A stretch of 64,000 bases of DNA from Prauserella marina. GTDB lineage: Bacteria > Actinomycetota > Actinomycetes > Mycobacteriales > Pseudonocardiaceae. Below, piece by piece: positions 1 to 64,000 of the stretch (position 1 is the stretch's first letter; each line of letters opens with the position of its first letter). Under the pieces are notes generated by a model. That model had not been told where the DNA came from and did not search any database. It worked only from the letters and a program-made list of their open reading frames with translations. The stretch covers positions 4,142,501 to 4,206,500 of the forward strand of contig NZ_CP016353.1 of the NCBI RefSeq assembly GCF_002240355.1. The letters run 5' to 3'. The translations under genes and the position numbers were made by a program.

Positions 1-229
1 TCCGGAGATCGATGCCCCTCGCCGCGAAACCGGCGAAGCTTGCTTGATAGCTGGCCGTCGTCGCCACGTCGGCGCCCGCCGCGAAGAACGCGGCATGGGC
101 TGCCACGATCTCCTCCGGCGCGTCGGCGAGCAGGCGCGCCGACCACAACGCGTCGGAGAGGTCGTGCCCTCGCGCCTCCAGTTCGGTGGCGAGTCCACCG
201 TCGAGCAGGATCGTTTCGCTCGTGAGCAC
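1..229 (-). CDS. mmuM: Homocysteine S-methyltransferase, N-terminal part (leaves the window)
   Basis: Reading the minus strand from a GTG at 229 gives about 76 residues before the left edge. The translation begins with a [16 protein letters not shown] stretch and continues through a region ending in [16 protein letters not shown]. These are the N-terminal signatures of the Hcy-binding methyltransferase barrel (MmuM/BhmT type), which moves a methyl group from S-methylmethionine or a related donor to homocysteine to form methionine. The zinc-binding cysteines lie in the C-terminal part outside the window and cannot be checked. A GGAG lies just upstream of the GTG. The gene is divergent from the J-domain gene across 168 bases. 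The family is clear; the exact methyl donor is inference. Confidence 0.8.
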
Positions 230-397
230 GACTCCAATCTAACCGCCCGCGCCACGAACTCGGCGGCTTCGGCGGCTCGGTCCTCGAGGGCGGAAAGCCT
301 TTAGCACACGCGCATTCCACCCTGACGTGGCGGGCGGCCCGTTCCGGCCGTGGCGTGGCACGCCATATTGTGTGCGCTGCCAGGCGCGGAGGTGAGC

Positions 398-1513
398 GTG
401 CACGACGTCGACTATTACGAACTCCTTGGTGTGCGACAGGACGCGACACCATCGGAGATCAAGTCGGCCTATCGCGCGCTTGCCAGGTCGATGCACCCCG
501 ACACCGGTGGCACCGCCGGTACTTTCCGGCTGTTGCGCGACGCCTACGAGACGCTCAACGATCCAGCACGGAGGGCCGAGTACGACCGCGCGACGGCACC
601 TGACGAACGAGCCGGATCCGTGACCACCACCATGTGGCCTCCCCCTCGCGGTTTCGCGCGCAGGCGGCCGCGCCGGTTCGGCGAGGAGCCCGGCTTCGTG
701 CCGAGCGCGCCGAGAGTCGACGTCACCTCGGTGCCGTGGTGGCACGAGGTCGACGCGATCGCTCGTGTTCACTACGCGCATCCCGGGTCGCCGGGGCACG
801 CGCCGACGGTCGTCGCGGCGGGGGCCGTGCTGTTGCTCGTGCTGCCGTTGTTGTTGTTCGACTTCCCGCTCCCGCTGCTGCTCGTCTGGTTGTCGCTGCT
901 GGCCGGCGCGCTGGCTGCCGCGGTCCTGCTCGGCAGGAGGCATCTGGCGACCCTGCACACCGTGCGCGCGTTCCGGAGCGAGTTCGGCGGTCGCACCGTG
1001 TTCGGGAGGCCGGGCTCCGATGACGATCAGATCGGGGAACGACTCACCGCCGACCTGCTCTCCCGCTATCTCACCCGCCTGCCTGGCGTGCGGATCTTCC
1101 ACGGGCTCGCCTGGCCGGACTCGGTGTTCGCCGACATCGATCACGCCGTGTTGTGCGGGCGGCGGCTGGTGCTCGTCGAATCGAAGCTCTGGCTGCCGGG
1201 CCACTACTCGACCGGCGAGGACGGCGAACTGTTGCGCAACGGGCGCCGGTTCCTCGGAGGTGGCAGCAGGCTGCGGGAGAGCGTCGCCGAGATACAGGCG
1301 CTGCTTCCCGGCGTCGAGGTACGCGGAGCGCTCGTGTTGTACCCGAGCAGGTCGGGCGAGCTCAGCGCCGAATCGGAGCCCGAAGACGACGTGCCTCCGA
1401 TGACCCCGGAGCAGTTCGTCGGCGAGATCGGCGAGTGGCTCTCGGTTGAACCGTCCACTGTAGATCGGAACGTGTTCCGCATCGTTCTCGGCCAGGTCAT
1501 ACAACCCGGGTAG
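398..1513 (+). CDS. Membrane J-domain protein with C-terminal NERD-like nuclease domain
   Basis: 371 residues. A J domain occupies about residues 1-65, with DYYELLGV at the start and the HPD motif that stimulates Hsp70/DnaK ATPase. It is followed by a basic stretch, then two closely spaced hydrophobic segments around residues 140-185 that predict membrane anchoring. The C-terminal 170 residues resemble the NERD (nuclease-related) fold, with an acidic ADIDHAV strand followed by LVLVESKLW, which fits the D...ExK pattern of PD-(D/E)xK enzymes. The GTG at 398 was chosen because GGAGG lies 5 bases upstream and the J domain starts directly after it; an upstream ATG at 350 would add an unconserved leader. 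The function is unknown. A DnaK-recruiting membrane nuclease is only an inference. Confidence 0.75.
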   Translation: MHDVDYYELLGVRQDATPSEIKSAYRALARSMHPDTGGTAGTFRLLRDAYETLNDPARRAEYDRATAPDERAGSVTTTMWPPPRGFARRRPRRFGEEPGFVPSAPRVDVTSVPWWHEVDAIARVHYAHPGSPGHAPTVVAAGAVLLLVLPLLLFDFPLPLLLVWLSLLAGALAAAVLLGRRHLATLHTVRAFRSEFGGRTVFGRPGSDDDQIGERLTADLLSRYLTRLPGVRIFHGLAWPDSVFADIDHAVLCGRRLVLVESKLWLPGHYSTGEDGELLRNGRRFLGGGSRLRESVAEIQALLPGVEVRGALVLYPSRSGELSAESEPEDDVPPMTPEQFVGEIGEWLSVEPSTVDRNVFRIVLGQVIQPG

Positions 1514-1601
1514 TACGGGGGATTCAGGGGCCGCGGTTCAGGGGACGAACGGGGGCCTTTCCGGAAGTGCGGGCACCCCCTCCGCTGCTGTGCTTGGCGG
1601 C

Positions 1602-3242
1602 ATGAATTCCTCCTCCGATTCCGCAGGCAGACACCCCGCGACGCGGAAAAGCGCGCCCTCGTGGCCGCGCCGGTTCTGGCGGCGCCGCCGGTGGTTCGGC
1701 AAGCTCATGGTCGTCGCGCTGATCGTCACGATCCCCGTCGGCGCGTTCTTCGGCGTGGTCTTCACGATCACCTATCAGGACGTCCGCGCGGACAACACCG
1801 GCACGTTGCGCTTCGCCAACGAGGTCGCCATCCCGCCGCTGCTGGAGCCCCGGATCGACGGTGAGGGTGGCAAGCACTTCGACCTGCGGATGCAGACTGG
1901 GCACAGTGAGTTGCTGTCCGGAAAGCGGACCGAGACGTGGGGTGTCAACGGTGCCTACCTCGGACCGACGATCAGGGCGAACACCGGCGATCACGTGACC
2001 ATGCACGTCACCAACGACCTGCCAGAGGCGTCGTCGTTGCACTGGCACGGCATGCGGCTGCCTGCCTCGATGGACGGCGGACCACATCAGGAGGTGGCGC
2101 CGAAGCAGACCTGGACTCCCGAATGGACGGTGAAGCAGCCTGCCGCGAGCCTCTGGTATCACCCGCACCCGCACGGCAAGACGGCGAAGCACGTTTACCA
2201 GGGTGTCTCCGGCATGTTCCTCATCGACGACCCCGAATCCCGCAATCTCGGCCTGCCCGGCGACTACGGTGTCGACGACATCCCGCTGGTCATCCAGGAC
2301 AAGAAGTTCGCGCCGGACGGCAGTCTCGACTTCAGCCGCGCGGGCGGTCTCGGCGACGCGGTCGGCGCGGGAGGGACCGGTATTCTCGGCGACACGATCC
2401 TGGTCAACGGAACCCACGACCCCCGGCTGTCGGTGACCAGCGAGCTGACCAGGTTGCGCGTCCTGAACGGCTCCACAGCGCGGATCTACAACATCGGTTT
2501 CGACGACAACCGCGCCTTCCAGGTGATCGCGAGCGACAGTGGCCTGCTTCCCGCGCCCGAGTCGAGGGAAAGGATCCTGCTCTCCCCAGGGGAACGCGCG
2601 GAGATCGTCGTCCGGCTCGCGCCGGGTGAAGCCCCGGTACTGCGCAGCTTTCCCGGCGGGCTCGACGCGGGCTTTCCGACCGACCGGTTCGCGGGAGGGG
2701 ACGACACCTTCGACCTGATCCAGCTCAGGGCGGGTGACGACCTCGGCCAGGACGCCGTCGTTCCGGCGACCCTCGCGCGCGGCGAGCAGCTTCAGGCTCC
2801 GCCGGAGGCCAGAGTGCGCAGGTTCGAACTGGGCGGCAGAAGCAGCATCAACGGACAGAGTATGGACATGTCGCGCATCGACGAGGTGGTCGCGGCAGGG
2901 GCGACCGAGATCTGGGAGATCGTCGGCGGTGGCGGACCGCACAACTTCCACATCCACGACGTCGCGTTCCGGATCCTCGACATCGACGGTGAACCACCGG
3001 CGGCGTGGCAGGCAGGCCGCAAGGACACCGTGTACCTGCCGCCGGGCAAGACCGTGCGGGTGGTGGTGGATTTCGGCACCGACGTCGACCCCGACGTGCC
3101 CTACATGTATCACTGCCACCTGCTCTACCACGAGGACAGCGGCATGATGGGCCAGTTCGTCATCGTCCGGGCCGACCAGGTGGACAGCACCTCGCGCACC
3201 GTGAACACCGGCGGAGAGGGTCACCACCACGGTCACGGCTGA
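1602..3242 (+). CDS. Membrane-anchored multicopper oxidase
   Basis: 546 residues. All four copper-ligand motifs of a three-cupredoxin-domain oxidase are visible: LHWHG near residue 146, HPHPHG near 186, HNFHIH near 446 and HCHLLYHEDSGMM near 504. The last contains the T1 Cys, His and axial Met. The family oxidises Cu(I), phenols or metals at the cell surface (CueO, bilirubin oxidase and laccase relatives). The N-terminus has RRRRWFGK, which fits the Tat RRxFxK pattern, followed by a hydrophobic segment without a clear cleavage site, so a Tat-type signal anchor is likely. The C-terminus ends in a His-rich tail (HHHGHG) that could bind copper. An alternative GTG start lies at 1590. The substrate is unknown; copper tolerance is the usual guess. 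Confidence 0.9.
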   Translation: MNSSSDSAGRHPATRKSAPSWPRRFWRRRRWFGKLMVVALIVTIPVGAFFGVVFTITYQDVRADNTGTLRFANEVAIPPLLEPRIDGEGGKHFDLRMQTGHSELLSGKRTETWGVNGAYLGPTIRANTGDHVTMHVTNDLPEASSLHWHGMRLPASMDGGPHQEVAPKQTWTPEWTVKQPAASLWYHPHPHGKTAKHVYQGVSGMFLIDDPESRNLGLPGDYGVDDIPLVIQDKKFAPDGSLDFSRAGGLGDAVGAGGTGILGDTILVNGTHDPRLSVTSELTRLRVLNGSTARIYNIGFDDNRAFQVIASDSGLLPAPESRERILLSPGERAEIVVRLAPGEAPVLRSFPGGLDAGFPTDRFAGGDDTFDLIQLRAGDDLGQDAVVPATLARGEQLQAPPEARVRRFELGGRSSINGQSMDMSRIDEVVAAGATEIWEIVGGGGPHNFHIHDVAFRILDIDGEPPAAWQAGRKDTVYLPPGKTVRVVVDFGTDVDPDVPYMYHCHLLYHEDSGMMGQFVIVRADQVDSTSRTVNTGGEGHHHGHG

Positions 3243-3248
3243 CCGGGG

Positions 3249-3281
3249 CGGGCCGGGGGCGGGCAGGACGCCCTCGGCCCG
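3249..3281 (+). terminator. GC-rich hairpin terminator after the multicopper oxidase
   Basis: A 13-bp stem (3249-3261 with 3269-3281, one G-U pair) and a 7-base loop start 6 bases after the oxidase stop codon. There is no clear U-tract, which is common in actinobacteria. It separates the oxidase from the DUF998 gene. Confidence 0.7.
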
Positions 3282-3408
3282 TTCGGGCGGGGCGATCACA
3301 GCCTTCTCACTCTCCGCGTGGCTCAATGTCAGTGGTCGCGATCCGGATCCCCAGGTATTCAGGGGACAGGACGGACAGACCGGGCAGGTGGCCAAGGAAC
3401 GGAGAAGC

Positions 3409-4101
3409 ATGTCGCACGACGCACCGGCGAGGAACACCCGGCTACTCCCGATCGTGGGGTTCGCCGCGCTGCTCGGCGGCAGTGCGCTGATGGGCCTGCT
3501 GCACCTGTTGCCCGTTGGCTCCGACGTCGACCCGGTCCGGCGCACCATCAGTGAGTACGCGCTCGGGCCGGGCAAATGACTGTTCGACATCTCGGTGCTG
3601 CTCGTCGCGGCGGGTTCGGCCGCGACCTTCGCCACACTCGTCGCGAGCGGCAGGTCCCGGCTGTGGTCACCGTCGACGATCTTCGCGGCGGGCTGGGTCG
3701 CCGGGTTGCTGATCATCGTCGCCTTCCCCAAGACGGATTGGTCGATCGGGCCGAGTCTCGGCGGCACGATCCACCGCTACGCCAGCATCATCGCGTTCGT
3801 GTTCCTCCCGCTTGCCGTACTCGCCGCGGCGAGAGCGGCGTATCCGCATTCGGCGCTCGGCCGGTTCGTCGTGCGCGCGCTCGGCGTGACCTCGCTGGCC
3901 TGGTTCGGGGTGATCCTCACCGCGGTCGTGCTGATGCTGGCCGGAGGTGAGCCGTGGTGGCGGGCGATTCCGCTCGGTCTCGTCGAGCGGCTCATGGCGC
4001 TCAACGAGGTTCTGGCCATCGGCGCGCTGACGATCGGTCTGTGCACCGCCCCCGCCGCCGAGGGTGCGACGAGCCGCGTACCGGTGTCACCCGCGATCTG
4101 A
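3409..4101 (+). pseudogene. DUF998-family membrane protein interrupted by an in-frame TGA
   Basis: Two open stretches share one frame and are separated by a single TGA at 3577-3579. The first reads through ISEYALGPGK; after the stop the frame continues at once with LFDISVLLVAAGSA. DUF998 proteins are polytopic membrane proteins in which this junction is normally GWLFD, so the TGA sits where a Trp codon (TGG) would be expected. Restored, the product is about 230 residues with several hydrophobic segments. The ATG at 3409 follows GGAG. There is no length change, so this is a point nonsense mutation rather than a frameshift. It could be a real null allele, a sequencing error or readthrough. The function of the family is unknown. 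Confidence 0.75.
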
Positions 4102-4136
4102 ACCGGGGGTCGAGCACGCCGCATCTGGTACGTTCC

Positions 4137-4150
4137 TAAGCGCACGCTTA
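4137..4150. promoter_or_regulatory. TetR operator candidate, site 1 of 3
   Basis: Perfect inverted repeat TAAGCG-CA-CGCTTA, 18 bases upstream of the SDR start at 4169. The same palindrome lies between the TetR gene and its divergent SDR (11923-11936), and a near copy lies before the cytosine deaminase (12693-12706). It is probably bound by the TetR protein encoded at 11947. Confidence 0.75.
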
Positions 4151-4168
4151 CTCGACGAGGAGGAACCA

Positions 4169-4930
4169 GTGACCGAGTCTCCTTCCCGGGTCGCGATCGT
4201 CACCGGCGCGGGCCGGGGCATCGGCGCGGCCATCGCCACGCGCCTTGCCGCCGACGGGTTCGCCGTCGGTCTGCTCGACCTCGACGAAGCCGGCGCCAAG
4301 GCCGGGGCGGAGGCCATCGTCGCGAGCGGAGGGAAAGCGATCGGCGCGAGCGCCGACGTCAGTGACGCCGAGTCGGCCGAAGCCGCCGTCGCCACCGTCG
4401 CCGAGCAGCTCGGCGCGCCGACCGTGCTGATCAACAACGCCGGGATCACCCGCGACAACATGCTGTTCAAGATGTCGGACAACGACTGGGATTCCGTCAT
4501 GGGCGTGCACTTGCGTGGCGCGTTCCTGATGAGCCGCGCCGCCCAGAAGCACATGACGGAACAGGGCTGGGGCCGCATCGTCAACCTCTCCAGCGTGTCC
4601 GCGCTCGGCAACAGGGGCCAGGCCAACTACTCCACAGCCAAAGCGGGTCTCCAGGGCTTCACGAAGACGCTGGCCATCGAACTCGGCAAGTTCGGGGTCA
4701 CCGCCAACGCCATCGCTCCGGGGTTCATCGCCACCGACATGACCGCGGCGACGGCCGAGCGCATGGGCATCTCGTTCGACGATATGAAGAAGGCGGCCGC
4801 GCAGGAGATCCCCGTCCGCAGAGTCGGGCAACCGGAGGACATCGCGAACGTGACCTCGTTCCTCGTCAGCGACGAGGCCTCCTTCGTGTCCGGCCAGGTC
4901 ATTTATGTCGCGGGAGGGCCGAGGGCATGA
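4169..4930 (+). CDS. SDR-family oxidoreductase, FabG-like 3-oxoacyl reductase
   Basis: 253 residues, the normal SDR length. The cofactor motif TGAGRGIG is near residue 12, NNAG follows the fourth strand, and the catalytic YSTAK is near residue 153, with a Ser in the SSVS stretch before it. Sequence features such as TRDNMLFKM and IAPGFIATDM resemble FabG-type NADPH-dependent 3-oxoacyl reductases. The GTG at 4169 was chosen because GAGGAGG lies just upstream. It opens a six-gene operon and overlaps the MaoC start by 4 bases. In context it probably interconverts 3-hydroxyacyl-CoA and 3-oxoacyl-CoA in a beta-oxidation route; the actual substrate is not visible. Confidence 0.85.
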   Translation: MTESPSRVAIVTGAGRGIGAAIATRLAADGFAVGLLDLDEAGAKAGAEAIVASGGKAIGASADVSDAESAEAAVATVAEQLGAPTVLINNAGITRDNMLFKMSDNDWDSVMGVHLRGAFLMSRAAQKHMTEQGWGRIVNLSSVSALGNRGQANYSTAKAGLQGFTKTLAIELGKFGVTANAIAPGFIATDMTAATAERMGISFDDMKKAAAQEIPVRRVGQPEDIANVTSFLVSDEASFVSGQVIYVAGGPRA

Positions 4931-5388
4931 GCGGCGCGCGGGTGTTCGCGACCCTGTCCGACTTCGTCGCGGCCGAGGGCGAACAACTGGGCCACAGCGA
5001 ATGGCACACCGTGACGCAGGAGCAGGTGAACCTGTTCGCCGACGCCACCGGCGACCACCAGTGGATTCACGTCGATCCTCAGCGCGCCGCCGATGGCCCC
5101 TTCGGGGCGCCCATCGCGCACGGCTACCTCACCCTTTCGCTGATTCCGTTGCTCGGCAAGGACATCTACCGGGTCGACGGGCTCGCGATGGGCATCAACT
5201 ACGGCCTCAACAAGGTGCGCTTCCCCCAACCGGTCACGGTCGGCTCGAAGGTCAGGGCGCACGCGGAACTGGCCGAGGTCAAGCAGGTCACCCAGGGCAT
5301 GCAGGCGGTCGTGCGGTGGACCATCGAAATCGACGGCGAACCCAAGCCGGCTTGTGTCGCCGAAACGGTCGCGATATTGGTTGCCTGA
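4927..5388 (+). CDS. MaoC-family (R)-specific enoyl-CoA hydratase
   Basis: 153 residues in a single hot-dog fold. The hydratase motif is clear: DATGDHQWIHVD contains the catalytic Asp and His, followed by GPFGAPIAHGYLTLSL with the conserved Gly and His. The family adds water to trans-2-enoyl-CoA to give (R)-3-hydroxyacyl-CoA. It starts at an ATG that overlaps the SDR stop (ATGA), which indicates translational coupling with an enzyme that would use its product. The spacing to the next gene is 49 bases, with a fresh GGAGG there. Confidence 0.88.
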   Translation: MSGARVFATLSDFVAAEGEQLGHSEWHTVTQEQVNLFADATGDHQWIHVDPQRAADGPFGAPIAHGYLTLSLIPLLGKDIYRVDGLAMGINYGLNKVRFPQPVTVGSKVRAHAELAEVKQVTQGMQAVVRWTIEIDGEPKPACVAETVAILVA

Positions 5389-5437
5389 CCGCACCACCGC
5401 GCCGCACGCAGGTCTCGCCGGATGACATGGAGGTCAG

Positions 5438-6460
5438 ATGAGCGACGACAACCCGCCGGGACTCGATCTCGCCCGGCTCCGCGACCAGCTGGACCGGGAA
5501 GTACCAGGACTCGTGGCGGGACCGCTCACGGCGCGGGTCGTGGAGGGCGGTCGATCCAACCTCACCTACATCGTCGGTGACGGGGAAAATCAGTGGGTCG
5601 TCCGCAGGCCCCCACTCGGGCACGTGCTGCCGACGGCACACGACATGACAAGGGAACACCGGGTGATCAGCGCGCTCGGCCCGACCGCCGTCCCCGTCCC
5701 GCCGACGGTGTTGCTGTGCGAGGACGACAGCGTTCTCGGCGCCCCCTTCTACGTCATGGGTTTCGTCGAGGGGACGCCGTTTCGCAAGGAGGAACAACTC
5801 GCCGTTCTCGGCCCCCAGCGCACCCGCGCCATCGCCGACCTGCTCGTCGACACGCTCGTCGATCTGCACGCGGTGGAACCGGAATCGGTGGGGCTCGGCG
5901 ACTTCGGCAGGCCCGAGGGATACCTCGAACGGCAATTGCGACGCTGGAAAAAACAACTCGACGCGTCCCGCAGCAGGGAACTGGCAGGCGTCGACGACCT
6001 GCACGACCGGCTCGCCGCCGCGCTGCCCACCTCGCCCGCTCCCTCGGTCGTGCACGGCGACTACCGCCTCGACAACGTGCTCGTCGACGGCGACGACCAG
6101 ATCACCGCCGTACTGGACTGGGAAATGTCCACGATCGGCGACCCGCTCACCGATCTCGCGCTGCTGGTCGCCTACGCCGAACGGGAAGTGCTCGACCTTC
6201 GTTCGGTCAGCAGCGTCAGCGCCGCACCCGGCTACCCCGGCTCGGCCGACGTCATCGAACGCTACGCCTCGCGCAGCGGAAGGGACGTCTCGGCGCTCAA
6301 CTGGTATCTCGGACTGGCCTACTTCAAGTTGGCCGTGATCCTTGAAGGCATCTACTTCCGCTACAGCAAGGGCCAGACGGTCGGTGCGGGCTTCGACGAG
6401 ATCGGCGCGCACGTCGCGCCGCTCGTGGCCCTCGGCAACGCCACGCTCAAGGAGAACTGA
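5438..6460 (+). CDS. APH-family phosphotransferase, acyl-CoA-dehydrogenase-associated (ACAD10/11 N-terminal type)
   Basis: 340 residues with an aminoglycoside-phosphotransferase/choline-kinase fold. NLTYIVGDG marks the nucleotide-binding loop; [13 protein letters not shown] near residue 205 carries the catalytic Asp and Asn, and [11 protein letters not shown] near 225 carries the metal-binding Asp. This subgroup is repeatedly found next to, or fused to, acyl-CoA dehydrogenases, as in ACAD10/ACAD11, where 4-hydroxyacyl-CoA is phosphorylated and then eliminated. Its stop overlaps the start of an acyl-CoA dehydrogenase (ATG at 6460), so the pair probably works together on hydroxyacyl-CoA. That role is inferred from the family and the context. 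Confidence 0.82.
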
Positions 6461-7668
6461 TGGATTTCGCCTTCGACGCCAAGACCGAGGAGCTCAGGCA
6501 CCAGCTGCTCGCGTTCATGGACGAGCACGTCTACCCCGCCGAGCGGGTGTTCGCCGAGCAGATCGAGGCACGTACCGATCCGTGGGCGAGCGTTCCGGTC
6601 GTCGAGGAACTCAAGGCGCTGGCCAGGAAGCGCGGACTGTGGAACCTGTTCCTGCCCGGCGAGCACGGCGCCGGTCTCACCAACCTGCAATACGCGCCGC
6701 TGGCCGAGATCACCGGGCGCAGCCCCCAGCTCGCGCCTGCCGCCCTGAACTGTTCGGCTCCCGACACCGGCAACATGGAAGTTCTCACCATGTTCGGCGA
6801 CGAGGAACAGCGCGCACGGTGGTTGCGGCCGCTGCTCGACGGCGAGATCAGGTCGGCGTTCGCGATGACCGAGCCGGACGTGGCCTCCTCCGACGCCCGC
6901 AACATCGCGACCAGCATCACCCGCGACGGTGCCGACTACGTCGTCAACGGCCGCAAGTGGTTCATCTCCGGCGCCCTGAATCCCGCCTGCGAAATCCTCA
7001 TCGTGATGGGCAAGACCGACCCCGATGCCGAACCGCACCGGCAGCAGAGCATGATCCTGGTGCCGACCAAAACCCCCGGGGTGCACGTCAAAAGGGGCAT
7101 GCACGTGTTCGGGTACCCCGACGGTGATCACGGCGGTCACGCCGAGATCGTGTTCGACGACGTCCGGGTTCCCGCTGACAACCTCATCGACGCGGAGGGC
7201 AGCGGCTTCGCCATCGCGCAGGCACGGCTCGGACCAGGGCGCATCCACCACTGCATGCGGCTCATCGGCATGGCCGAACGGGCGATCGAGCTGATGTGCA
7301 GGCGCGCCGTGTCCCGAGTCGCGTTCGGCAAACCCCTTGCCCAGCAAGGAGTCATTCAGGACTGGATCGCCGAATCGCGGGTCAGGGTCGAACAGCTACG
7401 GCTACTGGTACTCAAAACGGCGTGGCTCATGGACACGGTGGGCAACAAGGGCGCGCACACCGAGATCCAGGCGATCAAGATCGCCACACCCTCGGCCGTC
7501 GAATGGATCCTCGACAAAGCGATCCAGACCCACGGCGCCGGTGGGGTCAGCCAGGACTTCCCGCTCGCCGGACTGTGGGCGTCGGCGAGGATGCTCCGGC
7601 TCGCCGACGGGCCCGACGAAGTGCACAAACGATCCATGGCCCGCCGGGAACTCAAGGGGTACCTGTGA
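6460..7668 (+). CDS. Acyl-CoA dehydrogenase (ACAD10/11-like)
   Basis: 402 residues, the usual length. The N-terminal helical domain begins MDFAFD, the FAD-domain signature [15 protein letters not shown] lies near residue 135, and the C-terminal domain contains [16 protein letters not shown]. The family uses FAD to oxidise acyl-CoA to trans-2-enoyl-CoA; the catalytic Glu could not be placed with certainty by eye. Because it is coupled to the APH-like kinase, an ACAD11-like role with hydroxylated acyl-CoA is plausible. It overlaps the next dehydrogenase by 4 bases. Confidence 0.87.
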
Positions 7669-8849
7669 CCGTGACCGCGCGAGACCTGCGTGAGCGGGTC
7701 GCCACACTGCTGACCGAGCACCCGCCTTCGGCGACCGGGAAACTGGACTTCCTGCGGGCCCGCTTCGACGCCGGACTCGCCTGGGTGCACTACCCCTCCG
7801 GGCTCGGCGGGCTGGGAGCGCCGCGTGAACTTCAGTCCGTTGTGGACGAAGAGCTGGACCGCGCCGGTGCGCCTGGAAATGATCCCCGGCGCATCGGAAT
7901 CGGCCTCGGCATGGCAGCGCCGACCGTGCTGCGCTTCGGGTCCGACGACAACAAACAGCGCTTCCTCCGGCCACTGTGGACCGGTGAAGAGGTGTGGTGC
8001 CAGCTCTTCAGCGAGCCCGGTGCCGGTTCCGACCTCGCCGCGCTGGGCACGCGCGCCGTCCGCGACGGCGACGACTGGATCGTCAACGGCCAGAAGGTGT
8101 GGACGTCGAGCGCGCACACCGCGCGGTGGGCGATCCTCGTGACCCGCACCGACCCCGACGTTCCCAAGCACAAGGGCATGACGTACTTCGTGTGCGACAT
8201 GACCGCGCCGGGAGTCGAGGTCAGGCCGTTGCGGCAGATCACGGGCGAGGCCGAGTTCAACGAGGTCTTCCTCACCGACGTGCGGATTCCCGACGCTCAC
8301 CGGCTCGGCGACGTCGGGGACGGCTGGAAGGTCGCGCAGACCACCCTGATGAACGAACGGGTCGCCATCGGCGGCAACGCCATGCCCCGCGAAGGCGGCA
8401 TGCTCGGCAAGGTCGCCGCGACCTGGCGTGCTCACCCCGAAGCGCGGACCGCGCAGCTGCACGACCGGTTGCTGCGGTTGTGGGTGGAGGCCGAGGCGTT
8501 CCGGCTGGCCGGAACCAGGCTGCGACAACAGCTGGCTGTCGGGCAACCCGGCCCGGAAGGCTCGGGGATGAAGCTGGCCTTCGCCAGGTTGTCACAGGCG
8601 CTTTCCGGGCTGGAACTGGAATTGCTCGGCGAGGAAGGTCTCCGCTACGACGACTGGACCATGCGCCGCCCCGAGACCGTCGACTTCACCGCGCGCGAGG
8701 CCGGTTACCGCTACCTGCGGGCGAAGGGGAACTCCATCGAGGGCGGCACGTCGGAGATCCTTCACAACATCATCGCCGAGCGGGTTCTCGGATTGCCGTC
8801 CGAACCCCGCGTCGACAAGGACGTCGCCTGGAAGGACCTGCCGCGATGA
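7665..8849 (+). CDS. Acyl-CoA dehydrogenase
   Basis: 394 residues from the GTG at 7665, which overlaps the previous stop (GTGA); a second GTG six bases later is also possible. [15 protein letters not shown] near residue 112 is the flavin/substrate signature, KVWTSSAH follows it, and the C-terminus has the conserved [25 protein letters not shown]. The catalytic base position could not be assigned by eye. It is the second of three dehydrogenases in tandem; in mycobacterial systems such pairs can form heteromeric enzymes, so this one may pair with the next gene, which ends in a different C-terminal pattern. That pairing is inference. Confidence 0.86.
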
Positions 8850-9976
8850 GCACACCGAACCTGCTCTACTCCGACGTCGAAGACGACCTCAGGGCCAGTG
8901 TTCGCGGACTGTTGACCGACCGAGGCGGACCCCCTGCCGTACTGACGAGGGTCGAAAGCGCGGAACCCTACGACCTGAAGCTGTGGCGCACGCTGTCGGC
9001 CGAACTGGGCGTCGCGGGGCTGCACGTGCCCGAAAACCTCGGCGGGCAGGGAGCATCGGCCCGCGAAACCGCGCTGGTCATGGAAGAACTCGGCCGAGGG
9101 CTCGCGCCGGTGCCCTTCCTTGGCAGCGCCGTTCTCGCCACGTCGGCACTGCTCGGCGCCGACACCTCGGCCGAGCCCGTCGCGGCGTTGCTGCGCGGAC
9201 TGGCGTCCGGCGAAGCGATCGGCACGCTGCTCGTCCCGTTGTCCACCGGCGTCGGATCCGGTTTCACGCCGAGCGTGCGCGTCGAGGAGAACGTACTGAC
9301 CGGCACCGTCAGGACGGTCGCCGATGCCACGGTCGCCGACGTGTTCGTCGTTCCCGCGACAGGTCCTGACGGAACCGGCTTGTACGAGGTCTCGGCCACC
9401 GGTCCCGGTGTCACGGTCGCCGAGGTGGTCCCGCTCGACCTGACCCGCCGCATCGCCGACGTCACCCTCGACGCCGCCACCGCGACGCTGCTCGTGGGAC
9501 CGGCCGACGCACAAGGCGCCCTCGACCGCGCGCTGCTGACCGGCGCGGGACTGCTGGCCTCCGAACAACTCGGCGTCGCGCAATGGTGTCTCGACGAGAC
9601 CGTTGCCTACGTCAAGCAGCGCTACCAGTTCGGCCGCCCCGTCGGATCGTTCCAGGCGCTCAAACACCGTCTCGCCGACGTGTGGCTGGCTCTCGTCGCC
9701 GCGCGCGCGGCCGCCAGGTACGCCGCCGACCGGCTGGCTTCGGAAAACGAGACAGACACCGAAACCGGGATCGCGGTGGCGCTGGCGCAGTCCTATTGCG
9801 CCGACGTCGCCGTGCACGCGGCGGAGGAGTGCGTCCAGCTTCACGGCGGTATCGGGATGACCTGGGAACATCCGGCGCACCTCTACCTCAAACGTGCCAA
9901 AGCCGATCAGCTCGCGTTGGGCACGCCGGGAACCCATCGCGGAAACCTTGCCGGTCTCATCGACCTGCCCGGGTGA
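8846..9976 (+). CDS. Acyl-CoA dehydrogenase, second-subunit type
   Basis: 376 residues, starting at the ATG that overlaps the previous stop (ATGA). The N-terminal half contains GVAGLHVPENLGGQGAS. The middle beta domain is poorly conserved and lacks the usual TEPxAGSD signature, which is typical of the beta-like partner of heteromeric actinobacterial acyl-CoA dehydrogenases. The C-terminal half keeps the RYQFGRPVGSFQALKHRLAD flavin contact and CVQLHGGIGMTWEHP. It is the last gene of the operon and ends 9 bases before the convergent cutA. The family is sure; the heteromer idea is inferred. Confidence 0.83.
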   Translation: MSTPNLLYSDVEDDLRASVRGLLTDRGGPPAVLTRVESAEPYDLKLWRTLSAELGVAGLHVPENLGGQGASARETALVMEELGRGLAPVPFLGSAVLATSALLGADTSAEPVAALLRGLASGEAIGTLLVPLSTGVGSGFTPSVRVEENVLTGTVRTVADATVADVFVVPATGPDGTGLYEVSATGPGVTVAEVVPLDLTRRIADVTLDAATATLLVGPADAQGALDRALLTGAGLLASEQLGVAQWCLDETVAYVKQRYQFGRPVGSFQALKHRLADVWLALVAARAAARYAADRLASENETDTETGIAVALAQSYCADVAVHAAEECVQLHGGIGMTWEHPAHLYLKRAKADQLALGTPGTHRGNLAGLIDLPG

Positions 9977-9985
9977 CCGCGCCCG

Positions 9986-10330
9986 TCACTCGCCGGGCTC
10001 GTCGCGGGTTTCGGTGACGAGCCATCGCAGATAGTCGGCATGCCCCCCGGTGATCGGGGTGACCACGACCTCGGGCACGTCGTAGGTGTGCCGCTCGGTC
10101 AGCGTGCCGATGAGAGCCGTTGCCCTGTCGGCCGCGGTCTTCACCTCGACCCGCCATTCGCGGGCCGTCTCGATCGCGCCCTCCCACCGGAACACGCTCG
10201 TGATGGGGCCGACGATCTGCGCGCACGCGCCGAGTTTCGCCTCGACGGCGGCGGCCGCCAGTGCGCGCGCGGCTTCCTCGGAGTCCGTTGTGGTCACGAC
10301 CATCACGTGGCCGGGTTGCGCTGCTGACAT
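9986..10330 (-). CDS. cutA: Divalent-cation tolerance protein CutA
   Basis: 114 residues, the family length. Characteristic segments are VVTTTDSEEAARAL at the N-terminus, AKLGACAQIVGPITSVFRWEG in the middle, and ERHTYDVPEVVVTPI near residue 83. CutA forms a very stable ferredoxin-like trimer; its role in metal tolerance is debated, and some homologues bind copper. It starts at an ATG with no strong ribosome-binding site. It is convergent with the acyl-CoA dehydrogenase operon and upstream genes on the same strand are SDRs, so its position here probably carries no pathway meaning. Confidence 0.93.
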   Translation of the reverse strand: MSAAQPGHVMVVTTTDSEEAARALAAAAVEAKLGACAQIVGPITSVFRWEGAIETAREWRVEVKTAADRATALIGTLTERHTYDVPEVVVTPITGGHADYLRWLVTETRDEPGE

Positions 10331-10361
10331 CCGGTCAGCCTAGAGGCGACCGGCCTGCTCG

Positions 10362-11150
10362 TCAGCTCGCGCCTTCGACCTTGCGCTGGAGCTTGTTCAT
10401 CCCGGCCAGCCAGCGTTCCGTCTCGGTGGCGCGGGCGGCGTAGTAGTCGCCGACCTCGGGGTGGGGCAGGATCAAGAACCGGCCGTCGCTCAAGCCGGTG
10501 ACGCACGCCTCCGCGACGTCCTCGGGTTCGATGGCCGAGGCGCCCATGACGAGCGCTCCCGCGGCACCGGTGGCGGCCAGCATCTTGGTGCGGACCCCTT
10601 GCGGGCAGACAGCCTGCACGGAGATGCCGCGATGCCGGTAGGTGACAGCGAGCCACTCCGAGAACGCCAGCGCGCCGTGTTTGGTCACCGAATACGGCGC
10701 CGAGCCGAGACTCGTGAGCAAACCGGCCGCCGACACCGTCGCGAGGAAGTGTCCTCTGCCCCGGGCAAGCCACGCCGGCAACAGCTCCCGCGCGGCCCGC
10801 ACGTGCGCCATCACGTTGACGTCCCATGCCAGTTCCCACAGCTCGGGCGTAGCCTCAGGTCCCCCGTGCGGCGCGACGCCCGCGTTGGCACAAAACAGGT
10901 CGATCTCGCCGGCGAACGCCGTGCGTGCCTCGGCGACAAGGTTGCGTACCCCGTCCTCCCCTGCGACATCACCCACGACGGCGGTCGCGCCGACCTCCTC
11001 GGCCACGGCACCGACGGCATCGGTATCGAGGTCGGCGAGCACCAACCGCGCCCCCGCTGCCGCGAACCGGCGCGCCATGGCGGCGCCGATACCACCGCCT
11101 CCGCCGGTGATCACCACTCCGGCCCCGGCGAGGTCGAAGCCCGCACTCAC
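10362..11150 (-). CDS. SDR-family oxidoreductase
   Basis: 262 residues. The Rossmann motif TGGGGGIG is near residue 16, LFCANAGV replaces the usual NNAG, and the catalytic YSVTKHGAL is near residue 160. The GTG at 11150 overlaps the stop of the upstream SDR (GTGA), so the two are translated together from the promoter that carries TetR operator site 2. The long C-terminal tail after the SDR fold ends EGAS. The substrate is unknown; a hydroxyacyl-CoA or alcohol linked to the 4169 operon is an inference from the shared operator. Confidence 0.82.
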   Translation of the reverse strand: MSAGFDLAGAGVVITGGGGGIGAAMARRFAAAGARLVLADLDTDAVGAVAEEVGATAVVGDVAGEDGVRNLVAEARTAFAGEIDLFCANAGVAPHGGPEATPELWELAWDVNVMAHVRAARELLPAWLARGRGHFLATVSAAGLLTSLGSAPYSVTKHGALAFSEWLAVTYRHRGISVQAVCPQGVRTKMLAATGAAGALVMGASAIEPEDVAEACVTGLSDGRFLILPHPEVGDYYAARATETERWLAGMNKLQRKVEGAS

Positions 11151-11899
11151 AGACCGCCCCCAATCGTGATGCCTCCGTCGAGCACCACTGTCTGACCGGT
11201 CATCCAGCCTGCCTGCCCTGACAGCAGGAACGACACCGCACCGGCGACGTCCTCCGGCAGGCCGAGCCTTCGCAGCGGGTAGGCCGAGGCGACCTCCTCC
11301 TCCCTGTCCTCGTAGAGGGCGGTCGCGAACTTGGTCTTCACGATGGCCGGTGCCACGGCGTTGACCCTGATCGCCGGAGCCAGTTCGTGCGCCAGCTCCA
11401 TGGTCAGCCGCATCAGGGCGGCCTTGGTCACGCCGTACATGCCGATGCCAGGGGACGTTCGCAGGCCCGCGATCGACGCGACGTTCACGACAGCGCCGCC
11501 GTGCTCACCCATCCACGCGTCACGCACCTTGCGGGTCCACGCGATCGGCGCGAGCACGTTGACACCGAACAGCTTCGCCGCGGTGTCCGGCTCGATGTCG
11601 AGGATGGAGCCGTAGACCGGGTTGATCCCGGTGTTGTTGACCAGGAAATCCACGCTCCCGAACGCGTCGAGTGTGCGTGCGACGGCTTCGTCCTGGTGCG
11701 CGGTGTCGTCGGTCTTTCCAGCGACCCCGAGCGCGACCGCGCTGCCGCCCAGTTGCTCGACGGCGTCGGCCAGCGGCTCCGGCTTGCGTGCGGTGATGCA
11801 GACCTTCGCTCCCTGCTCGACCAGGTCTTTCGCGATCCCGAGCCCGATCCCCCTGCTCGCGCCTGTCACAATGGCAACGCGGTCCTTGAGTGAGTTCAC
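11147..11899 (-). CDS. SDR-family oxidoreductase
   Basis: 250 residues from the GTG at 11899, which has GGAG 10 bases upstream; a TTG at 11908 would add three residues but sits too close to that site. TGASRGIG lies near residue 12, NNTG replaces NNAG, and the catalytic YGVTKAALM is near residue 153. It ends in LDGGITIGGGL, typical of FabG-like enzymes. It is the first gene of a two-gene operon, divergent from the TetR gene, with the operator between them, so it is likely to be repressed by that TetR. Confidence 0.84.
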   Translation of the reverse strand: MNSLKDRVAIVTGASRGIGLGIAKDLVEQGAKVCITARKPEPLADAVEQLGGSAVALGVAGKTDDTAHQDEAVARTLDAFGSVDFLVNNTGINPVYGSILDIEPDTAAKLFGVNVLAPIAWTRKVRDAWMGEHGGAVVNVASIAGLRTSPGIGMYGVTKAALMRLTMELAHELAPAIRVNAVAPAIVKTKFATALYEDREEEVASAYPLRRLGLPEDVAGAVSFLLSGQAGWMTGQTVVLDGGITIGGGL

Positions 11900-11922
11900 T
11901 TCGGCCAATCTCCAATCCGGGC

Positions 11923-11936
11923 TAAGCGCTCGCTTA
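11923..11936. promoter_or_regulatory. TetR operator candidate, site 2 of 3 (divergent promoter)
   Basis: Perfect inverted repeat TAAGCG-CT-CGCTTA between the divergent SDR (start 11899) and TetR (start 11947) genes, so it would control both. It differs from site 1 only in the central two bases. Confidence 0.8.
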
Positions 11937-11946
11937 CAATCCTCGC

Positions 11947-12564
11947 ATGACGGTGTCGTTGACGGCCGAGTTGTGGCCTGATGTCCAGCCGGAAACCGCG
12001 CGCCGGCTGATGCTGGCCGGGGTCGAATCGTTCGCGCGGCGCGGGTACCACGCGACGACGACCCGTGACATCGCCGGCAACGCGGGCATGAGCCCGGCCG
12101 CCTTGTACGTGCACTTCCCCTCGAAAGCCGCCCTGCTGTTCGCCATCAGCCGAAGCGGGCACGAGCAGGCGCTGGCCCTCGTCGAGGCAGCCGCGAACGA
12201 AGCCGACTCACCGGCGACCGCCATGCGGCAGATCGTCGAGCGATTCACCTCATGGCACGCCCGCAGGCACACGGTGGCCAGAGTCGTGCAGTACGAACTG
12301 GGCGCGCTCCCCGACAAGGAGTACGAAATCGTTGCCGGGTTGCGCCGCGGCATCGAGCAGATCGTGCGCGACGTCATCGAGTCCGGCCTCGCGAAAGGAG
12401 ACTTCCAGGTCGCCGACGCGCACACCGCGGCCCGCGCCATACTGTCACTCGGCATCGACGTCGCACGCTGGTACAGCGACCGGGCCAAGAAGAGCCCCAC
12501 CGCGCTCGGTGTGGAGTACGCCGAACTCGCACTGCGCATGCTGGGCACGCGGACCACCGCTTGA
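11947..12564 (+). CDS. TetR-family transcriptional regulator
   Basis: 205 residues. The N-terminal helix-turn-helix is clear (FARRGYHATTTRDIAG followed by MSPAALYVHFPSKAAL). The ligand-binding half contains RWYSDRAKKSPTALG near the C-terminus, a pattern I associate with KstR2-like regulators of CoA-thioester pathways. Its own promoter carries a perfect TAAGCG-N2-CGCTTA palindrome, repeated before the 4169 operon and, with one mismatch, before the 12768 deaminase. The ligand is probably an acyl-CoA made by the nearby dehydrogenase operon; this is inferred. Confidence 0.88.
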   Translation: MTVSLTAELWPDVQPETARRLMLAGVESFARRGYHATTTRDIAGNAGMSPAALYVHFPSKAALLFAISRSGHEQALALVEAAANEADSPATAMRQIVERFTSWHARRHTVARVVQYELGALPDKEYEIVAGLRRGIEQIVRDVIESGLAKGDFQVADAHTAARAILSLGIDVARWYSDRAKKSPTALGVEYAELALRMLGTRTTA

Positions 12565-12659
12565 TCGTCGGCAAGGCCATCGCTGGTCTCCGATCGTCGG
12601 TGCCTGACTCAACTCACGTCGCGTCGACGCACTCCGGCGGGTTGCCGGGCCATCGCGTC

Positions 12660-12687
12660 GCTCCGGATGATGTTCATCATCCGGAGC
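12660..12687. repeat. 28-bp perfect palindrome
   Basis: Thirteen-base arms GCTCCGGATGATG and CATCATCCGGAGC around a TT centre, without a mismatch. It lies between the TetR stop and operator site 3, about 80 bases before the deaminase start. There is no U-tract after it, so it could be the TetR terminator or an operator for a second regulator. Confidence 0.8.
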
Positions 12688-12692
12688 CATAC

Positions 12693-12706
12693 TAAGCGGA
12701 CGCTCA
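12693..12706. promoter_or_regulatory. TetR operator candidate, site 3 of 3
   Basis: TAAGCG-GA-CGCTCA, one mismatch from the palindrome at the two other sites. It lies 62 bases before the deaminase start and 5 bases after the 28-bp palindrome. It suggests the deaminase may share control with the acyl-CoA operon. Confidence 0.55.
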
Positions 12707-12767
12707 CCTCCACCGCCAGGCTCGATTGCCTTCGAACCTCGACGCCTACCAGCTGAGGGTTGCCACC

Positions 12768-13271
12768 ATGGCCTGGCCGATCGAGAGTGGACGAATGAAC
12801 GCCAGCGACCCCCTCGCCCTGTTGGCCGTGGCTATCGAAGAGGCCCGTACCGGGCAAGCCGAAGGCGGCGTACCGATCGGCGCGGCCCTGTTCACCCTGG
12901 AGGGCACGCTACTCGGCAAGGGGCACAACCGGCGAGTTCAGGATGACGACCCTGCCATGCATGCCGAAACGAGCGCGTTTCGCGACGCGGGCAGACGCCC
13001 TCATTACCGGGACACGGTCATGGTGACGACGCTGTCGCCGTGCTGGTATTGCAGCGGTCTCGTTCGCCAGTTCGGTATCGGGCACGTGCTGATCGGTGAA
13101 GCATCGACGTTCTCCGGCGGTCATGAATGGCTGGCCGAGCACGGGGTGAACATCACGATCGTCGATGATCCAGGGTGCATCGCGATGATGACCACATTCA
13201 TCGACGAGAATCCGCGGCTCTGGTACGAAGACATCGGCGAGGTCACCGATATCGCCGACCGGCCCTGCTGA
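12768..13271 (+). CDS. Cytosine deaminase of the fungal (Fcy1) type
   Basis: 167 residues from the ATG at 12768 (GAGGG upstream); an internal ATG at 12795 would give 158 residues, the length of yeast cytosine deaminase. The zinc site of the cytidine-deaminase superfamily is complete: HAE near residue 64 and PCWYC near 91. The rest follows the yeast enzyme closely as I remember it: GGVPIGAALF, GKGHNRRVQ, LIGEASTF and a C-terminal FIDENPRLWYEDIGE. The family converts cytosine to uracil for pyrimidine salvage. Bacterial cytosine deaminases are more often the unrelated amidohydrolase CodA. A different small heterocycle as substrate is possible. Confidence 0.85.
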   Translation: MAWPIESGRMNASDPLALLAVAIEEARTGQAEGGVPIGAALFTLEGTLLGKGHNRRVQDDDPAMHAETSAFRDAGRRPHYRDTVMVTTLSPCWYCSGLVRQFGIGHVLIGEASTFSGGHEWLAEHGVNITIVDDPGCIAMMTTFIDENPRLWYEDIGEVTDIADRPC

Positions 13272-13594
13272 TCGTCGTAGCGGTGCCTGTTCGGCATCCC
13301 CGCGCTCGCGCCGCGCCCGCACTGTCCAATGCGGAGCCAGAACGCCGGAAGGCCCGGTGTTTTCCTTGCGAGGAGCCACCATCGCCTCCCGGCTCCGGCG
13401 CACGCGGATCCGCGCCGTCAGCCTCAAGCTTCGGTGCCATCAGCGCGAACAGGCTCCCGCGCCACCGGAACTCGCCTCCTGCCAGCCAGATCAACTGCCG
13501 CTAACGTCGGAGACGACCGAAACAGAGCGTGTGGCCGGGGTCACGCAACGGAGCAGCCTCGGTCGCAGGCGTCCCGATTCCTTTGGCGGTTCCC
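13272..13594. other. 323-base intergenic region, no gene seen
   Basis: It lies between the deaminase and the AraC gene. Both strands were read; the only open frames are low-complexity and lack a ribosome-binding site. An upstream GTG at 13529 could extend the AraC protein by 22 residues. No strong hairpin or tRNA-like structure was seen. It presumably holds the AraC promoter. Confidence 0.6.
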
Positions 13595-14566
13595 ATGCGA
13601 GCGGCGCCACTCCACCGCTACGAGCTCTTCCATACTTCCGATATCGACCACGCCCGTGAGCTCGCCAGCCGAGTGTTCTGCGAGCACCAGCTCGTTCCGC
13701 ATTCCCGGATATCCCAGCTTGACGCCAGACTGCACAGCACGAAACTGGACCGCACCGCGGTGAGCTATCTCGCCTACGGTGCCGACGTCCGGATCTCACC
13801 CGGTGCACGGGACTACTACGCGGTCCTGCTCCCGCTTCGCGGCGAATGCCGGATGAGCCTCGGCTCACGACGGATCGTCGCCGACACCAGTACCGCCGTG
13901 ATCGTTTCCCCGGAAGAACGACTATTGATGCACTGGCAGGACCGCTGCCAGCAACTCATCTTGCGGATCGACCGGGACACCATCAACGCGCATTTGCAGG
14001 AAGTCACCGGAGCCGGCCCCGACACACCGATCGCCTTCGCCCCCGTCATGCCGGTGACCTTCGGCCTCAAACACAGCTGGCGCATGGCTCTGCTCAACCT
14101 CGTTGCCGACCTCGACCAGGAACACAGTCTTTCCGGCTCCGCGTTGGCGGCGCGGGCGTACGAACGCGCGCTGCTCTCCGGCTTGTTGCTCGCGCAGCCG
14201 CACAATTACGAGAACCAGCTCAGCCACGAAGGCGGCACGACCCACCCTCGGGCGGTTCGGATGGCCATCGAGATCATGCGCAGTCAACCGGCTGAGGAAC
14301 ACACCTCCACCAGCCTTGCCCGCAAGGCCGGCGTCGACACCCGTACCCTGCAACGGGCCTTCCGCCGGTCGATGGATACGACGCCGATGACCTATCTCCG
14401 ACAGCTACGGCTACAGCGTGCGCGTGACGAGTTGAGCACATACGACATCGAGCAGACTTCGGTATCCCGAGTCGCCGCACGATGGGGTTTTCCCCATGCC
14501 GGGCGTTTTTCCGTGATGTACCGGGAAAAATTCGGCGAGCCGCCATCCCGGACTCTGCATCGGTGA
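13595..14566 (+). CDS. AraC-family transcriptional regulator
   Basis: 323 residues from the ATG at 13595. The N-terminal 200 residues look like an AraC-binding-like sensor domain (cupin-type, with YYAVLLPLRGECRM), and the C-terminal 100 residues are the double helix-turn-helix, with SLARKAGVDTRTLQRAFRRS and VAARWGFPHAGRFSVMYREK. This subgroup often controls adjacent catabolic oxygenases or hydrolases. It is convergent with the esterase and shares its terminator, and lies at the border of the large CoA/ketosynthase cluster. Its target genes cannot be read from the sequence. Confidence 0.85.
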   Translation: MRAAPLHRYELFHTSDIDHARELASRVFCEHQLVPHSRISQLDARLHSTKLDRTAVSYLAYGADVRISPGARDYYAVLLPLRGECRMSLGSRRIVADTSTAVIVSPEERLLMHWQDRCQQLILRIDRDTINAHLQEVTGAGPDTPIAFAPVMPVTFGLKHSWRMALLNLVADLDQEHSLSGSALAARAYERALLSGLLLAQPHNYENQLSHEGGTTHPRAVRMAIEIMRSQPAEEHTSTSLARKAGVDTRTLQRAFRRSMDTTPMTYLRQLRLQRARDELSTYDIEQTSVSRVAARWGFPHAGRFSVMYREKFGEPPSRTLHR

Positions 14567-14574
14567 CGGAAACG

Positions 14575-14612
14575 AGCGACCCGGCCTCGACTGTCGCAGA
14601 GGCCGGGTCGCT
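14575..14612. terminator. Bidirectional hairpin terminator
   Basis: A 14-bp perfect stem (14575-14588 with 14599-14612) and a 10-base loop lie between the convergent AraC and esterase stops, 9 bases from each. The symmetric position suits termination from both sides. Confidence 0.85.
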
Positions 14613-14621
14613 GGGACGTGC

Positions 14622-15581
14622 TCAGACCAGATTGGACTCAAGAATGCGGGCATTGACAGGAGCGGCGGCAGGCACGGTCAGGCCGATTCTCTCGCGCATC
14701 CACTCCCCCATCACGCGGATCGCGTTGTCCGCTTCCGGAGCATGTCCAGCGAGCAGAGTAAAGTCGTGCTGCATCTCCGGGACAACATGGACAGACACGG
14801 AGACACCCGCACGCTCGGCATGCTCGGCGAACCGGTGGGTGTCGTCCAGTAACGTTTCATGACCGCCGGTGTGGATGAGCATCGGCGGCAGCCCCCTGAG
14901 GTCCGCCCACAATGGATTGATACGTGGATCGTCAGGACGCACCGAACCGAGCAAAGCGGCGCGCATTCCTTCCAGGATGGGCTTTTGCACGACCGCGTCC
15001 AGCGGAGCGTTGGTCTCCAGCGTTTCCGACGACAGTGTCAAGTCGTACCACGGGGACATCGGCGCGATCGCTGCGGGCAAGGGCAGTCCGAGTTCGCGAA
15101 GCCGCAACACGACCGTCGTGCAGAGGTTGCCCCCGGCCGAGTCGCCGACGGAGGCGATCTGCCGGGCCGGAATTCCTTGCCCCAGCAGCCATCGATAGGC
15201 GGTCACCCCGTCTTCGATCTGGGCGGGGAACGGGTGTTCAGGGGCGAGCCGGTAGTTCAGGACCAGCGCACGGGCGCCGACCGCGCTGGCGAGATGCCCG
15301 GCGAGTTTTCGATGCAAATACATCGAGCCGACCATGAAGCCACCACCGTGGAAATACAACAGCACCCGGTCGACCGCGCATTCCTTTGGCACACACCACA
15401 ACGCGGGAACTCCGTTGACATCGGTCTCCGCGTAGCAAACATTCTCCGGTTCCCGTGTCACGACATGTAATTCCTCGAACAGGTCCCGCATGGTCGCGAG
15501 GTCCATATCGGGGCATTCGGCCATACGCGCGGCCAAGGATCGGTAAAGTTCGGTCAGCCGCTCAGAAGACTCACTCGCCAT
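14622..15581 (-). CDS. Alpha/beta-hydrolase esterase of the hormone-sensitive-lipase family
   Basis: 319 residues. The oxyanion motif HGGGF is near residue 77, the nucleophile motif GDSAGG near 145 and the catalytic His in EMQHDF near 271; the acidic residue is probably the Asp in HETLLDD, about 27 residues before it. This matches HSL-type carboxylesterases that hydrolyse short-chain esters. No signal peptide is visible, so it is cytoplasmic. It starts at an ATG with GGAG 7 bases upstream. Its promoter region holds a copy of the 16-bp cluster operator at 15670, so it probably belongs to the same regulon and may release an acid from an ester substrate before CoA activation. Confidence 0.88.
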   Translation of the reverse strand: MASESSERLTELYRSLAARMAECPDMDLATMRDLFEELHVVTREPENVCYAETDVNGVPALWCVPKECAVDRVLLYFHGGGFMVGSMYLHRKLAGHLASAVGARALVLNYRLAPEHPFPAQIEDGVTAYRWLLGQGIPARQIASVGDSAGGNLCTTVVLRLRELGLPLPAAIAPMSPWYDLTLSSETLETNAPLDAVVQKPILEGMRAALLGSVRPDDPRINPLWADLRGLPPMLIHTGGHETLLDDTHRFAEHAERAGVSVSVHVVPEMQHDFTLLAGHAPEADNAIRVMGEWMRERIGLTVPAAAPVNARILESNLV

Positions 15582-15669
15582 GTCACGCTCCGTTCAACCA
15601 ATAGTGGCTCTCGCCACCAGGCCGACTCGATGATTAACGTGACGTTAAATTCCACAAGCGAGTATGTCA

Positions 15670-15685
15670 ATGATCGTTCATACAT
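15670..15685. promoter_or_regulatory. Cluster operator 1 (ATGATCGTTCATACAT)
   Basis: This 16-mer is identical to the one in the TetR promoter at 25128-25143, 9.4 kb away. It lies 85 bases upstream of the esterase. The 231-base gap around it (15582-15812) holds no gene and is AT-richer than its surroundings. Confidence 0.75.
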
Positions 15686-15812
15686 AACGACCGTAACAGT
15701 CTGAACACAAACGACCATTTGTTGTCAGCAATAGCTGATTGCAAATTGCCGTAGATTCCTCCTTGAATCTCATGAAACATATTCACCACCCGCGTGTACG
15801 CGAGTTCCGAGG

Positions 15813-17084
15813 TCACACGGTACGCAGCAAGACCGAGGTGGTGTCGCCGCCGCCGGACAGTGCGGCGGTGAGCACCGTGGGCCGCGCGGATCGGGAAAAC
15901 GCGGCCGCTTCGCCCACCACTGGCGTCGCGGGCAGTCGCTTGTAGGGCGTGACGAGGTTCGCGGTGGGGGCAATCCGCTCGGCGTCGAGCATGACCAATC
16001 CGGAGAGGACTTTCAACAGGCCCACCGCACCGGGAAGATGACCGTAGCAAGCTTCCTGGGAGGTGATGTACAGAGGCGAATCGTCGGCAAGCGAGTCTCG
16101 AAGAGAGTCCACTGTGTCGCACAGGAAGTTTTCGAGTTCGCGGTTTCCTTCGGCGAAGTCGCAGAAGCAGGCGAGATCGTCGAACGTGACGTCGGCGGAG
16201 CGCAACAACCCGGCCAAGTCCCGGCCGTAGGGAACCGGATCGCCCAGTCCCATCGCATTGTTCCCGCCGTTGCGGGAAGAAAGCATGGCGACTTCGATGT
16301 TGCCGTCCCCCTCGGTGGCGGGGCCAAGAACGAATGCCATCGCACCTTCCGCCGGCGCGTTGCCGGTTTGCACTTCGTCGTGAGGGCGCACGTCACTTGG
16401 GTCTGCCGAAGTGCTGGATGCGCGGTGGCCGGTGCGGGTCTGGTAAGCCGTGCTCGAAAGGAAAAGCGGCTCCAGCGGTGTTTCCACCCCAACCACGATC
16501 GCGTGCTCGACCTCACCGCGCGCAACCATGTTCGCACCGAGTTCGAAGCCACGCAGTGACACACTGCATCCACCGGTCAGCGTGAAGGTGGGAATGTCGA
16601 GCCCCAGGTTCATGCACAGCATCGAGGCGATGGCGCCGGGGGTGGCCGTGGCCCAGTACCGCATACCGACTCCGGAAGGCCCCTGATCGTCGAACCGGCG
16701 CATCAGGCGGATCACTTCCTGCACGGAGAACTGCAACGAGGTCAGGATCAGAACCGCCCTGCCATCGCTGATCTCTCGTGCCGTCAGACCCGCGTTGTCC
16801 ATCGCGTCGACGACAGCCGCGTGCGCCAGCCTGCCCGCTCGCGGCGTTCGCCTGATCACCGCGTCCGGCAGGTCCAGTTCTTCAGTGAACTCCTCCGGAA
16901 CCCGGCCCGCCACCCTGACCGCGCTGTCGGTCAGATCGAGCGGGCTGATGGCGGAGCGTCCGGACAACACCGTCCCGGCGAACTCCTTGACGTCGCGGCA
17001 AGACCGGTCCACACCTGGCAGGACCATGCCCACTCCACGAATACCGAGCCGCTTCCAGACACCCTCACGATCCGTCCGCACCAT
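15813..17084 (-). CDS. Ketosynthase-like protein (FabF fold) with degenerate catalytic triad
   Basis: 423 residues from the ATG at 17084, which follows GGGGAGCGGGA; a GTG at 17099 is the alternative. The active-site Cys is kept (TLTGGCSVSLRG, near residue 173), as is the second His (CYGHLPGAVGLL, near 349). The HGTGT motif is replaced by CDFAEGN near residue 310, so the first His is lost, and the Lys of the STKS element is replaced (SQEACYGH). Standard FabF chemistry needs Cys-His-His plus that Lys, so this protein may be a partner subunit, an acyltransferase, or a ketosynthase with altered chemistry. It follows the CoA ligase in the same operon and is transcribed from the promoter with operator 2. 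Confidence 0.75.
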   Translation of the reverse strand: MVRTDREGVWKRLGIRGVGMVLPGVDRSCRDVKEFAGTVLSGRSAISPLDLTDSAVRVAGRVPEEFTEELDLPDAVIRRTPRAGRLAHAAVVDAMDNAGLTAREISDGRAVLILTSLQFSVQEVIRLMRRFDDQGPSGVGMRYWATATPGAIASMLCMNLGLDIPTFTLTGGCSVSLRGFELGANMVARGEVEHAIVVGVETPLEPLFLSSTAYQTRTGHRASSTSADPSDVRPHDEVQTGNAPAEGAMAFVLGPATEGDGNIEVAMLSSRNGGNNAMGLGDPVPYGRDLAGLLRSADVTFDDLACFCDFAEGNRELENFLCDTVDSLRDSLADDSPLYITSQEACYGHLPGAVGLLKVLSGLVMLDAERIAPTANLVTPYKRLPATPVVGEAAAFSRSARPTVLTAALSGGGDTTSVLLRTV

Positions 17085-17166
17085 TCCCGCTCCCCGCACG
17101 TCCCTGAAATTCCTTGCCCCATCAGGACACCTCGAATCGGGGAGGGGGAACAGTGCCCGCGGGTAC

Positions 17167-18753
17167 TCAGTGAGTCAGCGGATGCGCGATCGGCTCGTGG
17201 CGAAGCCGGATGCCCGCTGCCTCCCTGTCCCAGGTGTCCGCGGCGACGCCCTCGGCGCGTAGTCGATGCTTCTCGATTTTGGCGGTAGGGGTCTTCGGCA
17301 GTTCGGGCAGGACGCGGACATATCTGGGCACCATGAAGTAGGCAAGCCGCTCGATGAGGAAGCTGATCAGTTCCCCCGGATCCACAGACTGCCCGGCGAC
17401 CGGCGCGACGACGGCGAGGACATCGTCCTCGCCGTGCGGGCTCGGTACCGCGACCACGGCCGCCTCGCCGACGCGGGGATGCGCCAGTACTTCGATCTCC
17501 ACGTCGAAGGAGGAGATGTTTTCCCCTCGTCTGCGGATGGTGTCCTTCACCCTGTCCACGAAGAAAAACTCACCATCGGCGTCGCGACGGAAAGCGTCCC
17601 CGGTGTGGAACCAGCCGTTGCGCCATGCCCGGGCAGTCGCGCTCGGCATGCCCCAGTAGCCGGAGTTCATCGCCCACGGCCGGTCCGTGCGCAGCACCAG
17701 TTCTCCAGGCGTTCCGTCGGGAACCTGACGATCGTGCTCGTCGACCACCCGCGCCTCGACTCCTTCGCGTACCCGGCCACAGGTACCCCGAGTCGGCGGA
17801 TCGACCTCGGAGATGATGGGGATCGAGGTCTCCGTCATGTTGAACATCGCGACCACCTCGACCCCGAACCGCGTCGCGAACCCCTGGACGTCGTCGATCA
17901 AGGGCACCATGAACACGTGCCGCAGCGGGTTGTCCCGGTCCTGGGGCGAGTGCGGCTGTTTGGCCAGGAATGTCGCCATGACACCGAGCAAGGTCACGTG
18001 GGTGGTGCCTGTCTCGCGGATCGTCTCCCAGAACCTGCTGGTGTCAAAACGGTCCACGAGCGCGATGGAGGCTTCCATGAGCAGTGCCGCGTATGTGCCG
18101 ACGGTGCCGCCCGCGTGGAACAACGGCAGATTGACCATATAGCGGTCGTCTCGCCCGAAGCTGCCCTCGAAAGCGGCACCGCCACTGGTGGCCAGCTGCA
18201 CATAGGAACACACGACACCTTTGGACGGTCCGGTCGTGCCCGAGGTCAGGATGATCGCGTAGGGGTCCCACGGTTCGACAGGCCGATCCGGCTCCACGAG
18301 CGGCCCTCCCTCGTCCGGCCACGTCTCAGGGAGCAGCCGCACGACGTGCTCCAGCTCGCCGCCTTCGATGTCGTCCAGCCGGTCGAGCAAGCCAGGGGCG
18401 GCAACCATGACCTTCGCGCCCGACAAAGAGATCGCGTGCTCCAGCAGGCGTCCGCGGTAGGCGGGGTTGAGCGGAACGTAGATCGCCCCGAGGAGGTTGA
18501 TTCCGAACCAGACCCGCAGCGCGTCGGGCCCGTTGGGCAGCCAGGACAGCACCCGGTCGCCATGCCGGACCCCCAGTTCGGAAAGGCGCCACGCCACCGC
18601 GTTCGCGGCTCGCAGGGTCTGAGCGTAGGTCCAGGTGCTCCCGTCGCCGAAGACCGCGTATGTCCGGTCAGGTTGTTCTGTGGCACGACGCCTCAACAGT
18701 GGTCCCAGCACACACTCGTTCGCGCTCGGGATTTCCGGGCTCGACCAATCCAT
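17167..18753 (-). CDS. Acyl-CoA ligase, AMP-forming (CaiC/FadD-like)
   Basis: 528 residues. The phosphate-binding loop ILTSGTTGPSKG is near residue 168, MFNMTETSIPI is the A5 motif, GWFHTGDAF is A7, VDRVKDTIRRRGENIS is A8, and the C-terminal PKTPTAKIEK carries the adenylation Lys. The enzyme activates a carboxylic acid to acyl-AMP and then acyl-CoA. The overall pattern resembles crotonobetaine/carnitine-CoA ligases and related small-acid ligases. The ATG at 18753 follows GAGG at 8 bases. It is the first gene of a ligase-ketosynthase operon and divergent from the thiolase, so it is likely to start the pathway. The acid is not identifiable. Confidence 0.87.
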   Translation of the reverse strand: MDWSSPEIPSANECVLGPLLRRRATEQPDRTYAVFGDGSTWTYAQTLRAANAVAWRLSELGVRHGDRVLSWLPNGPDALRVWFGINLLGAIYVPLNPAYRGRLLEHAISLSGAKVMVAAPGLLDRLDDIEGGELEHVVRLLPETWPDEGGPLVEPDRPVEPWDPYAIILTSGTTGPSKGVVCSYVQLATSGGAAFEGSFGRDDRYMVNLPLFHAGGTVGTYAALLMEASIALVDRFDTSRFWETIRETGTTHVTLLGVMATFLAKQPHSPQDRDNPLRHVFMVPLIDDVQGFATRFGVEVVAMFNMTETSIPIISEVDPPTRGTCGRVREGVEARVVDEHDRQVPDGTPGELVLRTDRPWAMNSGYWGMPSATARAWRNGWFHTGDAFRRDADGEFFFVDRVKDTIRRRGENISSFDVEIEVLAHPRVGEAAVVAVPSPHGEDDVLAVVAPVAGQSVDPGELISFLIERLAYFMVPRYVRVLPELPKTPTAKIEKHRLRAEGVAADTWDREAAGIRLRHEPIAHPLTH

Positions 18754-18788
18754 GTCACGGCCTCGCTTCCCCGCTCTCATCAACAGAG

Positions 18789-18804
18789 ATGTATGAGCGT
18801 TTAT
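18789..18804. promoter_or_regulatory. Cluster operator 2 (ligase promoter)
   Basis: On the minus strand this reads ATAAACGCTCATACAT, sharing the ACGYTCATACAT core with operators 1 and 5. It is 36 bases upstream of the ligase ATG. Confidence 0.6.
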
Positions 18805-18882
18805 AAACATCGGACGTCACGTACGTCAAGCAAGCTTTCTACAGGCCATGGTTGCTTCTCACGCGTTCTCAAGTTGTACTGT

Positions 18883-18898
18883 ATGTACGCTCATTCAT
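18883..18898. promoter_or_regulatory. Cluster operator 3 (thiolase promoter)
   Basis: ATGTACGCTCATTCAT, 20 bases upstream of the thiolase ATG. Together with operator 2 it brackets the divergent ligase/thiolase promoter region, so a single repressor could shut both directions. Confidence 0.6.
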
Positions 18899-18918
18899 AT
18901 CGGATGAAGGGTTCCGAG

Positions 18919-20151
18919 ATGCCAGAACCGGTATACGTCCTGGGTGGCACGCAGACCGACTTCGCGGTGAACTGGACGAAAGAGGACGAAGAGCCGCTGA
19001 CGTCGATGCTGCGGGAGGCTGTCGCGGGCGCGCTGATCGACGCCAGGGTCGAACCCGAGGAGATCCAGACGGCGCACGTGGGCAATTTCGGTGCCGAGCA
19101 GTTCACCGGCCAGTCGCATCTGGGTGCGCTGGTGCCGATGCTCTACCCGGCTTGGCATGGGCTTCCGACGAGCAGGCACGAAGCCGCGTGCGCGTCGGGA
19201 AGCATCGCGTTGCTGGCCGCGACCGCCGAAATCGAAGCGGGCCGCTACGACATCGCGCTGGTGGCGGGCGTGGAACTGATGCGAAACATCCGTGGCGACC
19301 AGGCCGCGCGGCACCTCGGTTCCGCCGCCATGGTGCCAGAGGAAACCGCCTCCGACGATTTGCCGTGGCCTTCCCTTTTCAACCGCATCGCCGAGGAAAC
19401 CGACCAACGACATGGCTTGGACCAGCGATATCTCGACCGCATCGCCGAAATCAACCGCACCAACGCACGGCGGAACCCGAAGGCGCAGACCCGCGACTGG
19501 ACCCTCGAACCCGAACAGTTCACCGCCGATGACATCGTGAACCCGATCGTCACCGGGCGCACCCGTAAAAGCGACTGTGGCCGCATTACCGACGGGGCCG
19601 CCGCGGTCGTACTCGCGGGACGCCGCTTCGCCGACGAGTGGGCGCGCGGGCAGCGCGGTGCGCCACGAAGCCGCGTGCTGGGCTGGGGCCATCACACCGC
19701 TCCCCTTCCGCTGCGGAGCAAGTTTCTGGCGAGCAAGCCGGACGATTACCTGTTCCCGCACGTCCGGGACGCCATCTTCGATGCCTACCGCCGCGCGAAC
19801 CTGCAAGGACCGCGCGATCTCGACGTCATCGAGACCCATGACTGTTTCACGATCACCGAGTACATGGCACTCGAACACTTCGGGCTCACCGGCCCCGGCG
19901 ATGCCTGGCAGGCCATCGAAAACGGGCTGATCGACTTCGAAGGCCCCCTTCCGGTGAACCCGTCGGGCGGGCTTATCGGTGCCGGACATCCGGTTGGCGC
20001 GACCGGCGTCCGGATGCTTCTGGACGCACACCGGCAAGTGACCGGGACCGCGGGCGGCTATCAGGTCGAGGCCGCCCGGAAAGCGGGCACGCTCAACATC
20101 GGTGGCAGTGCCAGCACGGCCGTCAGTTTCATGATCGGTGCGGCGGACTGA
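18919..20151 (+). CDS. SCP-x-type thiolase
   Basis: 410 residues from the ATG at 18919 (AAGGG upstream; ATG 18904 possible). The nucleophilic Cys is in HEAACASGSIAL near residue 91. THDCFTITEY carries one catalytic His and GAGHPVGATG the other. The C-terminus has NIGGSAST where classical thiolases place their second Cys, as in SCP-x thiolases that cleave branched or steroid side-chain 3-oxoacyl-CoA. Such thiolases often work with a DUF35 (OB-fold/zinc-ribbon) partner, but none is present nearby. It is the only plus-strand gene in this cluster and is divergent from the ligase. Confidence 0.87.
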   Translation: MPEPVYVLGGTQTDFAVNWTKEDEEPLTSMLREAVAGALIDARVEPEEIQTAHVGNFGAEQFTGQSHLGALVPMLYPAWHGLPTSRHEAACASGSIALLAATAEIEAGRYDIALVAGVELMRNIRGDQAARHLGSAAMVPEETASDDLPWPSLFNRIAEETDQRHGLDQRYLDRIAEINRTNARRNPKAQTRDWTLEPEQFTADDIVNPIVTGRTRKSDCGRITDGAAAVVLAGRRFADEWARGQRGAPRSRVLGWGHHTAPLPLRSKFLASKPDDYLFPHVRDAIFDAYRRANLQGPRDLDVIETHDCFTITEYMALEHFGLTGPGDAWQAIENGLIDFEGPLPVNPSGGLIGAGHPVGATGVRMLLDAHRQVTGTAGGYQVEAARKAGTLNIGGSASTAVSFMIGAAD

Positions 20152-20155
20152 TCCG

Positions 20156-21652
20156 TCACGCCGAACCCACCGAACTGATGACGTCCCGAATACCCAATGG
20201 GGGCAATGCCTTCAAGGTGACCCAGCCGCCACACACACGCAGCTGCGCGCCTGTCAGGAAGCTCGAAGCCGGACTGACGAGATAGCTGATGGCCGCGGCG
20301 ACATCGTCAGGATCGGAAAGCCTGCCCAGCGGCACTCGGGACAGGGACTTCGTCACGAAGGCCGGATCGGCCGTGTCGGTCATCGGCGTCCTCACGATGC
20401 CTGGCAACACGGTGTTCACCCTGATCCGATGCCGTGACAGGGTCATCGCCAGATGCGCGCCCAGCTGAGCGGAAGCCGCCTTGCTCGAACCATAGCTGTA
20501 CAAGCCGGGAACCGGTGCCGAATGGGCGCTCGTCGACGAAACCCCGACGATCGCCCCGCGATGCTTCGTCGACGCCCACCGGCGGGCCAGCTCTTCCGCG
20601 GCGTCGGCATAGGACAGCACGTTGATCCGGTAGCTGTCTTCTCGTTGGCCCTTCCCGTCCGCGAGATCGTCACGAGCGAGAACACCGGCGGCATAGACGA
20701 GATCGGAGATCTCCCCTGCCTCGTCCCACGCTTGCCGCACCATCCGCGCCGCGGCGCCCGGCTCGGCGAGATCCGCCCGCACGATGTGTACCCGGGTGCT
20801 CAAATGCTCGCGGATGGCATTGCGCACTCGATTCAGTTCATCGGTTCGCCTCGCCACGAGCACCAGGTCCGCTCCCCTGCGGGCGAGCTCGATGGCGGTT
20901 TCCTCACCGATTCCGCTGCTGGCCCCCGTCACCAGTACGGTCCTTCCGGCCAGCGACCAGAGATCGGCTGGAGCTTCGGTCGACCGGTCGATACGCACGG
21001 TGCCTGGCGGGGACATCGGGACCACGGCCGCTTCCAGCCCTCCGTCGAGCGGCAGCACCTCACCGACCATCGTGGTCAACCCGCGGCTGTACAACAGGAT
21101 CAGGGCACCGGCCAGGTCCGCGCCGGTGACCGGGCGACGAATCACCTGGTGTGCCAGCAAATCCGACTCGACCTCAGGCGTAAGCCGGTGTCCGAGGAAC
21201 GGCGCGTAGCCAATCCTGATCGTGTTCAGCAATACGCCGTGCGGTGCGACCCTCGCCGCCAATTGTTGCCACCAGTGCAGTTCGGCCGCCTGTCGCGCCG
21301 CCTGTTCGGCGTCGGCTTGCGCGGCGGGCCATGGCAGGGCATCCGTGATCAGCACCATCCGCCCACCGCCCGCCCGAATCATCCGTTCGGCCGTGTCCCG
21401 GATTGTGGCCCGGGGAAGCTCGATGTCGCCGTCCCTCGATCCGAACACGGCGTTGGCGACCTGCACGACGCACAGCGCGGTTCGCGCCGGGCGGTTCCTG
21501 CCCATCGCGGTCGCGGTCAGGAAACCGGCCCCCCTGAGCACCTCGTGCACCGCCACCGCGGCCTCGCCGCCCGCGGCGACTTCGACCACTCGGGCGCACG
21601 GATACAACGAGGTTGTTCTGAGCGCGGCAGGAACGCTCGTAGCGCTGGCCAT
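20156..21652 (-). CDS. Didomain SDR protein: degenerate N-terminal plus intact C-terminal SDR
   Basis: 498 residues, twice the SDR length. The C-terminal half (from about residue 232) is a standard SDR with TGASSGIG, the SST stretch and YSYGSSKAA, which contains the catalytic Tyr-x3-Lys. The N-terminal half has no TGxxxGIG but keeps late SDR landmarks such as NTIRIGYAPFLG and EVLPLDGG just before the second domain, so it looks like a decayed SDR fused in front. The ATG at 21652 has GGAGG at a good distance. It lies last in a three-SDR run and converges with the thiolase with only 4 bases between stops. The role of the degenerate domain is unknown; it may be a dimer partner. Confidence 0.8.
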   Translation of the reverse strand: MASATSVPAALRTTSLYPCARVVEVAAGGEAAVAVHEVLRGAGFLTATAMGRNRPARTALCVVQVANAVFGSRDGDIELPRATIRDTAERMIRAGGGRMVLITDALPWPAAQADAEQAARQAAELHWWQQLAARVAPHGVLLNTIRIGYAPFLGHRLTPEVESDLLAHQVIRRPVTGADLAGALILLYSRGLTTMVGEVLPLDGGLEAAVVPMSPPGTVRIDRSTEAPADLWSLAGRTVLVTGASSGIGEETAIELARRGADLVLVARRTDELNRVRNAIREHLSTRVHIVRADLAEPGAAARMVRQAWDEAGEISDLVYAAGVLARDDLADGKGQREDSYRINVLSYADAAEELARRWASTKHRGAIVGVSSTSAHSAPVPGLYSYGSSKAASAQLGAHLAMTLSRHRIRVNTVLPGIVRTPMTDTADPAFVTKSLSRVPLGRLSDPDDVAAAISYLVSPASSFLTGAQLRVCGGWVTLKALPPLGIRDVISSVGSA

Positions 21653-21767
21653 CTGACACCTCCACCGGACTGGCTCCTCACGAACCTACGAGCCGGCGGA
21701 GTGCGCGTAACCGCGCCTGGAGTACCTGTTTTTGCCCGGAGTGGGGACGGAAAGTACCGGGACAGCC

Positions 21768-22628
21768 TCACCTGGCTCCGTTATCCTGAAAACGGAACTG
21801 CTGGTGACGTGGTGTCCAACCAGAACTGTTGCGCACTCTGAAGTCCGTGCCGAACCAGCCAGGAGAGTACGCGCTCCCGCCACCGTCCACGAGCAGCGCC
21901 GCGCCGTTCACGTAGGCACTGTCCGCCGACGCGAGGTAGGCGATCGCGTCGGCGACATCTTCCGGACGTCCCAGCCGTCCCAATGGCGATTCGGCTTCGT
22001 TGTAGCCGCGAGAATCACCGTCGAGCAAGCTGTTGGTCATCGACGTCTCGGTCACTCCGGGCATCACGGCGTTCGCACGGATGTCGTACTGCCCCAGTTC
22101 GTAAGCCATGATCTTGACCATCATGTTGAGAGCCGCCTTCGCCGAACAGTAGGCGGAAAACAGTGCGACCGGTTCGATCGCTCCAGAGGAGGAGGTGACC
22201 ACAATGGACCCTCCGTTTCCGGCCGTCGCCATCCGGCGCGCAGCCTCCTGGCACACCGCGAAAGTCCCGGTGACATTGACCTCGAACGTGCGCTCCCAGA
22301 CCCGGCGGGGCATTTCCAGAAAAGTACCGAACCGGCCCCAGCCCGCATTCGCCACGCAAATGTCCAGCCGGCCGTGTTCTTCGACAAGCCGGTCGAACAA
22401 CGCGTCGACCTGATCGGGTTTGGTCTGGTCGCATTCGAAGCCCCAGGCCGCGCCCCCGGCCTCGGCGATCTCCTTCGCGGTGGTCAGCGCTCCGGCACCG
22501 TCGAGGTCGGCGATGACGACGTGAGCACCATCCGTGGCGAGCCTGCGCGCCGCCGCCGCGCCAATCCCGGATGCACCTCCTGTCACCAGTGCGACACGAT
22601 CGGCCAATGGCTTGGTGCTGCTATCCAT
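21768..22628 (-). CDS. SDR-family oxidoreductase
   Basis: 286 residues. TGGASGIG near residue 16, VANAG in place of NNAG, the SSSG serine, and the catalytic YCSAKAALN near residue 162. The fold ends at LLVDGGGSAY, followed by about 35 extra residues rich in Phe, Arg and Gln without a recognisable domain. It is 18 bases downstream of the next SDR in the same operon and 115 bases before the didomain SDR. A separate promoter in that gap is possible but not evident. The substrate is unknown. Confidence 0.83.
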   Translation of the reverse strand: MDSSTKPLADRVALVTGGASGIGAAAARRLATDGAHVVIADLDGAGALTTAKEIAEAGGAAWGFECDQTKPDQVDALFDRLVEEHGRLDICVANAGWGRFGTFLEMPRRVWERTFEVNVTGTFAVCQEAARRMATAGNGGSIVVTSSSGAIEPVALFSAYCSAKAALNMMVKIMAYELGQYDIRANAVMPGVTETSMTNSLLDGDSRGYNEAESPLGRLGRPEDVADAIAYLASADSAYVNGAALLVDGGGSAYSPGWFGTDFRVRNSSGWTPRHQQFRFQDNGAR

Positions 22629-22646
22629 TTCCCTTGTCCTTTCCCC

Positions 22647-23396
22647 TCAGTTGCGAACCCATCCGCCGTCGACGAACATCACCTGGCCGGTGACATACCC
22701 TGCTTGGTCGGAGGCCAGCCACGCGGCGGCACCGGCGATGTCGTCGGGCTGGCCCATACGCGCGAGTGGAAGCGTGGCCACGGTCTTCTGACCGATCCGG
22801 TCCAGATCACCGGTTTGACCGATATCGGTGTCGATGAACCCGGGCGCGATGGCGTTGGCCCGGATTCCCTCCCTGCCGAGTTCGACGGCCAGCGACCGGG
22901 TGAGGCTGAGCAGTCCGCCCTTGGACGCGTCGTAGGCGATCTGCCGGAAGAACCCGATGACCGCGACCGAGCAGATGTTGATGATCGCGCCGTGACCGCC
23001 GGCGGCCAGGTGGTCGACAGCCGCCTGGCTCAGCACGAACGGCGCCTTGAGATTCACGCTCAGTACCCGGTCCCAGTGCTGTTCGGTGAACTCACGGAAC
23101 GGCAGCCGGTAGACGAGTCCGGCGTTGTTGACCAGGATGTCGAGACCGGCCAGCCCTTCCGCGGCCACCGCCACGATTTCTCTGGCCTTGTCCGCGTCCG
23201 CGATGTCTCCCGGGACCACGATTCCCTGCCCGCCGGCGCTCCGGATGTGATCGACGGTCGCGGTTGCCGCCTCCTCGTCCAGGTCGTTGACCGCGACCCT
23301 CGCTCCCTCCGTGGCGAGCCGGGTGGCGATAGCCGCGCCGATACCCCGGCCCGCTCCGGTGATCAGTGCCGCACGTCCCTCAAGAAGCGTCGTCAT
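22647..23396 (-). CDS. SDR-family oxidoreductase, FabG-like
   Basis: 249 residues, the standard length. TGAGRGIG near residue 14, NNAG near 91, ICSV supplies the serine and YDASKGG near 156 the Tyr and Lys. IAPGFIDTDIGQ and the terminal FVDGGWVRN are FabG-like. It is the first gene of an operon with the two SDR genes below it; operator 4 lies 26 bases upstream of its start. It probably reduces or oxidises a 3-hydroxy/3-oxoacyl-CoA in the cluster pathway. Confidence 0.85.
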   Translation of the reverse strand: MTTLLEGRAALITGAGRGIGAAIATRLATEGARVAVNDLDEEAATATVDHIRSAGGQGIVVPGDIADADKAREIVAVAAEGLAGLDILVNNAGLVYRLPFREFTEQHWDRVLSVNLKAPFVLSQAAVDHLAAGGHGAIINICSVAVIGFFRQIAYDASKGGLLSLTRSLAVELGREGIRANAIAPGFIDTDIGQTGDLDRIGQKTVATLPLARMGQPDDIAGAAAWLASDQAGYVTGQVMFVDGGWVRN

Positions 23397-23421
23397 CGGC
23401 AGCCCCTAACTCACGTTCTCT

Positions 23422-23437
23422 ATGAACGTTCATTTAT
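23422..23437. promoter_or_regulatory. Cluster operator 4 (SDR promoter)
   Basis: ATGAACGTTCATTTAT; the central ATGAACGTTCAT is itself a perfect 12-bp palindrome, which fits a TetR dimer. It lies 26 bases upstream of the SDR start at 23396. Confidence 0.7.
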
Positions 23438-23483
23438 ATCAGAGGCTGAGAATGCGTCAAGGTCCGCGACGGACCGACCCGCC

Positions 23484-24446
23484 TTAGTCGAGACCGAGCA
23501 ACCGGGCACCGTTGTCGTGCAACCACGCGTCGAGAACGCGAGGGGACACGTCAAGCCCGCCGAACTCGGCGACCAGTTCGCCCACGGTCATGCCGTGCAC
23601 CCACTCGACGCTACCGAAGAGGATCTTGTGCCGGACCGTGCTCGCACCATGCGCGAACAACGGCTCCCAGCCGGAGCCGGATCGCGCCATGTGCCGTGGC
23701 CGATGCGTGGAGAACTCAAGGTAGACGTTCGGATGCCGCTGACACAGCGCGATCGTCTCAAGCACCCACGGCCAGCCACCGTGCCCTGCGATCAGAACGA
23801 GATCGGGGTGACGGCTGGCGATCACGTCGAGCTGACGCCAGCAGCACCAGTCCACCGGCACCCGCCTCGACAGGTTGTGTCCGTTGTGGACCCACAACGG
23901 CACGCCCAGTGCCTCGACCTCGCTGTAGAACTCGTCCGCGCCTTCCGAGAGCGGGTCAGCCACATCGAGGAAGTGCGTCACCGAGACGCCCTTCATCCCC
24001 AGTTCGCCGACGCATCGGTGCAGCTCGGCGATTGCCGCACGCGGGTCGGCCAGATTGACGCTGCCCCACGGGACGAGCAAATCCGGATACTTGGCTCCGA
24101 ACTCGGCGATCCTGTCGTTGACCATGCCACCGCCGGGCAGCAGGCGCATGCTGCTGTGGATGACCTGTCGTCGCACGCCGTCCGCGCGAAGGCGCGCGGC
24201 ATGAGCGTCGAGGTCGAAATCGAAGAACTCCGAGGCCAGCAGGAGATCCAGCGCCGTCTCCGGATCCCGCTCGGCCACGGCCGCGAATTCCAGGGGGTCG
24301 ATTCCGGCGCTGAGCGACAGCCGCTGGCCGAACGTGAAAAAGTAATCCGGCGCGTATTCGGCGAATCCTCCCAGATACGCGCGCCAGCAGTCGCGGTCCA
24401 GGATCATCCCCGACATGTCGACAACGGATTTCTGCTGTTGCCCCAC
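23484..24446 (-). CDS. Amidohydrolase-2 family protein lacking several metal ligands
   Basis: 320 residues of TIM-barrel type (ACMSD and related hydrolase/decarboxylase family). VPLWVHNGHN and LIAGHGGWPW keep two conserved His positions, and YLEFS and ILFGS mark later strands. However, the N-terminal HxH metal motif is absent (the strand reads MILDRDCW), and the Asp that normally follows LFG(S/T) is replaced (ILFGSVEW). So the usual zinc site cannot be complete, and it may be a metal-free variant or have another role. It starts at GTG 24446 and is 33 bases downstream of the TetR gene, so the two are likely cotranscribed. The product and substrate are unknown. Confidence 0.75.
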   Translation of the reverse strand: MGQQQKSVVDMSGMILDRDCWRAYLGGFAEYAPDYFFTFGQRLSLSAGIDPLEFAAVAERDPETALDLLLASEFFDFDLDAHAARLRADGVRRQVIHSSMRLLPGGGMVNDRIAEFGAKYPDLLVPWGSVNLADPRAAIAELHRCVGELGMKGVSVTHFLDVADPLSEGADEFYSEVEALGVPLWVHNGHNLSRRVPVDWCCWRQLDVIASRHPDLVLIAGHGGWPWVLETIALCQRHPNVYLEFSTHRPRHMARSGSGWEPLFAHGASTVRHKILFGSVEWVHGMTVGELVAEFGGLDVSPRVLDAWLHDNGARLLGLD

Positions 24447-24479
24447 TACGTCCAGCCTTTCTGAGCTCGGATGGCACCG

Positions 24480-25097
24480 TCAGCCCGCGTGAGTCACCGC
24501 GCGAAGCACGAATTCGGCATAGAACGAAGCGAAAGCGGCATCGGACACCGGACCGTCCGGGTCGAACCAGCTGGATACCCGGAAGCCCATGTCCAGCGCC
24601 GCCGTTGCCGCGAACTGGGCCGCGTCGCCTCCCGGCACGCTCGGGACGGTGAAAACACCGGAAGCGAGTCCGGCCTGGATGACCTCCCTGACCCTGCCGC
24701 GGATTCCGAGCCGGAGTTCGCGAACCTCGTTGCGATGCGTCTCGTCCAGCGCACGCCAGGCGTCGCCGACCATCGCTTCCTTCCGGAAACGCGTGTGGTG
24801 CAGGACGAACACTTCGATCAACGCACGCAACTGCGGGACAGGCGGTTGCTCTTCCGACACGGCGGCGAACTCACGCCCGAGCACCGCGTGCCCGTCCATG
24901 ATGATCGCGTGCAGCAGTTGTTCCTTGGAGCCGAAGTGGTTGTAGAGCGCGCCAGGAGTGAGACCGCACGCCTCGGTGATATCCCGAACCGATGTGGCGT
25001 GGAAGCCGTTGTTGTAAAACAAGCGCGTGCCCGCCTCCTGTAGCCGCACCCGAGGATGCTGATCGGATCTGACCCGCGATTTCACCTGTACCGGCAT
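24480..25097 (-). CDS. TetR-family transcriptional regulator of the cluster
   Basis: 205 residues from the ATG at 25097, which has GAGG 6 bases upstream. The helix-turn-helix is FYNNGFHATSVRDIT followed by LTPGALYNHFGSKEQ. The C-terminal half (VLHHTRFRKEAMVGD) is of the type seen in regulators of acyl-CoA metabolism. Operator 5, identical to operator 1, lies 31 bases upstream, so it probably represses itself. Similar sites at four other promoters (esterase, ligase, thiolase, SDR) suggest it controls most of the 14.6-25.1 kb part. The effector is unknown, probably an acyl-CoA. Confidence 0.87.
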   Translation of the reverse strand: MPVQVKSRVRSDQHPRVRLQEAGTRLFYNNGFHATSVRDITEACGLTPGALYNHFGSKEQLLHAIIMDGHAVLGREFAAVSEEQPPVPQLRALIEVFVLHHTRFRKEAMVGDAWRALDETHRNEVRELRLGIRGRVREVIQAGLASGVFTVPSVPGGDAAQFAATAALDMGFRVSSWFDPDGPVSDAAFASFYAEFVLRAVTHAG

Positions 25098-25127
25098 TCC
25101 ACACCTCGTCGATAAGCCAGGGGCTAT

Positions 25128-25143
25128 ATGATCGTTCATACAT
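25128..25143. promoter_or_regulatory. Cluster operator 5 (TetR autoregulation)
   Basis: ATGATCGTTCATACAT, the same 16 bases as operator 1. It lies in the 85-base gap between the TetR start and the racemase stop. Confidence 0.78.
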
Positions 25144-25182
25144 CTTACGTGTCGACCCGTTCCTTCACATGAGTGCCCTGGA

Positions 25183-26289
25183 TCACATTTCAGACACGCC
25201 CCAGTCGGCCAGCACGGCCGCGTTGTCGGCACCCGAATCCGGTGGACGCCTGGGATTTCCCGGCTTGGTCCGGGAAAACCGGGGTGCGGGAACGGCCTGC
25301 TCCACGCCTTCCACGTCGACGATCGTGCCGCGCTCTCTCAGGTGCGGATCGGACGCCGCTTCCGCGAACGACAACACCGGTGTCACGCAGGCATCGGTGC
25401 CCTGGAAGACCCGAGTCCATTCGTCTCGTCCACGGCTGCCGAAGGCTTCGGCGAACCGTTCGCGCAGAATCGGCCAGCGCGAGCGGTCCATCTGGTCGGG
25501 CAAGCCGGCATCGGCGAGCCCTAGACCGTGCAGGAGCTCCGCGTAGAACTGCGGCTCAAGTGCTCCCACCGCTACATAACGCCCGTCCGCGCAAGCATAC
25601 GTGTCATAGAACGGCGCGCCGGTGTCCAGCAGATTGGATGCCGGTTCATCCCTCCACTCCCCCGCGGCCCGCAGCGCCCAGAACCCTTGCGCCAGTGAGG
25701 AAGTGCCATCGACGACCGCGGCCTCCACCACCTGCCCCTGACCCGATGCCTCGCGTTCCAGCAGGGCGGCAAGCACACCGAGCACCAGATACAGCGAGCC
25801 GCCCGCGAAGTCGCCAACCAGGTTGAGCGGCGGCGTAGGCCGCCCGCCCGCCGTTCCGATCGCGTGCAGTACTCCGGTGAGAGCGATGTAGTTGATGTCG
25901 TGACCGGCTCGCCGCGCCAGTGGCCCTTGCTGCCCCCAGCCGGTGATCCGGGCATAAACGAGCCTGGAATTGCGGTTCCGGCATTCGGCGGGCCCGAGCC
26001 GGAGCCGCTCCGCGACGCCTGGCCGGAAGCCCTCGATGACCACGTCCGCGCGGTCGATCAGACTACTCGCCAGCCGGTGCCCCTCGGCTTCCTTCACGTT
26101 CGCGCTCACCGATCGCCGCCCGCGCATCATCCAGTCTCGCGTGCCGTTGGGAATCACCCGCAAACCACCGGCAGGCCGCTCGATCCGGACGACGTCGGCA
26201 CCGAGGTCGGCGAGCAGCATCCCGGCGTGCGGCCCAGGTCCGATTCCGCCAAGCTCGACGACCCTCAGTCCCGCGAGCGGCCCCGTCAT
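25183..26289 (-). CDS. Alpha-methylacyl-CoA racemase (CaiB/BaiF family III)
   Basis: 368 residues. The catalytic residues of the AMACR/MCR subgroup can be placed: His in [14 protein letters not shown], Asp in [11 protein letters not shown] and Glu in VGALEPQFY. The CoA-binding N-terminus starts [14 protein letters not shown]. The enzyme inverts the 2-methyl stereocentre of branched acyl-CoA so that (S)-specific dehydrogenases can act. Its ATG overlaps the upstream SDR stop (ATGA). It is the last gene of the long operon starting at 34390. Its presence implies a methyl-branched acyl-CoA intermediate. A CoA-transferase role is less likely given the AMACR signatures. Confidence 0.86.
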
Positions 26290-27134
26290 GGCGTGCCGCA
26301 GTCGACCGAGAACGATTCACCGGTGATCGACCGAGCGGCACCGCTGAGCAAGAACGCGGTCAGTTCGGCGATTTCGCCCGGTTCGATGAGGTGTTTCAAC
26401 GCGCTCGCCCGCACGGTACTTCGCCAGTACCGCTCCCAGGTCAGGTCGGCAGGGCCCGCGTTCCGGCGGACACTGTCCATGAAGTCCTTGCCGTACAACG
26501 ATTCGTCGCTGACCATGTCCGTGTCGGTGAAGGCAGGGCAAATCGCGTTGACCCGCACTCCGGACGGCCCGGTTTCCAGCGCCAGCGAGCGGACGAGGCC
26601 GTTGATCCCCCATTTCGAGGCCGCATAGGCCGTGTTGGCCGGAACTCCTCGCTTTCCAGCGGCACTGGAGATCACGACGATCGCACCCCGCGCCCGTTCC
26701 ATCATCCCTGGAACGACCGCACGGCATAACCGGAACGTACCGTTCAGATTGGTGTCCATCGTCCGTAGCCACGCATCCTCGTCCTGCTCGCACAGGTACT
26801 TCTGCCCAGCGGCGGTTCCCGCGTTGTTCACCGCGAAGTCGACAGGACCGAGCGTGCGTTCCACGGTCGCGACGGCCCGGCGCACAGACTCCAGATCGCG
26901 CACGTCAGCGGGGTGCGCGAAGGCGGTTCCGCCCTCGGCGAGAATCTGTTTCTCCGCAGTACGAAGCCGTTCCTCACCGCGTCCGAGGAGCGCGACCGCG
27001 GCACCGTCGGCAGCGAGTTTCGTCGCGATGCTCAGTCCGATGCCGCTTCCAGCTCCGGTGACCAGAGCCACGCTGCCTTCGAAGGGGTATTTGGCTTGGG
27101 TCGAATCAAACGATTCGGTTGGGGAAACCGCCAC
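26286..27134 (-). CDS. SDR-family oxidoreductase
   Basis: 282 residues. TGAGSGIG near residue 26, NNAG near 106, SSAAG, and the catalytic YAASKWGI near 172. Compared with minimal SDRs it has about 20 extra N-terminal residues and an insertion after [10 protein letters not shown] of about 30 residues, a pattern seen in larger substrates' SDRs. The GTG at 27134 has GGAGG upstream, and the gene overlaps the preceding SDR by 29 bases, so the two are coupled. Confidence 0.83.
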
Positions 27135-27900
27135 CGTGCACCTCCAGAACTGTTCCGGTCAGGTATTCGTTGTCCAACGCGTGCAGCACACTCGCGACCA
27201 CCTCGTCCTCGGAAGCGAAGCGCCGCAACGGAATCCCCTGGCGCAGGCGCTCCATGTAGTCCGCATGCGCGGGCCTGGCAGCGGCCTTGTCCCTGAGGGC
27301 CCTTCCATCGACGACACCCGGCGCGACGCACACCACCCGAATGCCGAAATCCGCGAGTTCCAGAGCCCAGCTGCGGGTGAGCGAGACAACCCCGGCTTTG
27401 GCCGCGGCGTAGGCGCTTTGCCCCCAGGAGCCTTGCCACGTGGAACTCGCGATGGTCACCAGGACCCCGCCTCTGCCTTGCCCGGCCCACGTGCGCGCGG
27501 CCGCACGGCCGACGAGGAAGGTGCCGGTCAGGCAAAGCCCGATGACGTCCTGCCATTCTCGCTCGGTGTGTTCCCGCCAATCCCCTTCCGGCGCCGAAGG
27601 CGGGGCGATCAGCCGCCGGGACAAATTGCGCCCCGCCGTGTTCACGCAGCCGAGAATCGGAACGTCGGCGAGATCGCGGAAGAGCGCGTCCACGCTCTCG
27701 GCGCTGCTCGCGTCGACATGATGGCAGCTGATGGGGAGATCTTTGTCCCGTGCGATCTCGGCGACAGCCGCCAGCTTCGTTTCATCTCGTGCGGCGGCGA
27801 TCGCGGGACGGCCCGCCGCGGCCAGTTTCAACACCGTCGCGAGCCCGATTCCGCTGGTACCACCTACCACAAGGACGGCAGGAGCTCCGAAGTCGTTCAC
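27106..27900 (-). CDS. SDR-family oxidoreductase
   Basis: 264 residues from the GTG at 27900, chosen for AAAGGA 7 bases upstream; a GTG at 27918 would overlap the previous gene. GGTSGIG near residue 13 replaces the usual TGxxxGIG, VNTAGRN replaces NNAG, and YAAAKAGV near 164 holds the Tyr and Lys. The C-terminal FPNRIV is unusual. It lies 11 bases after the FabH-like gene and overlaps the next SDR, inside the long operon. The substrate is unknown. Confidence 0.82.
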   Translation of the reverse strand: MNDFGAPAVLVVGGTSGIGLATVLKLAAAGRPAIAAARDETKLAAVAEIARDKDLPISCHHVDASSAESVDALFRDLADVPILGCVNTAGRNLSRRLIAPPSAPEGDWREHTEREWQDVIGLCLTGTFLVGRAAARTWAGQGRGGVLVTIASSTWQGSWGQSAYAAAKAGVVSLTRSWALELADFGIRVVCVAPGVVDGRALRDKAAARPAHADYMERLRQGIPLRRFASEDEVVASVLHALDNEYLTGTVLEVHGGGFPNRIV

Positions 27901-27911
27901 TCGTCGTCCTT

Positions 27912-28892
27912 TCAGCACAGCCGGTAGAGCATCGCGCCGTAGTACCAGCCGGCACCGATCGCCGGACTCAGCACAAGATCACCGGGCCGGAACCGGCCCG
28001 CCGCCATTTCCTCCGCCAGCACGATCGGAATCGACGCGCTTGAGGTGTTGCCACGCCGGGCGAAATTGACCACGAACTTCTCTTCCGGGACCTCCAGTTC
28101 CTGGCGCACTCTGCGGTGCACGACATCGGTACCGGGGTGCGGCACGACCCAGTCGACGTCCGCCATGCTCACCGCGCTGTGTCCCAGCACCTCGGCGCAC
28201 GCCTCGACCAGGCTCGCCGCCGCGTGATCGGGAAGGCTCTCCTTGCTGCGAACCCAGCCCTTCGGCGGCCGGGCGCTGATCACGTCCGCACGCGATCCGT
28301 CACTGTGCAGCACGATGTCGATGAGCCCGTGCTGGTCGGCGCTCTTGGTGAGCACGACCGCGCCCGCGGCGTCGGAGCAGACGAGTTCTCCCCTGCTTCC
28401 AGGGCGAACCCGTCGGCTGAACTGCTCCGAACAGACCACCAGCGCGTATCCAGTCTCCGGCGCCGCCCGAAGGTAGGCTGCCGCGGTCTGGACACCGTGC
28501 AGAAAGCCCACGCACGCGCCGGCGACATCGAACGCGAACGTCTCCGGGATCCCCAGCAATGCCGCCGTCTGTGGCCCGTGATCGGGGGTGTAAGCCGGTG
28601 TGGTCCAGTTGGAGAGCACGATGACATCGAGGTCCGCCGGTTCGATACCAGCGTCCTTGATCGCCTGCCTGCCGGCCTCGGCGGCCATGAAAGGAATCGT
28701 CTCGGTGTCGTCACTGCGATGACGAGACCGGACGGACACGTTTCCCAATACCCTGGCGTCGATGTCGTTGCCGGTTTCAGTGGAATCAGCCTCGTTGGCG
28801 ATCATCTCAGCCGGGTAGTAGAGCCCGAATCCGGTGAGTGCGATACCGGCATCCGCCCAGCGCGGTCCGCGAGTACTCGTTTTCGCCATCAT
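27912..28892 (-). CDS. FabH-like 3-oxoacyl synthase (KAS III family), copy 1
   Basis: 326 residues, the KAS III length. The Cys is in DVAGACVGFLHG near residue 127, the His in VPHPGTDVVH and the Asn in RRGNTSSASI, so the Cys-His-Asn triad is complete. The Gln-Ala of the classical PHQAN motif is changed. KAS III enzymes condense an acyl-CoA primer with malonyl-ACP; OleA-type relatives join two acyl-CoAs. With no ACP in the region, a CoA-only reaction is the more likely one. Start ATG 28892 has AAAGG at 6 bases. It is 20 bases after the second FabH-like gene. Confidence 0.84.
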   Translation of the reverse strand: MMAKTSTRGPRWADAGIALTGFGLYYPAEMIANEADSTETGNDIDARVLGNVSVRSRHRSDDTETIPFMAAEAGRQAIKDAGIEPADLDVIVLSNWTTPAYTPDHGPQTAALLGIPETFAFDVAGACVGFLHGVQTAAAYLRAAPETGYALVVCSEQFSRRVRPGSRGELVCSDAAGAVVLTKSADQHGLIDIVLHSDGSRADVISARPPKGWVRSKESLPDHAAASLVEACAEVLGHSAVSMADVDWVVPHPGTDVVHRRVRQELEVPEEKFVVNFARRGNTSSASIPIVLAEEMAAGRFRPGDLVLSPAIGAGWYYGAMLYRLC

Positions 28893-28912
28893 GACAACCT
28901 TTCGGCCGGGAA

Positions 28913-29914
28913 TCAGGACAGGGGTGCGCCGTAGTGGAAGATCATCGATCCCCAGCTGAAACCGCGGCCGATGCTCATCGCCAGAATCCGCTGGCCGCGC
29001 CGGATCACCCCGCGGTGCACGTACTCCGAAAGACAACCGGGAACGCTGACACTTGAGGTGTTTCCCCTGCGGTCGATGTTGACCAGAACGCGCTCGGGAC
29101 GCAGGTCCAGCAGCGTTCCCACGTCCTGGATGATGTGAATGTTGCCCTGGTGCGGGATGATCCAGTCGATGTCGTCCAGGCTGCTGCCATTGCGGAGCAG
29201 TACTTCGCGGGTGACCTCCTCAAGACAGCGGGGCGCGAGATCACCGACAACTTTTCCTTTCATGATCATCTTGTCGTCGTCGTCGATGTCGAAAGCCTCG
29301 TAATGTTCACCATCCGCACGCAGGACGGCACATTCCAACCCGGCGGCACCCGACGTCCGGCGCCAGACCCCAGCGGCGGCCCCTCCCCCGAACAACGTCG
29401 CGTTGCGATAGCCGAAATTGAGGATCGGTCGCGGGTCTTCGGCACAGACGACGAGCACCGTTTCCACCCCTGGCTGAGCCAGAAGTCCCTGTGCCACGAC
29501 ACTTCCGTGCAAGAAGCCGGCACAGGCGACTCCGGTGACATCGAACGCGAAGGCGTTGCGGACCCCCAGCCTCGACTGCAACGGAAGCGCGAGATCCATG
29601 TACCGATTGCCCGCGGTGGTCGGATTGACTCTCGGCCTCGCCGTGGCACTGGTTCCGACTATGACGTCCACATCGGACGCGTCGAGACCCGCGTCCTTGA
29701 GCGCCATCGCGGCGGCACGCTCGGCGAGGTCGACGTGGTGTTCCCCTGGCCTCGCCCAATGCCGGCTTCCCACACCCGTGTGCGCGCGAATCCAAGCGTC
29801 GTCGACTCCGAGGCCGGGGTGCTCGGTTTCGAAGAAGTCGTTACCCACCGGCTGGCCGGGAAAATCGTGACCGACACCCGCGAGGACAACATGAGCCGGA
29901 GCAGTCGGACTCAT
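28913..29914 (-). CDS. FabH-like 3-oxoacyl synthase (KAS III family), copy 2
   Basis: 333 residues. Cys in VTGVACAGFLHG near residue 131, His in IPHQGNIHII and Asn in RRGNTSSVSV: a complete triad. The Arg expected after PHQGN in ACP-dependent FabH is absent (NIHIIQ), which argues against contact with an ACP phosphopantetheine in the usual way. It diverges strongly from copy 1, so the two are not a recent duplication and may form a heteromer, as PqsB/PqsC do. The ATG at 29914 overlaps the CoA-transferase stop. Confidence 0.84.
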   Translation of the reverse strand: MSPTAPAHVVLAGVGHDFPGQPVGNDFFETEHPGLGVDDAWIRAHTGVGSRHWARPGEHHVDLAERAAAMALKDAGLDASDVDVIVGTSATARPRVNPTTAGNRYMDLALPLQSRLGVRNAFAFDVTGVACAGFLHGSVVAQGLLAQPGVETVLVVCAEDPRPILNFGYRNATLFGGGAAAGVWRRTSGAAGLECAVLRADGEHYEAFDIDDDDKMIMKGKVVGDLAPRCLEEVTREVLLRNGSSLDDIDWIIPHQGNIHIIQDVGTLLDLRPERVLVNIDRRGNTSSVSVPGCLSEYVHRGVIRRGQRILAMSIGRGFSWGSMIFHYGAPLS

Positions 29915-31527
29915 CGGTATACCCCTTCCGGATCGAGCTTTCGTAGCGCGGCCAGCTCGTCGTCGGTGACCGGCTTCTCTGGTTCGGGCCTGCTGTCCGG
30001 GACCGGCCAGCGCGTCCGCGATCGCATGGTGGCGACCGGATCCGCGTCCGGAGTGTCGTCGGGTGGCAGCCAGGTGTGGAGCCGGAAGCTCTCGCTCGGG
30101 TCTTGCCTGCCGAGCCGGCCGTACTGGGTCACCACGGTGCGCACGTTGTCGCCAGGACACGTCGTGAAGCTGACGTTCGGCACGAGCCTTCGTGGAGATG
30201 CCGGGGCCACCACGAGAGTCTCAAGGTGGCTCGCGAAATCGTTGGCCCCGCCGGATCCGACGAAATACCCCCCGTCCGCGGTACGGCTGCTGTTGATCCG
30301 GCCCTCGGCGTCGATCTCACCCGCCGAAAGGACGGCCAGCGCTTTGCCGCTTCCGCCTGAGACCAGCGCACCGAGAACATCCAGGCTGTCCCCATACGTC
30401 CGGCAGCGAGCAACGTGACGCTGCGAGAACAGGAAGACATCACCGGCCGCGGGGCGCATGTCGATCAACCCCAGCTCGGCATGTACCTGGACCCGTTCGC
30501 CAACGGCACCCAGACGCTCGGCGGCCAGCCACGCCGCGACGTGGGCGGTGCCGATTCCGGCGAGGATCGTGCCGTAGCCGGTTTCCAGCACACGGTCGAC
30601 AATCGCGCGAGCCGCGAGAACGATGTGTTTTTCCCGCCAGGACGGGGCCCCCGCGGCGACGACGGATGGCGCGGGTGTGCTGGAGCCACCGGTCTCGCCA
30701 TCGTGCCGCTCCGGTGCTGCCACGAGCTTGTCGTGAACCCAGGCGGCACGTTCCTCCGCTGTCCGGCAGCTGCGGGCGAGTTCGGCGAGATACTCGTAGT
30801 CGTCCTGGTATCCATCGAAGTGACATTCGGGCCATGCGGGCAGTCCCTGTGGATGAGCCCCGAACGCACGCACGGCGATGCCCAGAACGCGGTCAGCCGG
30901 GATGGATCTGCCTTCCAGAGGTGGGGTGTCGACGATCTTCTCCACCGTGGCGAGGACACCGTCACGCGCGGCCATCGCGCCCCACCAGCCTTCACCACCA
31001 GGCCCGTTCAGGTAGAGGTTCCCCAGCCGGTCCGCGCAGGTCGCGTGAACCAGCGTGATGTCCGGACGTAACGCGGGGACGAGAACGGCCCGCCGCCCGC
31101 CGCGCTCCACGAGCGGAAGGTTCCGGTTCAGGTCCGACCCCACCAGAGAAGTGGTAACCGCGAACGGGCTCCCTGTGGCACCGGCGATCAGGCGTTGCAG
31201 CAGCGACAGCAGGCTCCACTCCTCGACGGGGAACGGGTCTCCCCCCGGGAGCCCCGAATAGAGCGGGTTCGGCTGGGAGGAGGGATAGGTGTCCCCCGCG
31301 AAGCAGGTGATGGCGTGCCGGACGATCCCGGCCATCGTGAGCGCGTGCATGTTTCCGTGGAAAGCATTCGAGCTGATCTCGAAGGTCGCCACGCCCCGGA
31401 ACACCCGCGCCATGGCGAGTACCAGTGCGTTGGGTCTCGACATCGTCGAGGCGACGTGCACACGCATACCGTCACGAAGGTGCCCCCGGCAGAGGTCTTC
31501 CGGTGAGGGGTGAACGACCGGAGTCAC
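29911..31527 (-). CDS. Family-I CoA-transferase, alpha and beta subunits fused (IpdAB/glutaconate-CoA-transferase-like)
   Basis: 538 residues. The N-terminal 280 residues resemble subunit A (MRVHVASTMSRP, then FAGDTYPSSQPNP), and the C-terminal 240 resemble subunit B, with AELGLIDMRP near residue 365 and GGYFVGSGGANDFAS, the latter close to IpdB. Family-I enzymes transfer CoA between acids through a glutamyl-CoA; the steroid-pathway IpdAB instead opens a ring. The Glu in AELGLI may be the catalytic residue. The two subunits are usually separate genes. GTG 31527 overlaps the ketosynthase stop (GTGA) and the stop overlaps the FabH-like start (ATGA). Confidence 0.8.
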   Translation of the reverse strand: MTPVVHPSPEDLCRGHLRDGMRVHVASTMSRPNALVLAMARVFRGVATFEISSNAFHGNMHALTMAGIVRHAITCFAGDTYPSSQPNPLYSGLPGGDPFPVEEWSLLSLLQRLIAGATGSPFAVTTSLVGSDLNRNLPLVERGGRRAVLVPALRPDITLVHATCADRLGNLYLNGPGGEGWWGAMAARDGVLATVEKIVDTPPLEGRSIPADRVLGIAVRAFGAHPQGLPAWPECHFDGYQDDYEYLAELARSCRTAEERAAWVHDKLVAAPERHDGETGGSSTPAPSVVAAGAPSWREKHIVLAARAIVDRVLETGYGTILAGIGTAHVAAWLAAERLGAVGERVQVHAELGLIDMRPAAGDVFLFSQRHVARCRTYGDSLDVLGALVSGGSGKALAVLSAGEIDAEGRINSSRTADGGYFVGSGGANDFASHLETLVVAPASPRRLVPNVSFTTCPGDNVRTVVTQYGRLGRQDPSESFRLHTWLPPDDTPDADPVATMRSRTRWPVPDSRPEPEKPVTDDELAALRKLDPEGVYR

Positions 31528-32804
31528 GCCGCCTCCAGGGTGACCGCCGAACTCTGACTGCCGATCGCGAAGGACAACGACATCGCCCGTTCCACCCGAG
31601 TCGAACGGGCACCGTCCTGTACGTGGTCGTGATCGCATTCGGGGTCGACGTCGACGCAGTTGATCGTGGGAGCGAGCCGTTGATGGCACATCATCTGGAC
31701 CGTGGCCGCGCAGTTCAACAGGCCGGATGCGCCGAGCAGGTGACCAAACACCGGTTTGATCGACCCCAGTGGCGGCCAGCGATCCACCCGGTCGCCATAG
31801 ACGAGTCGCATGGCCCGGCTCTCGGCAAGGTCGTTGTAACGGGTAGCGGTCCCGTGCCCGCAGATGTAGTCGATGTCGCCCGGTGCGAACCCTGCCGCGT
31901 CGGTTGCCCGCAGGATCATGTCGGCGGTGAACCTCCCGGAAAGATCCATTCTGGTGGCGTGTCCGGCTTCGTTGAGACTCACCGTGGAGCAGACCCGTGC
32001 ATAGGGTTCCCGCTTCCGCCTGCTGGCGTGTTCCCTTGTCTCCAGCACCATCGCGACGGCACCTTCCCCCAGAGCGAAACCGTCGCGGTTGCGGTCGTAG
32101 GGCTTGATCGTCGTTGCCGGATCGCCGTCCGAACGCGACAAGACCCCCGCTGTCGGAGACGAATAGATCTGTAGCATTTCCGGCACGAACGGAGTTTCGT
32201 GCCCGACGAGCACCATCACGTCGGCGTTTCCCGTTTCGAGAAGCTGCGACGCGAACCCGATCGCCTGATGCCCACCCACGCAGGCATTGCTCAAGGTCGT
32301 CACCGTGCCACGCGCACCTAGCCGAATCGCACTCAACGTGGCCGGACTGCCCGCCAGAGAAGCGAAAACCGCGTGATCGATCTCCACCGGTGGACAGGCG
32401 GCGTCCACGGCGCTCCCACTGCTCGTCTGCGACCACCATTCGACCGGTCCGCGCGAACTCGAACCGATCACGCCGGTCCGTTCGGGACACAGTTCACTCT
32501 GATAATCGCGCAGACCCGCGTCACTCCAAGCTTGTTCGACCGCGGAGAGCGCCATCAGGATCTCGCGGCTGTATCGCTTCGCGAAGGTGTCCGGCAGATC
32601 GGGAATATGTTCCCGATGGTCGAATTCCCAGACGCGACCGCCCGCGCGGCACTGACCTGTCTCCCCCTGGCCGCCCACGATGCCGTCGGGCAAGCGGCTC
32701 AGCTGGGAGACGCCTGCTTCCAGCTTCCGCCACACCTCGTCGTTTCCGACCGCGCCAGGCAGGACGAACCCCATCCCGGTGATGACCACGTCTTGGTTCT
32801 CCAC
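31524..32804 (-). CDS. Ketosynthase, FabF-like (KAS II), complete triad
   Basis: 426 residues from the GTG at 32804 (GGAG upstream). Cys in SNACVGGHQAIG near residue 174, His in CGHGTATRYND near 316 and GSIKPVFGHLLGASG near 355 with the second His and the Lys. This is the intact counterpart of the degenerate ketosynthase at 15813. The family condenses acyl thioesters with malonyl units. Without an ACP gene here it may use CoA thioesters or ACPs from the general fatty-acid system. It lies 22 bases after the enoyl-CoA hydratase. Confidence 0.83.
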   Translation of the reverse strand: MENQDVVITGMGFVLPGAVGNDEVWRKLEAGVSQLSRLPDGIVGGQGETGQCRAGGRVWEFDHREHIPDLPDTFAKRYSREILMALSAVEQAWSDAGLRDYQSELCPERTGVIGSSSRGPVEWWSQTSSGSAVDAACPPVEIDHAVFASLAGSPATLSAIRLGARGTVTTLSNACVGGHQAIGFASQLLETGNADVMVLVGHETPFVPEMLQIYSSPTAGVLSRSDGDPATTIKPYDRNRDGFALGEGAVAMVLETREHASRRKREPYARVCSTVSLNEAGHATRMDLSGRFTADMILRATDAAGFAPGDIDYICGHGTATRYNDLAESRAMRLVYGDRVDRWPPLGSIKPVFGHLLGASGLLNCAATVQMMCHQRLAPTINCVDVDPECDHDHVQDGARSTRVERAMSLSFAIGSQSSAVTLEAA

Positions 32805-32826
32805 CTTTGTCTCCTCTGTGTTGGGC

Positions 32827-33621
32827 TCAACGCCCGGCGAAGCGTGGTTGCCGCCTTTCCCTGAGCGCTCGCAGCCCTTCCTCGCTGTCGGCCACCTCGT
32901 TGTGACTGAGCTGGTGATAGCGATCCTGGAGGCGCAGCGCGTAGAGGGCCGACTGTCCTTCGCAGCGCTCTCGCATGTCCTTGAACAAGCCAATTGCCTT
33001 CGTCGGCCCGGCCGCGAGCTGCTGAGCGAGCGTGATCGCGGTGTCGGTGACGGACTGGTCGTTGGGCGCGATTCGGTCGAGCAGGCCAATCCTGCTTGCT
33101 TCCGCTGCCTCGACCATCCGGCCGGTGAGGAAGATTTCCGTTGCCCTGGCGGGTCCGACGACCCTGCGCAACATCGCGGCGACTCCCACATGCCCGGCAT
33201 GGATCAGCCCGCACCCCAACCGAGTCCCCGGCCCCCCTACTCGCAGATCGGCCGCGCACGCCAGCTCGACGCCCGGACCGATCGCGGCTCCCCGGACCGC
33301 GGCGATCACCGGCTTCGGCGCAAGCAGCAGCTCTTCGCACACCTTCAGATAGAAAGCCTCGCCCGTGTCGGCCGATGCGGGAGCGACACCGACGTCGCCC
33401 GCGCGAAACCCTTCTATCGCAGCCAGATCATCACCCGCGCAAAAGGCTTCCCCCGTGCCCCGCAACACGATCGCCCGCACATCGACCGATCGCGCCGCGC
33501 CGACGACCGCTTCCAACAGCCGCCGGCCCGAATCGTAGTCGAGACTATTGCGCCGCTGAGGACGATCAAGAGAGATGACGACGACGTCCTTGTCACGATC
33601 CTCCACGACTGAAGCAGACAT
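32827..33621 (-). CDS. Enoyl-CoA hydratase/isomerase (crotonase family)
   Basis: 264 residues from ATG 33621; the ATG at 33630 is an alternative. Crotonase landmarks are LDRPQRRNSLDYD at the N-terminus, GTGEAFCAGDDLA forming the first oxyanion loop, and AAVRGAAIGPGVELACAADL for the second. At the two hydratase Glu positions only one acidic residue is obvious, so the specific reaction (hydration, isomerisation, or C-C cleavage) cannot be assigned. It lies 64-73 bases after the response-regulator gene at the head of the long operon. Confidence 0.83.
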   Translation of the reverse strand: MSASVVEDRDKDVVVISLDRPQRRNSLDYDSGRRLLEAVVGAARSVDVRAIVLRGTGEAFCAGDDLAAIEGFRAGDVGVAPASADTGEAFYLKVCEELLLAPKPVIAAVRGAAIGPGVELACAADLRVGGPGTRLGCGLIHAGHVGVAAMLRRVVGPARATEIFLTGRMVEAAEASRIGLLDRIAPNDQSVTDTAITLAQQLAAGPTKAIGLFKDMRERCEGQSALYALRLQDRYHQLSHNEVADSEEGLRALRERRQPRFAGR

Positions 33622-33694
33622 TCGTTCCATTGCCCTTCACCCGATTCGACAGCTCCTCACAAGCAAACCGTCATGTGCGCGCGGCCAGTAGTCC

Positions 33695-34390
33695 TCAGGA
33701 GTACCGAACCATCGGGTGTTCGGGGACTCCGAGTACCGCGTTGTCTTGCGGTACCCTGGCGAACGGGATCACGTTCGCACCGGCTTGCGGCCGAACGGCG
33801 GCAAAGAGCGCGCGACGGTTGGGAAACCCGATCTTCCGCAACACCCGGCTGGCGTAGTTCTTCACGGTTTGCACCGCCAAGAACAACTCCTGGGCGATCT
33901 CGTCATTCGACCTTCGCTGCAGCATCAGGCCCAGAACCTCCTTCTCGCGGTCCGTCAATCCCGCCCCGGCCACGGACAGCTCCGGGACCGGCTGTTCGAC
34001 GGAGTTCCCGAGCAGCCACTGCCGGTCCCCGGCGATGGTCCGCCCGACGGCTTCGGTGAACCGCTCAGGAGAAACGGACTTGTGGACGAAGCTGTCCGCC
34101 CCGGCGTTCAACACGGCCGCGATGGCCGGAGGAGACGCGTCCGCGCTGAATACCAGCACCCGCGTACGCCATTCTTTCTTGACATGATGGCAAAGTCGCA
34201 GACCGGCCGACTGCCCCCGCTCGGCGATGTCGGTGACCACGAGGTCGGCACCCGGCCCGTCAGGTTGCCGCAGGACACTTCGCAGATCCCGGACTTCGGC
34301 CACCGAGCAGCCGCTTTCAGTGAGCAGCGCGCGAACAGCGAACCGGATCAACGGCTGTTCATCGACAACGAGCACCTTGCTTACCGTCAT
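33695..34390 (-). CDS. LuxR-type response regulator (NarL/FixJ), orphan
   Basis: 231 residues. A receiver domain occupies the first 120: acidic DEQP, the phosphoacceptor Asp in VVTDIAERG near residue 53, and the conserved Lys in FVHKSVS near 103. The C-terminal LuxR helix-turn-helix is LTDREKEVLGLML then NDEIAQELFLAVQTVKNY. There is no histidine kinase nearby. The ATG at 34390 follows GGGGA. It heads the minus-strand operon down to 25183, so it could control this operon itself. The signal is unknown. Confidence 0.86.
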   Translation of the reverse strand: MTVSKVLVVDEQPLIRFAVRALLTESGCSVAEVRDLRSVLRQPDGPGADLVVTDIAERGQSAGLRLCHHVKKEWRTRVLVFSADASPPAIAAVLNAGADSFVHKSVSPERFTEAVGRTIAGDRQWLLGNSVEQPVPELSVAGAGLTDREKEVLGLMLQRRSNDEIAQELFLAVQTVKNYASRVLRKIGFPNRRALFAAVRPQAGANVIPFARVPQDNAVLGVPEHPMVRYS

Positions 34391-34738
34391 GTTTCCCCAA
34401 TAACAGGTCGAGTTCCGGCAGGCGAATCCTGGTTTGTCCGCACCTCGCCGAACAATCTGACGGCAGCCGACCATGAGAGACGTGTCGAGAAAGCGCGACG
34501 ATAGTCGCTACCGGCACACCGACAGCGATGCCGGGCAAGTGTCGAAACGGCACGATCACAACTCTGTGATCACGTACGTCCCATGGTTGTCGCGCAATCC
34601 TTACGGCGCAACACACAGAACGACAGACGCTGTCCTTCTAACGACAGGGAAGCACGGGTCGCCGCATTCGGTCAGGCGAACAGCCTTCGAGGAACCCCGG
34701 TGGAACGCGCCTCCCCCTCGGCAGGTTCCGGATTCGCC
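34391..34738. other. 348-base intergenic region upstream of the response-regulator operon
   Basis: No convincing gene: the plus-strand frame that crosses it runs on into the TetR gene and lacks a ribosome-binding site. It contains the inverted repeat GATCACA-ACTC-TGTGATC at 34554-34571, a possible operator, 164 bases upstream of the regulator start. It separates two minus-strand units. Confidence 0.55.
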
Positions 34739-35353
34739 TCATCCCCGCGTCGTGACCCGGCCGTTCGCGACGATCGGCTCGAGAATTCTCGCCCACTGGT
34801 TGACTATTTGCTCGCGGCGCCGGGTGTCGTCGGTGAGCAGGTTGGCAAGACCGAGTCCTCGCGCGAGGTCCAAAGTGGCCTGAACCGTTTCGCGAACACC
34901 CGGCTGGGATTCGTCCGCGCCAAGCAGTTCGACGGCAAGCCGATGCGCTTCCCGGCCGACCCTGGCTTCGAGCGGAACCAGGATGTCCCGCAGCGTCGAC
35001 TCGGTCGAAGCAGCGACCCACAAATGCAAAGCGGCCCGGAACTTCGGGCCGGTGTACAGGTCGAGCAGCATCGTCGCGACCGGCTCGGCCCTAGAAGGCC
35101 CTGACGGCAGGGCCGCGGCGCGAGCGGTGAGTTCGGCGATCTGTTCGTTGGCCAGATAGTCGACCGCGGCGACCACGAGGTCTTCCCTCGTCCGGAAATG
35201 GTGCTGCGCCGCACCTCGCGACACACCAGCGCGCTCTGCGACCACGCCGACCGTCGTGCCCTGCCAACCGCGTTCGCCAAGGCACTCGACGGCGGCATCG
35301 ATGAGCCGTCGCCGAGTCGTCCTGCTGCGTTCTTGCTGTGGTTCGCGATTCAA
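34739..35353 (-). CDS. TetR-family regulator (AtuR-like position)
   Basis: 204 residues. The helix-turn-helix is GERGWQGTTVGVVAE followed by VSRGAAQHHFRTRED. It appears to start at a TTG (35353) that overlaps the stop of the AtuB-like SDR (TTGA); no other start lies close to the conserved N-terminus, so translational coupling is likely. It is the last gene of the Atu-like operon and so would be made with the pathway, as expected for an autoregulated repressor. Its probable operator is the imperfect palindrome at 44693. The ligand is unknown, probably a terpenoid- or branched-chain acyl-CoA. Confidence 0.82.
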   Translation of the reverse strand: MNREPQQERSRTTRRRLIDAAVECLGERGWQGTTVGVVAERAGVSRGAAQHHFRTREDLVVAAVDYLANEQIAELTARAAALPSGPSRAEPVATMLLDLYTGPKFRAALHLWVAASTESTLRDILVPLEARVGREAHRLAVELLGADESQPGVRETVQATLDLARGLGLANLLTDDTRRREQIVNQWARILEPIVANGRVTTRG

Positions 35354-36201
35354 GCCGGATCAACCCAGAAGTCGAGTTGCAGATCGTCCTCACTGTCACC
35401 GATGCGATAGCGGGAAAGGTCGGTAATACCCTCGGCGGCAAGCACTTCGTCGTCGATGAAGAAGTTTCCGCTGGCATCCCCGCTCGGCTTGGTGAGCACG
35501 ATGTGGGCGGCGTCGGCCATGATCTCGGGGGTCCTGGACTTACTCGCCAGCTGCTGACCGACGACGTTGCGGATCGCGGCGGTGTCGATGGTGGTACGCG
35601 GCCAGAGCGAGTTCGCGGCGATACCGTCGGAGCGCAGCTCCGCTGCCAAACCAACGGTGACCAGGCTCATCGCGTACTTCGCCATGCTGTAGGCGAGGTG
35701 CCCGCCCTCGAACCACTTGCTCTCCAAACGGATCCGAGGAGAAAGGGTCAGGATGTGCGGGTTGGCGGCGGCACGCAGGTGCGGGATCGCCGTGCGCGAC
35801 AACAGAAACGTCCCTCGCGCGTTGATGTCCTGCATGAGGTCGTAGCGCTTCATGGGGATCTGCTCTGACGGTGTCAGGTCGATCGCGCTGGCGTTGTTGA
35901 TCACGATGTCGATGCCGCCGAACTGCTCGGCCGTCCTCGTCACCGCCGCTTCGACGGCGTCGTCGTCGCGCACGTCGCCGACGATGGGCAAAGCCCGGCC
36001 ACCCGCCTCCTCGATGGCTTTCGCCGCGGTGTAGATCGTTCCCGGAAGTTTCGGGTGCGGCTCGGTGGTCTTGGCGATCAGAGCGACGTTGGCGCCATCG
36101 CGGGCGGCGCGGATCGCGATGGCCTCGCCGATGCCACGACTGCCGCCGGACATGATGAGGGTCTTCCCCGCCAGGGTCGGCCCGTTCGTCGCTGTGGTCA
36201 C
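35350..36201 (-). CDS. SDR of the HSDL2/AtuB type
   Basis: 283 residues. SGGSRGIG near residue 18, AKTTEPHPKLPGTIYTAA (a hallmark of the HSDL2/AtuB subgroup), NNASAI instead of NNAG, LSPRI, and YSMAKYAMS near 170 as the catalytic pair. The C-terminal third has NSLWPRTTIDTAA and GNFFIDDEVLA, also typical of that subgroup. In Pseudomonas AtuB is part of citronellol/geraniol catabolism. The GTG at 36201 has AAGGAG upstream. It precedes TetR with a 4-base overlap. Confidence 0.85.
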   Translation of the reverse strand: MTTATNGPTLAGKTLIMSGGSRGIGEAIAIRAARDGANVALIAKTTEPHPKLPGTIYTAAKAIEEAGGRALPIVGDVRDDDAVEAAVTRTAEQFGGIDIVINNASAIDLTPSEQIPMKRYDLMQDINARGTFLLSRTAIPHLRAAANPHILTLSPRIRLESKWFEGGHLAYSMAKYAMSLVTVGLAAELRSDGIAANSLWPRTTIDTAAIRNVVGQQLASKSRTPEIMADAAHIVLTKPSGDASGNFFIDDEVLAAEGITDLSRYRIGDSEDDLQLDFWVDPA

Positions 36202-36256
36202 CGGTCAGCTCCTTCGCGTTCGATGTCGATGAGACCGAGAGGTTCTCGGTCGGTAC

Positions 36257-37414
36257 TCAGTAGGACTTGGGGAGACCGAGGCTGTGCTGCGCCACGAAGT
36301 TGAGCACCATCTCCCTGCTCACCGGCGCGATCCGGCCGACCCGCACGGCGCCCAGGAGCGTGCCGAGGCCGTACTCCGAGGCGAGACCGTTGCCACCATG
36401 TACCTGGACAGCTTGGTCGACGGCCCGGATGGCGACCTCCGCACCGGCGTACTTGGCCATGTTGGCCGCCTCGCCCGCACCGAAGTCGTCACCGGAATCG
36501 TAGAGAGCGGCTGCTTTCTGGGTCATCAGCTTGGCCAGCTCCAACTCGATCTTCACCTGGGCGAGTGGGTGAGCCAAGCCCTGATGGGACCCGATCGGCG
36601 CACCGAAGACGCTGCGGTCCTTGGCATAGGCGACGCCCTTCGCGAGCGCGTACCGGGCGATGCCGACCGAAAACGACGCTCCCATGATGCGTTCGGGGTT
36701 CAGCCCCGCGAACAGTTGCGCGATGGCGGCGTCCTCGGCGCCGACCAGCGCGTCGGCAGGAAGCCGGACGTCGTCGAGGAACAACCCGAACTGTTTGTCG
36801 GCCGACACCAGATCCATCGGGATCTGCTGGTACTCGAAGCCCGGCGTGTCGGTCGGCACGATGAACAGCACCGGCTTCAGCTTGCCGGTCTTGGCGTCGG
36901 CGGTCCGCCCGACGACCAGTACCGCGTCGGCTTCGTCGACACCCGAGATGAACACCTTGCGGCCGTTGAGAATCCAGTCCGCTCCGTCCTTGCGGGCGGT
37001 CGTGGTGATGCGATGCGAGTTCGAGCCCGCGTCGGGTTCGGTGATGGCGAAGGCCATCCTGACGCTACCCTCGGCGAAACCGGGCAACCAGTGTCGTTTC
37101 TGAGCCTCCGTGCCGAACCTGGCGATCACGGTGGCACAGATGGCCGGTGAGACGACCATGAGCAGCATCGGGGTTCCCGCCGCGCAGAACTCCTCGCACA
37201 CCGCGGCGAGGTCGCCGATGCCCGCGCCCCCTCCCCCGTACTCCTCCGGGACTGAGACGCCGAGATAGCCGAGGCTTCCCGCCTCGTCCCACAACTCGCT
37301 GGTGTGCCCTCCTTCCCGCGCCTTCTCGGTGTAGTACTCGTGGCCGTATTTACCGGCGAGGTCGGCAACCGCCTTGCGCAGCGCCTGCCGTTCCTCGGAC
37401 TCGACGAAGCTCAC
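36257..37414 (-). CDS. Acyl-CoA dehydrogenase (AtuD-like position)
   Basis: 385 residues from the GTG at 37414, which shares one base with the previous stop; GGAGG lies upstream. AFAITEPDAGSNSH near residue 130, GRKVFISGVDEADAVLV, and VQVHGGNGLASEYG near 350 are the family landmarks. In the Atu route AtuD is the citronellyl-CoA dehydrogenase; the Leu pathway uses isovaleryl-CoA dehydrogenase in the same place. There are two dehydrogenases in this operon, so either two steps or two substrates are handled. The exact substrate is inferred only from its neighbours. Confidence 0.85.
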   Translation of the reverse strand: MSFVESEERQALRKAVADLAGKYGHEYYTEKAREGGHTSELWDEAGSLGYLGVSVPEEYGGGGAGIGDLAAVCEEFCAAGTPMLLMVVSPAICATVIARFGTEAQKRHWLPGFAEGSVRMAFAITEPDAGSNSHRITTTARKDGADWILNGRKVFISGVDEADAVLVVGRTADAKTGKLKPVLFIVPTDTPGFEYQQIPMDLVSADKQFGLFLDDVRLPADALVGAEDAAIAQLFAGLNPERIMGASFSVGIARYALAKGVAYAKDRSVFGAPIGSHQGLAHPLAQVKIELELAKLMTQKAAALYDSGDDFGAGEAANMAKYAGAEVAIRAVDQAVQVHGGNGLASEYGLGTLLGAVRVGRIAPVSREMVLNFVAQHSLGLPKSY

Positions 37415-39396
37415 TACTGTGCCTCCTGTTCGTCGGGGAACTCGCCGCGCGCGCGTACGACGGCGAGCACGGCGCCCTGTTCCACTTGCCGCCCTGCCTC
37501 GACAGGCAGTTCCGTGACGACACCATCGGCGGGGGCGGCTACGCGGTGTTCCATCTTCATGGCTTCCAGCCACAACAACGGCGCGCCCGCCTTCACGGTG
37601 TCGCCTTTCGTGACGGCCAGCCGCACGACCGTCCCCGGCATGGGAGCCACCAGGGAGCCGGGGGCGAGTTCGGTACCGGGTTCGGTGAATCGAGGGACCG
37701 GGGTCAGTGTCACGGTGCCGAGGGGAGAGTCGACGACGACCAGGCCCGGATACCGGCCCACGGTGAACGTCCTGCGGACGCCGCCGTCGGCGAGCACGAC
37801 AAGGCCGGGTTCGGCGGAGACCAGCTCGATTCCGGTGAGCTCCTCGACCGTCAGCCCGGCTCGGGTGAACCGGTAACGCACGTCGTGCTCGGTTCCCCGC
37901 GCGGTGACGTAGGTCTTGTGCTGCGGCGCTGCCGCGAGGTTGCGCCAGCCGCTCGGAAGCCCGCCGAGCACGCGGGCCTCGCGCCGGTTCGCGGCGGCCT
38001 CGGCGAGTGCGGCGGCGAGCCCGCAGAGCCGTTCGGCGTGCGCGTCGGCGAGCGGCGTGGCAAGCACGCCGTGCCGCTCGAAGAACCCCGTGTCGGTGTC
38101 CCCCGCGAGGAAAGCCGGGTGCCGCACGACGTTGACCAGCAGGTCCCTGTTGGTCGTCACGCCGTGGAGCTGCGCTCTGGCGAGCGCTCCGGCGAGAGCC
38201 CGGGCCGCGGCCGTTCTGCTCGGTGCCCACGAGATCACCTTGGCGAGCATGGGATCGTAGTGCGTGCCGATGACGAATCCGTCGGCGACGCCGCTGTCCA
38301 CCCGGATCCCCGTCCTGCTCACGGGAACGGCGAATTCGATGTCACACGGTATCCGGAATCGGTGCAAGGTCCCGGTTTGTGGCCGCCATTCGCCGGCTGG
38401 GTCCTCGGCGTAAAGCCTGGCCTCGATGGCATGGCCTTCGCGCGGTGGCGGTTCTCCTTGCAGGGCCTCGCCTTCGGCGACCCGGAGTTGCAGGTCGACG
38501 AGGTCGAGGCCGGTCGTGCACTCGGTGACGGGGTGTTCCACCTGGAGCCGGGTGTTCATTTCGAGAAAGAAGAACTCGCCGGTTTCGGTGGCGAGGAATT
38601 CGACGGTTCCGGCACCGACGTAGTCGATGGCTTTCGCGGCGGTACGGGCAGCCGCGAACAGGTTCTCCCTCATCGTCGTGCCGACAAGTGGCGAAGGCGC
38701 CTCTTCGATGACCTTCTGATGCCTGCGCTGGATGGAGCATTCGCGTTCACCGAGTGCCCACACCGTTCCGTGGATGTCGGCCATGATCTGCACCTCGATG
38801 TGCCTGCCGTGGTCGACGTAACGTTCACAGAAAACGGTGGGGTCACCGAAAGCCGAAGCAGCCTCGGCGCTGGCGCTGTCGACGGCCGAAGGCAGGTCGG
38901 CGAGTTCTCGCACCACCCGCATGCCCCTGCCGCCCCCGCCGGAAGACGCCTTGACCAAGACCGGAAGATCCGATTCCGTGACCTGGCCGGGATCCAGTTC
39001 GGGCAGAACGGGAACCCCGGCCTCACCGAGCAGCCGTTTGGATTCCACTTTGGAGCCCATGGTCTCGATCGCCTCCGGAGAAGGACCGATCCAGGTCAAG
39101 CCCGCTGCGCCGACGGCACGGGCGAAATCCGCGTTCTCGGACAGGAAACCGTATCCGGGGTGTACGGCGTCGGCACCGGCCTGGCGGGCCGCATCGACGA
39201 TGAGGTCGGCGCGGAGGTAGGTCTCGCCTGGTGTTTCACCCGGCAGGCGCACGGCCGCGTCGGCGGCGGACACGTGTGGAGAGGCGGCATCGGCGTCGGA
39301 ATAGACGGCGACGGTGCCGATACCGGCGTCCCGGCAGGACCGGAAGACGCGCAGCGCGATCTCCCCGCGATTGGCGACGAGCACGTTTTCGATCAT
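37414..39396 (-). CDS. Biotin-dependent acyl-CoA carboxylase alpha subunit (AtuF/LiuD-like)
   Basis: 660 residues with biotin carboxylase, linker and biotin-carboxyl-carrier domains. VLVANRGEIALRVFR opens the enzyme, KASSGGGGRGMRVV is the ATP loop, FLEMNTRLQVEHPVTE is near residue 290, and EAMKMEH near 625 carries the biotinylated Lys. The architecture is that of methylcrotonyl-CoA and geranyl-CoA carboxylase alpha subunits. It is adjacent to its beta subunit (4 bases apart). The AtuA and AtuB neighbours favour geranyl-CoA carboxylase or a similar beta-methyl-enoyl-CoA; sequence alone does not prove it. Confidence 0.9.
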   Translation of the reverse strand: MIENVLVANRGEIALRVFRSCRDAGIGTVAVYSDADAASPHVSAADAAVRLPGETPGETYLRADLIVDAARQAGADAVHPGYGFLSENADFARAVGAAGLTWIGPSPEAIETMGSKVESKRLLGEAGVPVLPELDPGQVTESDLPVLVKASSGGGGRGMRVVRELADLPSAVDSASAEAASAFGDPTVFCERYVDHGRHIEVQIMADIHGTVWALGERECSIQRRHQKVIEEAPSPLVGTTMRENLFAAARTAAKAIDYVGAGTVEFLATETGEFFFLEMNTRLQVEHPVTECTTGLDLVDLQLRVAEGEALQGEPPPREGHAIEARLYAEDPAGEWRPQTGTLHRFRIPCDIEFAVPVSRTGIRVDSGVADGFVIGTHYDPMLAKVISWAPSRTAAARALAGALARAQLHGVTTNRDLLVNVVRHPAFLAGDTDTGFFERHGVLATPLADAHAERLCGLAAALAEAAANRREARVLGGLPSGWRNLAAAPQHKTYVTARGTEHDVRYRFTRAGLTVEELTGIELVSAEPGLVVLADGGVRRTFTVGRYPGLVVVDSPLGTVTLTPVPRFTEPGTELAPGSLVAPMPGTVVRLAVTKGDTVKAGAPLLWLEAMKMEHRVAAPADGVVTELPVEAGRQVEQGAVLAVVRARGEFPDEQEAQ

Positions 39397-39400
39397 GGGC

Positions 39401-41008
39401 TCACATCCGGAAGACGCCGAAGCCGGTGCCGTCGAACCGGGCACCTCGGACAGGATTGGTGTGGATGACGGAAAGACACAGGCCGAGGACGGTCCTGGTG
39501 TCCCTTGGGTCGATGACACCGTCGTCGTACAGTCGCCCCGACAGGAACATGGGCAGTGATTCGGCCTCCACCTGTGCTTCGACGGCGGCCTTCATGGCGG
39601 CGTCGCCGTCCTCGTCGTAGGTCTGTCCCCTGCTCTCGGCGGCGGCTCGCATCACGATGGACAGCACACCGGCGAGCTGCTGGGGTCCCATGACGGCCGA
39701 CTTGGCGCTCGGCCACGCGAAAAGGAACCGGGGATCGTAGGCTCTCCCGCACATTCCGTAATGACCCGCACCGTAGGAAGCGCCGATGAGCAGCGAGATG
39801 TGCGGGACCTTGCTGTTGGAGACGGCGTTGATCATCATCGCGCCATGTTTGATGATGCCGCCCTGTTCGTAGTCCTTTCCCACCATGTAGCCGGTGGTGT
39901 TGTGCAAGAAAAGCAGCGGCGTGTCGGTCTGGTTCGCGAGCTGGATGAACTGCGCGGCCTTGTGTGATTCCTCGCTGAACAGAACACCTTGCGCGTTGGC
40001 GAGAACACCGACCGGATATCCGTGGACCCTCGCCCATCCGGTGACGAGGCTGTTGCCGTAGAGCGGTTTGAACTCGTCGAACTCGGAACCGTCGACGACC
40101 CTGGCGAGCACGTCACGGGGATCGAACGGCACCTTGAGTCCTTCCGGGACGATGCCGAGAAGCTCCTCTTCGTCGTAGCGGGGCTCGGTGACGGATCCGG
40201 GCGCGGGACCGTGCTTGCGCCGGTTGAGGCGGTGCACGATGCGCCTTCCGAGCCGGATGGCGTCCCGTTCGTCGACGGCGAGGTAGTCGGCCAGCCCGGA
40301 GGTACGCGCGTGCATCGAGGCGCCACCGAGGGATTCGTCGTCGGATTCCTCGCCGGTTGCCATCTTGACCAGCGGTGGTCCGCCGAGGAACACTTTGGAC
40401 TGTTCCTCGATCATCACGACGTAGTCGGACATGCCGGGAACGTAGGCTCCGCCGGCCGTCGAGTTGCCGAAGACCAGCGCGATGGTGGGGATACCGGCCG
40501 CCGACAATTTGGTCAGGTCACGGAAAAGCCGCCCGCCGGGGATGAAGATCTCCTTCTGGGTCGGCAGGTCGGCGCCGCCGGATTCGACGAGGTTGATGAC
40601 GGGGAGCCGGTTCTCCATGGCGATGTCGGAAGCACGGAAAACCTTGCGGGTCGTCCACGGGTTGCTGGCTCCGCCACGCACGGTGGGATCGTTGCCGATG
40701 ATCATGCACTCGACGCCTTCGACGACGCCGATGCCGGTGACGACGCTTGCCCCCACCTGGAAGTCACTGCCCCAGCCGGCGAGCGGGGACAGTTCGAGAA
40801 ACGGCGCGTCCTCGTCGAGTAGCAGTTCGATGCGTTCTCTCACCAGCAGCTTGCCGCGCTCGCGGTGCCGGTTCACGTACTTCTCCCCGCCACCGGCGAG
40901 CGCCTTGGCCTGTTCGGTGTCGAGTTCGGCGAGTTTGCCGAGCATGGCGTCCCGGTAGGCGGCGAACTCCTCACCTTCGGTGTCCAGTGTGGACCGCAGC
41001 GTTGTCAC
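39401..41008 (-). CDS. Acyl-CoA carboxylase beta subunit, carboxyltransferase (AtuC/LiuB-like)
   Basis: 535 residues, the length of methylcrotonyl/geranyl-CoA carboxylase beta subunits. Two crotonase-fold halves: the first has NLVESGGADLP and GNSTAGGAYVPGMSDY, the second has LLFLHNTTGYMVG and SYGAGHYGMCGRAYDP. It transfers CO2 from biotin to the gamma-carbon of a 3-methyl-2-enoyl-CoA. The GTG at 41008 overlaps the stop of the acyl-CoA dehydrogenase. It forms the enzyme with the following alpha subunit. Confidence 0.9.
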   Translation of the reverse strand: MTTLRSTLDTEGEEFAAYRDAMLGKLAELDTEQAKALAGGGEKYVNRHRERGKLLVRERIELLLDEDAPFLELSPLAGWGSDFQVGASVVTGIGVVEGVECMIIGNDPTVRGGASNPWTTRKVFRASDIAMENRLPVINLVESGGADLPTQKEIFIPGGRLFRDLTKLSAAGIPTIALVFGNSTAGGAYVPGMSDYVVMIEEQSKVFLGGPPLVKMATGEESDDESLGGASMHARTSGLADYLAVDERDAIRLGRRIVHRLNRRKHGPAPGSVTEPRYDEEELLGIVPEGLKVPFDPRDVLARVVDGSEFDEFKPLYGNSLVTGWARVHGYPVGVLANAQGVLFSEESHKAAQFIQLANQTDTPLLFLHNTTGYMVGKDYEQGGIIKHGAMMINAVSNSKVPHISLLIGASYGAGHYGMCGRAYDPRFLFAWPSAKSAVMGPQQLAGVLSIVMRAAAESRGQTYDEDGDAAMKAAVEAQVEAESLPMFLSGRLYDDGVIDPRDTRTVLGLCLSVIHTNPVRGARFDGTGFGVFRM

Positions 41009-42153
41009 GAGGTGTACCCCAATCGTTTCGCGGCCAGACCGGCGAGGATCTCGTTGGTTCCGCCGCCGATGCCGAGAATGCGCATGTCCCGGTAGTGGCG
41101 TTCGACCTCGGTCCCGGTCAGGTAACCGAGTCCACCGTGTAACTGGACGGCTTCGTTCGCGACCCACTCGCCCGCTTCGACGGCGGTGTTCTTGGCGAAG
41201 CAGGCTTCGGCGACGACCTCGTCCCCCTCGACGTGCCGCTGGGCGATGTGCCGGGTGTAGGTGCGCGCGACGTCGATCTTGCGAGCCATGTCGGTCAGCT
41301 TGTGCTGGACGAGCTGCCGGGAGATCAGCGGTCTGCCGAAGGTTTCCCTGAGCCTGCACCATTCGACGGTCAGGTCCAGTGCACGCTGGGCGGTGGCGTA
41401 TGCCTGCACCGCAAGTGAAAGCCGCTCCGCGACGAACTGGGTCGCGATCTGGGCGAAGCCACTGTTCTCCGCGCCGATCAGGTTCTCAACCGGAACTCGT
41501 ACATCCACATAGGACAGCTCAGCGGTGTCGGAACAGTGCCAGCCCATTTTGCTCAGTGCGCGGGTGACGGTGAATCCCGGTGTGCCACGCTCGACGACAA
41601 GCAGCGAAAGCCCGTGCGCGCCCTGCTCGCCTGTCCGCACGGCGGTGGTGACGAAGTCCGCTCTGCACCCCGACGTGATGAAGGTCTTCGCGCCGTTGAC
41701 GAGGTAGTGGTCGCCGTCGCGGCGCGCGGTCGTGCGCACGGACGCGACGTCGGACCCACCGTCGGGCTCGGTGATGGCGAGCGCGCCGATGAGCCTGCCT
41801 TCGAGAGTGGGCCGCACCCAGGTGGCGAGTTGTTGCTCCACCCCGGCTTCGACCAGGTGCGGTACGGCGATGCCGCAGGTGAACAGCGAGGCGACCAGTC
41901 CGCCCGAGCCTCCCGCGTAGTGGATCTCCTCGGTCACGGTGAGCGCGTCGAGGAAGTCCCCGCCGCCCCCTCCGGCCTGTTCGGGGAAGGCCGCGCCGAG
42001 CAGTCCCAGCTCCCCTGCCTTGCGGTGCAGTTCGCGAGGCAGTTCGCCGTCGCTTTCCCACTGGGCGAGGTGAGGAAGGATCTCGGTCTCGGTGAACCGC
42101 CTTGCCGTCTCCCTGAGCGCGGCGCGTTCCGCGGTGGCGAGCGGGCCGGTCAC
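41005..42153 (-). CDS. Acyl-CoA dehydrogenase (AtuD-like)
   Basis: 382 residues from the GTG at 42153, overlapping the AtuA stop (GTGA). LAITEPDGGSDVASVRT near residue 130, AKTFITSGCRADFV, and AVQLHGGLGYLTGTEVERHYRDMR near 345 are typical; the final GIGGGTNEILAGLAAKRLGY is also conserved. The catalytic Glu could not be fixed by eye. It is next to the carboxylase beta gene, as isovaleryl- or citronellyl-CoA dehydrogenases are in leucine and terpene operons. It probably makes the beta-methyl-enoyl-CoA that the carboxylase uses. Confidence 0.86.
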   Translation of the reverse strand: MTGPLATAERAALRETARRFTETEILPHLAQWESDGELPRELHRKAGELGLLGAAFPEQAGGGGGDFLDALTVTEEIHYAGGSGGLVASLFTCGIAVPHLVEAGVEQQLATWVRPTLEGRLIGALAITEPDGGSDVASVRTTARRDGDHYLVNGAKTFITSGCRADFVTTAVRTGEQGAHGLSLLVVERGTPGFTVTRALSKMGWHCSDTAELSYVDVRVPVENLIGAENSGFAQIATQFVAERLSLAVQAYATAQRALDLTVEWCRLRETFGRPLISRQLVQHKLTDMARKIDVARTYTRHIAQRHVEGDEVVAEACFAKNTAVEAGEWVANEAVQLHGGLGYLTGTEVERHYRDMRILGIGGGTNEILAGLAAKRLGYTS

Positions 42154-43853
42154 AGCAGCACCTCCGGGATGTCGATGTGGCGGGCACGCAGCCACTCGCC
42201 AACCGCCTTCGCCTGCGGGTCGAATCGTGCTTGCGCGGCAACGCCTTCGCCGAGCAGGCCCTCGACGACGAAGTTGAGGGCGAACAGGTTCGGCAGCATG
42301 TGCCGATGCACGGTGAGGCCGTCCGTTTCGGGCAGCAGCCGTCGTAGCTCGCCGACGGTGAGCGTGGTGGCGAGCCAGCGCCATTCGTCAGGCGAGCGCA
42401 CCCAGACCCCGATGTTGGCGTTGCCGCCTTTGTCTCCGCTACGCGCGCCCGCGATCGTGCCGAGCGCGACCTTGCGGCGCGGCCCATCCGGCAACGCGGG
42501 CGGTAGCTCGGGCTCGGGTAGCGGGCTCAGCCGCGTGGTGTCCCTTGCCGGTTCGATGGCCGTCGTGGTGCCGTCGGCGAGTACGGCGACGTGCCCGACC
42601 TCGCCCGCGTCGACGTACGCCTCGGTATAGACCCCGTAGGGAGCGGCTTTGCCCGGCGGCGCTGTGACGTGAAAGCCGGGGATGCTGGCAAGCGCCAGCT
42701 CGATGGCCGCTCCGCTGAACGCGCGGCCCACTACGTCGGCTTCGGCGTCCTTGACCGCGCAGCGCAGGAACGCGCTCGCGGTTTCCTGGGTGTCGGCGTC
42801 GGCGTGGTCGGTGCGGGCGAGCGTCCAGCGCACCTCGGACGGCGGCTTCGCGGCGAGCGCACCGGTGAGCTGTTCGCGGACGAGCCGGGCTTTGTCCTCG
42901 ATGTCGAGTCCGGTGAGGACGAAGGTCACCTCGTTACGGAAACCACCGAGCGCGTTGCGGCACACTTTCAGCGTGGGTGGTGGCGGTTCACCTCGGACAC
43001 CGCTGAGCCGCACCCTGTTTTCGCCGTCCTGCTGGAGCTGGATGGTGTCGAACCTGGCTGTGACATCGGGCCCCGCGTACCGGGCGCCGCCGATCTCGTA
43101 CAGCAGCTGGGCAGTCACGGTGCCGACATCGACGACACCGCCGGTGCCGGGGTGTTTGGTGATGACGCTGGAGCCGTCGGCGCTGATCTCGGCGATCGGG
43201 AATCCCGGCGTGCCGATGGCGTGCTCGGTGAAAAACGCGTAGTTGCCGCCGGTGGCCTGCGCGCCACACTCGATGACGTGCCCCGCGGCGACTGCCCCCG
43301 CCAGCGCGTCGTAATCGTCGCGGGACCAGCCGAAGTGCGCGGCGGCTGGACCGACGATGACCGAGGCGTCGGTGACCCTGCCGGTGACGACGACGTCGGC
43401 GCCCTCGGTGAGGCATTCCGCGATGCCCCACGCGCCGAGGTAGGCGTTCGCGGTGAGCGGGCTGCCGAGCCCCAGTTCGGCTGCCCTCGGCAGCAGGTCG
43501 TCGCCCTCGACGTGGGCGACGGTGACGTCGATGCCGAGCCGGTCGGCGAGTTCCCGGATCCGGGCGGCCAGACCGGCCGGGTTGAGTCCGCCCGCGTTGC
43601 TGACGATCTTGACGCCGTTGTCCTTCGCCAGTCCCAGTCCCTCTTCCAGCTGGCGCAGGAAGGTTTTCGCGTAGCCGAGCGAGGGATCCTTGAGCCGGTC
43701 ACGGCCGAGGATGAGCATGGTCAGCTCGGCGAGGTAGTCGCCGGTGAGCACGTCGAGCGGGCCGCCGGTAAGCATGTCGCGCATCGCCGAGAAGCGGTCG
43801 CCGTAGAACCCCGACGCGTTGCCGATCCTGATCGGTGCCTCGCGGGCCGTCAC
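42150..43853 (-). CDS. atuA: Acyclic terpene utilisation protein AtuA (DUF1446)
   Basis: 567 residues from the GTG at 43853. The N-terminal 450 residues are the DUF1446 domain (IRIGNASGFYGDR, then LTGDYLAELTM and IVSNAGGLNPAGLAAR). The C-terminal 105 residues form the AtuA-like domain with ARSGDKGGNANIGVW. AtuA is required for growth on citronellol and geraniol in Pseudomonas, but its activity is unknown. Here it is fused to the small domain, as in many actinobacterial homologues. It overlaps the neighbours by 4 bases on each side, so its amount is tied to the carboxylase. Confidence 0.9.
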   Translation of the reverse strand: MTAREAPIRIGNASGFYGDRFSAMRDMLTGGPLDVLTGDYLAELTMLILGRDRLKDPSLGYAKTFLRQLEEGLGLAKDNGVKIVSNAGGLNPAGLAARIRELADRLGIDVTVAHVEGDDLLPRAAELGLGSPLTANAYLGAWGIAECLTEGADVVVTGRVTDASVIVGPAAAHFGWSRDDYDALAGAVAAGHVIECGAQATGGNYAFFTEHAIGTPGFPIAEISADGSSVITKHPGTGGVVDVGTVTAQLLYEIGGARYAGPDVTARFDTIQLQQDGENRVRLSGVRGEPPPPTLKVCRNALGGFRNEVTFVLTGLDIEDKARLVREQLTGALAAKPPSEVRWTLARTDHADADTQETASAFLRCAVKDAEADVVGRAFSGAAIELALASIPGFHVTAPPGKAAPYGVYTEAYVDAGEVGHVAVLADGTTTAIEPARDTTRLSPLPEPELPPALPDGPRRKVALGTIAGARSGDKGGNANIGVWVRSPDEWRWLATTLTVGELRRLLPETDGLTVHRHMLPNLFALNFVVEGLLGEGVAAQARFDPQAKAVGEWLRARHIDIPEVLL

Positions 43854-44641
43854 GCGAACTGGCCCTCGCGCCTGCCCTGCCCTGGCTGGCCCGCGAACGC
43901 CTGCGCGATACGCAGCCATTCCCGCGCGTCGGCGCCTTCGGCTTCGACGTCGGTGTCGCCGGGATGCCTGCGCTGGGTGACGATGTGGCAGAAGCCGGTC
44001 GCGCTTCCGGTGACGCGTTGGGTCGCGTCGCCGGGGCCGAAGGTCCAGGTGTCGCCGTCGGGCGCGGTCAGCTCGACCCGGAACGGTTCGGCAGGCGGAG
44101 CCAGCGAGTGCAGCTGGAAGGCGAAGTCCCTTGTGCGCACGCCGAAGCGGGCGATGTGCCACAGCCGGGCGCTCTGGCGCCGGTCGAGGCCCAGCGCGTC
44201 GGCGATGTCCTGGCCGTGTGCCCAGGTTTCCATCATGCGGGCGGTTGCCATGGATGCCGGGCTCATGGCAGGGCCGTACCAGGGCAATTTCTCGCCGGCG
44301 GGGAACGCGGCCAGCGCCCCGCGCAGTTGGTCACGGCGTTCTCGCCACCTCGCCAGCAGTGCCCCCGGAGGGTCACCGGCGTGCTCAGCCGCTCCCTCGT
44401 CGACGTAGCGCTCACCCGCGAGCAGCGCACGTTTGAGTTCCTCACCGAATTCGCCGGGCGTGGTAGCCGAGATCAACGCCTTCTCGTCGGTCCAGGCGAG
44501 GTGGGCGATCTGGTGGGCGACGGTCCAGCCGTCAGCCGGGGTCGCGGTCGCCCATGCCGCGTCCGGCAGCCCGGCGACCATGGCGTCGACCTCCTGGCTT
44601 TCGGCGTCGAGATCGCCGAGGATCGCGTCGAGATCAGCCAT
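43850..44641 (-). CDS. DinB-fold TIGR03084-family metal-binding protein
   Basis: 263 residues. The N-terminal half has the DinB/mycothiol-maleylpyruvate-isomerase fold, with WTVAHQIAHLAWTDEKAL near residue 40 and MMETWAHGQDIADALG near 140; the His residues there are candidate metal ligands. The C-terminal half is a separate beta-rich domain (GFCHIVTQRRHPGDTDV). The family is annotated as metal-binding and often lies beside AtuA in actinobacteria, as far as I recall. A mycothiol-dependent step is possible. The ATG at 44641 has GGAGG 7 bases upstream; it is the first gene of the operon. Confidence 0.8.
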   Translation of the reverse strand: MADLDAILGDLDAESQEVDAMVAGLPDAAWATATPADGWTVAHQIAHLAWTDEKALISATTPGEFGEELKRALLAGERYVDEGAAEHAGDPPGALLARWRERRDQLRGALAAFPAGEKLPWYGPAMSPASMATARMMETWAHGQDIADALGLDRRQSARLWHIARFGVRTRDFAFQLHSLAPPAEPFRVELTAPDGDTWTFGPGDATQRVTGSATGFCHIVTQRRHPGDTDVEAEGADAREWLRIAQAFAGQPGQGRREGQFA

Positions 44642-44692
44642 GTCAGCACCTCCTTGAGCCTGTCGTCGCAGCCTGGCACCGGCCATCCGAAA

Positions 44693-44710
44693 AATCAAGC
44701 ACGCCTGATT
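44693..44710. promoter_or_regulatory. Operator candidate for the Atu-like TetR
   Basis: AATCAAGCA-CGCCTGATT, an 18-bp inverted repeat with 7 of 9 pairs matched, in the 143-base divergent promoter between the operon start (44641) and the enoyl-CoA hydratase (44785). One site could control both directions. Confidence 0.5.
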
Positions 44711-44784
44711 GTTTTTCCTGTTGTCCAGTTGTCAACAAGCTGGCGTGTCTTCTACCGTGTAGCGACCCCGGCAGGGAGGCCAGC

Positions 44785-45651
44785 ATGGACAGCGCACACA
44801 GCACCGGTCCGACCGGCGACTACGCGGAGATCACCTACGCCGTCGCCGATCGCATCGCGACGATCACGCTCAACCGGCCGAAGGCCCGCAACGGCTACAC
44901 GATCCGCATGGCCGACGAACTGGCCGCCGCCTTCGACCGCGCGGACGCCGACGACGACGTCAGGGTGGTCGTGCTCGCGGCGGAGGGAACCGACTTCTCC
45001 GTCGGCGCCGACCTTTCCGGCGGCGGGTTCGACTTCGACGCCGAAGCGGGCCCCGACCCGCACTGGCAGGAACCGGCCGGGCGGTGCTCACGACGCGTCT
45101 TCCTGATGAACAAGCCGGTGATCGCCGCGATTCAGGGCGCGTCCATCGGCGGAGGGCTCACCATCACACTGCCTGCCGACTACCGGCTCGCGGCGAGCAA
45201 CGCGCGGTTCGGCTTCGTGTTCGTCCGCCGCGGGATCTACCCCGAAGGCGCTTCGGCGTGGTTCCTGCCCAAACTCGTCGGGCTGGGCAAGGCCATGGAC
45301 TGGATGATCAGCGGACGAGTGTTCGGTGTGGACGAAGCACTCGCGGCGGGGCTCGTGCACAGCGTCCACGAGCCTGAGGAACTACTCGGCGCGGCCTACG
45401 AACTGGCGGCCGACCTGGCTTCCGGAACGGCGCCGGTGTCGGTCGCGGTCACCAGGCAGTTACTCTACCGGATGTCGAACCTCGATTCGCCCTTTCCCGT
45501 ACACGAGGTGGATTCGCGGCTCATCGCCAGCATCGCGAAGAACCCTGACGCGGTCGAGGGCGTCCTGTCGTTCCTCCAGAAACGCCCACCACGGTTTCAG
45601 CTGCGCGCCAGTACCGACCAGCCCGATTTCCTCCCATGGAAGGAAACATGA
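44785..45651 (+). CDS. Enoyl-CoA hydratase/isomerase family protein
   Basis: 288 residues. Crotonase features: TITLNRPKARNGY, AAEGTDFSVGADLSGG as the first oxyanion loop, and AAIQGASIGGGLTITLPADYR as the second, followed by RRGIYPEGASAWFLP. It is divergent from the Atu-like operon and near its operator, so it is a candidate for the missing hydratase step (AtuE or LiuC position). Upstream GGGAGG supports the ATG at 44785. It overlaps the next gene by 4 bases. Confidence 0.84.
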   Translation: MDSAHSTGPTGDYAEITYAVADRIATITLNRPKARNGYTIRMADELAAAFDRADADDDVRVVVLAAEGTDFSVGADLSGGGFDFDAEAGPDPHWQEPAGRCSRRVFLMNKPVIAAIQGASIGGGLTITLPADYRLAASNARFGFVFVRRGIYPEGASAWFLPKLVGLGKAMDWMISGRVFGVDEALAAGLVHSVHEPEELLGAAYELAADLASGTAPVSVAVTRQLLYRMSNLDSPFPVHEVDSRLIASIAKNPDAVEGVLSFLQKRPPRFQLRASTDQPDFLPWKET

Positions 45652-46292
45652 CCACGTCTCCCACCCCGGTTTACCCACCCTCGCCGTGGAACCTGCACGC
45701 GCAGGGCTATCTCTCGGCGTGGGCGCTGCCCTCCGGCGAGCTGCCCGAGCTGCCTGCCGGGATCACCGCACTGACCGTCAAGGGCACGGCCTTCGTGTTC
45801 ACGGCCTGGATCGACTACCAGCCTCCCGGTCAGCTCGCCTATCACGAACTGCTCGCCGCCGTGGTCGTCCACAATCGACACAGCGGGCTGAGTGGCCGGC
45901 GGCCGACGGTGTCCATCACCGGCATCTGGGTGGACAGTGAGGTGTCGCTCGCCGGCGGCAGGCAGCTGTGGGCGATCCCCAAGGGACTTGCCTCGCTCGA
46001 CTTCACGACCGGCGGGCACTTCACCGCGGTGGCGAGCACGGCGGAGGACTGGATCGCGACCGCGGCCTTCGCTCCCCGGCGAGGATTGCCGTTCGCGCCG
46101 CCGCACCGGTTCGCGATCGCCCAGGGCAGGAACGGACTTCCGCTCGTCACACCGGTCAGGTCGAGCGGGAAACCGGCACCCGCCTCTGCGAGCTGGCACA
46201 TCAATCCCGCTGGCCCACTCGGCTTTCTTGCCGGCAGGAAACCGCTGTTCAGCGCGCACCTTCGCGACGTCGCGCTCCAGTTCGGCGACTGA
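45648..46292 (+). CDS. Acetoacetate-decarboxylase-family protein
   Basis: 214 residues. The family core is visible: AYHELLAAVVV, WVDSEVSLAGGRQLWAIPKGLASLDF, where the IPK lysine sits in the place of the Schiff-base Lys of acetoacetate decarboxylase. The Glu and Arg of the original active site are not obvious, so a decarboxylase function is uncertain; many members have other roles. Start ATG 45648 follows AAGGAAAC and overlaps the hydratase stop (ATGA). It ends inside the convergent AraC gene with a 44-base overlap. Confidence 0.8.
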   Translation: MTTSPTPVYPPSPWNLHAQGYLSAWALPSGELPELPAGITALTVKGTAFVFTAWIDYQPPGQLAYHELLAAVVVHNRHSGLSGRRPTVSITGIWVDSEVSLAGGRQLWAIPKGLASLDFTTGGHFTAVASTAEDWIATAAFAPRRGLPFAPPHRFAIAQGRNGLPLVTPVRSSGKPAPASASWHINPAGPLGFLAGRKPLFSAHLRDVALQFGD

Positions 46293-47313
46293 ACTCGCGT
46301 GGCGGGATCCCCTTCCAGCGGGTGAAGGCGTGGATGAAGGCCGCCGCCTCGCCGTAGCCGAGGCGGCGGGCGACCTGCTCGACGGAAAGCGCCTGCGCGG
46401 TCAGCAATTCCTCGGCCATGCTCTCGCGGACCTCGTCGAGCAGCGCCCGGAAGCTCGTCCCCTCCGCGGCGAGCCTGCGGCGCAGCGTGCGCCCCGTCAT
46501 CGAGAGCCCCGCCGCGACGCTCTCCATGTCCCTGCTCAGTCCGCCCGCGCTCAGCAGCGCGTCCCGTACCTGGCCCGCGACTCCCCGGCGGCGACGGCGC
46601 GCGGCAACGAGCCGACGGCACTCGTCCTCGCACATCGCGGCGGTGTGCGCGTTCGCCTGCGGCATCGGCGTTTCCAGCAACCGCGAAGGGAAACTCACTC
46701 CCGTGAGCTCGGCGCCGAACTCGGGAACGGTACCGAGCACCTCGTGAAACGCGGTGGTGTCGGCGGGGCGCGGCAGCCGGACTCGCACTTCCCCGATGTG
46801 TTCCGGCAGGCCGATCTGTTCGCGCATCAGCGTGACGATCGCGGCGAGATCCCTTGCCAGCAGAAAATCTTTGACGTCGTAAGGGACTCCGGCATCGAGG
46901 CAGTCGAGGTGGACGGCCTCGCCGTCGGTACGCAGCTCGGGAACGCAGAACACATAGGTCAGCTCGATGTAGCGCAGCGCGAGCGCGATGGCCTCGCCGA
47001 CCGTGCGACTACTGGTCACCGCGTAGCCCCAGATGCCGTAGGAAGTCGCGTGGTACAGCCTGCCCGCGGCGAGACCGAGCCGCGCGGGGTCTCCCCCACG
47101 GCGCAGAATGTTGCGGACGACGGCCAGCTCCTGGTGCGCTTCGACCTGTGCGGGAGCCTCTCCCGGCCGTGCCGGAGCAGCGATGACGTCCGCGCCGAGA
47201 CCGGTCCCGTCCAGTACCGTCTCGGCCGGTATGCCGTGCCCCTCGGCGAACTCGACGAGCAGCGCGACACTCGTCGCCGCGCGAGGGAAGTCCCAGCCGG
47301 TCGTCGTCACCAT
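46249..47313 (-). CDS. AraC-family regulator with arabinose-operon-type (PF12625) sensor
   Basis: 354 residues. The N-terminal 200 residues match the Arabinose_bd-type sensor found in OruR/ArgR-like AraC regulators (HATSYGIWGYAVTSSRTVGEA near residue 88). The C-terminal AraC helix-turn-helix has VAAGLSMTGRTLRRRLAAEG and VARRLGYGEAAAFIHAFTRWKG. It is divergent from the monooxygenase across a 73-base gap, so it probably activates it. Its 3' end overlaps the convergent decarboxylase-family gene by 44 bases. The effector is unknown. Confidence 0.86.
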   Translation of the reverse strand: MVTTTGWDFPRAATSVALLVEFAEGHGIPAETVLDGTGLGADVIAAPARPGEAPAQVEAHQELAVVRNILRRGGDPARLGLAAGRLYHATSYGIWGYAVTSSRTVGEAIALALRYIELTYVFCVPELRTDGEAVHLDCLDAGVPYDVKDFLLARDLAAIVTLMREQIGLPEHIGEVRVRLPRPADTTAFHEVLGTVPEFGAELTGVSFPSRLLETPMPQANAHTAAMCEDECRRLVAARRRRRGVAGQVRDALLSAGGLSRDMESVAAGLSMTGRTLRRRLAAEGTSFRALLDEVRESMAEELLTAQALSVEQVARRLGYGEAAAFIHAFTRWKGIPPREFSRRTGARRREGAR

Positions 47314-47386
47314 GTGTCCGAAAGTATCAACTTGTTGTCCTCGCCGGTCCTGGAACGCGCGGTGGGCGAAGTCCTAGTCTTCCGGC

Positions 47387-48874
47387 ATGAGCGCCACTCC
47401 ACACCACTCCGCCGACGCCGTGATCGTCGGCGCGGGTTTCGGCGGCATCGCTGCGGCCATCGAGCTGAGCAGGTCGGGGTTCACCGACATCGTGATACTG
47501 GAACGCGCCTCGGACCTCGGCGGGGTGTGGCGCGAGAACACCTATCCCGGAGCTGGCTGCGATGTGCCTTCCCCGTTGTATTCGTTCTCGTTCGAACACA
47601 ATCCGGCCTGGCCGCGCCGCTACGCATCCCAGCCCGACATCCACGCCTACCTGCGCCGCACCGCGCGCAAATACGGTGTGTTCGACCGGATCCGGTTCGG
47701 CACCGAAGTCACCAGCGCCGAATTCGACGGCTCCACCGCGACGTGGCTGATCCGCACGGCCACCGGCGACGGATTCACCGGGAGGGTGTTCGTCCCGGCC
47801 ACCGGTCAGCTGTCACGACCTGCTTTCCCGGACATTCCGGGAATGGATACTTTTCGCGGCGACTCGTTTCACTCGGCGGAATGGCGGCACGATCTCGATC
47901 TGACCGGCGCCAGGATCGCGGTGATCGGTACCGGCGCGAGCGCCGTCCAGTTCGTGCCGCGAATCCAGCGGCAGGCCAAGACGCTCACCGTGTTCCAGCG
48001 GTCGGCGCCCTACCTGCTGCCCAAACGCGACCACGGCTACACCGCCTGGCACCACAGGGCACTCAGAGCCGTTCCGCTGGCACGGACTCTCGACCGGCTC
48101 GGGTTCTGGTTGTACGCGGAGTTCGCGCAGCAATGCCTTTCGAAATGGCAATTCCTGACGCCGCTTTTTCAGCGGCAGACGGAGAAGCACCTGCGCGAGG
48201 CCGTCGCCGACCCCGCGTTGCGTGACAAACTCACTCCGGACTACGCGCTCGGCTGCAAGCGGGTGCTGTTCAGCAACGACTACCTCCCCGCGATCGCGAA
48301 GTCCAATGTAGACCTGGTCACCGACGAGATCGTCGCGGTGACTGGCAACGGTGTCCGGGACGCGAACGGCCGGCACCACGAAGCCGACGTGATCATCTAT
48401 GGCACCGGCTTCGCGGCGGGCGACCTGATGTCCCCCATCGACGTGCGCGGTCTCGACGGTCGTTCGCTCGCCGAGACCTGGCAGGAAGGCGCGCGAGCGC
48501 ATCTTGGCATCACGGTCCCCGGTTTTCCCGGCATGTTCCTGATGTACGGGCCGAACACGAACCTCGGCGGCGGTTCCGTCATCTACATGCTGGAGAGCCA
48601 GGCGCGCTACGTGAGGGACGCGGTCCGGCTGCTGGCGGCACACCCCTCGCGGTACCTCGATGTCCGAGAGGACGCGGAGCAGCGCTGGGACGAGGAGATC
48701 CAGGGCAGACTCGAACGCTCGGTGTGGACGCGCTGCCGGAGCTGGTATCGCAATTCCTACGGCAGGGTCGTCGCCAACTGGCCCGGCCGCACCCACGAGT
48801 ACCGGCGCCGCACGGCCTCGGTCGACCTCAGGCAGTTCCGCGTGGGGTCGGCGAGCGGGACCCCCTCGCGCTGA
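47387..48874 (+). CDS. Flavin-containing monooxygenase, Baeyer-Villiger type
   Basis: 495 residues. FAD-binding VIVGAGFGGIAAAIE near residue 13, the BVMO fingerprint FRGDSFHSAEW (FxGxxxHxxxW) near 156, the NADPH site VIGTGASAVQFVP near 183, and the late motif IIYGTGF. It oxidises ketones to esters, or N/S atoms, using NADPH and O2. It is divergent from an AraC regulator and is followed by a P450, 87 bases downstream. A role in terpenoid or steroid ketone oxidation fits the neighbours but is inferred. Confidence 0.9.
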   Translation: MSATPHHSADAVIVGAGFGGIAAAIELSRSGFTDIVILERASDLGGVWRENTYPGAGCDVPSPLYSFSFEHNPAWPRRYASQPDIHAYLRRTARKYGVFDRIRFGTEVTSAEFDGSTATWLIRTATGDGFTGRVFVPATGQLSRPAFPDIPGMDTFRGDSFHSAEWRHDLDLTGARIAVIGTGASAVQFVPRIQRQAKTLTVFQRSAPYLLPKRDHGYTAWHHRALRAVPLARTLDRLGFWLYAEFAQQCLSKWQFLTPLFQRQTEKHLREAVADPALRDKLTPDYALGCKRVLFSNDYLPAIAKSNVDLVTDEIVAVTGNGVRDANGRHHEADVIIYGTGFAAGDLMSPIDVRGLDGRSLAETWQEGARAHLGITVPGFPGMFLMYGPNTNLGGGSVIYMLESQARYVRDAVRLLAAHPSRYLDVREDAEQRWDEEIQGRLERSVWTRCRSWYRNSYGRVVANWPGRTHEYRRRTASVDLRQFRVGSASGTPSR

Positions 48875-48961
48875 CCTTCATCCGAATTCACTCTTGTCAG
48901 GCCGCCAATAACACGGGACCGTGGGGGGGAGCCGCGAGCAGTCCGCGAGGAGATGGTCGCC

Positions 48962-50428
48962 ATGGTGACAGTCGTCGACAGGATGACGGGAACACTGCGC
49001 GAGAAACTGCCCCCGCTCACCGCCCTGCCACTGCCGGGCGCGGTGGACGAGCGCATACTCGCCCAGCGCTGGCCGGTACGCGAACTGGCGGCTCCCCCCG
49101 AGGGCAGCGGGCTGCAGCCGGTACTCGGCGACGCCGGACCGCCGCTCATCGGGCACACGCTCACGATGATGCGCTACGGCGCGGCCTACGGACTCCGCAG
49201 ATACGAGCAGTACGGGCCGGTGTGGTGGTCGGGCGCGTTCGGAAGGCGGATCGTCACCGTCACCGGACCGGAGGCGACCCAGGCCGTACTTGTCAACAAG
49301 GACAAGGCGTTCTCGCAGGAGGGCTGGAAGTTCTTCATCGAGAAGTTCTTCAACCGAGGGCTCATGCTGCTGGACTTCGGCGAGCACCACACGCACCGGC
49401 GGATCATGCAGGAAGCGTTCACGAAGGACCGGCTCGCCGGCTACATCGCGCAGCAGGGGCCCGCGCTGCGCGACGGCATCGCGGCGTGGGAGCACCATCC
49501 GGGAAGACCCCGCCTGTACTGGCTGCTGAAGCAGCTCACCCTCGATGTCGCGACCAGGGTGTTCATGGGCATGCCGAGCGGACCGGACGCCCAGCGGATC
49601 AACAGGGCTTTCGTGGCGTGCGTGCGCGCGGCGACCGCGGTCGTGCGCTATCCCGTCCCAGGAGGACGCTGGCAGGCAGGCATCCAGGGCCGGGCGACCC
49701 TCGAACGGTATTTCGCACGGCACCTGCCCGCGAAGCGAGAAGGAGACGAGAGCGACCTGTTCTCGGCGCTGTGCCACGCGACGACCGAGGACGGCGAGCG
49801 CTTCACCGACGACGACGTGATCAACCACATGATCTTCCTGATGATGGCCGCGCACGACACGTCGACCATCACCAGCACCGCCGTCTGTTACTACCTCGCG
49901 AAACACCCGGAATGGCAGGAAAGGGCGCGCGCGGAATCGCTCGCGCTCGGCGAAGACCTCCCCGACATGGCGGCGCTCGGCACTCTGCACACGCTCGACC
50001 TGGTGATCAAGGAAGCACTGCGGCTCGTCCCTCCGGTACCCAGTTTCTCCCGCAAGGCCGTCGAGGACACCGAGATACTCGGGCACTACATCCCCGAGGG
50101 AACGCTGGTGGGCGTGACGCCGACCGGCAACCACTTCGACGAGCGGTACTGGACCGACCCGCACACCTTCGACCCCGGCCGCTTCTCCGAGGAGCGCAGG
50201 GAGGACAAGGGGCACCGCTACGCGTGGATACCGTTCGGCGGCGGAGCGCACAAATGCATCGGGCTGCACTTCGGCACCTACGAGGTGAAAGCTTTGCTGC
50301 ACGAGATGTTGCGGCGCTACCGGTGGAGCGTTGCAGAGGACTACGAGGTCCGCTGGGACTACGTCTCGCTACCGGTGCCCGTTGACGGCCTTCCCATCCA
50401 ACTCAAGGCACTTGATCACACAGCGTGA
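48962..50428 (+). CDS. Cytochrome P450
   Basis: 488 residues from ATG 48962 (GAGGAG 9 bases upstream; ATG 48953 possible). The haem loop FGGGAHKCIGLHFG near residue 425 contains the Cys ligand, AAHDTSTITS near 295 is the I-helix oxygen motif, and KEALRLVPP near 348 is the ExxR helix. The long N-terminus and the C-terminal pattern remind me of the CYP136 family, without certainty. No membrane anchor is seen, so it is a soluble class-I P450 needing an external ferredoxin, which is absent here. It probably oxidises a lipid or terpenoid. Confidence 0.88.
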   Translation: MVTVVDRMTGTLREKLPPLTALPLPGAVDERILAQRWPVRELAAPPEGSGLQPVLGDAGPPLIGHTLTMMRYGAAYGLRRYEQYGPVWWSGAFGRRIVTVTGPEATQAVLVNKDKAFSQEGWKFFIEKFFNRGLMLLDFGEHHTHRRIMQEAFTKDRLAGYIAQQGPALRDGIAAWEHHPGRPRLYWLLKQLTLDVATRVFMGMPSGPDAQRINRAFVACVRAATAVVRYPVPGGRWQAGIQGRATLERYFARHLPAKREGDESDLFSALCHATTEDGERFTDDDVINHMIFLMMAAHDTSTITSTAVCYYLAKHPEWQERARAESLALGEDLPDMAALGTLHTLDLVIKEALRLVPPVPSFSRKAVEDTEILGHYIPEGTLVGVTPTGNHFDERYWTDPHTFDPGRFSEERREDKGHRYAWIPFGGGAHKCIGLHFGTYEVKALLHEMLRRYRWSVAEDYEVRWDYVSLPVPVDGLPIQLKALDHTA

Positions 50429-50473
50429 CCTCGACTTGGAACAGAACCACTCGGACAGCCGGTAGACACTCGT

Positions 50474-50500
50474 AGCCCTGCGTGATGCTGTTGCAGGGCT
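50474..50500 (+). terminator. Stem-loop after the P450 gene
   Basis: An 8-bp perfect stem AGCCCTGC/GCAGGGCT with an 11-base loop, 45 bases after the P450 stop and before the GGDEF/EAL gene. No U-tract. It is a probable terminator. Confidence 0.55.
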
Positions 50501-50587
50501 CTGGCCATCTCGGGCCCGGCGCGGGCAGGTGGAGCCCCGCACGGGCAGCGGGCTGGCCTTCACCTGTTTTTGGCGGAGAGGTGCAGG

Positions 50588-52447
50588 GTGTCGGAACCTG
50601 GTGCCACACCAGGAATGGCCGCGATCGCAGGCCGATGGGCTGCCCAGCTCACCGGTGACAACGGCGTACCGGTTCCGGCCGCCGAACTGGAGCGGGCTTT
50701 GCTCGCGGTCGCCGAGGAAGCCCGCGCCGCCGCGGTGGCGGCCAAGGACGCGGCGGAACTGCGGCTGGCAACCCTCTATTCGGCGTCCCCCTTCGGGGTG
50801 GCCCTCGTCGACCAGGACGGCCGGGTGCTCGACGTCAATCCCGCGTTCACGAAACTGCTGGGGCACACGATCGACGACCTCGCCGGAACCGACATCGGCA
50901 CGCTGGGGGCGACCCCGAAGGACACCACCGCACTGCACACCGGCTTCGCCGAACTGCGAGCGACCGGAACCACGAGGCAACGCGAACAACTCGACCTCGA
51001 ACACGCCCTTGACGGTCCACTGAGGACATACGTGACGATCGCCGGTCTTCCCGGCAACAGCGGCGAGGCGCTGCACCCCATCCTCATCGTCGAGGACGTG
51101 AGCGAACTCAGCCTGCTCAGAGACGCACTGCGCAGGCAGAACGTGCAGGATCCGCTCACTGGCCTTCCCAACAAGAGCAGCTTCGTCAACAAACTCGAAA
51201 CCAGCCTCGCCCAGCCGGACGACGACCAGATCGCGCTCGTCTACTTCGACGTCGACGGTTTCAAGGTCATCAACGACGGGCTCGGTCCCGGCGCGGGCGA
51301 CCAGGTGCTGCGGCACGTCGCCGGAAGGCTGGCCGACGTGTTCGCCCCATCGGGCGCGTTCGTGGCGCGACTTTCCGGAGACGGGTTCGCGGTGCTGATG
51401 CGCGGCGACCTCACCAGCGCGGACGTGGTCGACCTCGTCGAGGAGACCATGACCGAACTGGCCGAGCCCTGCTACGTCGACGGCAAGGGCATCGGCGTGA
51501 GTGTCAGCGTCGGCATCGTCGTCCAGGCGGCCAACGGCGGTACGACCCAGGAAGACCTGCACAGGGCCGCGGAGATCACGCTGCACCGCGCCAAGGAAAG
51601 CGGGCGCGCGCAGTGGATGCTGTTCGAAGCGGGCCTCGACACTCGCGACCGCCGTCGTTACGGCATCGGCGCCGTGATCGGGGGCGCGCTGGAGAACGGC
51701 GAGTTCGAACTGGAGTACCAGCCGACGGTCAAACTCGACGGCAGCAACGAGATCGCCGTCGTCAACGCCGGTCTGCGGTGGAACCATCCCGAGCACGGCA
51801 TGCTGAGCGGCGAGGAATTCTATCCGCTCGCCGACACCACCGGTATGACGCTCGGACTCGGCCGCTGGCTGCTCACCAAGGCGATGTCGGACGCCGCCAG
51901 GTGGCAGGCCGAGTTCCCCTCGGCACCCGACCTGTGCGTGCGGCTGCCGACGCGGCTCGCGATCGACCCCAATCTGGTCGGCATCGTCAGGGACGAACTG
52001 AAACGCACCGGGCTGCCCCCGAAGAAGCTGCGCATCTGCACCGACAGCGCCGCACTCGTCGACCCTCGTGGCGAAGTACTGGAAACCATCACGGTGCTCG
52101 CCGAACTCGACGTGAAGATCGCGCTGGCCGTGGCAGGCGGAGCCGACCTCGAACTCGTCAACACCCACAAGTTGCCGGTCGGGTTCGTCATCCTCTCCGG
52201 CCCGCACGTCGAAGCGCTCGCCGGTGAGGGCGAGCAGGCCGAAGGTGCCCGCAAGCATCTCGGCGCGTTACTGGAGCGGGCAGGCGAACTGGGTATCACC
52301 AGGATCGGCGCCGAGGGCGTGCTCACCGCCGAACACGCCGACCGGCTGCGGGAACTGGGCATCGTCGCGGGAAGGGGCGATCTGTTCGGGAACGCGGCGG
52401 GCGGCTCCGGGATCACGGAGCTCATCCGCTCTTCACGCGCGACGTAG
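50588..52447 (+). CDS. PAS-GGDEF-EAL protein with degenerate catalytic motifs
   Basis: 619 residues from the GTG at 50588. A PAS domain (about 60-170; LVDQDGRVLDVNPAFTKLLG), a GGDEF domain (about 175-335; DPLTGLPNKSSFVN) and an EAL domain (about 350-600). The GGDEF signature reads SGDGF, and the EAL signature reads NAG (VVNAGLRWNHPEHG), so both enzymatic sites look inactive. It may bind c-di-GMP or serve as a scaffold. There is no transmembrane segment. It is transcribed just ahead of bcp with 9 bases between them, so it may be cotranscribed. Confidence 0.84.
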   Translation: MSEPGATPGMAAIAGRWAAQLTGDNGVPVPAAELERALLAVAEEARAAAVAAKDAAELRLATLYSASPFGVALVDQDGRVLDVNPAFTKLLGHTIDDLAGTDIGTLGATPKDTTALHTGFAELRATGTTRQREQLDLEHALDGPLRTYVTIAGLPGNSGEALHPILIVEDVSELSLLRDALRRQNVQDPLTGLPNKSSFVNKLETSLAQPDDDQIALVYFDVDGFKVINDGLGPGAGDQVLRHVAGRLADVFAPSGAFVARLSGDGFAVLMRGDLTSADVVDLVEETMTELAEPCYVDGKGIGVSVSVGIVVQAANGGTTQEDLHRAAEITLHRAKESGRAQWMLFEAGLDTRDRRRYGIGAVIGGALENGEFELEYQPTVKLDGSNEIAVVNAGLRWNHPEHGMLSGEEFYPLADTTGMTLGLGRWLLTKAMSDAARWQAEFPSAPDLCVRLPTRLAIDPNLVGIVRDELKRTGLPPKKLRICTDSAALVDPRGEVLETITVLAELDVKIALAVAGGADLELVNTHKLPVGFVILSGPHVEALAGEGEQAEGARKHLGALLERAGELGITRIGAEGVLTAEHADRLRELGIVAGRGDLFGNAAGGSGITELIRSSRAT

Positions 52448-52456
52448 GATCGCCAC

Positions 52457-52906
52457 ATGAAGCAGGGAGAACTCGCGCCGGACTTCACGTTGCCCGACGA
52501 GCGGGGCAACGACCGGTCGCTGTCGGAATTTCTGGAGAAGGGCCCGGTCGTGCTGTTCTTCTACCCGGCGGCCATGACGGCCGGGTGCACGGCGGAAAGC
52601 TGCCAGTTCCGCGATCTCGCCTCGGAGTTCACGGCGGCGGGCGCGCAGCGGATCGGCATCAGCCCCGACCCCGTCGACAAGCAGCGCCAGTTCTCCGACA
52701 AACACGACTTCGACTTCCCGCTGCTGTCGGATCCCGACGGGGCCGTCGCCTCCGGCTTCGACGTGCGCCGCAAGTTCGGCCCGATGCTGACCCGGCGGCA
52801 CACGTTCGTCATCGACACCGACCGCACGGTGCTCGCGGTGATCAAGAGCGAACTGCGGATGAGCGTGCACGCCGACAAGGCGCTGGAGGTGTTGCGCGCC
52901 AGGTGA
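52457..52906 (+). CDS. bcp: Peroxiredoxin Bcp/PrxQ
   Basis: 149 residues. The peroxidatic and resolving cysteines lie in TAGCTAESCQF near residue 45, five apart (CxxxxC), typical of PrxQ. FYPAAMTAGC carries the conserved Pro and Thr, and RRHTFVID is typical of the C-terminal half. It is a thiol peroxidase reduced by thioredoxin or mycoredoxin. Its ATG is 9 bases after the GGDEF/EAL stop. It ends 19 bases before the convergent LCP gene, with no clear terminator. Confidence 0.93.
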   Translation: MKQGELAPDFTLPDERGNDRSLSEFLEKGPVVLFFYPAAMTAGCTAESCQFRDLASEFTAAGAQRIGISPDPVDKQRQFSDKHDFDFPLLSDPDGAVASGFDVRRKFGPMLTRRHTFVIDTDRTVLAVIKSELRMSVHADKALEVLRAR

Positions 52907-52925
52907 TGACGCGCGACACCGGTGC

Positions 52926-54116
52926 TCAGTTGTAGATGACGCTGTCGGGGACCGGAGTGTCGTTGCGGAGCGCTTCGAAGAGCTGTTCGGCCTTGGCCTC
53001 GTCCCACTGCTCCGCCGAACCCGAGGTGACCGGAACCGTCGTGGTCACCACGCCACCATCGGAGATACCGCGCATGGCCCACGCGAAAGCCACCAAATTG
53101 TGCAGGTGGTCGCCCTCGTCCATGGTGAGCGCGTCGGGAGCGGCCGAAAGCAGCGGAAACAGGTCGAACGGGTTGAGCAACGTCGATGGGCTCGACATCT
53201 GGCTCACCATGGCGCCGATGAACATGCGCTGATTGGCGACCCGGTCGAGGTCGGAACGCGGGGTGGCCGAGCTGTACCGCATCCTGACGAAGCCGAGCGC
53301 CTGCGCGCCGTCCAGTTTCTGCTTGCCCGCGGGGATGACGATGTTCGTCATCGGGTCGCTCATCTCCTCGGGGATGTCCATTTCCACCCCGCCCATGGCG
53401 TCGACCATGCTCGCGAACCCGCCGAACCCGATCTCGGCGTAGTGATCGATCCGCAGGCCGGTGTTCTGCTCGATCGTCTGTGCGAGCAGCGGCGCGCCGC
53501 CGAAGGAGAACGCGGCGTTGATCTTGTTGGTGCCATAGCCGGGAATCTCGACTTGCAGGTCACGCGGCAAGCTCACGAGCGTCGGCTTGGTGTCGTTGTC
53601 GGGCAGGTGCGCGACCATGATCGTGTCCGTGCGCTTACCGCCCGTGTCGCCGGTGGCCAGCGTCGCCTGTTGCTCGGCGTCGAGCCCTTCCCGCGAGTCG
53701 GAGCCGACGATCAGCCAGTTGGTGCCCGCCGCGGCGGCAGGCCTGCCCTCGTAGTCGTGCAGGGCGTCGATCCGGTTGATCGAGAATTCGAGGTAGAGCC
53801 ACACGATCGCGATCGCGAGCACGAACACCAGCAGCAAGGCCATCGCGACCTTACCGAACGACCAGCGCCGCCGCTTGCGCGGGCGCTCGGGTGGCATCCC
53901 GTCGCCGTGCCCAGGGGGCTGCTGGGGAGGTGGCCGGTCGAACGCCGGAGCCACCCTCGTCGGCTGGTGTTGCTGCCTCGGTGGCCGCTGTCGTGCCTGG
54001 TCGCTGCCGGGGATCGGCAGCATCTGCGCGCCCTGATGCCGTCTCGGACCGCGTGGCGGGCGTCCGCGCCCTGGCGGAGGCGGCTGCTCGCCTCCGTAAT
54101 ACCCGCCGTACGTCAT
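52926..54116 (-). CDS. LytR-CpsA-Psr (LCP) family cell-wall glycopolymer ligase
   Basis: 396 residues. The first 90 are a Pro/Gln/Arg-rich cytoplasmic tail, then a membrane segment (VAMALLLVFVLAIAIVWLYL) near residue 95, then the extracellular LCP domain: NWLIVGSDSREG, KRTDTIMVAHL, LVSLPRDLQVEI with conserved Arg and Asp, and FVRMRYSSATPRSDLDR. LCP proteins attach arabinogalactan, teichoic acids or related polymers to peptidoglycan from lipid carriers. The ATG at 54116 has GGGAG upstream. The exact polymer cannot be told. Confidence 0.92.
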   Translation of the reverse strand: MTYGGYYGGEQPPPPGRGRPPRGPRRHQGAQMLPIPGSDQARQRPPRQQHQPTRVAPAFDRPPPQQPPGHGDGMPPERPRKRRRWSFGKVAMALLLVFVLAIAIVWLYLEFSINRIDALHDYEGRPAAAAGTNWLIVGSDSREGLDAEQQATLATGDTGGKRTDTIMVAHLPDNDTKPTLVSLPRDLQVEIPGYGTNKINAAFSFGGAPLLAQTIEQNTGLRIDHYAEIGFGGFASMVDAMGGVEMDIPEEMSDPMTNIVIPAGKQKLDGAQALGFVRMRYSSATPRSDLDRVANQRMFIGAMVSQMSSPSTLLNPFDLFPLLSAAPDALTMDEGDHLHNLVAFAWAMRGISDGGVVTTTVPVTSGSAEQWDEAKAEQLFEALRNDTPVPDSVIYN

Positions 54117-54242
54117 CGCTTGTCTCCCCGCACTGGTCGGCCCGAGCACTGTGCGGCCCCTACTAAACCGCACGCTCCACAGGGAAAGACGCACGGTCCC
54201 CTGAATGGGTTGTGCCCGGCGGTGACCGGACGATCGGGACGC

Positions 54243-54977
54243 CTACAGCGGGAGCCGGAACCGCGCCGGTGCCGCGCTCTCCCATGCGGCGTCGAGTACC
54301 TGACCTGAATCGGGAAGTCCCAGGGTACGCAGCACGAACGTGACCACGAGCCGGTTCCACAGCGACGGCCTTCGCAGCATCGCGTGCCCCTCGGCGGCCA
54401 CCTCGAACCTGGCGAGGCGGGCCGCCTTGGGATCGGCCTCCTCCGCGTAGCGAAGCGATTCAACGGGGCTGGTGACGCGATCGTGAGTACCGTGCGCGAT
54501 CAGCACCGCACGCCCGGCGACCGGCTCGACCGGTTCTCCTTGAGGCGTCCACGGCGCGAGCGCGCACGCGCCGACGACGGCGGGGTCGTCGGCGGCCCGC
54601 AAGGCGACCCTGCCGCCGAGGGAGTGGCCGACGAGGACGACGGGAACGCCGGGCCGCTCCGCCCTGATCCGGTCGAGCGCCCAGCGCGCGTCGGCGAGCG
54701 GGTCCATGGCGGGTTCGTTCCAGCCGCGGACCCGGTTGCGCAGCAGCCGCACGTCGAGTCCGTGCCACGCGCCGGACCGGGACAGCGCGATCGCGAACGG
54801 CAGCATCCGCAGGTAGGCCAGCCGCCACGGCCGCACGGCCGCCGAGGAGAACTCGGATCCCCCGTGCAGGACGAGTGCCACACCGCCCACCGGACCGCGT
54901 GCGCGGCCGACCACGCTCAGCTCCGGCTGTCGCTCCTCCACCCGGTACCTCACTCCCTGTTCACCACGCGGCACCAC
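54243..54977 (-). CDS. Alpha/beta hydrolase
   Basis: 244 residues. The oxyanion-strand motif ALVLHGGSEFSS is near residue 34, the nucleophile elbow VLVGHSLGGRV near 115, LIAHGTHDRVTS supplies the acidic residue near 165, and AEGHAML is the catalytic His near 205. It is of the serine-hydrolase type with no signal peptide and an unusually Trp- and Arg-rich cap. The GTG at 54977 is uncertain; an internal GTG is possible. It is between the LCP gene and the ABC exporter on the same strand, with 126 and 76 bases. Substrate unknown. Confidence 0.82.
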   Translation of the reverse strand: MVPRGEQGVRYRVEERQPELSVVGRARGPVGGVALVLHGGSEFSSAAVRPWRLAYLRMLPFAIALSRSGAWHGLDVRLLRNRVRGWNEPAMDPLADARWALDRIRAERPGVPVVLVGHSLGGRVALRAADDPAVVGACALAPWTPQGEPVEPVAGRAVLIAHGTHDRVTSPVESLRYAEEADPKAARLARFEVAAEGHAMLRRPSLWNRLVVTFVLRTLGLPDSGQVLDAAWESAAPARFRLPL

Positions 54978-55053
54978 CGGCGGTCGCGCCCTTCCGCACC
55001 CGCGATCCTGCCTTGCCGCGCCCCGCCGCCGTCGCCCACCTCACCTTCGATGG

Positions 55054-56925
55054 TCAGGCCGCCGGCTGCTCCTCCGCCGCGCTGAACTGGGTGCGGTAGA
55101 GCTCCGCGTAGCGCCCTTCGGCGGCGAGCAGCGCCTCGTGCGATCCGCGCTCGACGACCCGGCCCTCCTCGATGACCAGAATCTGGTCGGCCGCGCGGAT
55201 CGTGGACAAGCGGTGGGCGATGACCAGCGCGGTGCGGCCCCGCAGCGCGCTGGTGAGTGCTTCGCCGACCGCGGCCTCCGACTCGGAATCCAGGTGAGCG
55301 GTCGCCTCGTCGAGCACGACGACTCTCGGCTGGGCGAGCAGCAACCTCGCGATCGTCAGCCGCTGGCGCTCTCCACCTGACAGCCGGTAACCGCGTTCGC
55401 CGACGACGGTGTCGAGACCGTCCCGCAGTGACCGTACGAGCGGGGCGAGCCTGGCCCGCTCAAGCGCTTCCCAGATCTCGTCGTCGCTCACCTCGGGGCG
55501 CGCGTAGGCGAGGTTGTTCCTGACGGTGTCGTGGAAAAGGTGCCCGTCCTGCGTGACGACCCCGACGGTGGCCCTCAGGTCGTCGAACCCGAGATCCCGA
55601 ACGTCCACACCGGACAGCCGGACCGCGCCGGAGTCCACGTCGTAGAGGCGGGGCAACAGGGAGGCGATGGTCGACTTGCCAGCGCCCGACGAACCGACGA
55701 GGGCGACCATCTCACCGGGTCGGGCCGAGAAGCTGACCCCGCGCAGCACCTCCTCACCACCCCGGTTGTCCAGAGTGGACACTTCCTCCAGCGAGGCGAG
55801 GGAGAACTTCTCCGCGGCCGGGTAGCCGAACCTGACGTCGTCGAACTCGACGGAAACCCCACCCGGGGGCACCGGCCGGTGATCGGGCTTCTCCTTGATC
55901 ATGGGATCGAGGTCGAGCACTTCGAATACCCGCTCGAACGACACGAGCGCCGTCATCACGTCGACCCGCACGTTGGCCAGCGCCGTGAGCGGCGTGTAGA
56001 GCCTCGTCAGCAGCAGCGCGAGTGCCACGACGGTGCCGGGAGCGAGGTCACCACGCAGCGCCAGCCATCCGCCGAGGCCGTAGACGAGCGCCTGCGCCAG
56101 CGCGGAGACCAGCGTCAGGCTGGTCATGAACCAGCGCGTGAGCATGGCCGTGCGGACTCCGATGTCGCGGACTCTGCCCGCTCTCGACTCGAATTCCCCC
56201 GCTTCCGCCTTGGGCCTGCCGAACAACTTGACCAGCGTCGCGCCAGGCGCGGAGAACCGCTCCGTCATCTGGGTCGTCATCGAGGCGTTCAGCTCGGCCG
56301 ACTCGCGTTGCAGGTCGGCCATGCGCCTTCCCAGCCTGCGCGCCGGCAGCACGAACACCGGAAGCAACACCAGCGCCAGCAGCGTGACCTGCCAGGAGAG
56401 GGTGATCATGACGACGAGCGAAAGCGCGAGCTGGATGACGTTGGTGACCAGTCCCGACAGCGTCGCCGTGAAGGTGCGCTGCGCGCCGATCACGTCGTTG
56501 TTGAGCCTGCTGACGAGCGCGCCGGTTCTGGTGCGCGTGAAGAACGCGACGGGCATGCGCTGCACGTGCTCGAAGACGGCGCTGCGCAGGTCGAAGATCA
56601 GCCCTTCCCCGATGCGCGCCGATTGCCAGCGTTCGGCCAGACCGAACCCCGCGTCCGCGATGGCCAGTCCGGCGATCACCAGCGCGAGCAACACCACGGT
56701 GCCCGCCGCGCCGCCACTGACGATGACGTCGACGACTCGCCCCGCGAGCAGCGGCGTCGTGACGGCGAGCACCGCGGAGACGACCGTCAGCGCGAGGAAA
56801 ATGCCGAGGCCGCGCCAATGTGGCCGCGCGAACCGCGCGACCCTGCGCACGGTGCCCCTGCGGAGTCCTTTCGGGACATCACCTGCCCGCATCGCGCTAC
56901 TCATCAGTGACCAGGTGTTGTCCAT
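55054..56925 (-). CDS. ABC multidrug/lipid exporter, fused permease-ATPase
   Basis: 623 residues from the ATG at 56925 (GGCGGA upstream). Six membrane segments in about residues 30-330 and an ATPase with Walker A GSSGAGKST, signature LSGGERQR, Walker B VVVLDEATAHLD and the H-loop IAHRLST. This half-transporter of MsbA type dimerises. There is only one such gene, so a homodimer is likely. Its promoter region shares an AT-rich palindrome with the divergent membrane protein. Substrate unknown. Confidence 0.9.
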   Translation of the reverse strand: MDNTWSLMSSAMRAGDVPKGLRRGTVRRVARFARPHWRGLGIFLALTVVSAVLAVTTPLLAGRVVDVIVSGGAAGTVVLLALVIAGLAIADAGFGLAERWQSARIGEGLIFDLRSAVFEHVQRMPVAFFTRTRTGALVSRLNNDVIGAQRTFTATLSGLVTNVIQLALSLVVMITLSWQVTLLALVLLPVFVLPARRLGRRMADLQRESAELNASMTTQMTERFSAPGATLVKLFGRPKAEAGEFESRAGRVRDIGVRTAMLTRWFMTSLTLVSALAQALVYGLGGWLALRGDLAPGTVVALALLLTRLYTPLTALANVRVDVMTALVSFERVFEVLDLDPMIKEKPDHRPVPPGGVSVEFDDVRFGYPAAEKFSLASLEEVSTLDNRGGEEVLRGVSFSARPGEMVALVGSSGAGKSTIASLLPRLYDVDSGAVRLSGVDVRDLGFDDLRATVGVVTQDGHLFHDTVRNNLAYARPEVSDDEIWEALERARLAPLVRSLRDGLDTVVGERGYRLSGGERQRLTIARLLLAQPRVVVLDEATAHLDSESEAAVGEALTSALRGRTALVIAHRLSTIRAADQILVIEEGRVVERGSHEALLAAEGRYAELYRTQFSAAEEQPAA

Positions 56926-56978
56926 TCCGCCTGCCACCCGCCCTTCCCCAGAATCTCGACCAGCTGGCCGATAGTTAG

Positions 56979-56992
56979 ACCTATATATAGGT
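56979..56992. promoter_or_regulatory. AT-rich palindrome in a divergent promoter
   Basis: ACCTATATATAGGT, a perfect 14-bp palindrome and one of the most AT-rich spots in the window. It lies 54 bases upstream of the exporter ATG and 114 bases upstream of the membrane protein. It may be an operator or overlap a -10 box. Confidence 0.5.
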
Positions 56993-57105
56993 TTTAAGTG
57001 GATATGTCCTGGACAACACCATGTTCTACGCAATACTTCCCGAATGCGCCAGAAAGTTTTGCCCGCTACCAGCCACCCGGCGAACACTCGGTAGCCTTGC
57101 CGGTC

Positions 57106-58425
57106 ATGGGGAGCAGGCTGGTTCCGGAGTGGCTCCGGGTGAGCTGGACCGAACGGCCGCTGCGGCTGGACATCGTCTTCTACCTCGTCTGCGCCGGTTA
57201 CGCGCTCGCCCTCGCGATGACGGACAAACACTACGGATTCCGCGTCTGGGCGAATTTCGCCGTCGCCGGCTACGGACTCGCGCTCGCGTGGAGTTGCTGG
57301 CTCCTGCTCACCCCACGGCTGCGCCCCGGCTGGTGGCGCTCCCGCTGGGTGGGCGTCGCGCTGGTCGCGCTGGTCGCGATGCTCGTGCCGCTGGTGACCC
57401 TGCTGGTGCGCAGGCTGACCGGCGTCGACTGGCTGGACACCCCATGGTCATGGGCCGCCCAGCCGGAAGTGTGGGTCATCGAGCAGTCGGCGACGCTGCT
57501 GCTGGACACCGGCACGCCCTACGTCGACATCACCACTCTCGGCAGACCGCCGGTGGTCAACGACTACACGCCCTACGGGCCGGTCATGGCGCTGTTCGGC
57601 CTGCCCCGCGCCCTGTTCGGGGGCACGGCGGCAGGCGACGTGCTCACCGACGCGCGCATCTACTTCGCCCTCACCGCCATCGCCTGCTTCTGGGCGAGTC
57701 TGCGCCTGCTCGGCAAGCCCTCGGTGCCGGTGAGGGCCGCGCAGCTGGTCGTCGTTTTCCCCCTCACCGCGTTGACGTTCGCGACGGCTGGGCCGGACCT
57801 CGCGATCGTGGGCCTGCTCGTGCTGGCGTGCGCGCTGGCCGCGACGGGAAAACCCGGCTGGGCCGCGACCGTACTGGCGCTCGTGACCAGCGCGAAGCTG
57901 ATCGTGCTTCCCGCCGTGATCGTGCTCGCGGTTCTCGTGGTGGTCACGGCTGGACGAAAGGCGCTTGCCCGGTTCGGGCTGATTTTCGTCGCCGTGTGCC
58001 TGGTGACCAATCTGCCGGTCTTCTTCGTCAATCCCGGTGCGTTCGTCGAACACGTCATCCGGTTCCCCGCCGGTATCGGCGCGGTCACCTCGCCCGCGGC
58101 CAGTCCGCTGCCCGGCCATCTCATCGCCTCGGCGGGGCCCATCGGGAAAGCAGTGGCGTTCGTACTACTCGGTGCCGCCGCGATCGCGATACTGGCATGG
58201 CTGATAAAGCGTCCACCCCACTCCGGCGCGGACGCATTGTTGCGCATCGCGGTGGGACTCGGCGCCTTCACACTGCTGACGCCCGCAACGCGATTCGGCT
58301 ATCTGGTGTACCCGGTGGTCCTTCTGGGCGCGATGCTCTGCTTTCCTCGCCAGGCCGCGGCTCCCCCCGTCGCCGCGGAACCCGGTTCCGGCACCGCGAG
58401 AGGTACCAGCCTTACTTCTTCTTGA
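57106..58425 (+). CDS. Polytopic membrane protein (glycosyltransferase-87/DUF2029-like)
   Basis: 439 residues with about ten hydrophobic segments. The pattern of an N-terminal helix (DIVFYLVCAGYALALAM), a loop with TPYVDITTLGRPPVVNDYTPYGPV and later helices resembles the polyprenol-phosphate-dependent mannosyltransferases of the GT87 group. An Asp in the first large extracellular loop could be the catalytic base, but this cannot be confirmed. The ATG at 57106 was chosen because it precedes the first helix; an upstream ATG at 56998 would add 36 unconserved residues. Its 3' end overlaps the convergent HTH gene by 14 bases. Confidence 0.7.
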   Translation: MGSRLVPEWLRVSWTERPLRLDIVFYLVCAGYALALAMTDKHYGFRVWANFAVAGYGLALAWSCWLLLTPRLRPGWWRSRWVGVALVALVAMLVPLVTLLVRRLTGVDWLDTPWSWAAQPEVWVIEQSATLLLDTGTPYVDITTLGRPPVVNDYTPYGPVMALFGLPRALFGGTAAGDVLTDARIYFALTAIACFWASLRLLGKPSVPVRAAQLVVVFPLTALTFATAGPDLAIVGLLVLACALAATGKPGWAATVLALVTSAKLIVLPAVIVLAVLVVVTAGRKALARFGLIFVAVCLVTNLPVFFVNPGAFVEHVIRFPAGIGAVTSPAASPLPGHLIASAGPIGKAVAFVLLGAAAIAILAWLIKRPPHSGADALLRIAVGLGAFTLLTPATRFGYLVYPVVLLGAMLCFPRQAAAPPVAAEPGSGTARGTSLTSS

Positions 58426-58621
58426 CTCGGGTTGCCCCGCCCCTGCCCCGAAGCTGCACACCGGACTCGGACAGCACCCGGTGCACGAAGCCGTAGGAAC
58501 GGCCGGTCGACTCCGCGAGCGCGCGAATGCTCGCCCCCTTCTCGTATTTCTTCTTCAGGTCTGCGGCCAGCTTGTCGCGCGTGTTTCCGGTGATGCGCGC
58601 ACCCTTCTTCAGGTCTGCCAC
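58412..58621 (-). CDS. Small Lys-rich helix-turn-helix protein
   Basis: 69 residues from the GTG at 58621 (GGAAGG upstream; a TTG at 58630 is possible). It has a homeodomain-like helix-turn-helix in RALAESTGRSYGFVHRVL, and many Lys/Arg residues (LKKKYEKG, the C-terminal VKKK). It resembles short conserved actinobacterial HTH proteins of unknown role; a nucleoid or promoter-binding role is inference. It is convergent with the membrane protein, with a 14-base overlap. The 191-base gap upstream (58622-58812) holds no gene; it contains the 9-mer ACGTCAACT twice (58770 and 58805). Confidence 0.78.
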   Translation of the reverse strand: MADLKKGARITGNTRDKLAADLKKKYEKGASIRALAESTGRSYGFVHRVLSESGVQLRGRGGATRVKKK

Positions 58622-58812
58622 GTCAATCAACCTTCCGCCCGTATGGTGTTTCGGGCCACATTCGACCCCTGCCGCCGCAATGATCGAACACTGAGCCGCA
58701 GAATGCCAGACGACGAGCCAAAAACCTACCGAAACCGCGACGTTTTTGGGCCGATTCAGTGTTTGCGAAACGTCAACTAACGGCCTGGTGCACCATTTGG
58801 CACGACGTCAAC

Positions 58813-60441
<1,629 letters not shown>

Positions 60442-60486
60442 AGAAAACTCCGTGGCGTAGAAGCGGAACCGGACAGCGTGACGTTC

Positions 60487-60514
60487 CCGCGTGTGCCGGA
60501 AGAGGGACACGCGG
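60487..60514 (-). promoter_or_regulatory. Stem-loop in the ABC-F leader
   Basis: An 8-bp perfect stem CCGCGTGT/ACACGCGG with a 12-base loop, 46 bases upstream of the ABC-F GTG. It may be an attenuator-like leader structure, as found before some ABC-F genes, or the end of the acVLRF1 transcript. Confidence 0.4.
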
Positions 60515-60568
60515 CAGGGCTGCTACTCCAAGCGGACGACCACGATCACCAGTGTACGGGTTGGCCGC

Positions 60569-60589
60569 CACCGGTTTTTCCCGCCGGTG
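60569..60589 (-). terminator. Weak hairpin after acVLRF1
   Basis: A 6-bp stem CACCGG/CCGGTG with a 9-base loop, 7 bases after the acVLRF1 stop on the minus strand. The loop contains an A-run in the transcript. Low confidence because the stem is short. Confidence 0.35.
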
Positions 60590-60596
60590 ACCGGGC

Positions 60597-61277
60597 TCAC
60601 CGCGACGCTTCACCCCTCCGGACGACGATCTCGACGGAGAGCGCCCGCACGGCCGCCTCGTCGAGCACGGCCCTTCTCGGCTCGGCGACATCGAGCACCC
60701 TCGGCTCCGCCATGGCGAAGAGCGGCGCGAGGCGCGGTTCGGCGCGCAGTTCGTCGATGGCTCTGCGGTCCCCACCGAGCACCACACCGTCCAATTCGGA
60801 CAAACGGGAACCGAGAACATCGGCCGCGTCCTCCGCTGCCGCGCGCAACGCCTGTCTGGCCTGGCCCTGCCTTCGCCGCGCGAATCGCTGCTGTGACCAG
60901 CCACCGGCCGCGTTGCGCCCGTGTACGTGATGGCGATCGGTGCGCGAGAGCACGATCCTGCCCCTCTCGGCGATTCCGACACTGTGCCCGCCGAGCCGGA
61001 CAAGCAGAATGCCCACCTTTCTCGGCTTGCGCACGTGTTCGACCAGTGGCCCGATGGCAAGGTCCTCGAATTCGCCGAGCCCGGCCAGCGGCGGGAACGG
61101 GACCCTCACCGTTGCCGTCGTCCCATTACCACCGGTGACCACGATGTCATCGACGGTGAGCCTTGTGGCGGTCACGCCGTCGTTGCGGTCGGCGAAACGG
61201 GCGAACCAGCCCTCGACGCGGTCCGGTTCCACCTCGACGACGATGCCGCCGCCTTCGGCCTCCCTGCGGCGGGTCAC
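60597..61277 (-). CDS. acVLRF1-type peptidyl-tRNA hydrolase (eRF1/Vms1-like)
   Basis: 226 residues. The diagnostic loop GGWSQQRFARRRQGQAR near residue 127 corresponds to the catalytic GGQ-like loop of eRF1 and Vms1; it follows LVRLGGHSVGI and the VLSRTDRHHVHGR stretch, and is followed by a long helix and a LDGVVLGGDR strand. The actinobacterial VLRF1 class is thought to release nascent chains from tRNA on stalled large subunits. The GTG at 61277 overlaps the dGTPase stop (GTGA). It is 155 bases from the ABC-F start, which suggests shared ribosome-rescue work. Confidence 0.86.
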   Translation of the reverse strand: MTRRREAEGGGIVVEVEPDRVEGWFARFADRNDGVTATRLTVDDIVVTGGNGTTATVRVPFPPLAGLGEFEDLAIGPLVEHVRKPRKVGILLVRLGGHSVGIAERGRIVLSRTDRHHVHGRNAAGGWSQQRFARRRQGQARQALRAAAEDAADVLGSRLSELDGVVLGGDRRAIDELRAEPRLAPLFAMAEPRVLDVAEPRRAVLDEAAVRALSVEIVVRRGEASR

Positions 61278-62839
61278 AGGACGAACGACTCCGACCACGG
61301 CTGGCCGGTGCGCCCGGATATCGCGTCGAGCATGCCCGAGGCCTGCCGGTCGCTCAGCGACGCGACGAAGTCGATCACGGCCCTTCCCCTCGCGAGCCCG
61401 CGCACGGCGTCCCGGCCGGTCACCGGTTCGCCGGTGGCACCGACCAGCAGTTCAGGAGCGTTGTTCGCGACGGCTGCGTACTGCGCCCTGGACAACTCGA
61501 CCAGGTCGTGCAGCCGCCTCGGCAGCCGCTCCGCCTCGTCCCTGTCACCAAGCCAGGCGTCGAGCGCGTCGACGAGCGAGGTCAGCAGGCTCGCCTGGCC
61601 GCGCTGATGCAGCGCCAGATCGGGCCGCTGGAGCACGAACCTGCGGTGCACGAACTTGAGTACCTGCACCTCGTGCCACTGCGCCGTGCGCAGCGTGACG
61701 TGCCCTGTCCTCGGCGAGGGAGTCGCGTTGAGCACGACGCCGTCGACGAGACGGGCCGTCCAGCGCGCCGAGAACGCCGCCATCGCCTGCTCCGCCTCGA
61801 TGGAACCGTCGAAGGGAATCGCGAGCAGCCCCTCGACCAGTTCGGTCCTGACCTGCGCCACCGCGGCCGAGAACGCGTCGTCGGAAGCCACCCAAGAATC
61901 CTTGGCGTGCGTGCGCCTCCGCAGCGATTCCAGTGAGCGGCCGGGATTGCGGTGCTCATCCCTGAGCTCGTCGAGGGGCAGTTCACCGAAGGCGGAAGCC
62001 CCGCTGAGCCACTGTCCGAGTTCGGTCGCCACGGCGGCGTGCTGGAGCACACCGATGCGGTGAAAATCCTGCAAGTCATGGATCGCGTAGGCGATGTCGT
62101 CGGCGAGGTCCATGACGGAGGCTTCGACGGTCTGTTGCCACCATTCGATCCGGTCGGCGAACGGCTCCCTCGCCTGCCGGAAGTCGTCGAGTTCGGTCGA
62201 GTAGGCCGAGAACTTCGCGGATCCGGTGCCTGGTCCGTCCTCCGGTTCGGCCGCTCCCCTCGGCGGAACCGGCAGGTTCACCGGATGCGGGTCGGGAAAG
62301 TGCAGTCGCGCCCACGGGTACTTGAGCAGCGCCGCCCTCACCGCGGCGGTGAGGTTGAGCCCGTACGGCGTGGGACCGCCCGTCTCGGTCATGGTGACGA
62401 TCCGGAACGTCTGCGCGTTGCCTTCGAATCCGTCGGCGAGCCCGTAGCGGTGCCGCGCGATCCGGTCGAGCACCTGTTCGCCGAGATGACCGAACGGAGG
62501 GTGGCCGAGGTCGTGCCCCAACGCCGCGGCCTCGGCGACATCCGGATCGCAGCCACCGAGTTTCGCCGCCATCTCACCGGATTCGGCCGAGCCCGCGACG
62601 CGTTCCGCGATGGCTCTGGCGACCTGGGCAACCTTGAGGCTGTGCGTCAGCCGGTTGTGCAGGACCGCGGAACCGCCCGCGCTCACGACCTGGGTGACGC
62701 CGCCGAGCCTCGCGAAGAAGGGGGAAGCCTCGATCCGGTCGCGATCGATCCGGAACGGAGCCGTTGCCAGTGCGGCGAACCCGCCGTTCTCCGCGGTCTC
62801 GTCCCTGCGCCGTTCGCGTGGATCTTGTCCCATGCGCAT
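61274..62839 (-). CDS. dgt: Deoxyguanosinetriphosphate triphosphohydrolase-like protein
   Basis: 521 residues from ATG 62839 (ATG 62833 also possible; no strong ribosome-binding site). HD-domain metal ligands: LTHSLKV with the first His, ALGHDLGHPPFGH with the HD pair, and DLADDIAYAIHDLQDF with the final Asp. The family cleaves dGTP and other dNTPs to nucleoside and triphosphate; it is the longer actinobacterial form. It is coupled to acVLRF1 (GTGA overlap) and divergent from the lycopene-cyclase gene across 94 bases. Confidence 0.9.
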   Translation of the reverse strand: MRMGQDPRERRRDETAENGGFAALATAPFRIDRDRIEASPFFARLGGVTQVVSAGGSAVLHNRLTHSLKVAQVARAIAERVAGSAESGEMAAKLGGCDPDVAEAAALGHDLGHPPFGHLGEQVLDRIARHRYGLADGFEGNAQTFRIVTMTETGGPTPYGLNLTAAVRAALLKYPWARLHFPDPHPVNLPVPPRGAAEPEDGPGTGSAKFSAYSTELDDFRQAREPFADRIEWWQQTVEASVMDLADDIAYAIHDLQDFHRIGVLQHAAVATELGQWLSGASAFGELPLDELRDEHRNPGRSLESLRRRTHAKDSWVASDDAFSAAVAQVRTELVEGLLAIPFDGSIEAEQAMAAFSARWTARLVDGVVLNATPSPRTGHVTLRTAQWHEVQVLKFVHRRFVLQRPDLALHQRGQASLLTSLVDALDAWLGDRDEAERLPRRLHDLVELSRAQYAAVANNAPELLVGATGEPVTGRDAVRGLARGRAVIDFVASLSDRQASGMLDAISGRTGQPWSESFVL

Positions 62840-62933
62840 CACCGTACGGGAGTGCGCGACGCCTTCACAGTCACCGGGGACGAACGGTTTCCCTGTCCGG
62901 ACGGCGCTCGGCCGCGTGTGATGAGATCTGCGC

Positions 62934-64000
62934 GTGGCCGTCTTCGACATCGCCGACGTGGTCGTCATGGGCGCGGGCCCCTCGGGAAGGGCGATCGCCT
63001 CGGCGTGCGCGAACCAGGGGCTGGACACCGCCCTCGTCGATCCCGCACCACAACGGCCGTGGCGCAACGTGTACTCGCTGTGGAAGGACGAACTGCCGGA
63101 CATTCCCGATTCGGCCGTCGCGGCGACAGCCGACCCGGCGCTGGTCCACATCGGAGAACGAGAAATCGTACTGCCACGGGAATACGCCGTCCTCGACAAC
63201 GCGGGACTGCGGAACTGGCTCAGTGACGAGCGGGTCGCCGTCCACACCGGAATCGCGACCGGCGTCGCGCATGGACCACACGGCAGCCTCGTCCGGCTTT
63301 CCGGCGGCGGGCGCGTCACGGCGAGGGTCGTCGTCGATGCGAGAGGCGTGCGCCATGGCGGTACCGAGCAGACCGCGTACGGAGTCGTGCTCCCCCGCGC
63401 GCTCGCCGAACGCCTCGCCCCCTCCGGGGCGGCCGTGTTCATGGACTGGCGGCGCGACCCGGGCACCGGGGACGCGCCCAGTTTCCGTTATCTCGTGCCG
63501 CTGGGCCGCGAACGGGTTCTCGTCGAGGAAACCTCGCTGGCCAGAAAACCGGGCCTCGGCCACGACGTGCTGGCACACCGCCTCCGCGCTTTCCTCGGCG
63601 AACACGGCATCAGTACCGATGGCAGGCAGGAGGAGCAGGTGCGCCTCCGGCTCGACGCGCCGCTGCCGAAACCGGGCAGGACCATACCGTTCGGCGCCGC
63701 GGCGGGGCTGGTTCACCCCGCGACCGGCTACAGCATCGCTGCCTCACTCCGGCTCGCCGTTCCGGTGGCGGCCGCCATCGCCGGTCACCTCGATTCGGGA
63801 CGCACCTCAGCCGCTGCCGCCGCTGCCAGAAAGGTGATCTGGCCGCCGCGCGCGCTGGCGGTTCACGCCCTCAGGAGGCACGCGTTACACGCGCTGGGCA
63901 ACCTCCCCGCCACCGAGGTACCGGAGTTCTTCGGGTTGTTCTTCGCGCTTCCCCCCGAACACCAGCGCGCGTTCCTTTCCGAAAGGGACGATCCCCGCGC
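62934..64000 (+). CDS. Lycopene-cyclase-family FAD protein, C-terminus outside the window
   Basis: About 355 residues from the GTG at 62934 to the right edge, no stop. The N-terminal FAD-binding motif is VVVMGAGPSGRAIA; later landmarks are TAYGVVLPRAL, MDWRRDPGTG, FRYLVPLGRERVLVEETSLA and FGAAAGLVHPATGYSIAASL, all typical of CrtY/CrtL-type lycopene beta-cyclases. The family closes the psi-ends of lycopene into beta-rings without net redox change. No other carotenoid genes are in the window. An upstream in-frame stop lies a few codons before the GTG, so this start is well bounded. Confidence 0.85.
   Translation, partial: MAVFDIADVVVMGAGPSGRAIASACANQGLDTALVDPAPQRPWRNVYSLWKDELPDIPDSAVAATADPALVHIGEREIVLPREYAVLDNAGLRNWLSDERVAVHTGIATGVAHGPHGSLVRLSGGGRVTARVVVDARGVRHGGTEQTAYGVVLPRALAERLAPSGAAVFMDWRRDPGTGDAPSFRYLVPLGRERVLVEETSLARKPGLGHDVLAHRLRAFLGEHGISTDGRQEEQVRLRLDAPLPKPGRTIPFGAAAGLVHPATGYSIAASLRLAVPVAAAIAGHLDSGRTSAAAAAARKVIWPPRALAVHALRRHALHALGNLPATEVPEFFGLFFALPPEHQRAFLSERDDPR

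Follow-up and report, generated by a model that had tools for sequence, protein, structure and literature searches.

We found a discrete block of about 21 kb (approximately positions 13272-34738 of the window, i.e., the whole 64,000-nucleotide stretch of Prauserella marina DNA analyzed here) that we predict, with a probability of about 0.5, to encode a CoA-tethered pathway of ketosynthase-fold (KAS) enzymes, which would act independently of an acyl carrier protein (ACP) to yield a specialized metabolite, possibly a methyl-branched one. The island combines two FabH-like proteins, a canonical and a divergent FabF-like protein, five SDRs, a CoA ligase, an SCP2-type thiolase, a racemase, a crotonase, a fused CoA-transferase and an esterase. 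All of these had been named in the original prediction, which omitted an amidohydrolase and three regulators (AraC, TetR and LuxR-type) that we count as part of the unit. There is no obvious enoyl reductase in the island gene set, whose members are:

13529-14566, forward strand: AraC-family regulator, AndR-like though scoring under the cutoff of that model, with relatives in the G065, G606 and Amycolatopsis thermalba clusters
14622-15581, reverse strand: hormone-sensitive-lipase-type esterase (PF07859, E 6.6e-56; best NCBIfam model GESAG-type HSL, which scores 267 bits where 430 is required)
15813-17099, reverse strand: KAS_A, a divergent FabF-like protein that retains its Cys and the second His but not H303 or K335
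17167-18810, reverse strand: acyl-CoA ligase, PRK06155-like though scoring under the cutoff of that model
18919-20151, forward strand: SCP2-type thiolase (PRK06289 model, 594.5 bits against a cutoff of 375; PDB matches; motifs ACASG, HDCF and GHPVGATG)
20156-21652, reverse strand: SDR1, a degenerate N-terminal half plus an active-type SDR domain; Streptomyces relatives align over most of its length
21768-22628, reverse strand: SDR2
22647-23396, reverse strand: SDR3
23484-24446, reverse strand: amidohydrolase-2 protein, remotely related to the gamma-resorcylate and ACMS decarboxylases (PF04909, E 2.1e-26; PDB matches)
24480-25103, reverse strand: TetR-family regulator (approximate start)
25183-26289, reverse strand: 2-methylacyl-CoA racemase of the MCR/AMACR type (E 4e-143)
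26286-27134, reverse strand: SDR4, FabG-like
27106-27918, reverse strand: SDR5, FabG-like
27912-28886, reverse strand: FabH2, KASIII (approximate start); retains Cys-His-Asn but neither Trp32 nor the basic ACP patch
28913-29917, reverse strand: FabH1, KASIII (approximate start); retains Cys-His-Asn and the CoA-adenine residues W32/R151 but not the basic ACP patch
29911-31500, reverse strand: fused alpha-beta family I CoA-transferase (approximate start; PF01144; catalytic Glu kept)
31524-32804, reverse strand: FabF, canonical KAS II (approximate start), Cys-His-Lys-His
32827-33630, reverse strand: crotonase; retains the first catalytic Glu, whereas another residue apparently stands in place of the second (motifs judged by eye)
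33695-34474, reverse strand: LuxR-type response regulator, with no adjoining kinase gene

The borders of the island emerge from three congeners, all of which lack it at the corresponding site and have the flanking deaminase (12726-13271) directly adjoining the TetR gene (34739-35353). Its GC content is 0.654 against 0.680 in the remainder of the window, and it was probably acquired horizontally. A 10-bp repeat occurs at 13295 and 34740, possibly by chance. Within these borders the earlier statement that dehydrogenases and oxygenases are absent holds; elsewhere in the window it does not, as there is an acyl-CoA dehydrogenase (36257-37414, the nearest one) in a block with a biotin-dependent carboxylase (36257-41362); further on, 47387-50428 encodes an FMO-like enzyme and a P450. 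We considered the dehydrogenase and carboxylase as island members and rejected them because the block is present in all three congeners, which lack the island, and lies at a separate locus in G065 and G606. Nor is the cluster unique to this genome, as it recurs in a small number of actinobacteria: G065, G606 and A. thermalba each possess 18 of the 19 genes (the ligase relatives being 75, 73 and 68% identical, respectively, with 57% in L049), Allosalinactinospora has about 11 of the 19, and six more distantly related Streptomyces loci share a common core. The gene set first described is genuine and conserved.

The stated absence of a nearby ACP gene was borne out. An in-house HMM that detects control ACPs gave no match across the window and its 20-kb flanks, and a Pfam search of the whole genome for PP-binding domains (E <= 0.001) returned 19 matches, none nearer than ~320 kb to the island. 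The same in-house HMM, which detects the ACPs of the Streptomyces clusters, found none around the G065, G606, A. thermalba and Allosalinactinospora clusters. No dedicated in-cluster ACP of the kind typical of type II polyketide synthases (PKS) was thus found.

The condensing enzymes of the KASIII type point in the same direction. FabH1 and FabH2 both retain the Cys-His-Asn triad; FabH1 also retains the CoA-binding residues, and FabH2 has lost Trp32. Docking roles have been assigned to F213, K214, R249 and K256 of E. coli FabH (PMC8036411, available in part). The housekeeping FabH rows (E. coli and two from this genome) display an aromatic residue at 213 and basic residues at 214, 249 and 256. 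In FabH1, position 213 is aromatic in 0/13 rows and K/R occupies 214, 249 and 256 in 1, 0 and 1 of 13, with W32 in all 13; in FabH2, the corresponding figures are 0/19 and 0, 5 and 4 of 19. The full basic ACP-docking patch is therefore absent from both proteins in every cluster compared. As an internal control, the FabH encoded next to the ACP in Streptomyces has a basic residue at both 214 and 249, together with W32, in 6/6. Loss of the patch is indirect evidence: four of the 19 FabH2 rows, all from Streptomyces and with Asn274 replaced by Gln, keep three of the four basic positions 214/249/256/257; the patch is also missing from L065, a KASIII encoded elsewhere in this genome; and R249 is unconserved even in A. 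baumannii FabH (PMC8036411). Further literature searches for docking residues, including passages of one paper that they returned, yielded nothing on ACP docking. The KASIII counts leave out L068 and L069 (missed by the FabH queries) and L070 (not entered), all of this genome; a duplicate row, L057_11883, was also dropped from the counts. The residues known to serve docking in SDRs are absent in all five island SDRs and also in the unrelated SDR6, and are thus uninformative.

FabF conserves C163, H303, K335 and H340, i.e., the Cys-His-His (plus Lys) set for decarboxylative synthesis. At position 206, which we take to be an ACP-docking site, a basic residue is found in none of the 10 canonical FabFs from clusters in which no ACP was found, in 4/6 from Streptomyces and in both housekeeping versions; columns 127/128 were omitted from these counts because the alignment moved between runs. 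These features bear on the main rival reading, namely a type II PKS-like biosynthetic cluster that borrows the housekeeping ACP or another ACP in trans. The genome offers candidates among its 19 PP-binding matches, one of them a stand-alone ACP encoded beside a housekeeping FabH; in all six Streptomyces relatives of the core, an ACP gene adjoins an additional FabH/FabF pair, and positions 68 and 69 of the window FabF itself are still basic. Against this, the docking patch is missing from the core FabH1 even where the Streptomyces cluster does have an ACP, and position 206 is non-basic in 10/10 clusters without a found ACP, leading us to regard supply in trans as less likely than a CoA tether, if still the strongest competitor. 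The divergent KAS_A keeps Cys, QEA and GH in 11/11 aligned rows, having lost H303 and K335, and is possibly a chain-length-factor-like partner subunit of FabF. Its structural model (pLDDT 80.3) fits FabF structures about as well as KS/CLF ones, with no separation between the two, and a scan of the genome contigs with KAS_A as query found no relative.

The ligase, CoA-transferase, racemase, crotonase and thiolase all belong to families that act on CoA esters, and the loss of the docking patch would lend indirect support to the same tether. The earlier assignment of the racemase is upheld by a full-length match to solved 2-methylacyl-CoA racemases, with the motifs of His126, Asp156 and Glu241, presumably its functional residues, all aligned; the E-value of 4e-143 rules against its being merely a generic CoA-transferase III. 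The CoA-transferase matches chains of the glutaconate-CoA-transferase family (5mzw_A and 1poi_B), and its E332, in the beta part, is invariant in 10/10 and aligns with a Glu of 1poi_B that we take to be catalytic. Its gene adjoins FabF in all 10 aligned clusters. Since its model is poor (mean pLDDT 60.7), the fold match extends only to a general CoA-transferase fold, alpha plus beta.

Because no carrier gene was found and some enzymes have lost the carrier-gripping surface, we posit that chains may be built directly on CoA, so that the CoA-only chemistry proposed originally is still the best reading. We infer the following course of reactions. The ligase would activate a starter acid, which the esterase may release, and the racemase would set an alpha-methyl center. 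FabH1, perhaps with FabH2, would join an acyl-CoA to malonyl- or methylmalonyl-CoA in a decarboxylative Claisen condensation, after which SDR4/SDR5 would reduce and the crotonase would dehydrate or isomerize the product, still on CoA. FabF would then extend the chain, perhaps with KAS_A as its chain-length-factor-like partner, and the CoA-transferase would shift CoA from the product onto a fresh acid, thereby serving both to release the product and to recharge. Trimming and tailoring would fall to the thiolase, the amidohydrolase and SDR1-3. What we observed directly is the gene content, the catalytic and lost docking residues, the failure to detect an ACP gene, the conservation and the island borders; the direction of the pathway, its tether to CoA, all of the substrates and the product are predictions.

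Parts of this scheme recall several known systems. Like type II PKSs (KS/CLF/ACP, including the reducing and cispentacin AmcF-AmcG subfamilies), the island has a FabF-type KS with a full catalytic set, a degenerate KAS, FabG-like reductases and an adenylating ligase; unlike them, it has no found ACP, its degenerate KAS retains the Cys, and it has a crotonase, a CoA-transferase and a racemase. The cispentacin pathway uses the ACP AmcB (PMC10698177, available in part), and the available portion of a type II PKS review contains nothing on ACP-free systems. The alpha-methyl branched acyl-CoA oxidation pathway resembles the island in pairing a racemase with an SCP2-type thiolase, but the island lacks a dehydrogenase and has four KAS enzymes. 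That oxidation uses AMACR and the SCPx thiolase. PqsBC, NphT7 and lipstatin LstAB are CoA-linked KASIII-type Claisen enzymes. To our knowledge, ACP-independent KASIII systems possess neither a FabF-type KS with decarboxylation residues nor a CoA-transferase, both of which are present here. They share with FabH1 and FabH2, which have lost the ACP patch, a KASIII fold working on CoA thioesters. The original premise that a polyketide route would need an ACP was too strong, since OleA-type enzymes, which belong with these systems, act on acyl-CoA (PMC7064751, available in part). The family I CoA-transferases GctAB and SCOT correspond in family and in the beta-half catalytic Glu, but the island protein has its alpha and beta parts fused and is encoded next to FabF. 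AibAB and IpdAB, a decarboxylase and a hydrolase, are offshoots of the same family. Judged from titles and abstract openings, no published account of a cluster joining an ACP-independent KS to a CoA-transferase was found.

A stronger version of this proposal, which we advance more tentatively, is a full KS/chain-length-factor-type polyketide pathway run on CoA without an ACP, with the CoA-transferase loading and releasing; the Streptomyces loci, with ACP, FabH' and FabF' beside the CoA module, would then represent a hybrid stage. FabF-type ketosynthases are, as far as we know, taken to be ACP-dependent. If true, a FabF-type set acting on CoA would uncouple chain assembly from its protein carrier, make polyketide synthesis simpler both in vitro and in engineered systems, and reveal which surface residues impose the need for an ACP. 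Nature already offers a comparison in the relatives with and without an ACP, and the modest size of the island would allow its transfer to another host.

The relatives also speak to the direction of the pathway. The Streptomyces locus read furthest continues from the core into aminotransferase and methyltransferase genes, with an adjoining MFS gene, and in the L051 cluster the core is followed by P450 and sulfotransferase genes. As the Streptomyces relatives also add an ACP, the core looks biosynthetic, and together with the FabF decarboxylation residues this makes the retro-Claisen mix of polyketide and catabolic enzymes suggested originally less well supported. Under a catabolic reading, an ester or branched acid would be imported, freed, activated, epimerized and cleaved, with the KAS-fold enzymes acting in retro-Claisen or acyl-transfer reactions. 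The ligase, thiolase, racemase, crotonase, esterase and AraC regulator are consistent with it, as is the G065 cluster, which contains an ABC transporter of the Liv type, for uptake, along with a pair of PF00144 hydrolases (ORFs of similar size and position occur in G606) that would suit substrate uptake and, with the thiolase and racemase, fit catabolism better than synthesis. We nonetheless consider it improbable, given that FabF retains H303 and K335, that the relatives have tailoring enzymes and an MFS gene, and that the island has no acyl-CoA dehydrogenase, the neighboring one sitting in the congener-kept block. That the island is a relic, decayed or regulatory, encoding no coherent pathway is highly improbable: the second crotonase Glu and H303/K335 of KAS_A are lost, but the frames are open, gene order is conserved across families and active-site residues are invariant in relatives. 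The LuxR-type regulator has relatives in G065, A. thermalba, G606, L075 and G333, and a similar regulator, judged by eye, is found in the Streptomyces WAC 01529 cluster.

Gene calls together with Pfam and NCBIfam scans of the window (main contig, 4142501-4206500 of a ~7.0-Mb genome) bear out the gene list of the original prediction, which had described four KAS-fold proteins amid CoA-thioester catabolic genes, and add one amidohydrolase and three regulators. In all three sampled congeners, the counterpart of the deaminase gene at 12726-13271 directly adjoins that of the TetR gene at 34739-35353; thus, the stretch from the AraC gene through the LuxR-type regulator reflects a single insertion or a single loss. 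This island has a GC content of 0.654 versus 0.680 in the remaining window. At third codon positions, GC is 0.777 across its 19 genes and 0.833 across 33 flanking ones; this second comparison (Mann-Whitney p 3.4e-5) is biased, as the flanking genes were called partly by third-position GC. The neighboring genes at 34739-46292 code for TetR, SDR, acyl-CoA dehydrogenase, biotin carboxylase, carboxyltransferase, AtuA, crotonase and acetoacetate-decarboxylase-like proteins, a block retained in 3/3 congeners. We rejected the acyl-CoA dehydrogenase/carboxylase/AtuA block as part of the island, since it is found in the congeners and lies at a separate locus in two further genomes, G065 and G606. Farther along, at 47387-50428, a cytochrome P450 adjoins an FMO-like flavoprotein, with a divergent AraC-family regulator gene alongside.

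The cluster is rare. Among 397 sampled genomes of the order, 10 have a match to the CoA-transferase profile at E <= 1e-60, the own genome included; five score strongly (the own genome, G065, G606, G073 and G714, which corresponds to Amycolatopsis thermalba by its identical contig position, C207:4887-6464) and the remainder reach about half that score. Of 394 sampled genomes of the class, 2 match, again counting the own genome. Of two scans of genome contigs, one gave 10 loci and the other none. A. thermalba belongs to the same family, Pseudonocardiaceae, and to a different genus (g26), whose code is shared by G065 and G606. The latter two each have 18/19 island genes at 44-79% identity, lacking the HSL esterase, with KAS_A, the divergent FabF-like protein, within the main operon; A. 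thermalba likewise has 18/19, lacking the racemase. Allosalinactinospora yielded about 11/19 and no hit for AraC, the esterase, SDR1, SDR2, the amidohydrolase, the racemase or an intact regulator, with a contig end close by. Its KAS_A and thiolase are each spread over two frames, which for KAS_A (16818-18064 of that locus) is either a draft error or genuine damage. Core versions with additional KAS copies are seen in G333 and a Streptosporangiaceae MAG. A minimal core version in G073 (12588-19801 of its locus) has FabF and the CoA-transferase alone, adjoining an SDR, a metallo-beta-lactamase-fold protein and a crotonyl-CoA reductase-like protein (named by eye). On the Rhodococcus jostii RHA1 plasmid pRHL3, a 36% identical fused CoA-transferase (11878-13689 of that locus) sits in a cluster of ligase, thiolase, OB-fold, dehydrogenase and hydratase genes with no annotated KAS genes.

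The original prediction had held the cluster to be ACP-free, and no ACP gene turned up just outside the window either: neither the window nor the 20 kb on each side gave a hit with an in-house HMM, and Pfam PP-binding, with 19 matches across the genome, has none within ~320 kb. The HMM also detected none around the loci of G065, G606, A. thermalba, Allosalinactinospora, the Streptosporangiaceae MAG, G073 and G333 (best non-ACP hit E 0.11). Contig ends restrict the sequence covered to 30 kb in all for A. thermalba and to 6.7 kb for the locus L055, and 31 kb of a Streptomyces sp. NBC_00388 plasmid (L060) were read. It detected E. coli AcpP and an own-genome ACP as positive controls, an independent domain (L068, E 7.8e-6) and four Streptomyces ACPs outside the training set (E < 1e-18), two close relatives of which were in that set.

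In a 42-row KASIII tree, in which some long-branch joins may be false, the island's FabH1 (n = 13) and FabH2 (n = 19) form separate groups (100/100 each) distinct from housekeeping FabHs. The aromatic-basic-basic-basic docking pattern of E. coli FabH (F213/K214/R249/K256) is retained in E. coli and two housekeeping FabHs of the own genome. FabH1 has an aromatic 213 in 0/13 and K/R at 214, 249 and 256 in 1/13, 0/13 and 1/13, and the corresponding counts for FabH2 are 0/19, 0/19, 5/19 and 4/19, with four rows, all Streptomyces, still basic at three of the positions 214/249/256/257. Streptomyces FabHs adjacent to an ACP have basic 214 and 249 in 6/6, Tyr at 213 and a non-basic 256. Excerpts of PMC8036411 describe the A. 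baumannii residues that correspond to 214 and 256 (mapped here by offset) as well conserved for ACP binding and R249 as not conserved, and place the E. coli CoA site at W32, R36 and R151; an excerpt of PMC4606726 has the adenine stacked by W32/R151. FabH1 has W32 and K/R at 151 in 13/13, and FabH2 has W32 in 0/19. Another KASIII of the own genome (L065) lacks the docking patch as well; hence, its loss is by itself no proof. FabF residue 206, which we take to be a docking position, is non-basic in all 10 canonical FabFs from clusters in which no ACP was found, whereas 4/6 Streptomyces and 2/2 housekeeping FabFs have a basic residue there; the window FabF still has basic 68 and 69.

FabF retains C163/H303/K335/H340, and KAS_A and its kin keep the Cys and second His and have lost H303 and K335. 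The CoA-transferase Glu aligning with the GctB Glu, presumably catalytic, is invariant in 10/10. The predicted racemase is indeed a full-length match to MCR with all three motifs that we assume to be catalytic, and the thiolase retains SCP2-type motifs. Of the two Glu residues presumed functional in crotonases, one is present in the island's enzyme, as judged by eye. The N-terminal half of SDR1 (20969-21652) resembles a degenerate SDR that lacks the Tyr-Lys pair, and Streptomyces relatives also align there. Taken together, a putative ACP-free KAS pathway operating on CoA is consistent with the lack of an ACP, with a docking surface that has been lost while FabH1 keeps its CoA site, and with the CoA-type partners. 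Supply of an ACP in trans is a possible alternative. Catabolism is less likely because decarboxylative machinery persists in the synthases and tailoring genes occur in relatives, yet it may still apply in view of the uptake-type genes of G065. There, a Liv-type ABC transporter and two PF00144 hydrolases are inserted between the thiolase and ligase genes, and G606 has ORFs in matching positions that equal or nearly equal these in length. Literature searches among open-licence PMC papers, judged by titles and abstract beginnings, returned no description of such a cluster; its closest characterized kin are type II PKS subfamilies (e.g., cispentacin; PMC10698177) and CoA-level KASIII systems (e.g., OleA; PMC7064751).

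FabF and the CoA-transferase are common to six Streptomyces loci, five of which extend past the latter and also share FabH1, FabH2, SDR5 and SDR1; in the sixth, L056, the contig ends. The Streptomyces loci display a FabH'/FabF' pair on the opposite strand with an ACP gene immediately after it, detected in 6/6 (E 4e-7 to 1.2e-4 with a version of the in-house HMM built without these ACPs). The strongest evidence for the core building a product is the continuation of the WAC 01529 cluster, the one Streptomyces locus read beyond the core, into a class III aminotransferase and a methyltransferase, followed by a crotonase and a LuxR-type regulator, which were both identified by eye; an MFS protein encoded ahead of it probably acts in export. 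The NBC_00388 plasmid (13682-21519 of the compared locus) combines FabF, the CoA-transferase and a KASIII gene with genes for a HAD hydrolase, an AfsA-type protein, another KASIII and an SDR. An anthranilate-synthase gene lies 13 kb upstream, and this group perhaps makes a signal of the butyrolactone type or some hybrid metabolite.
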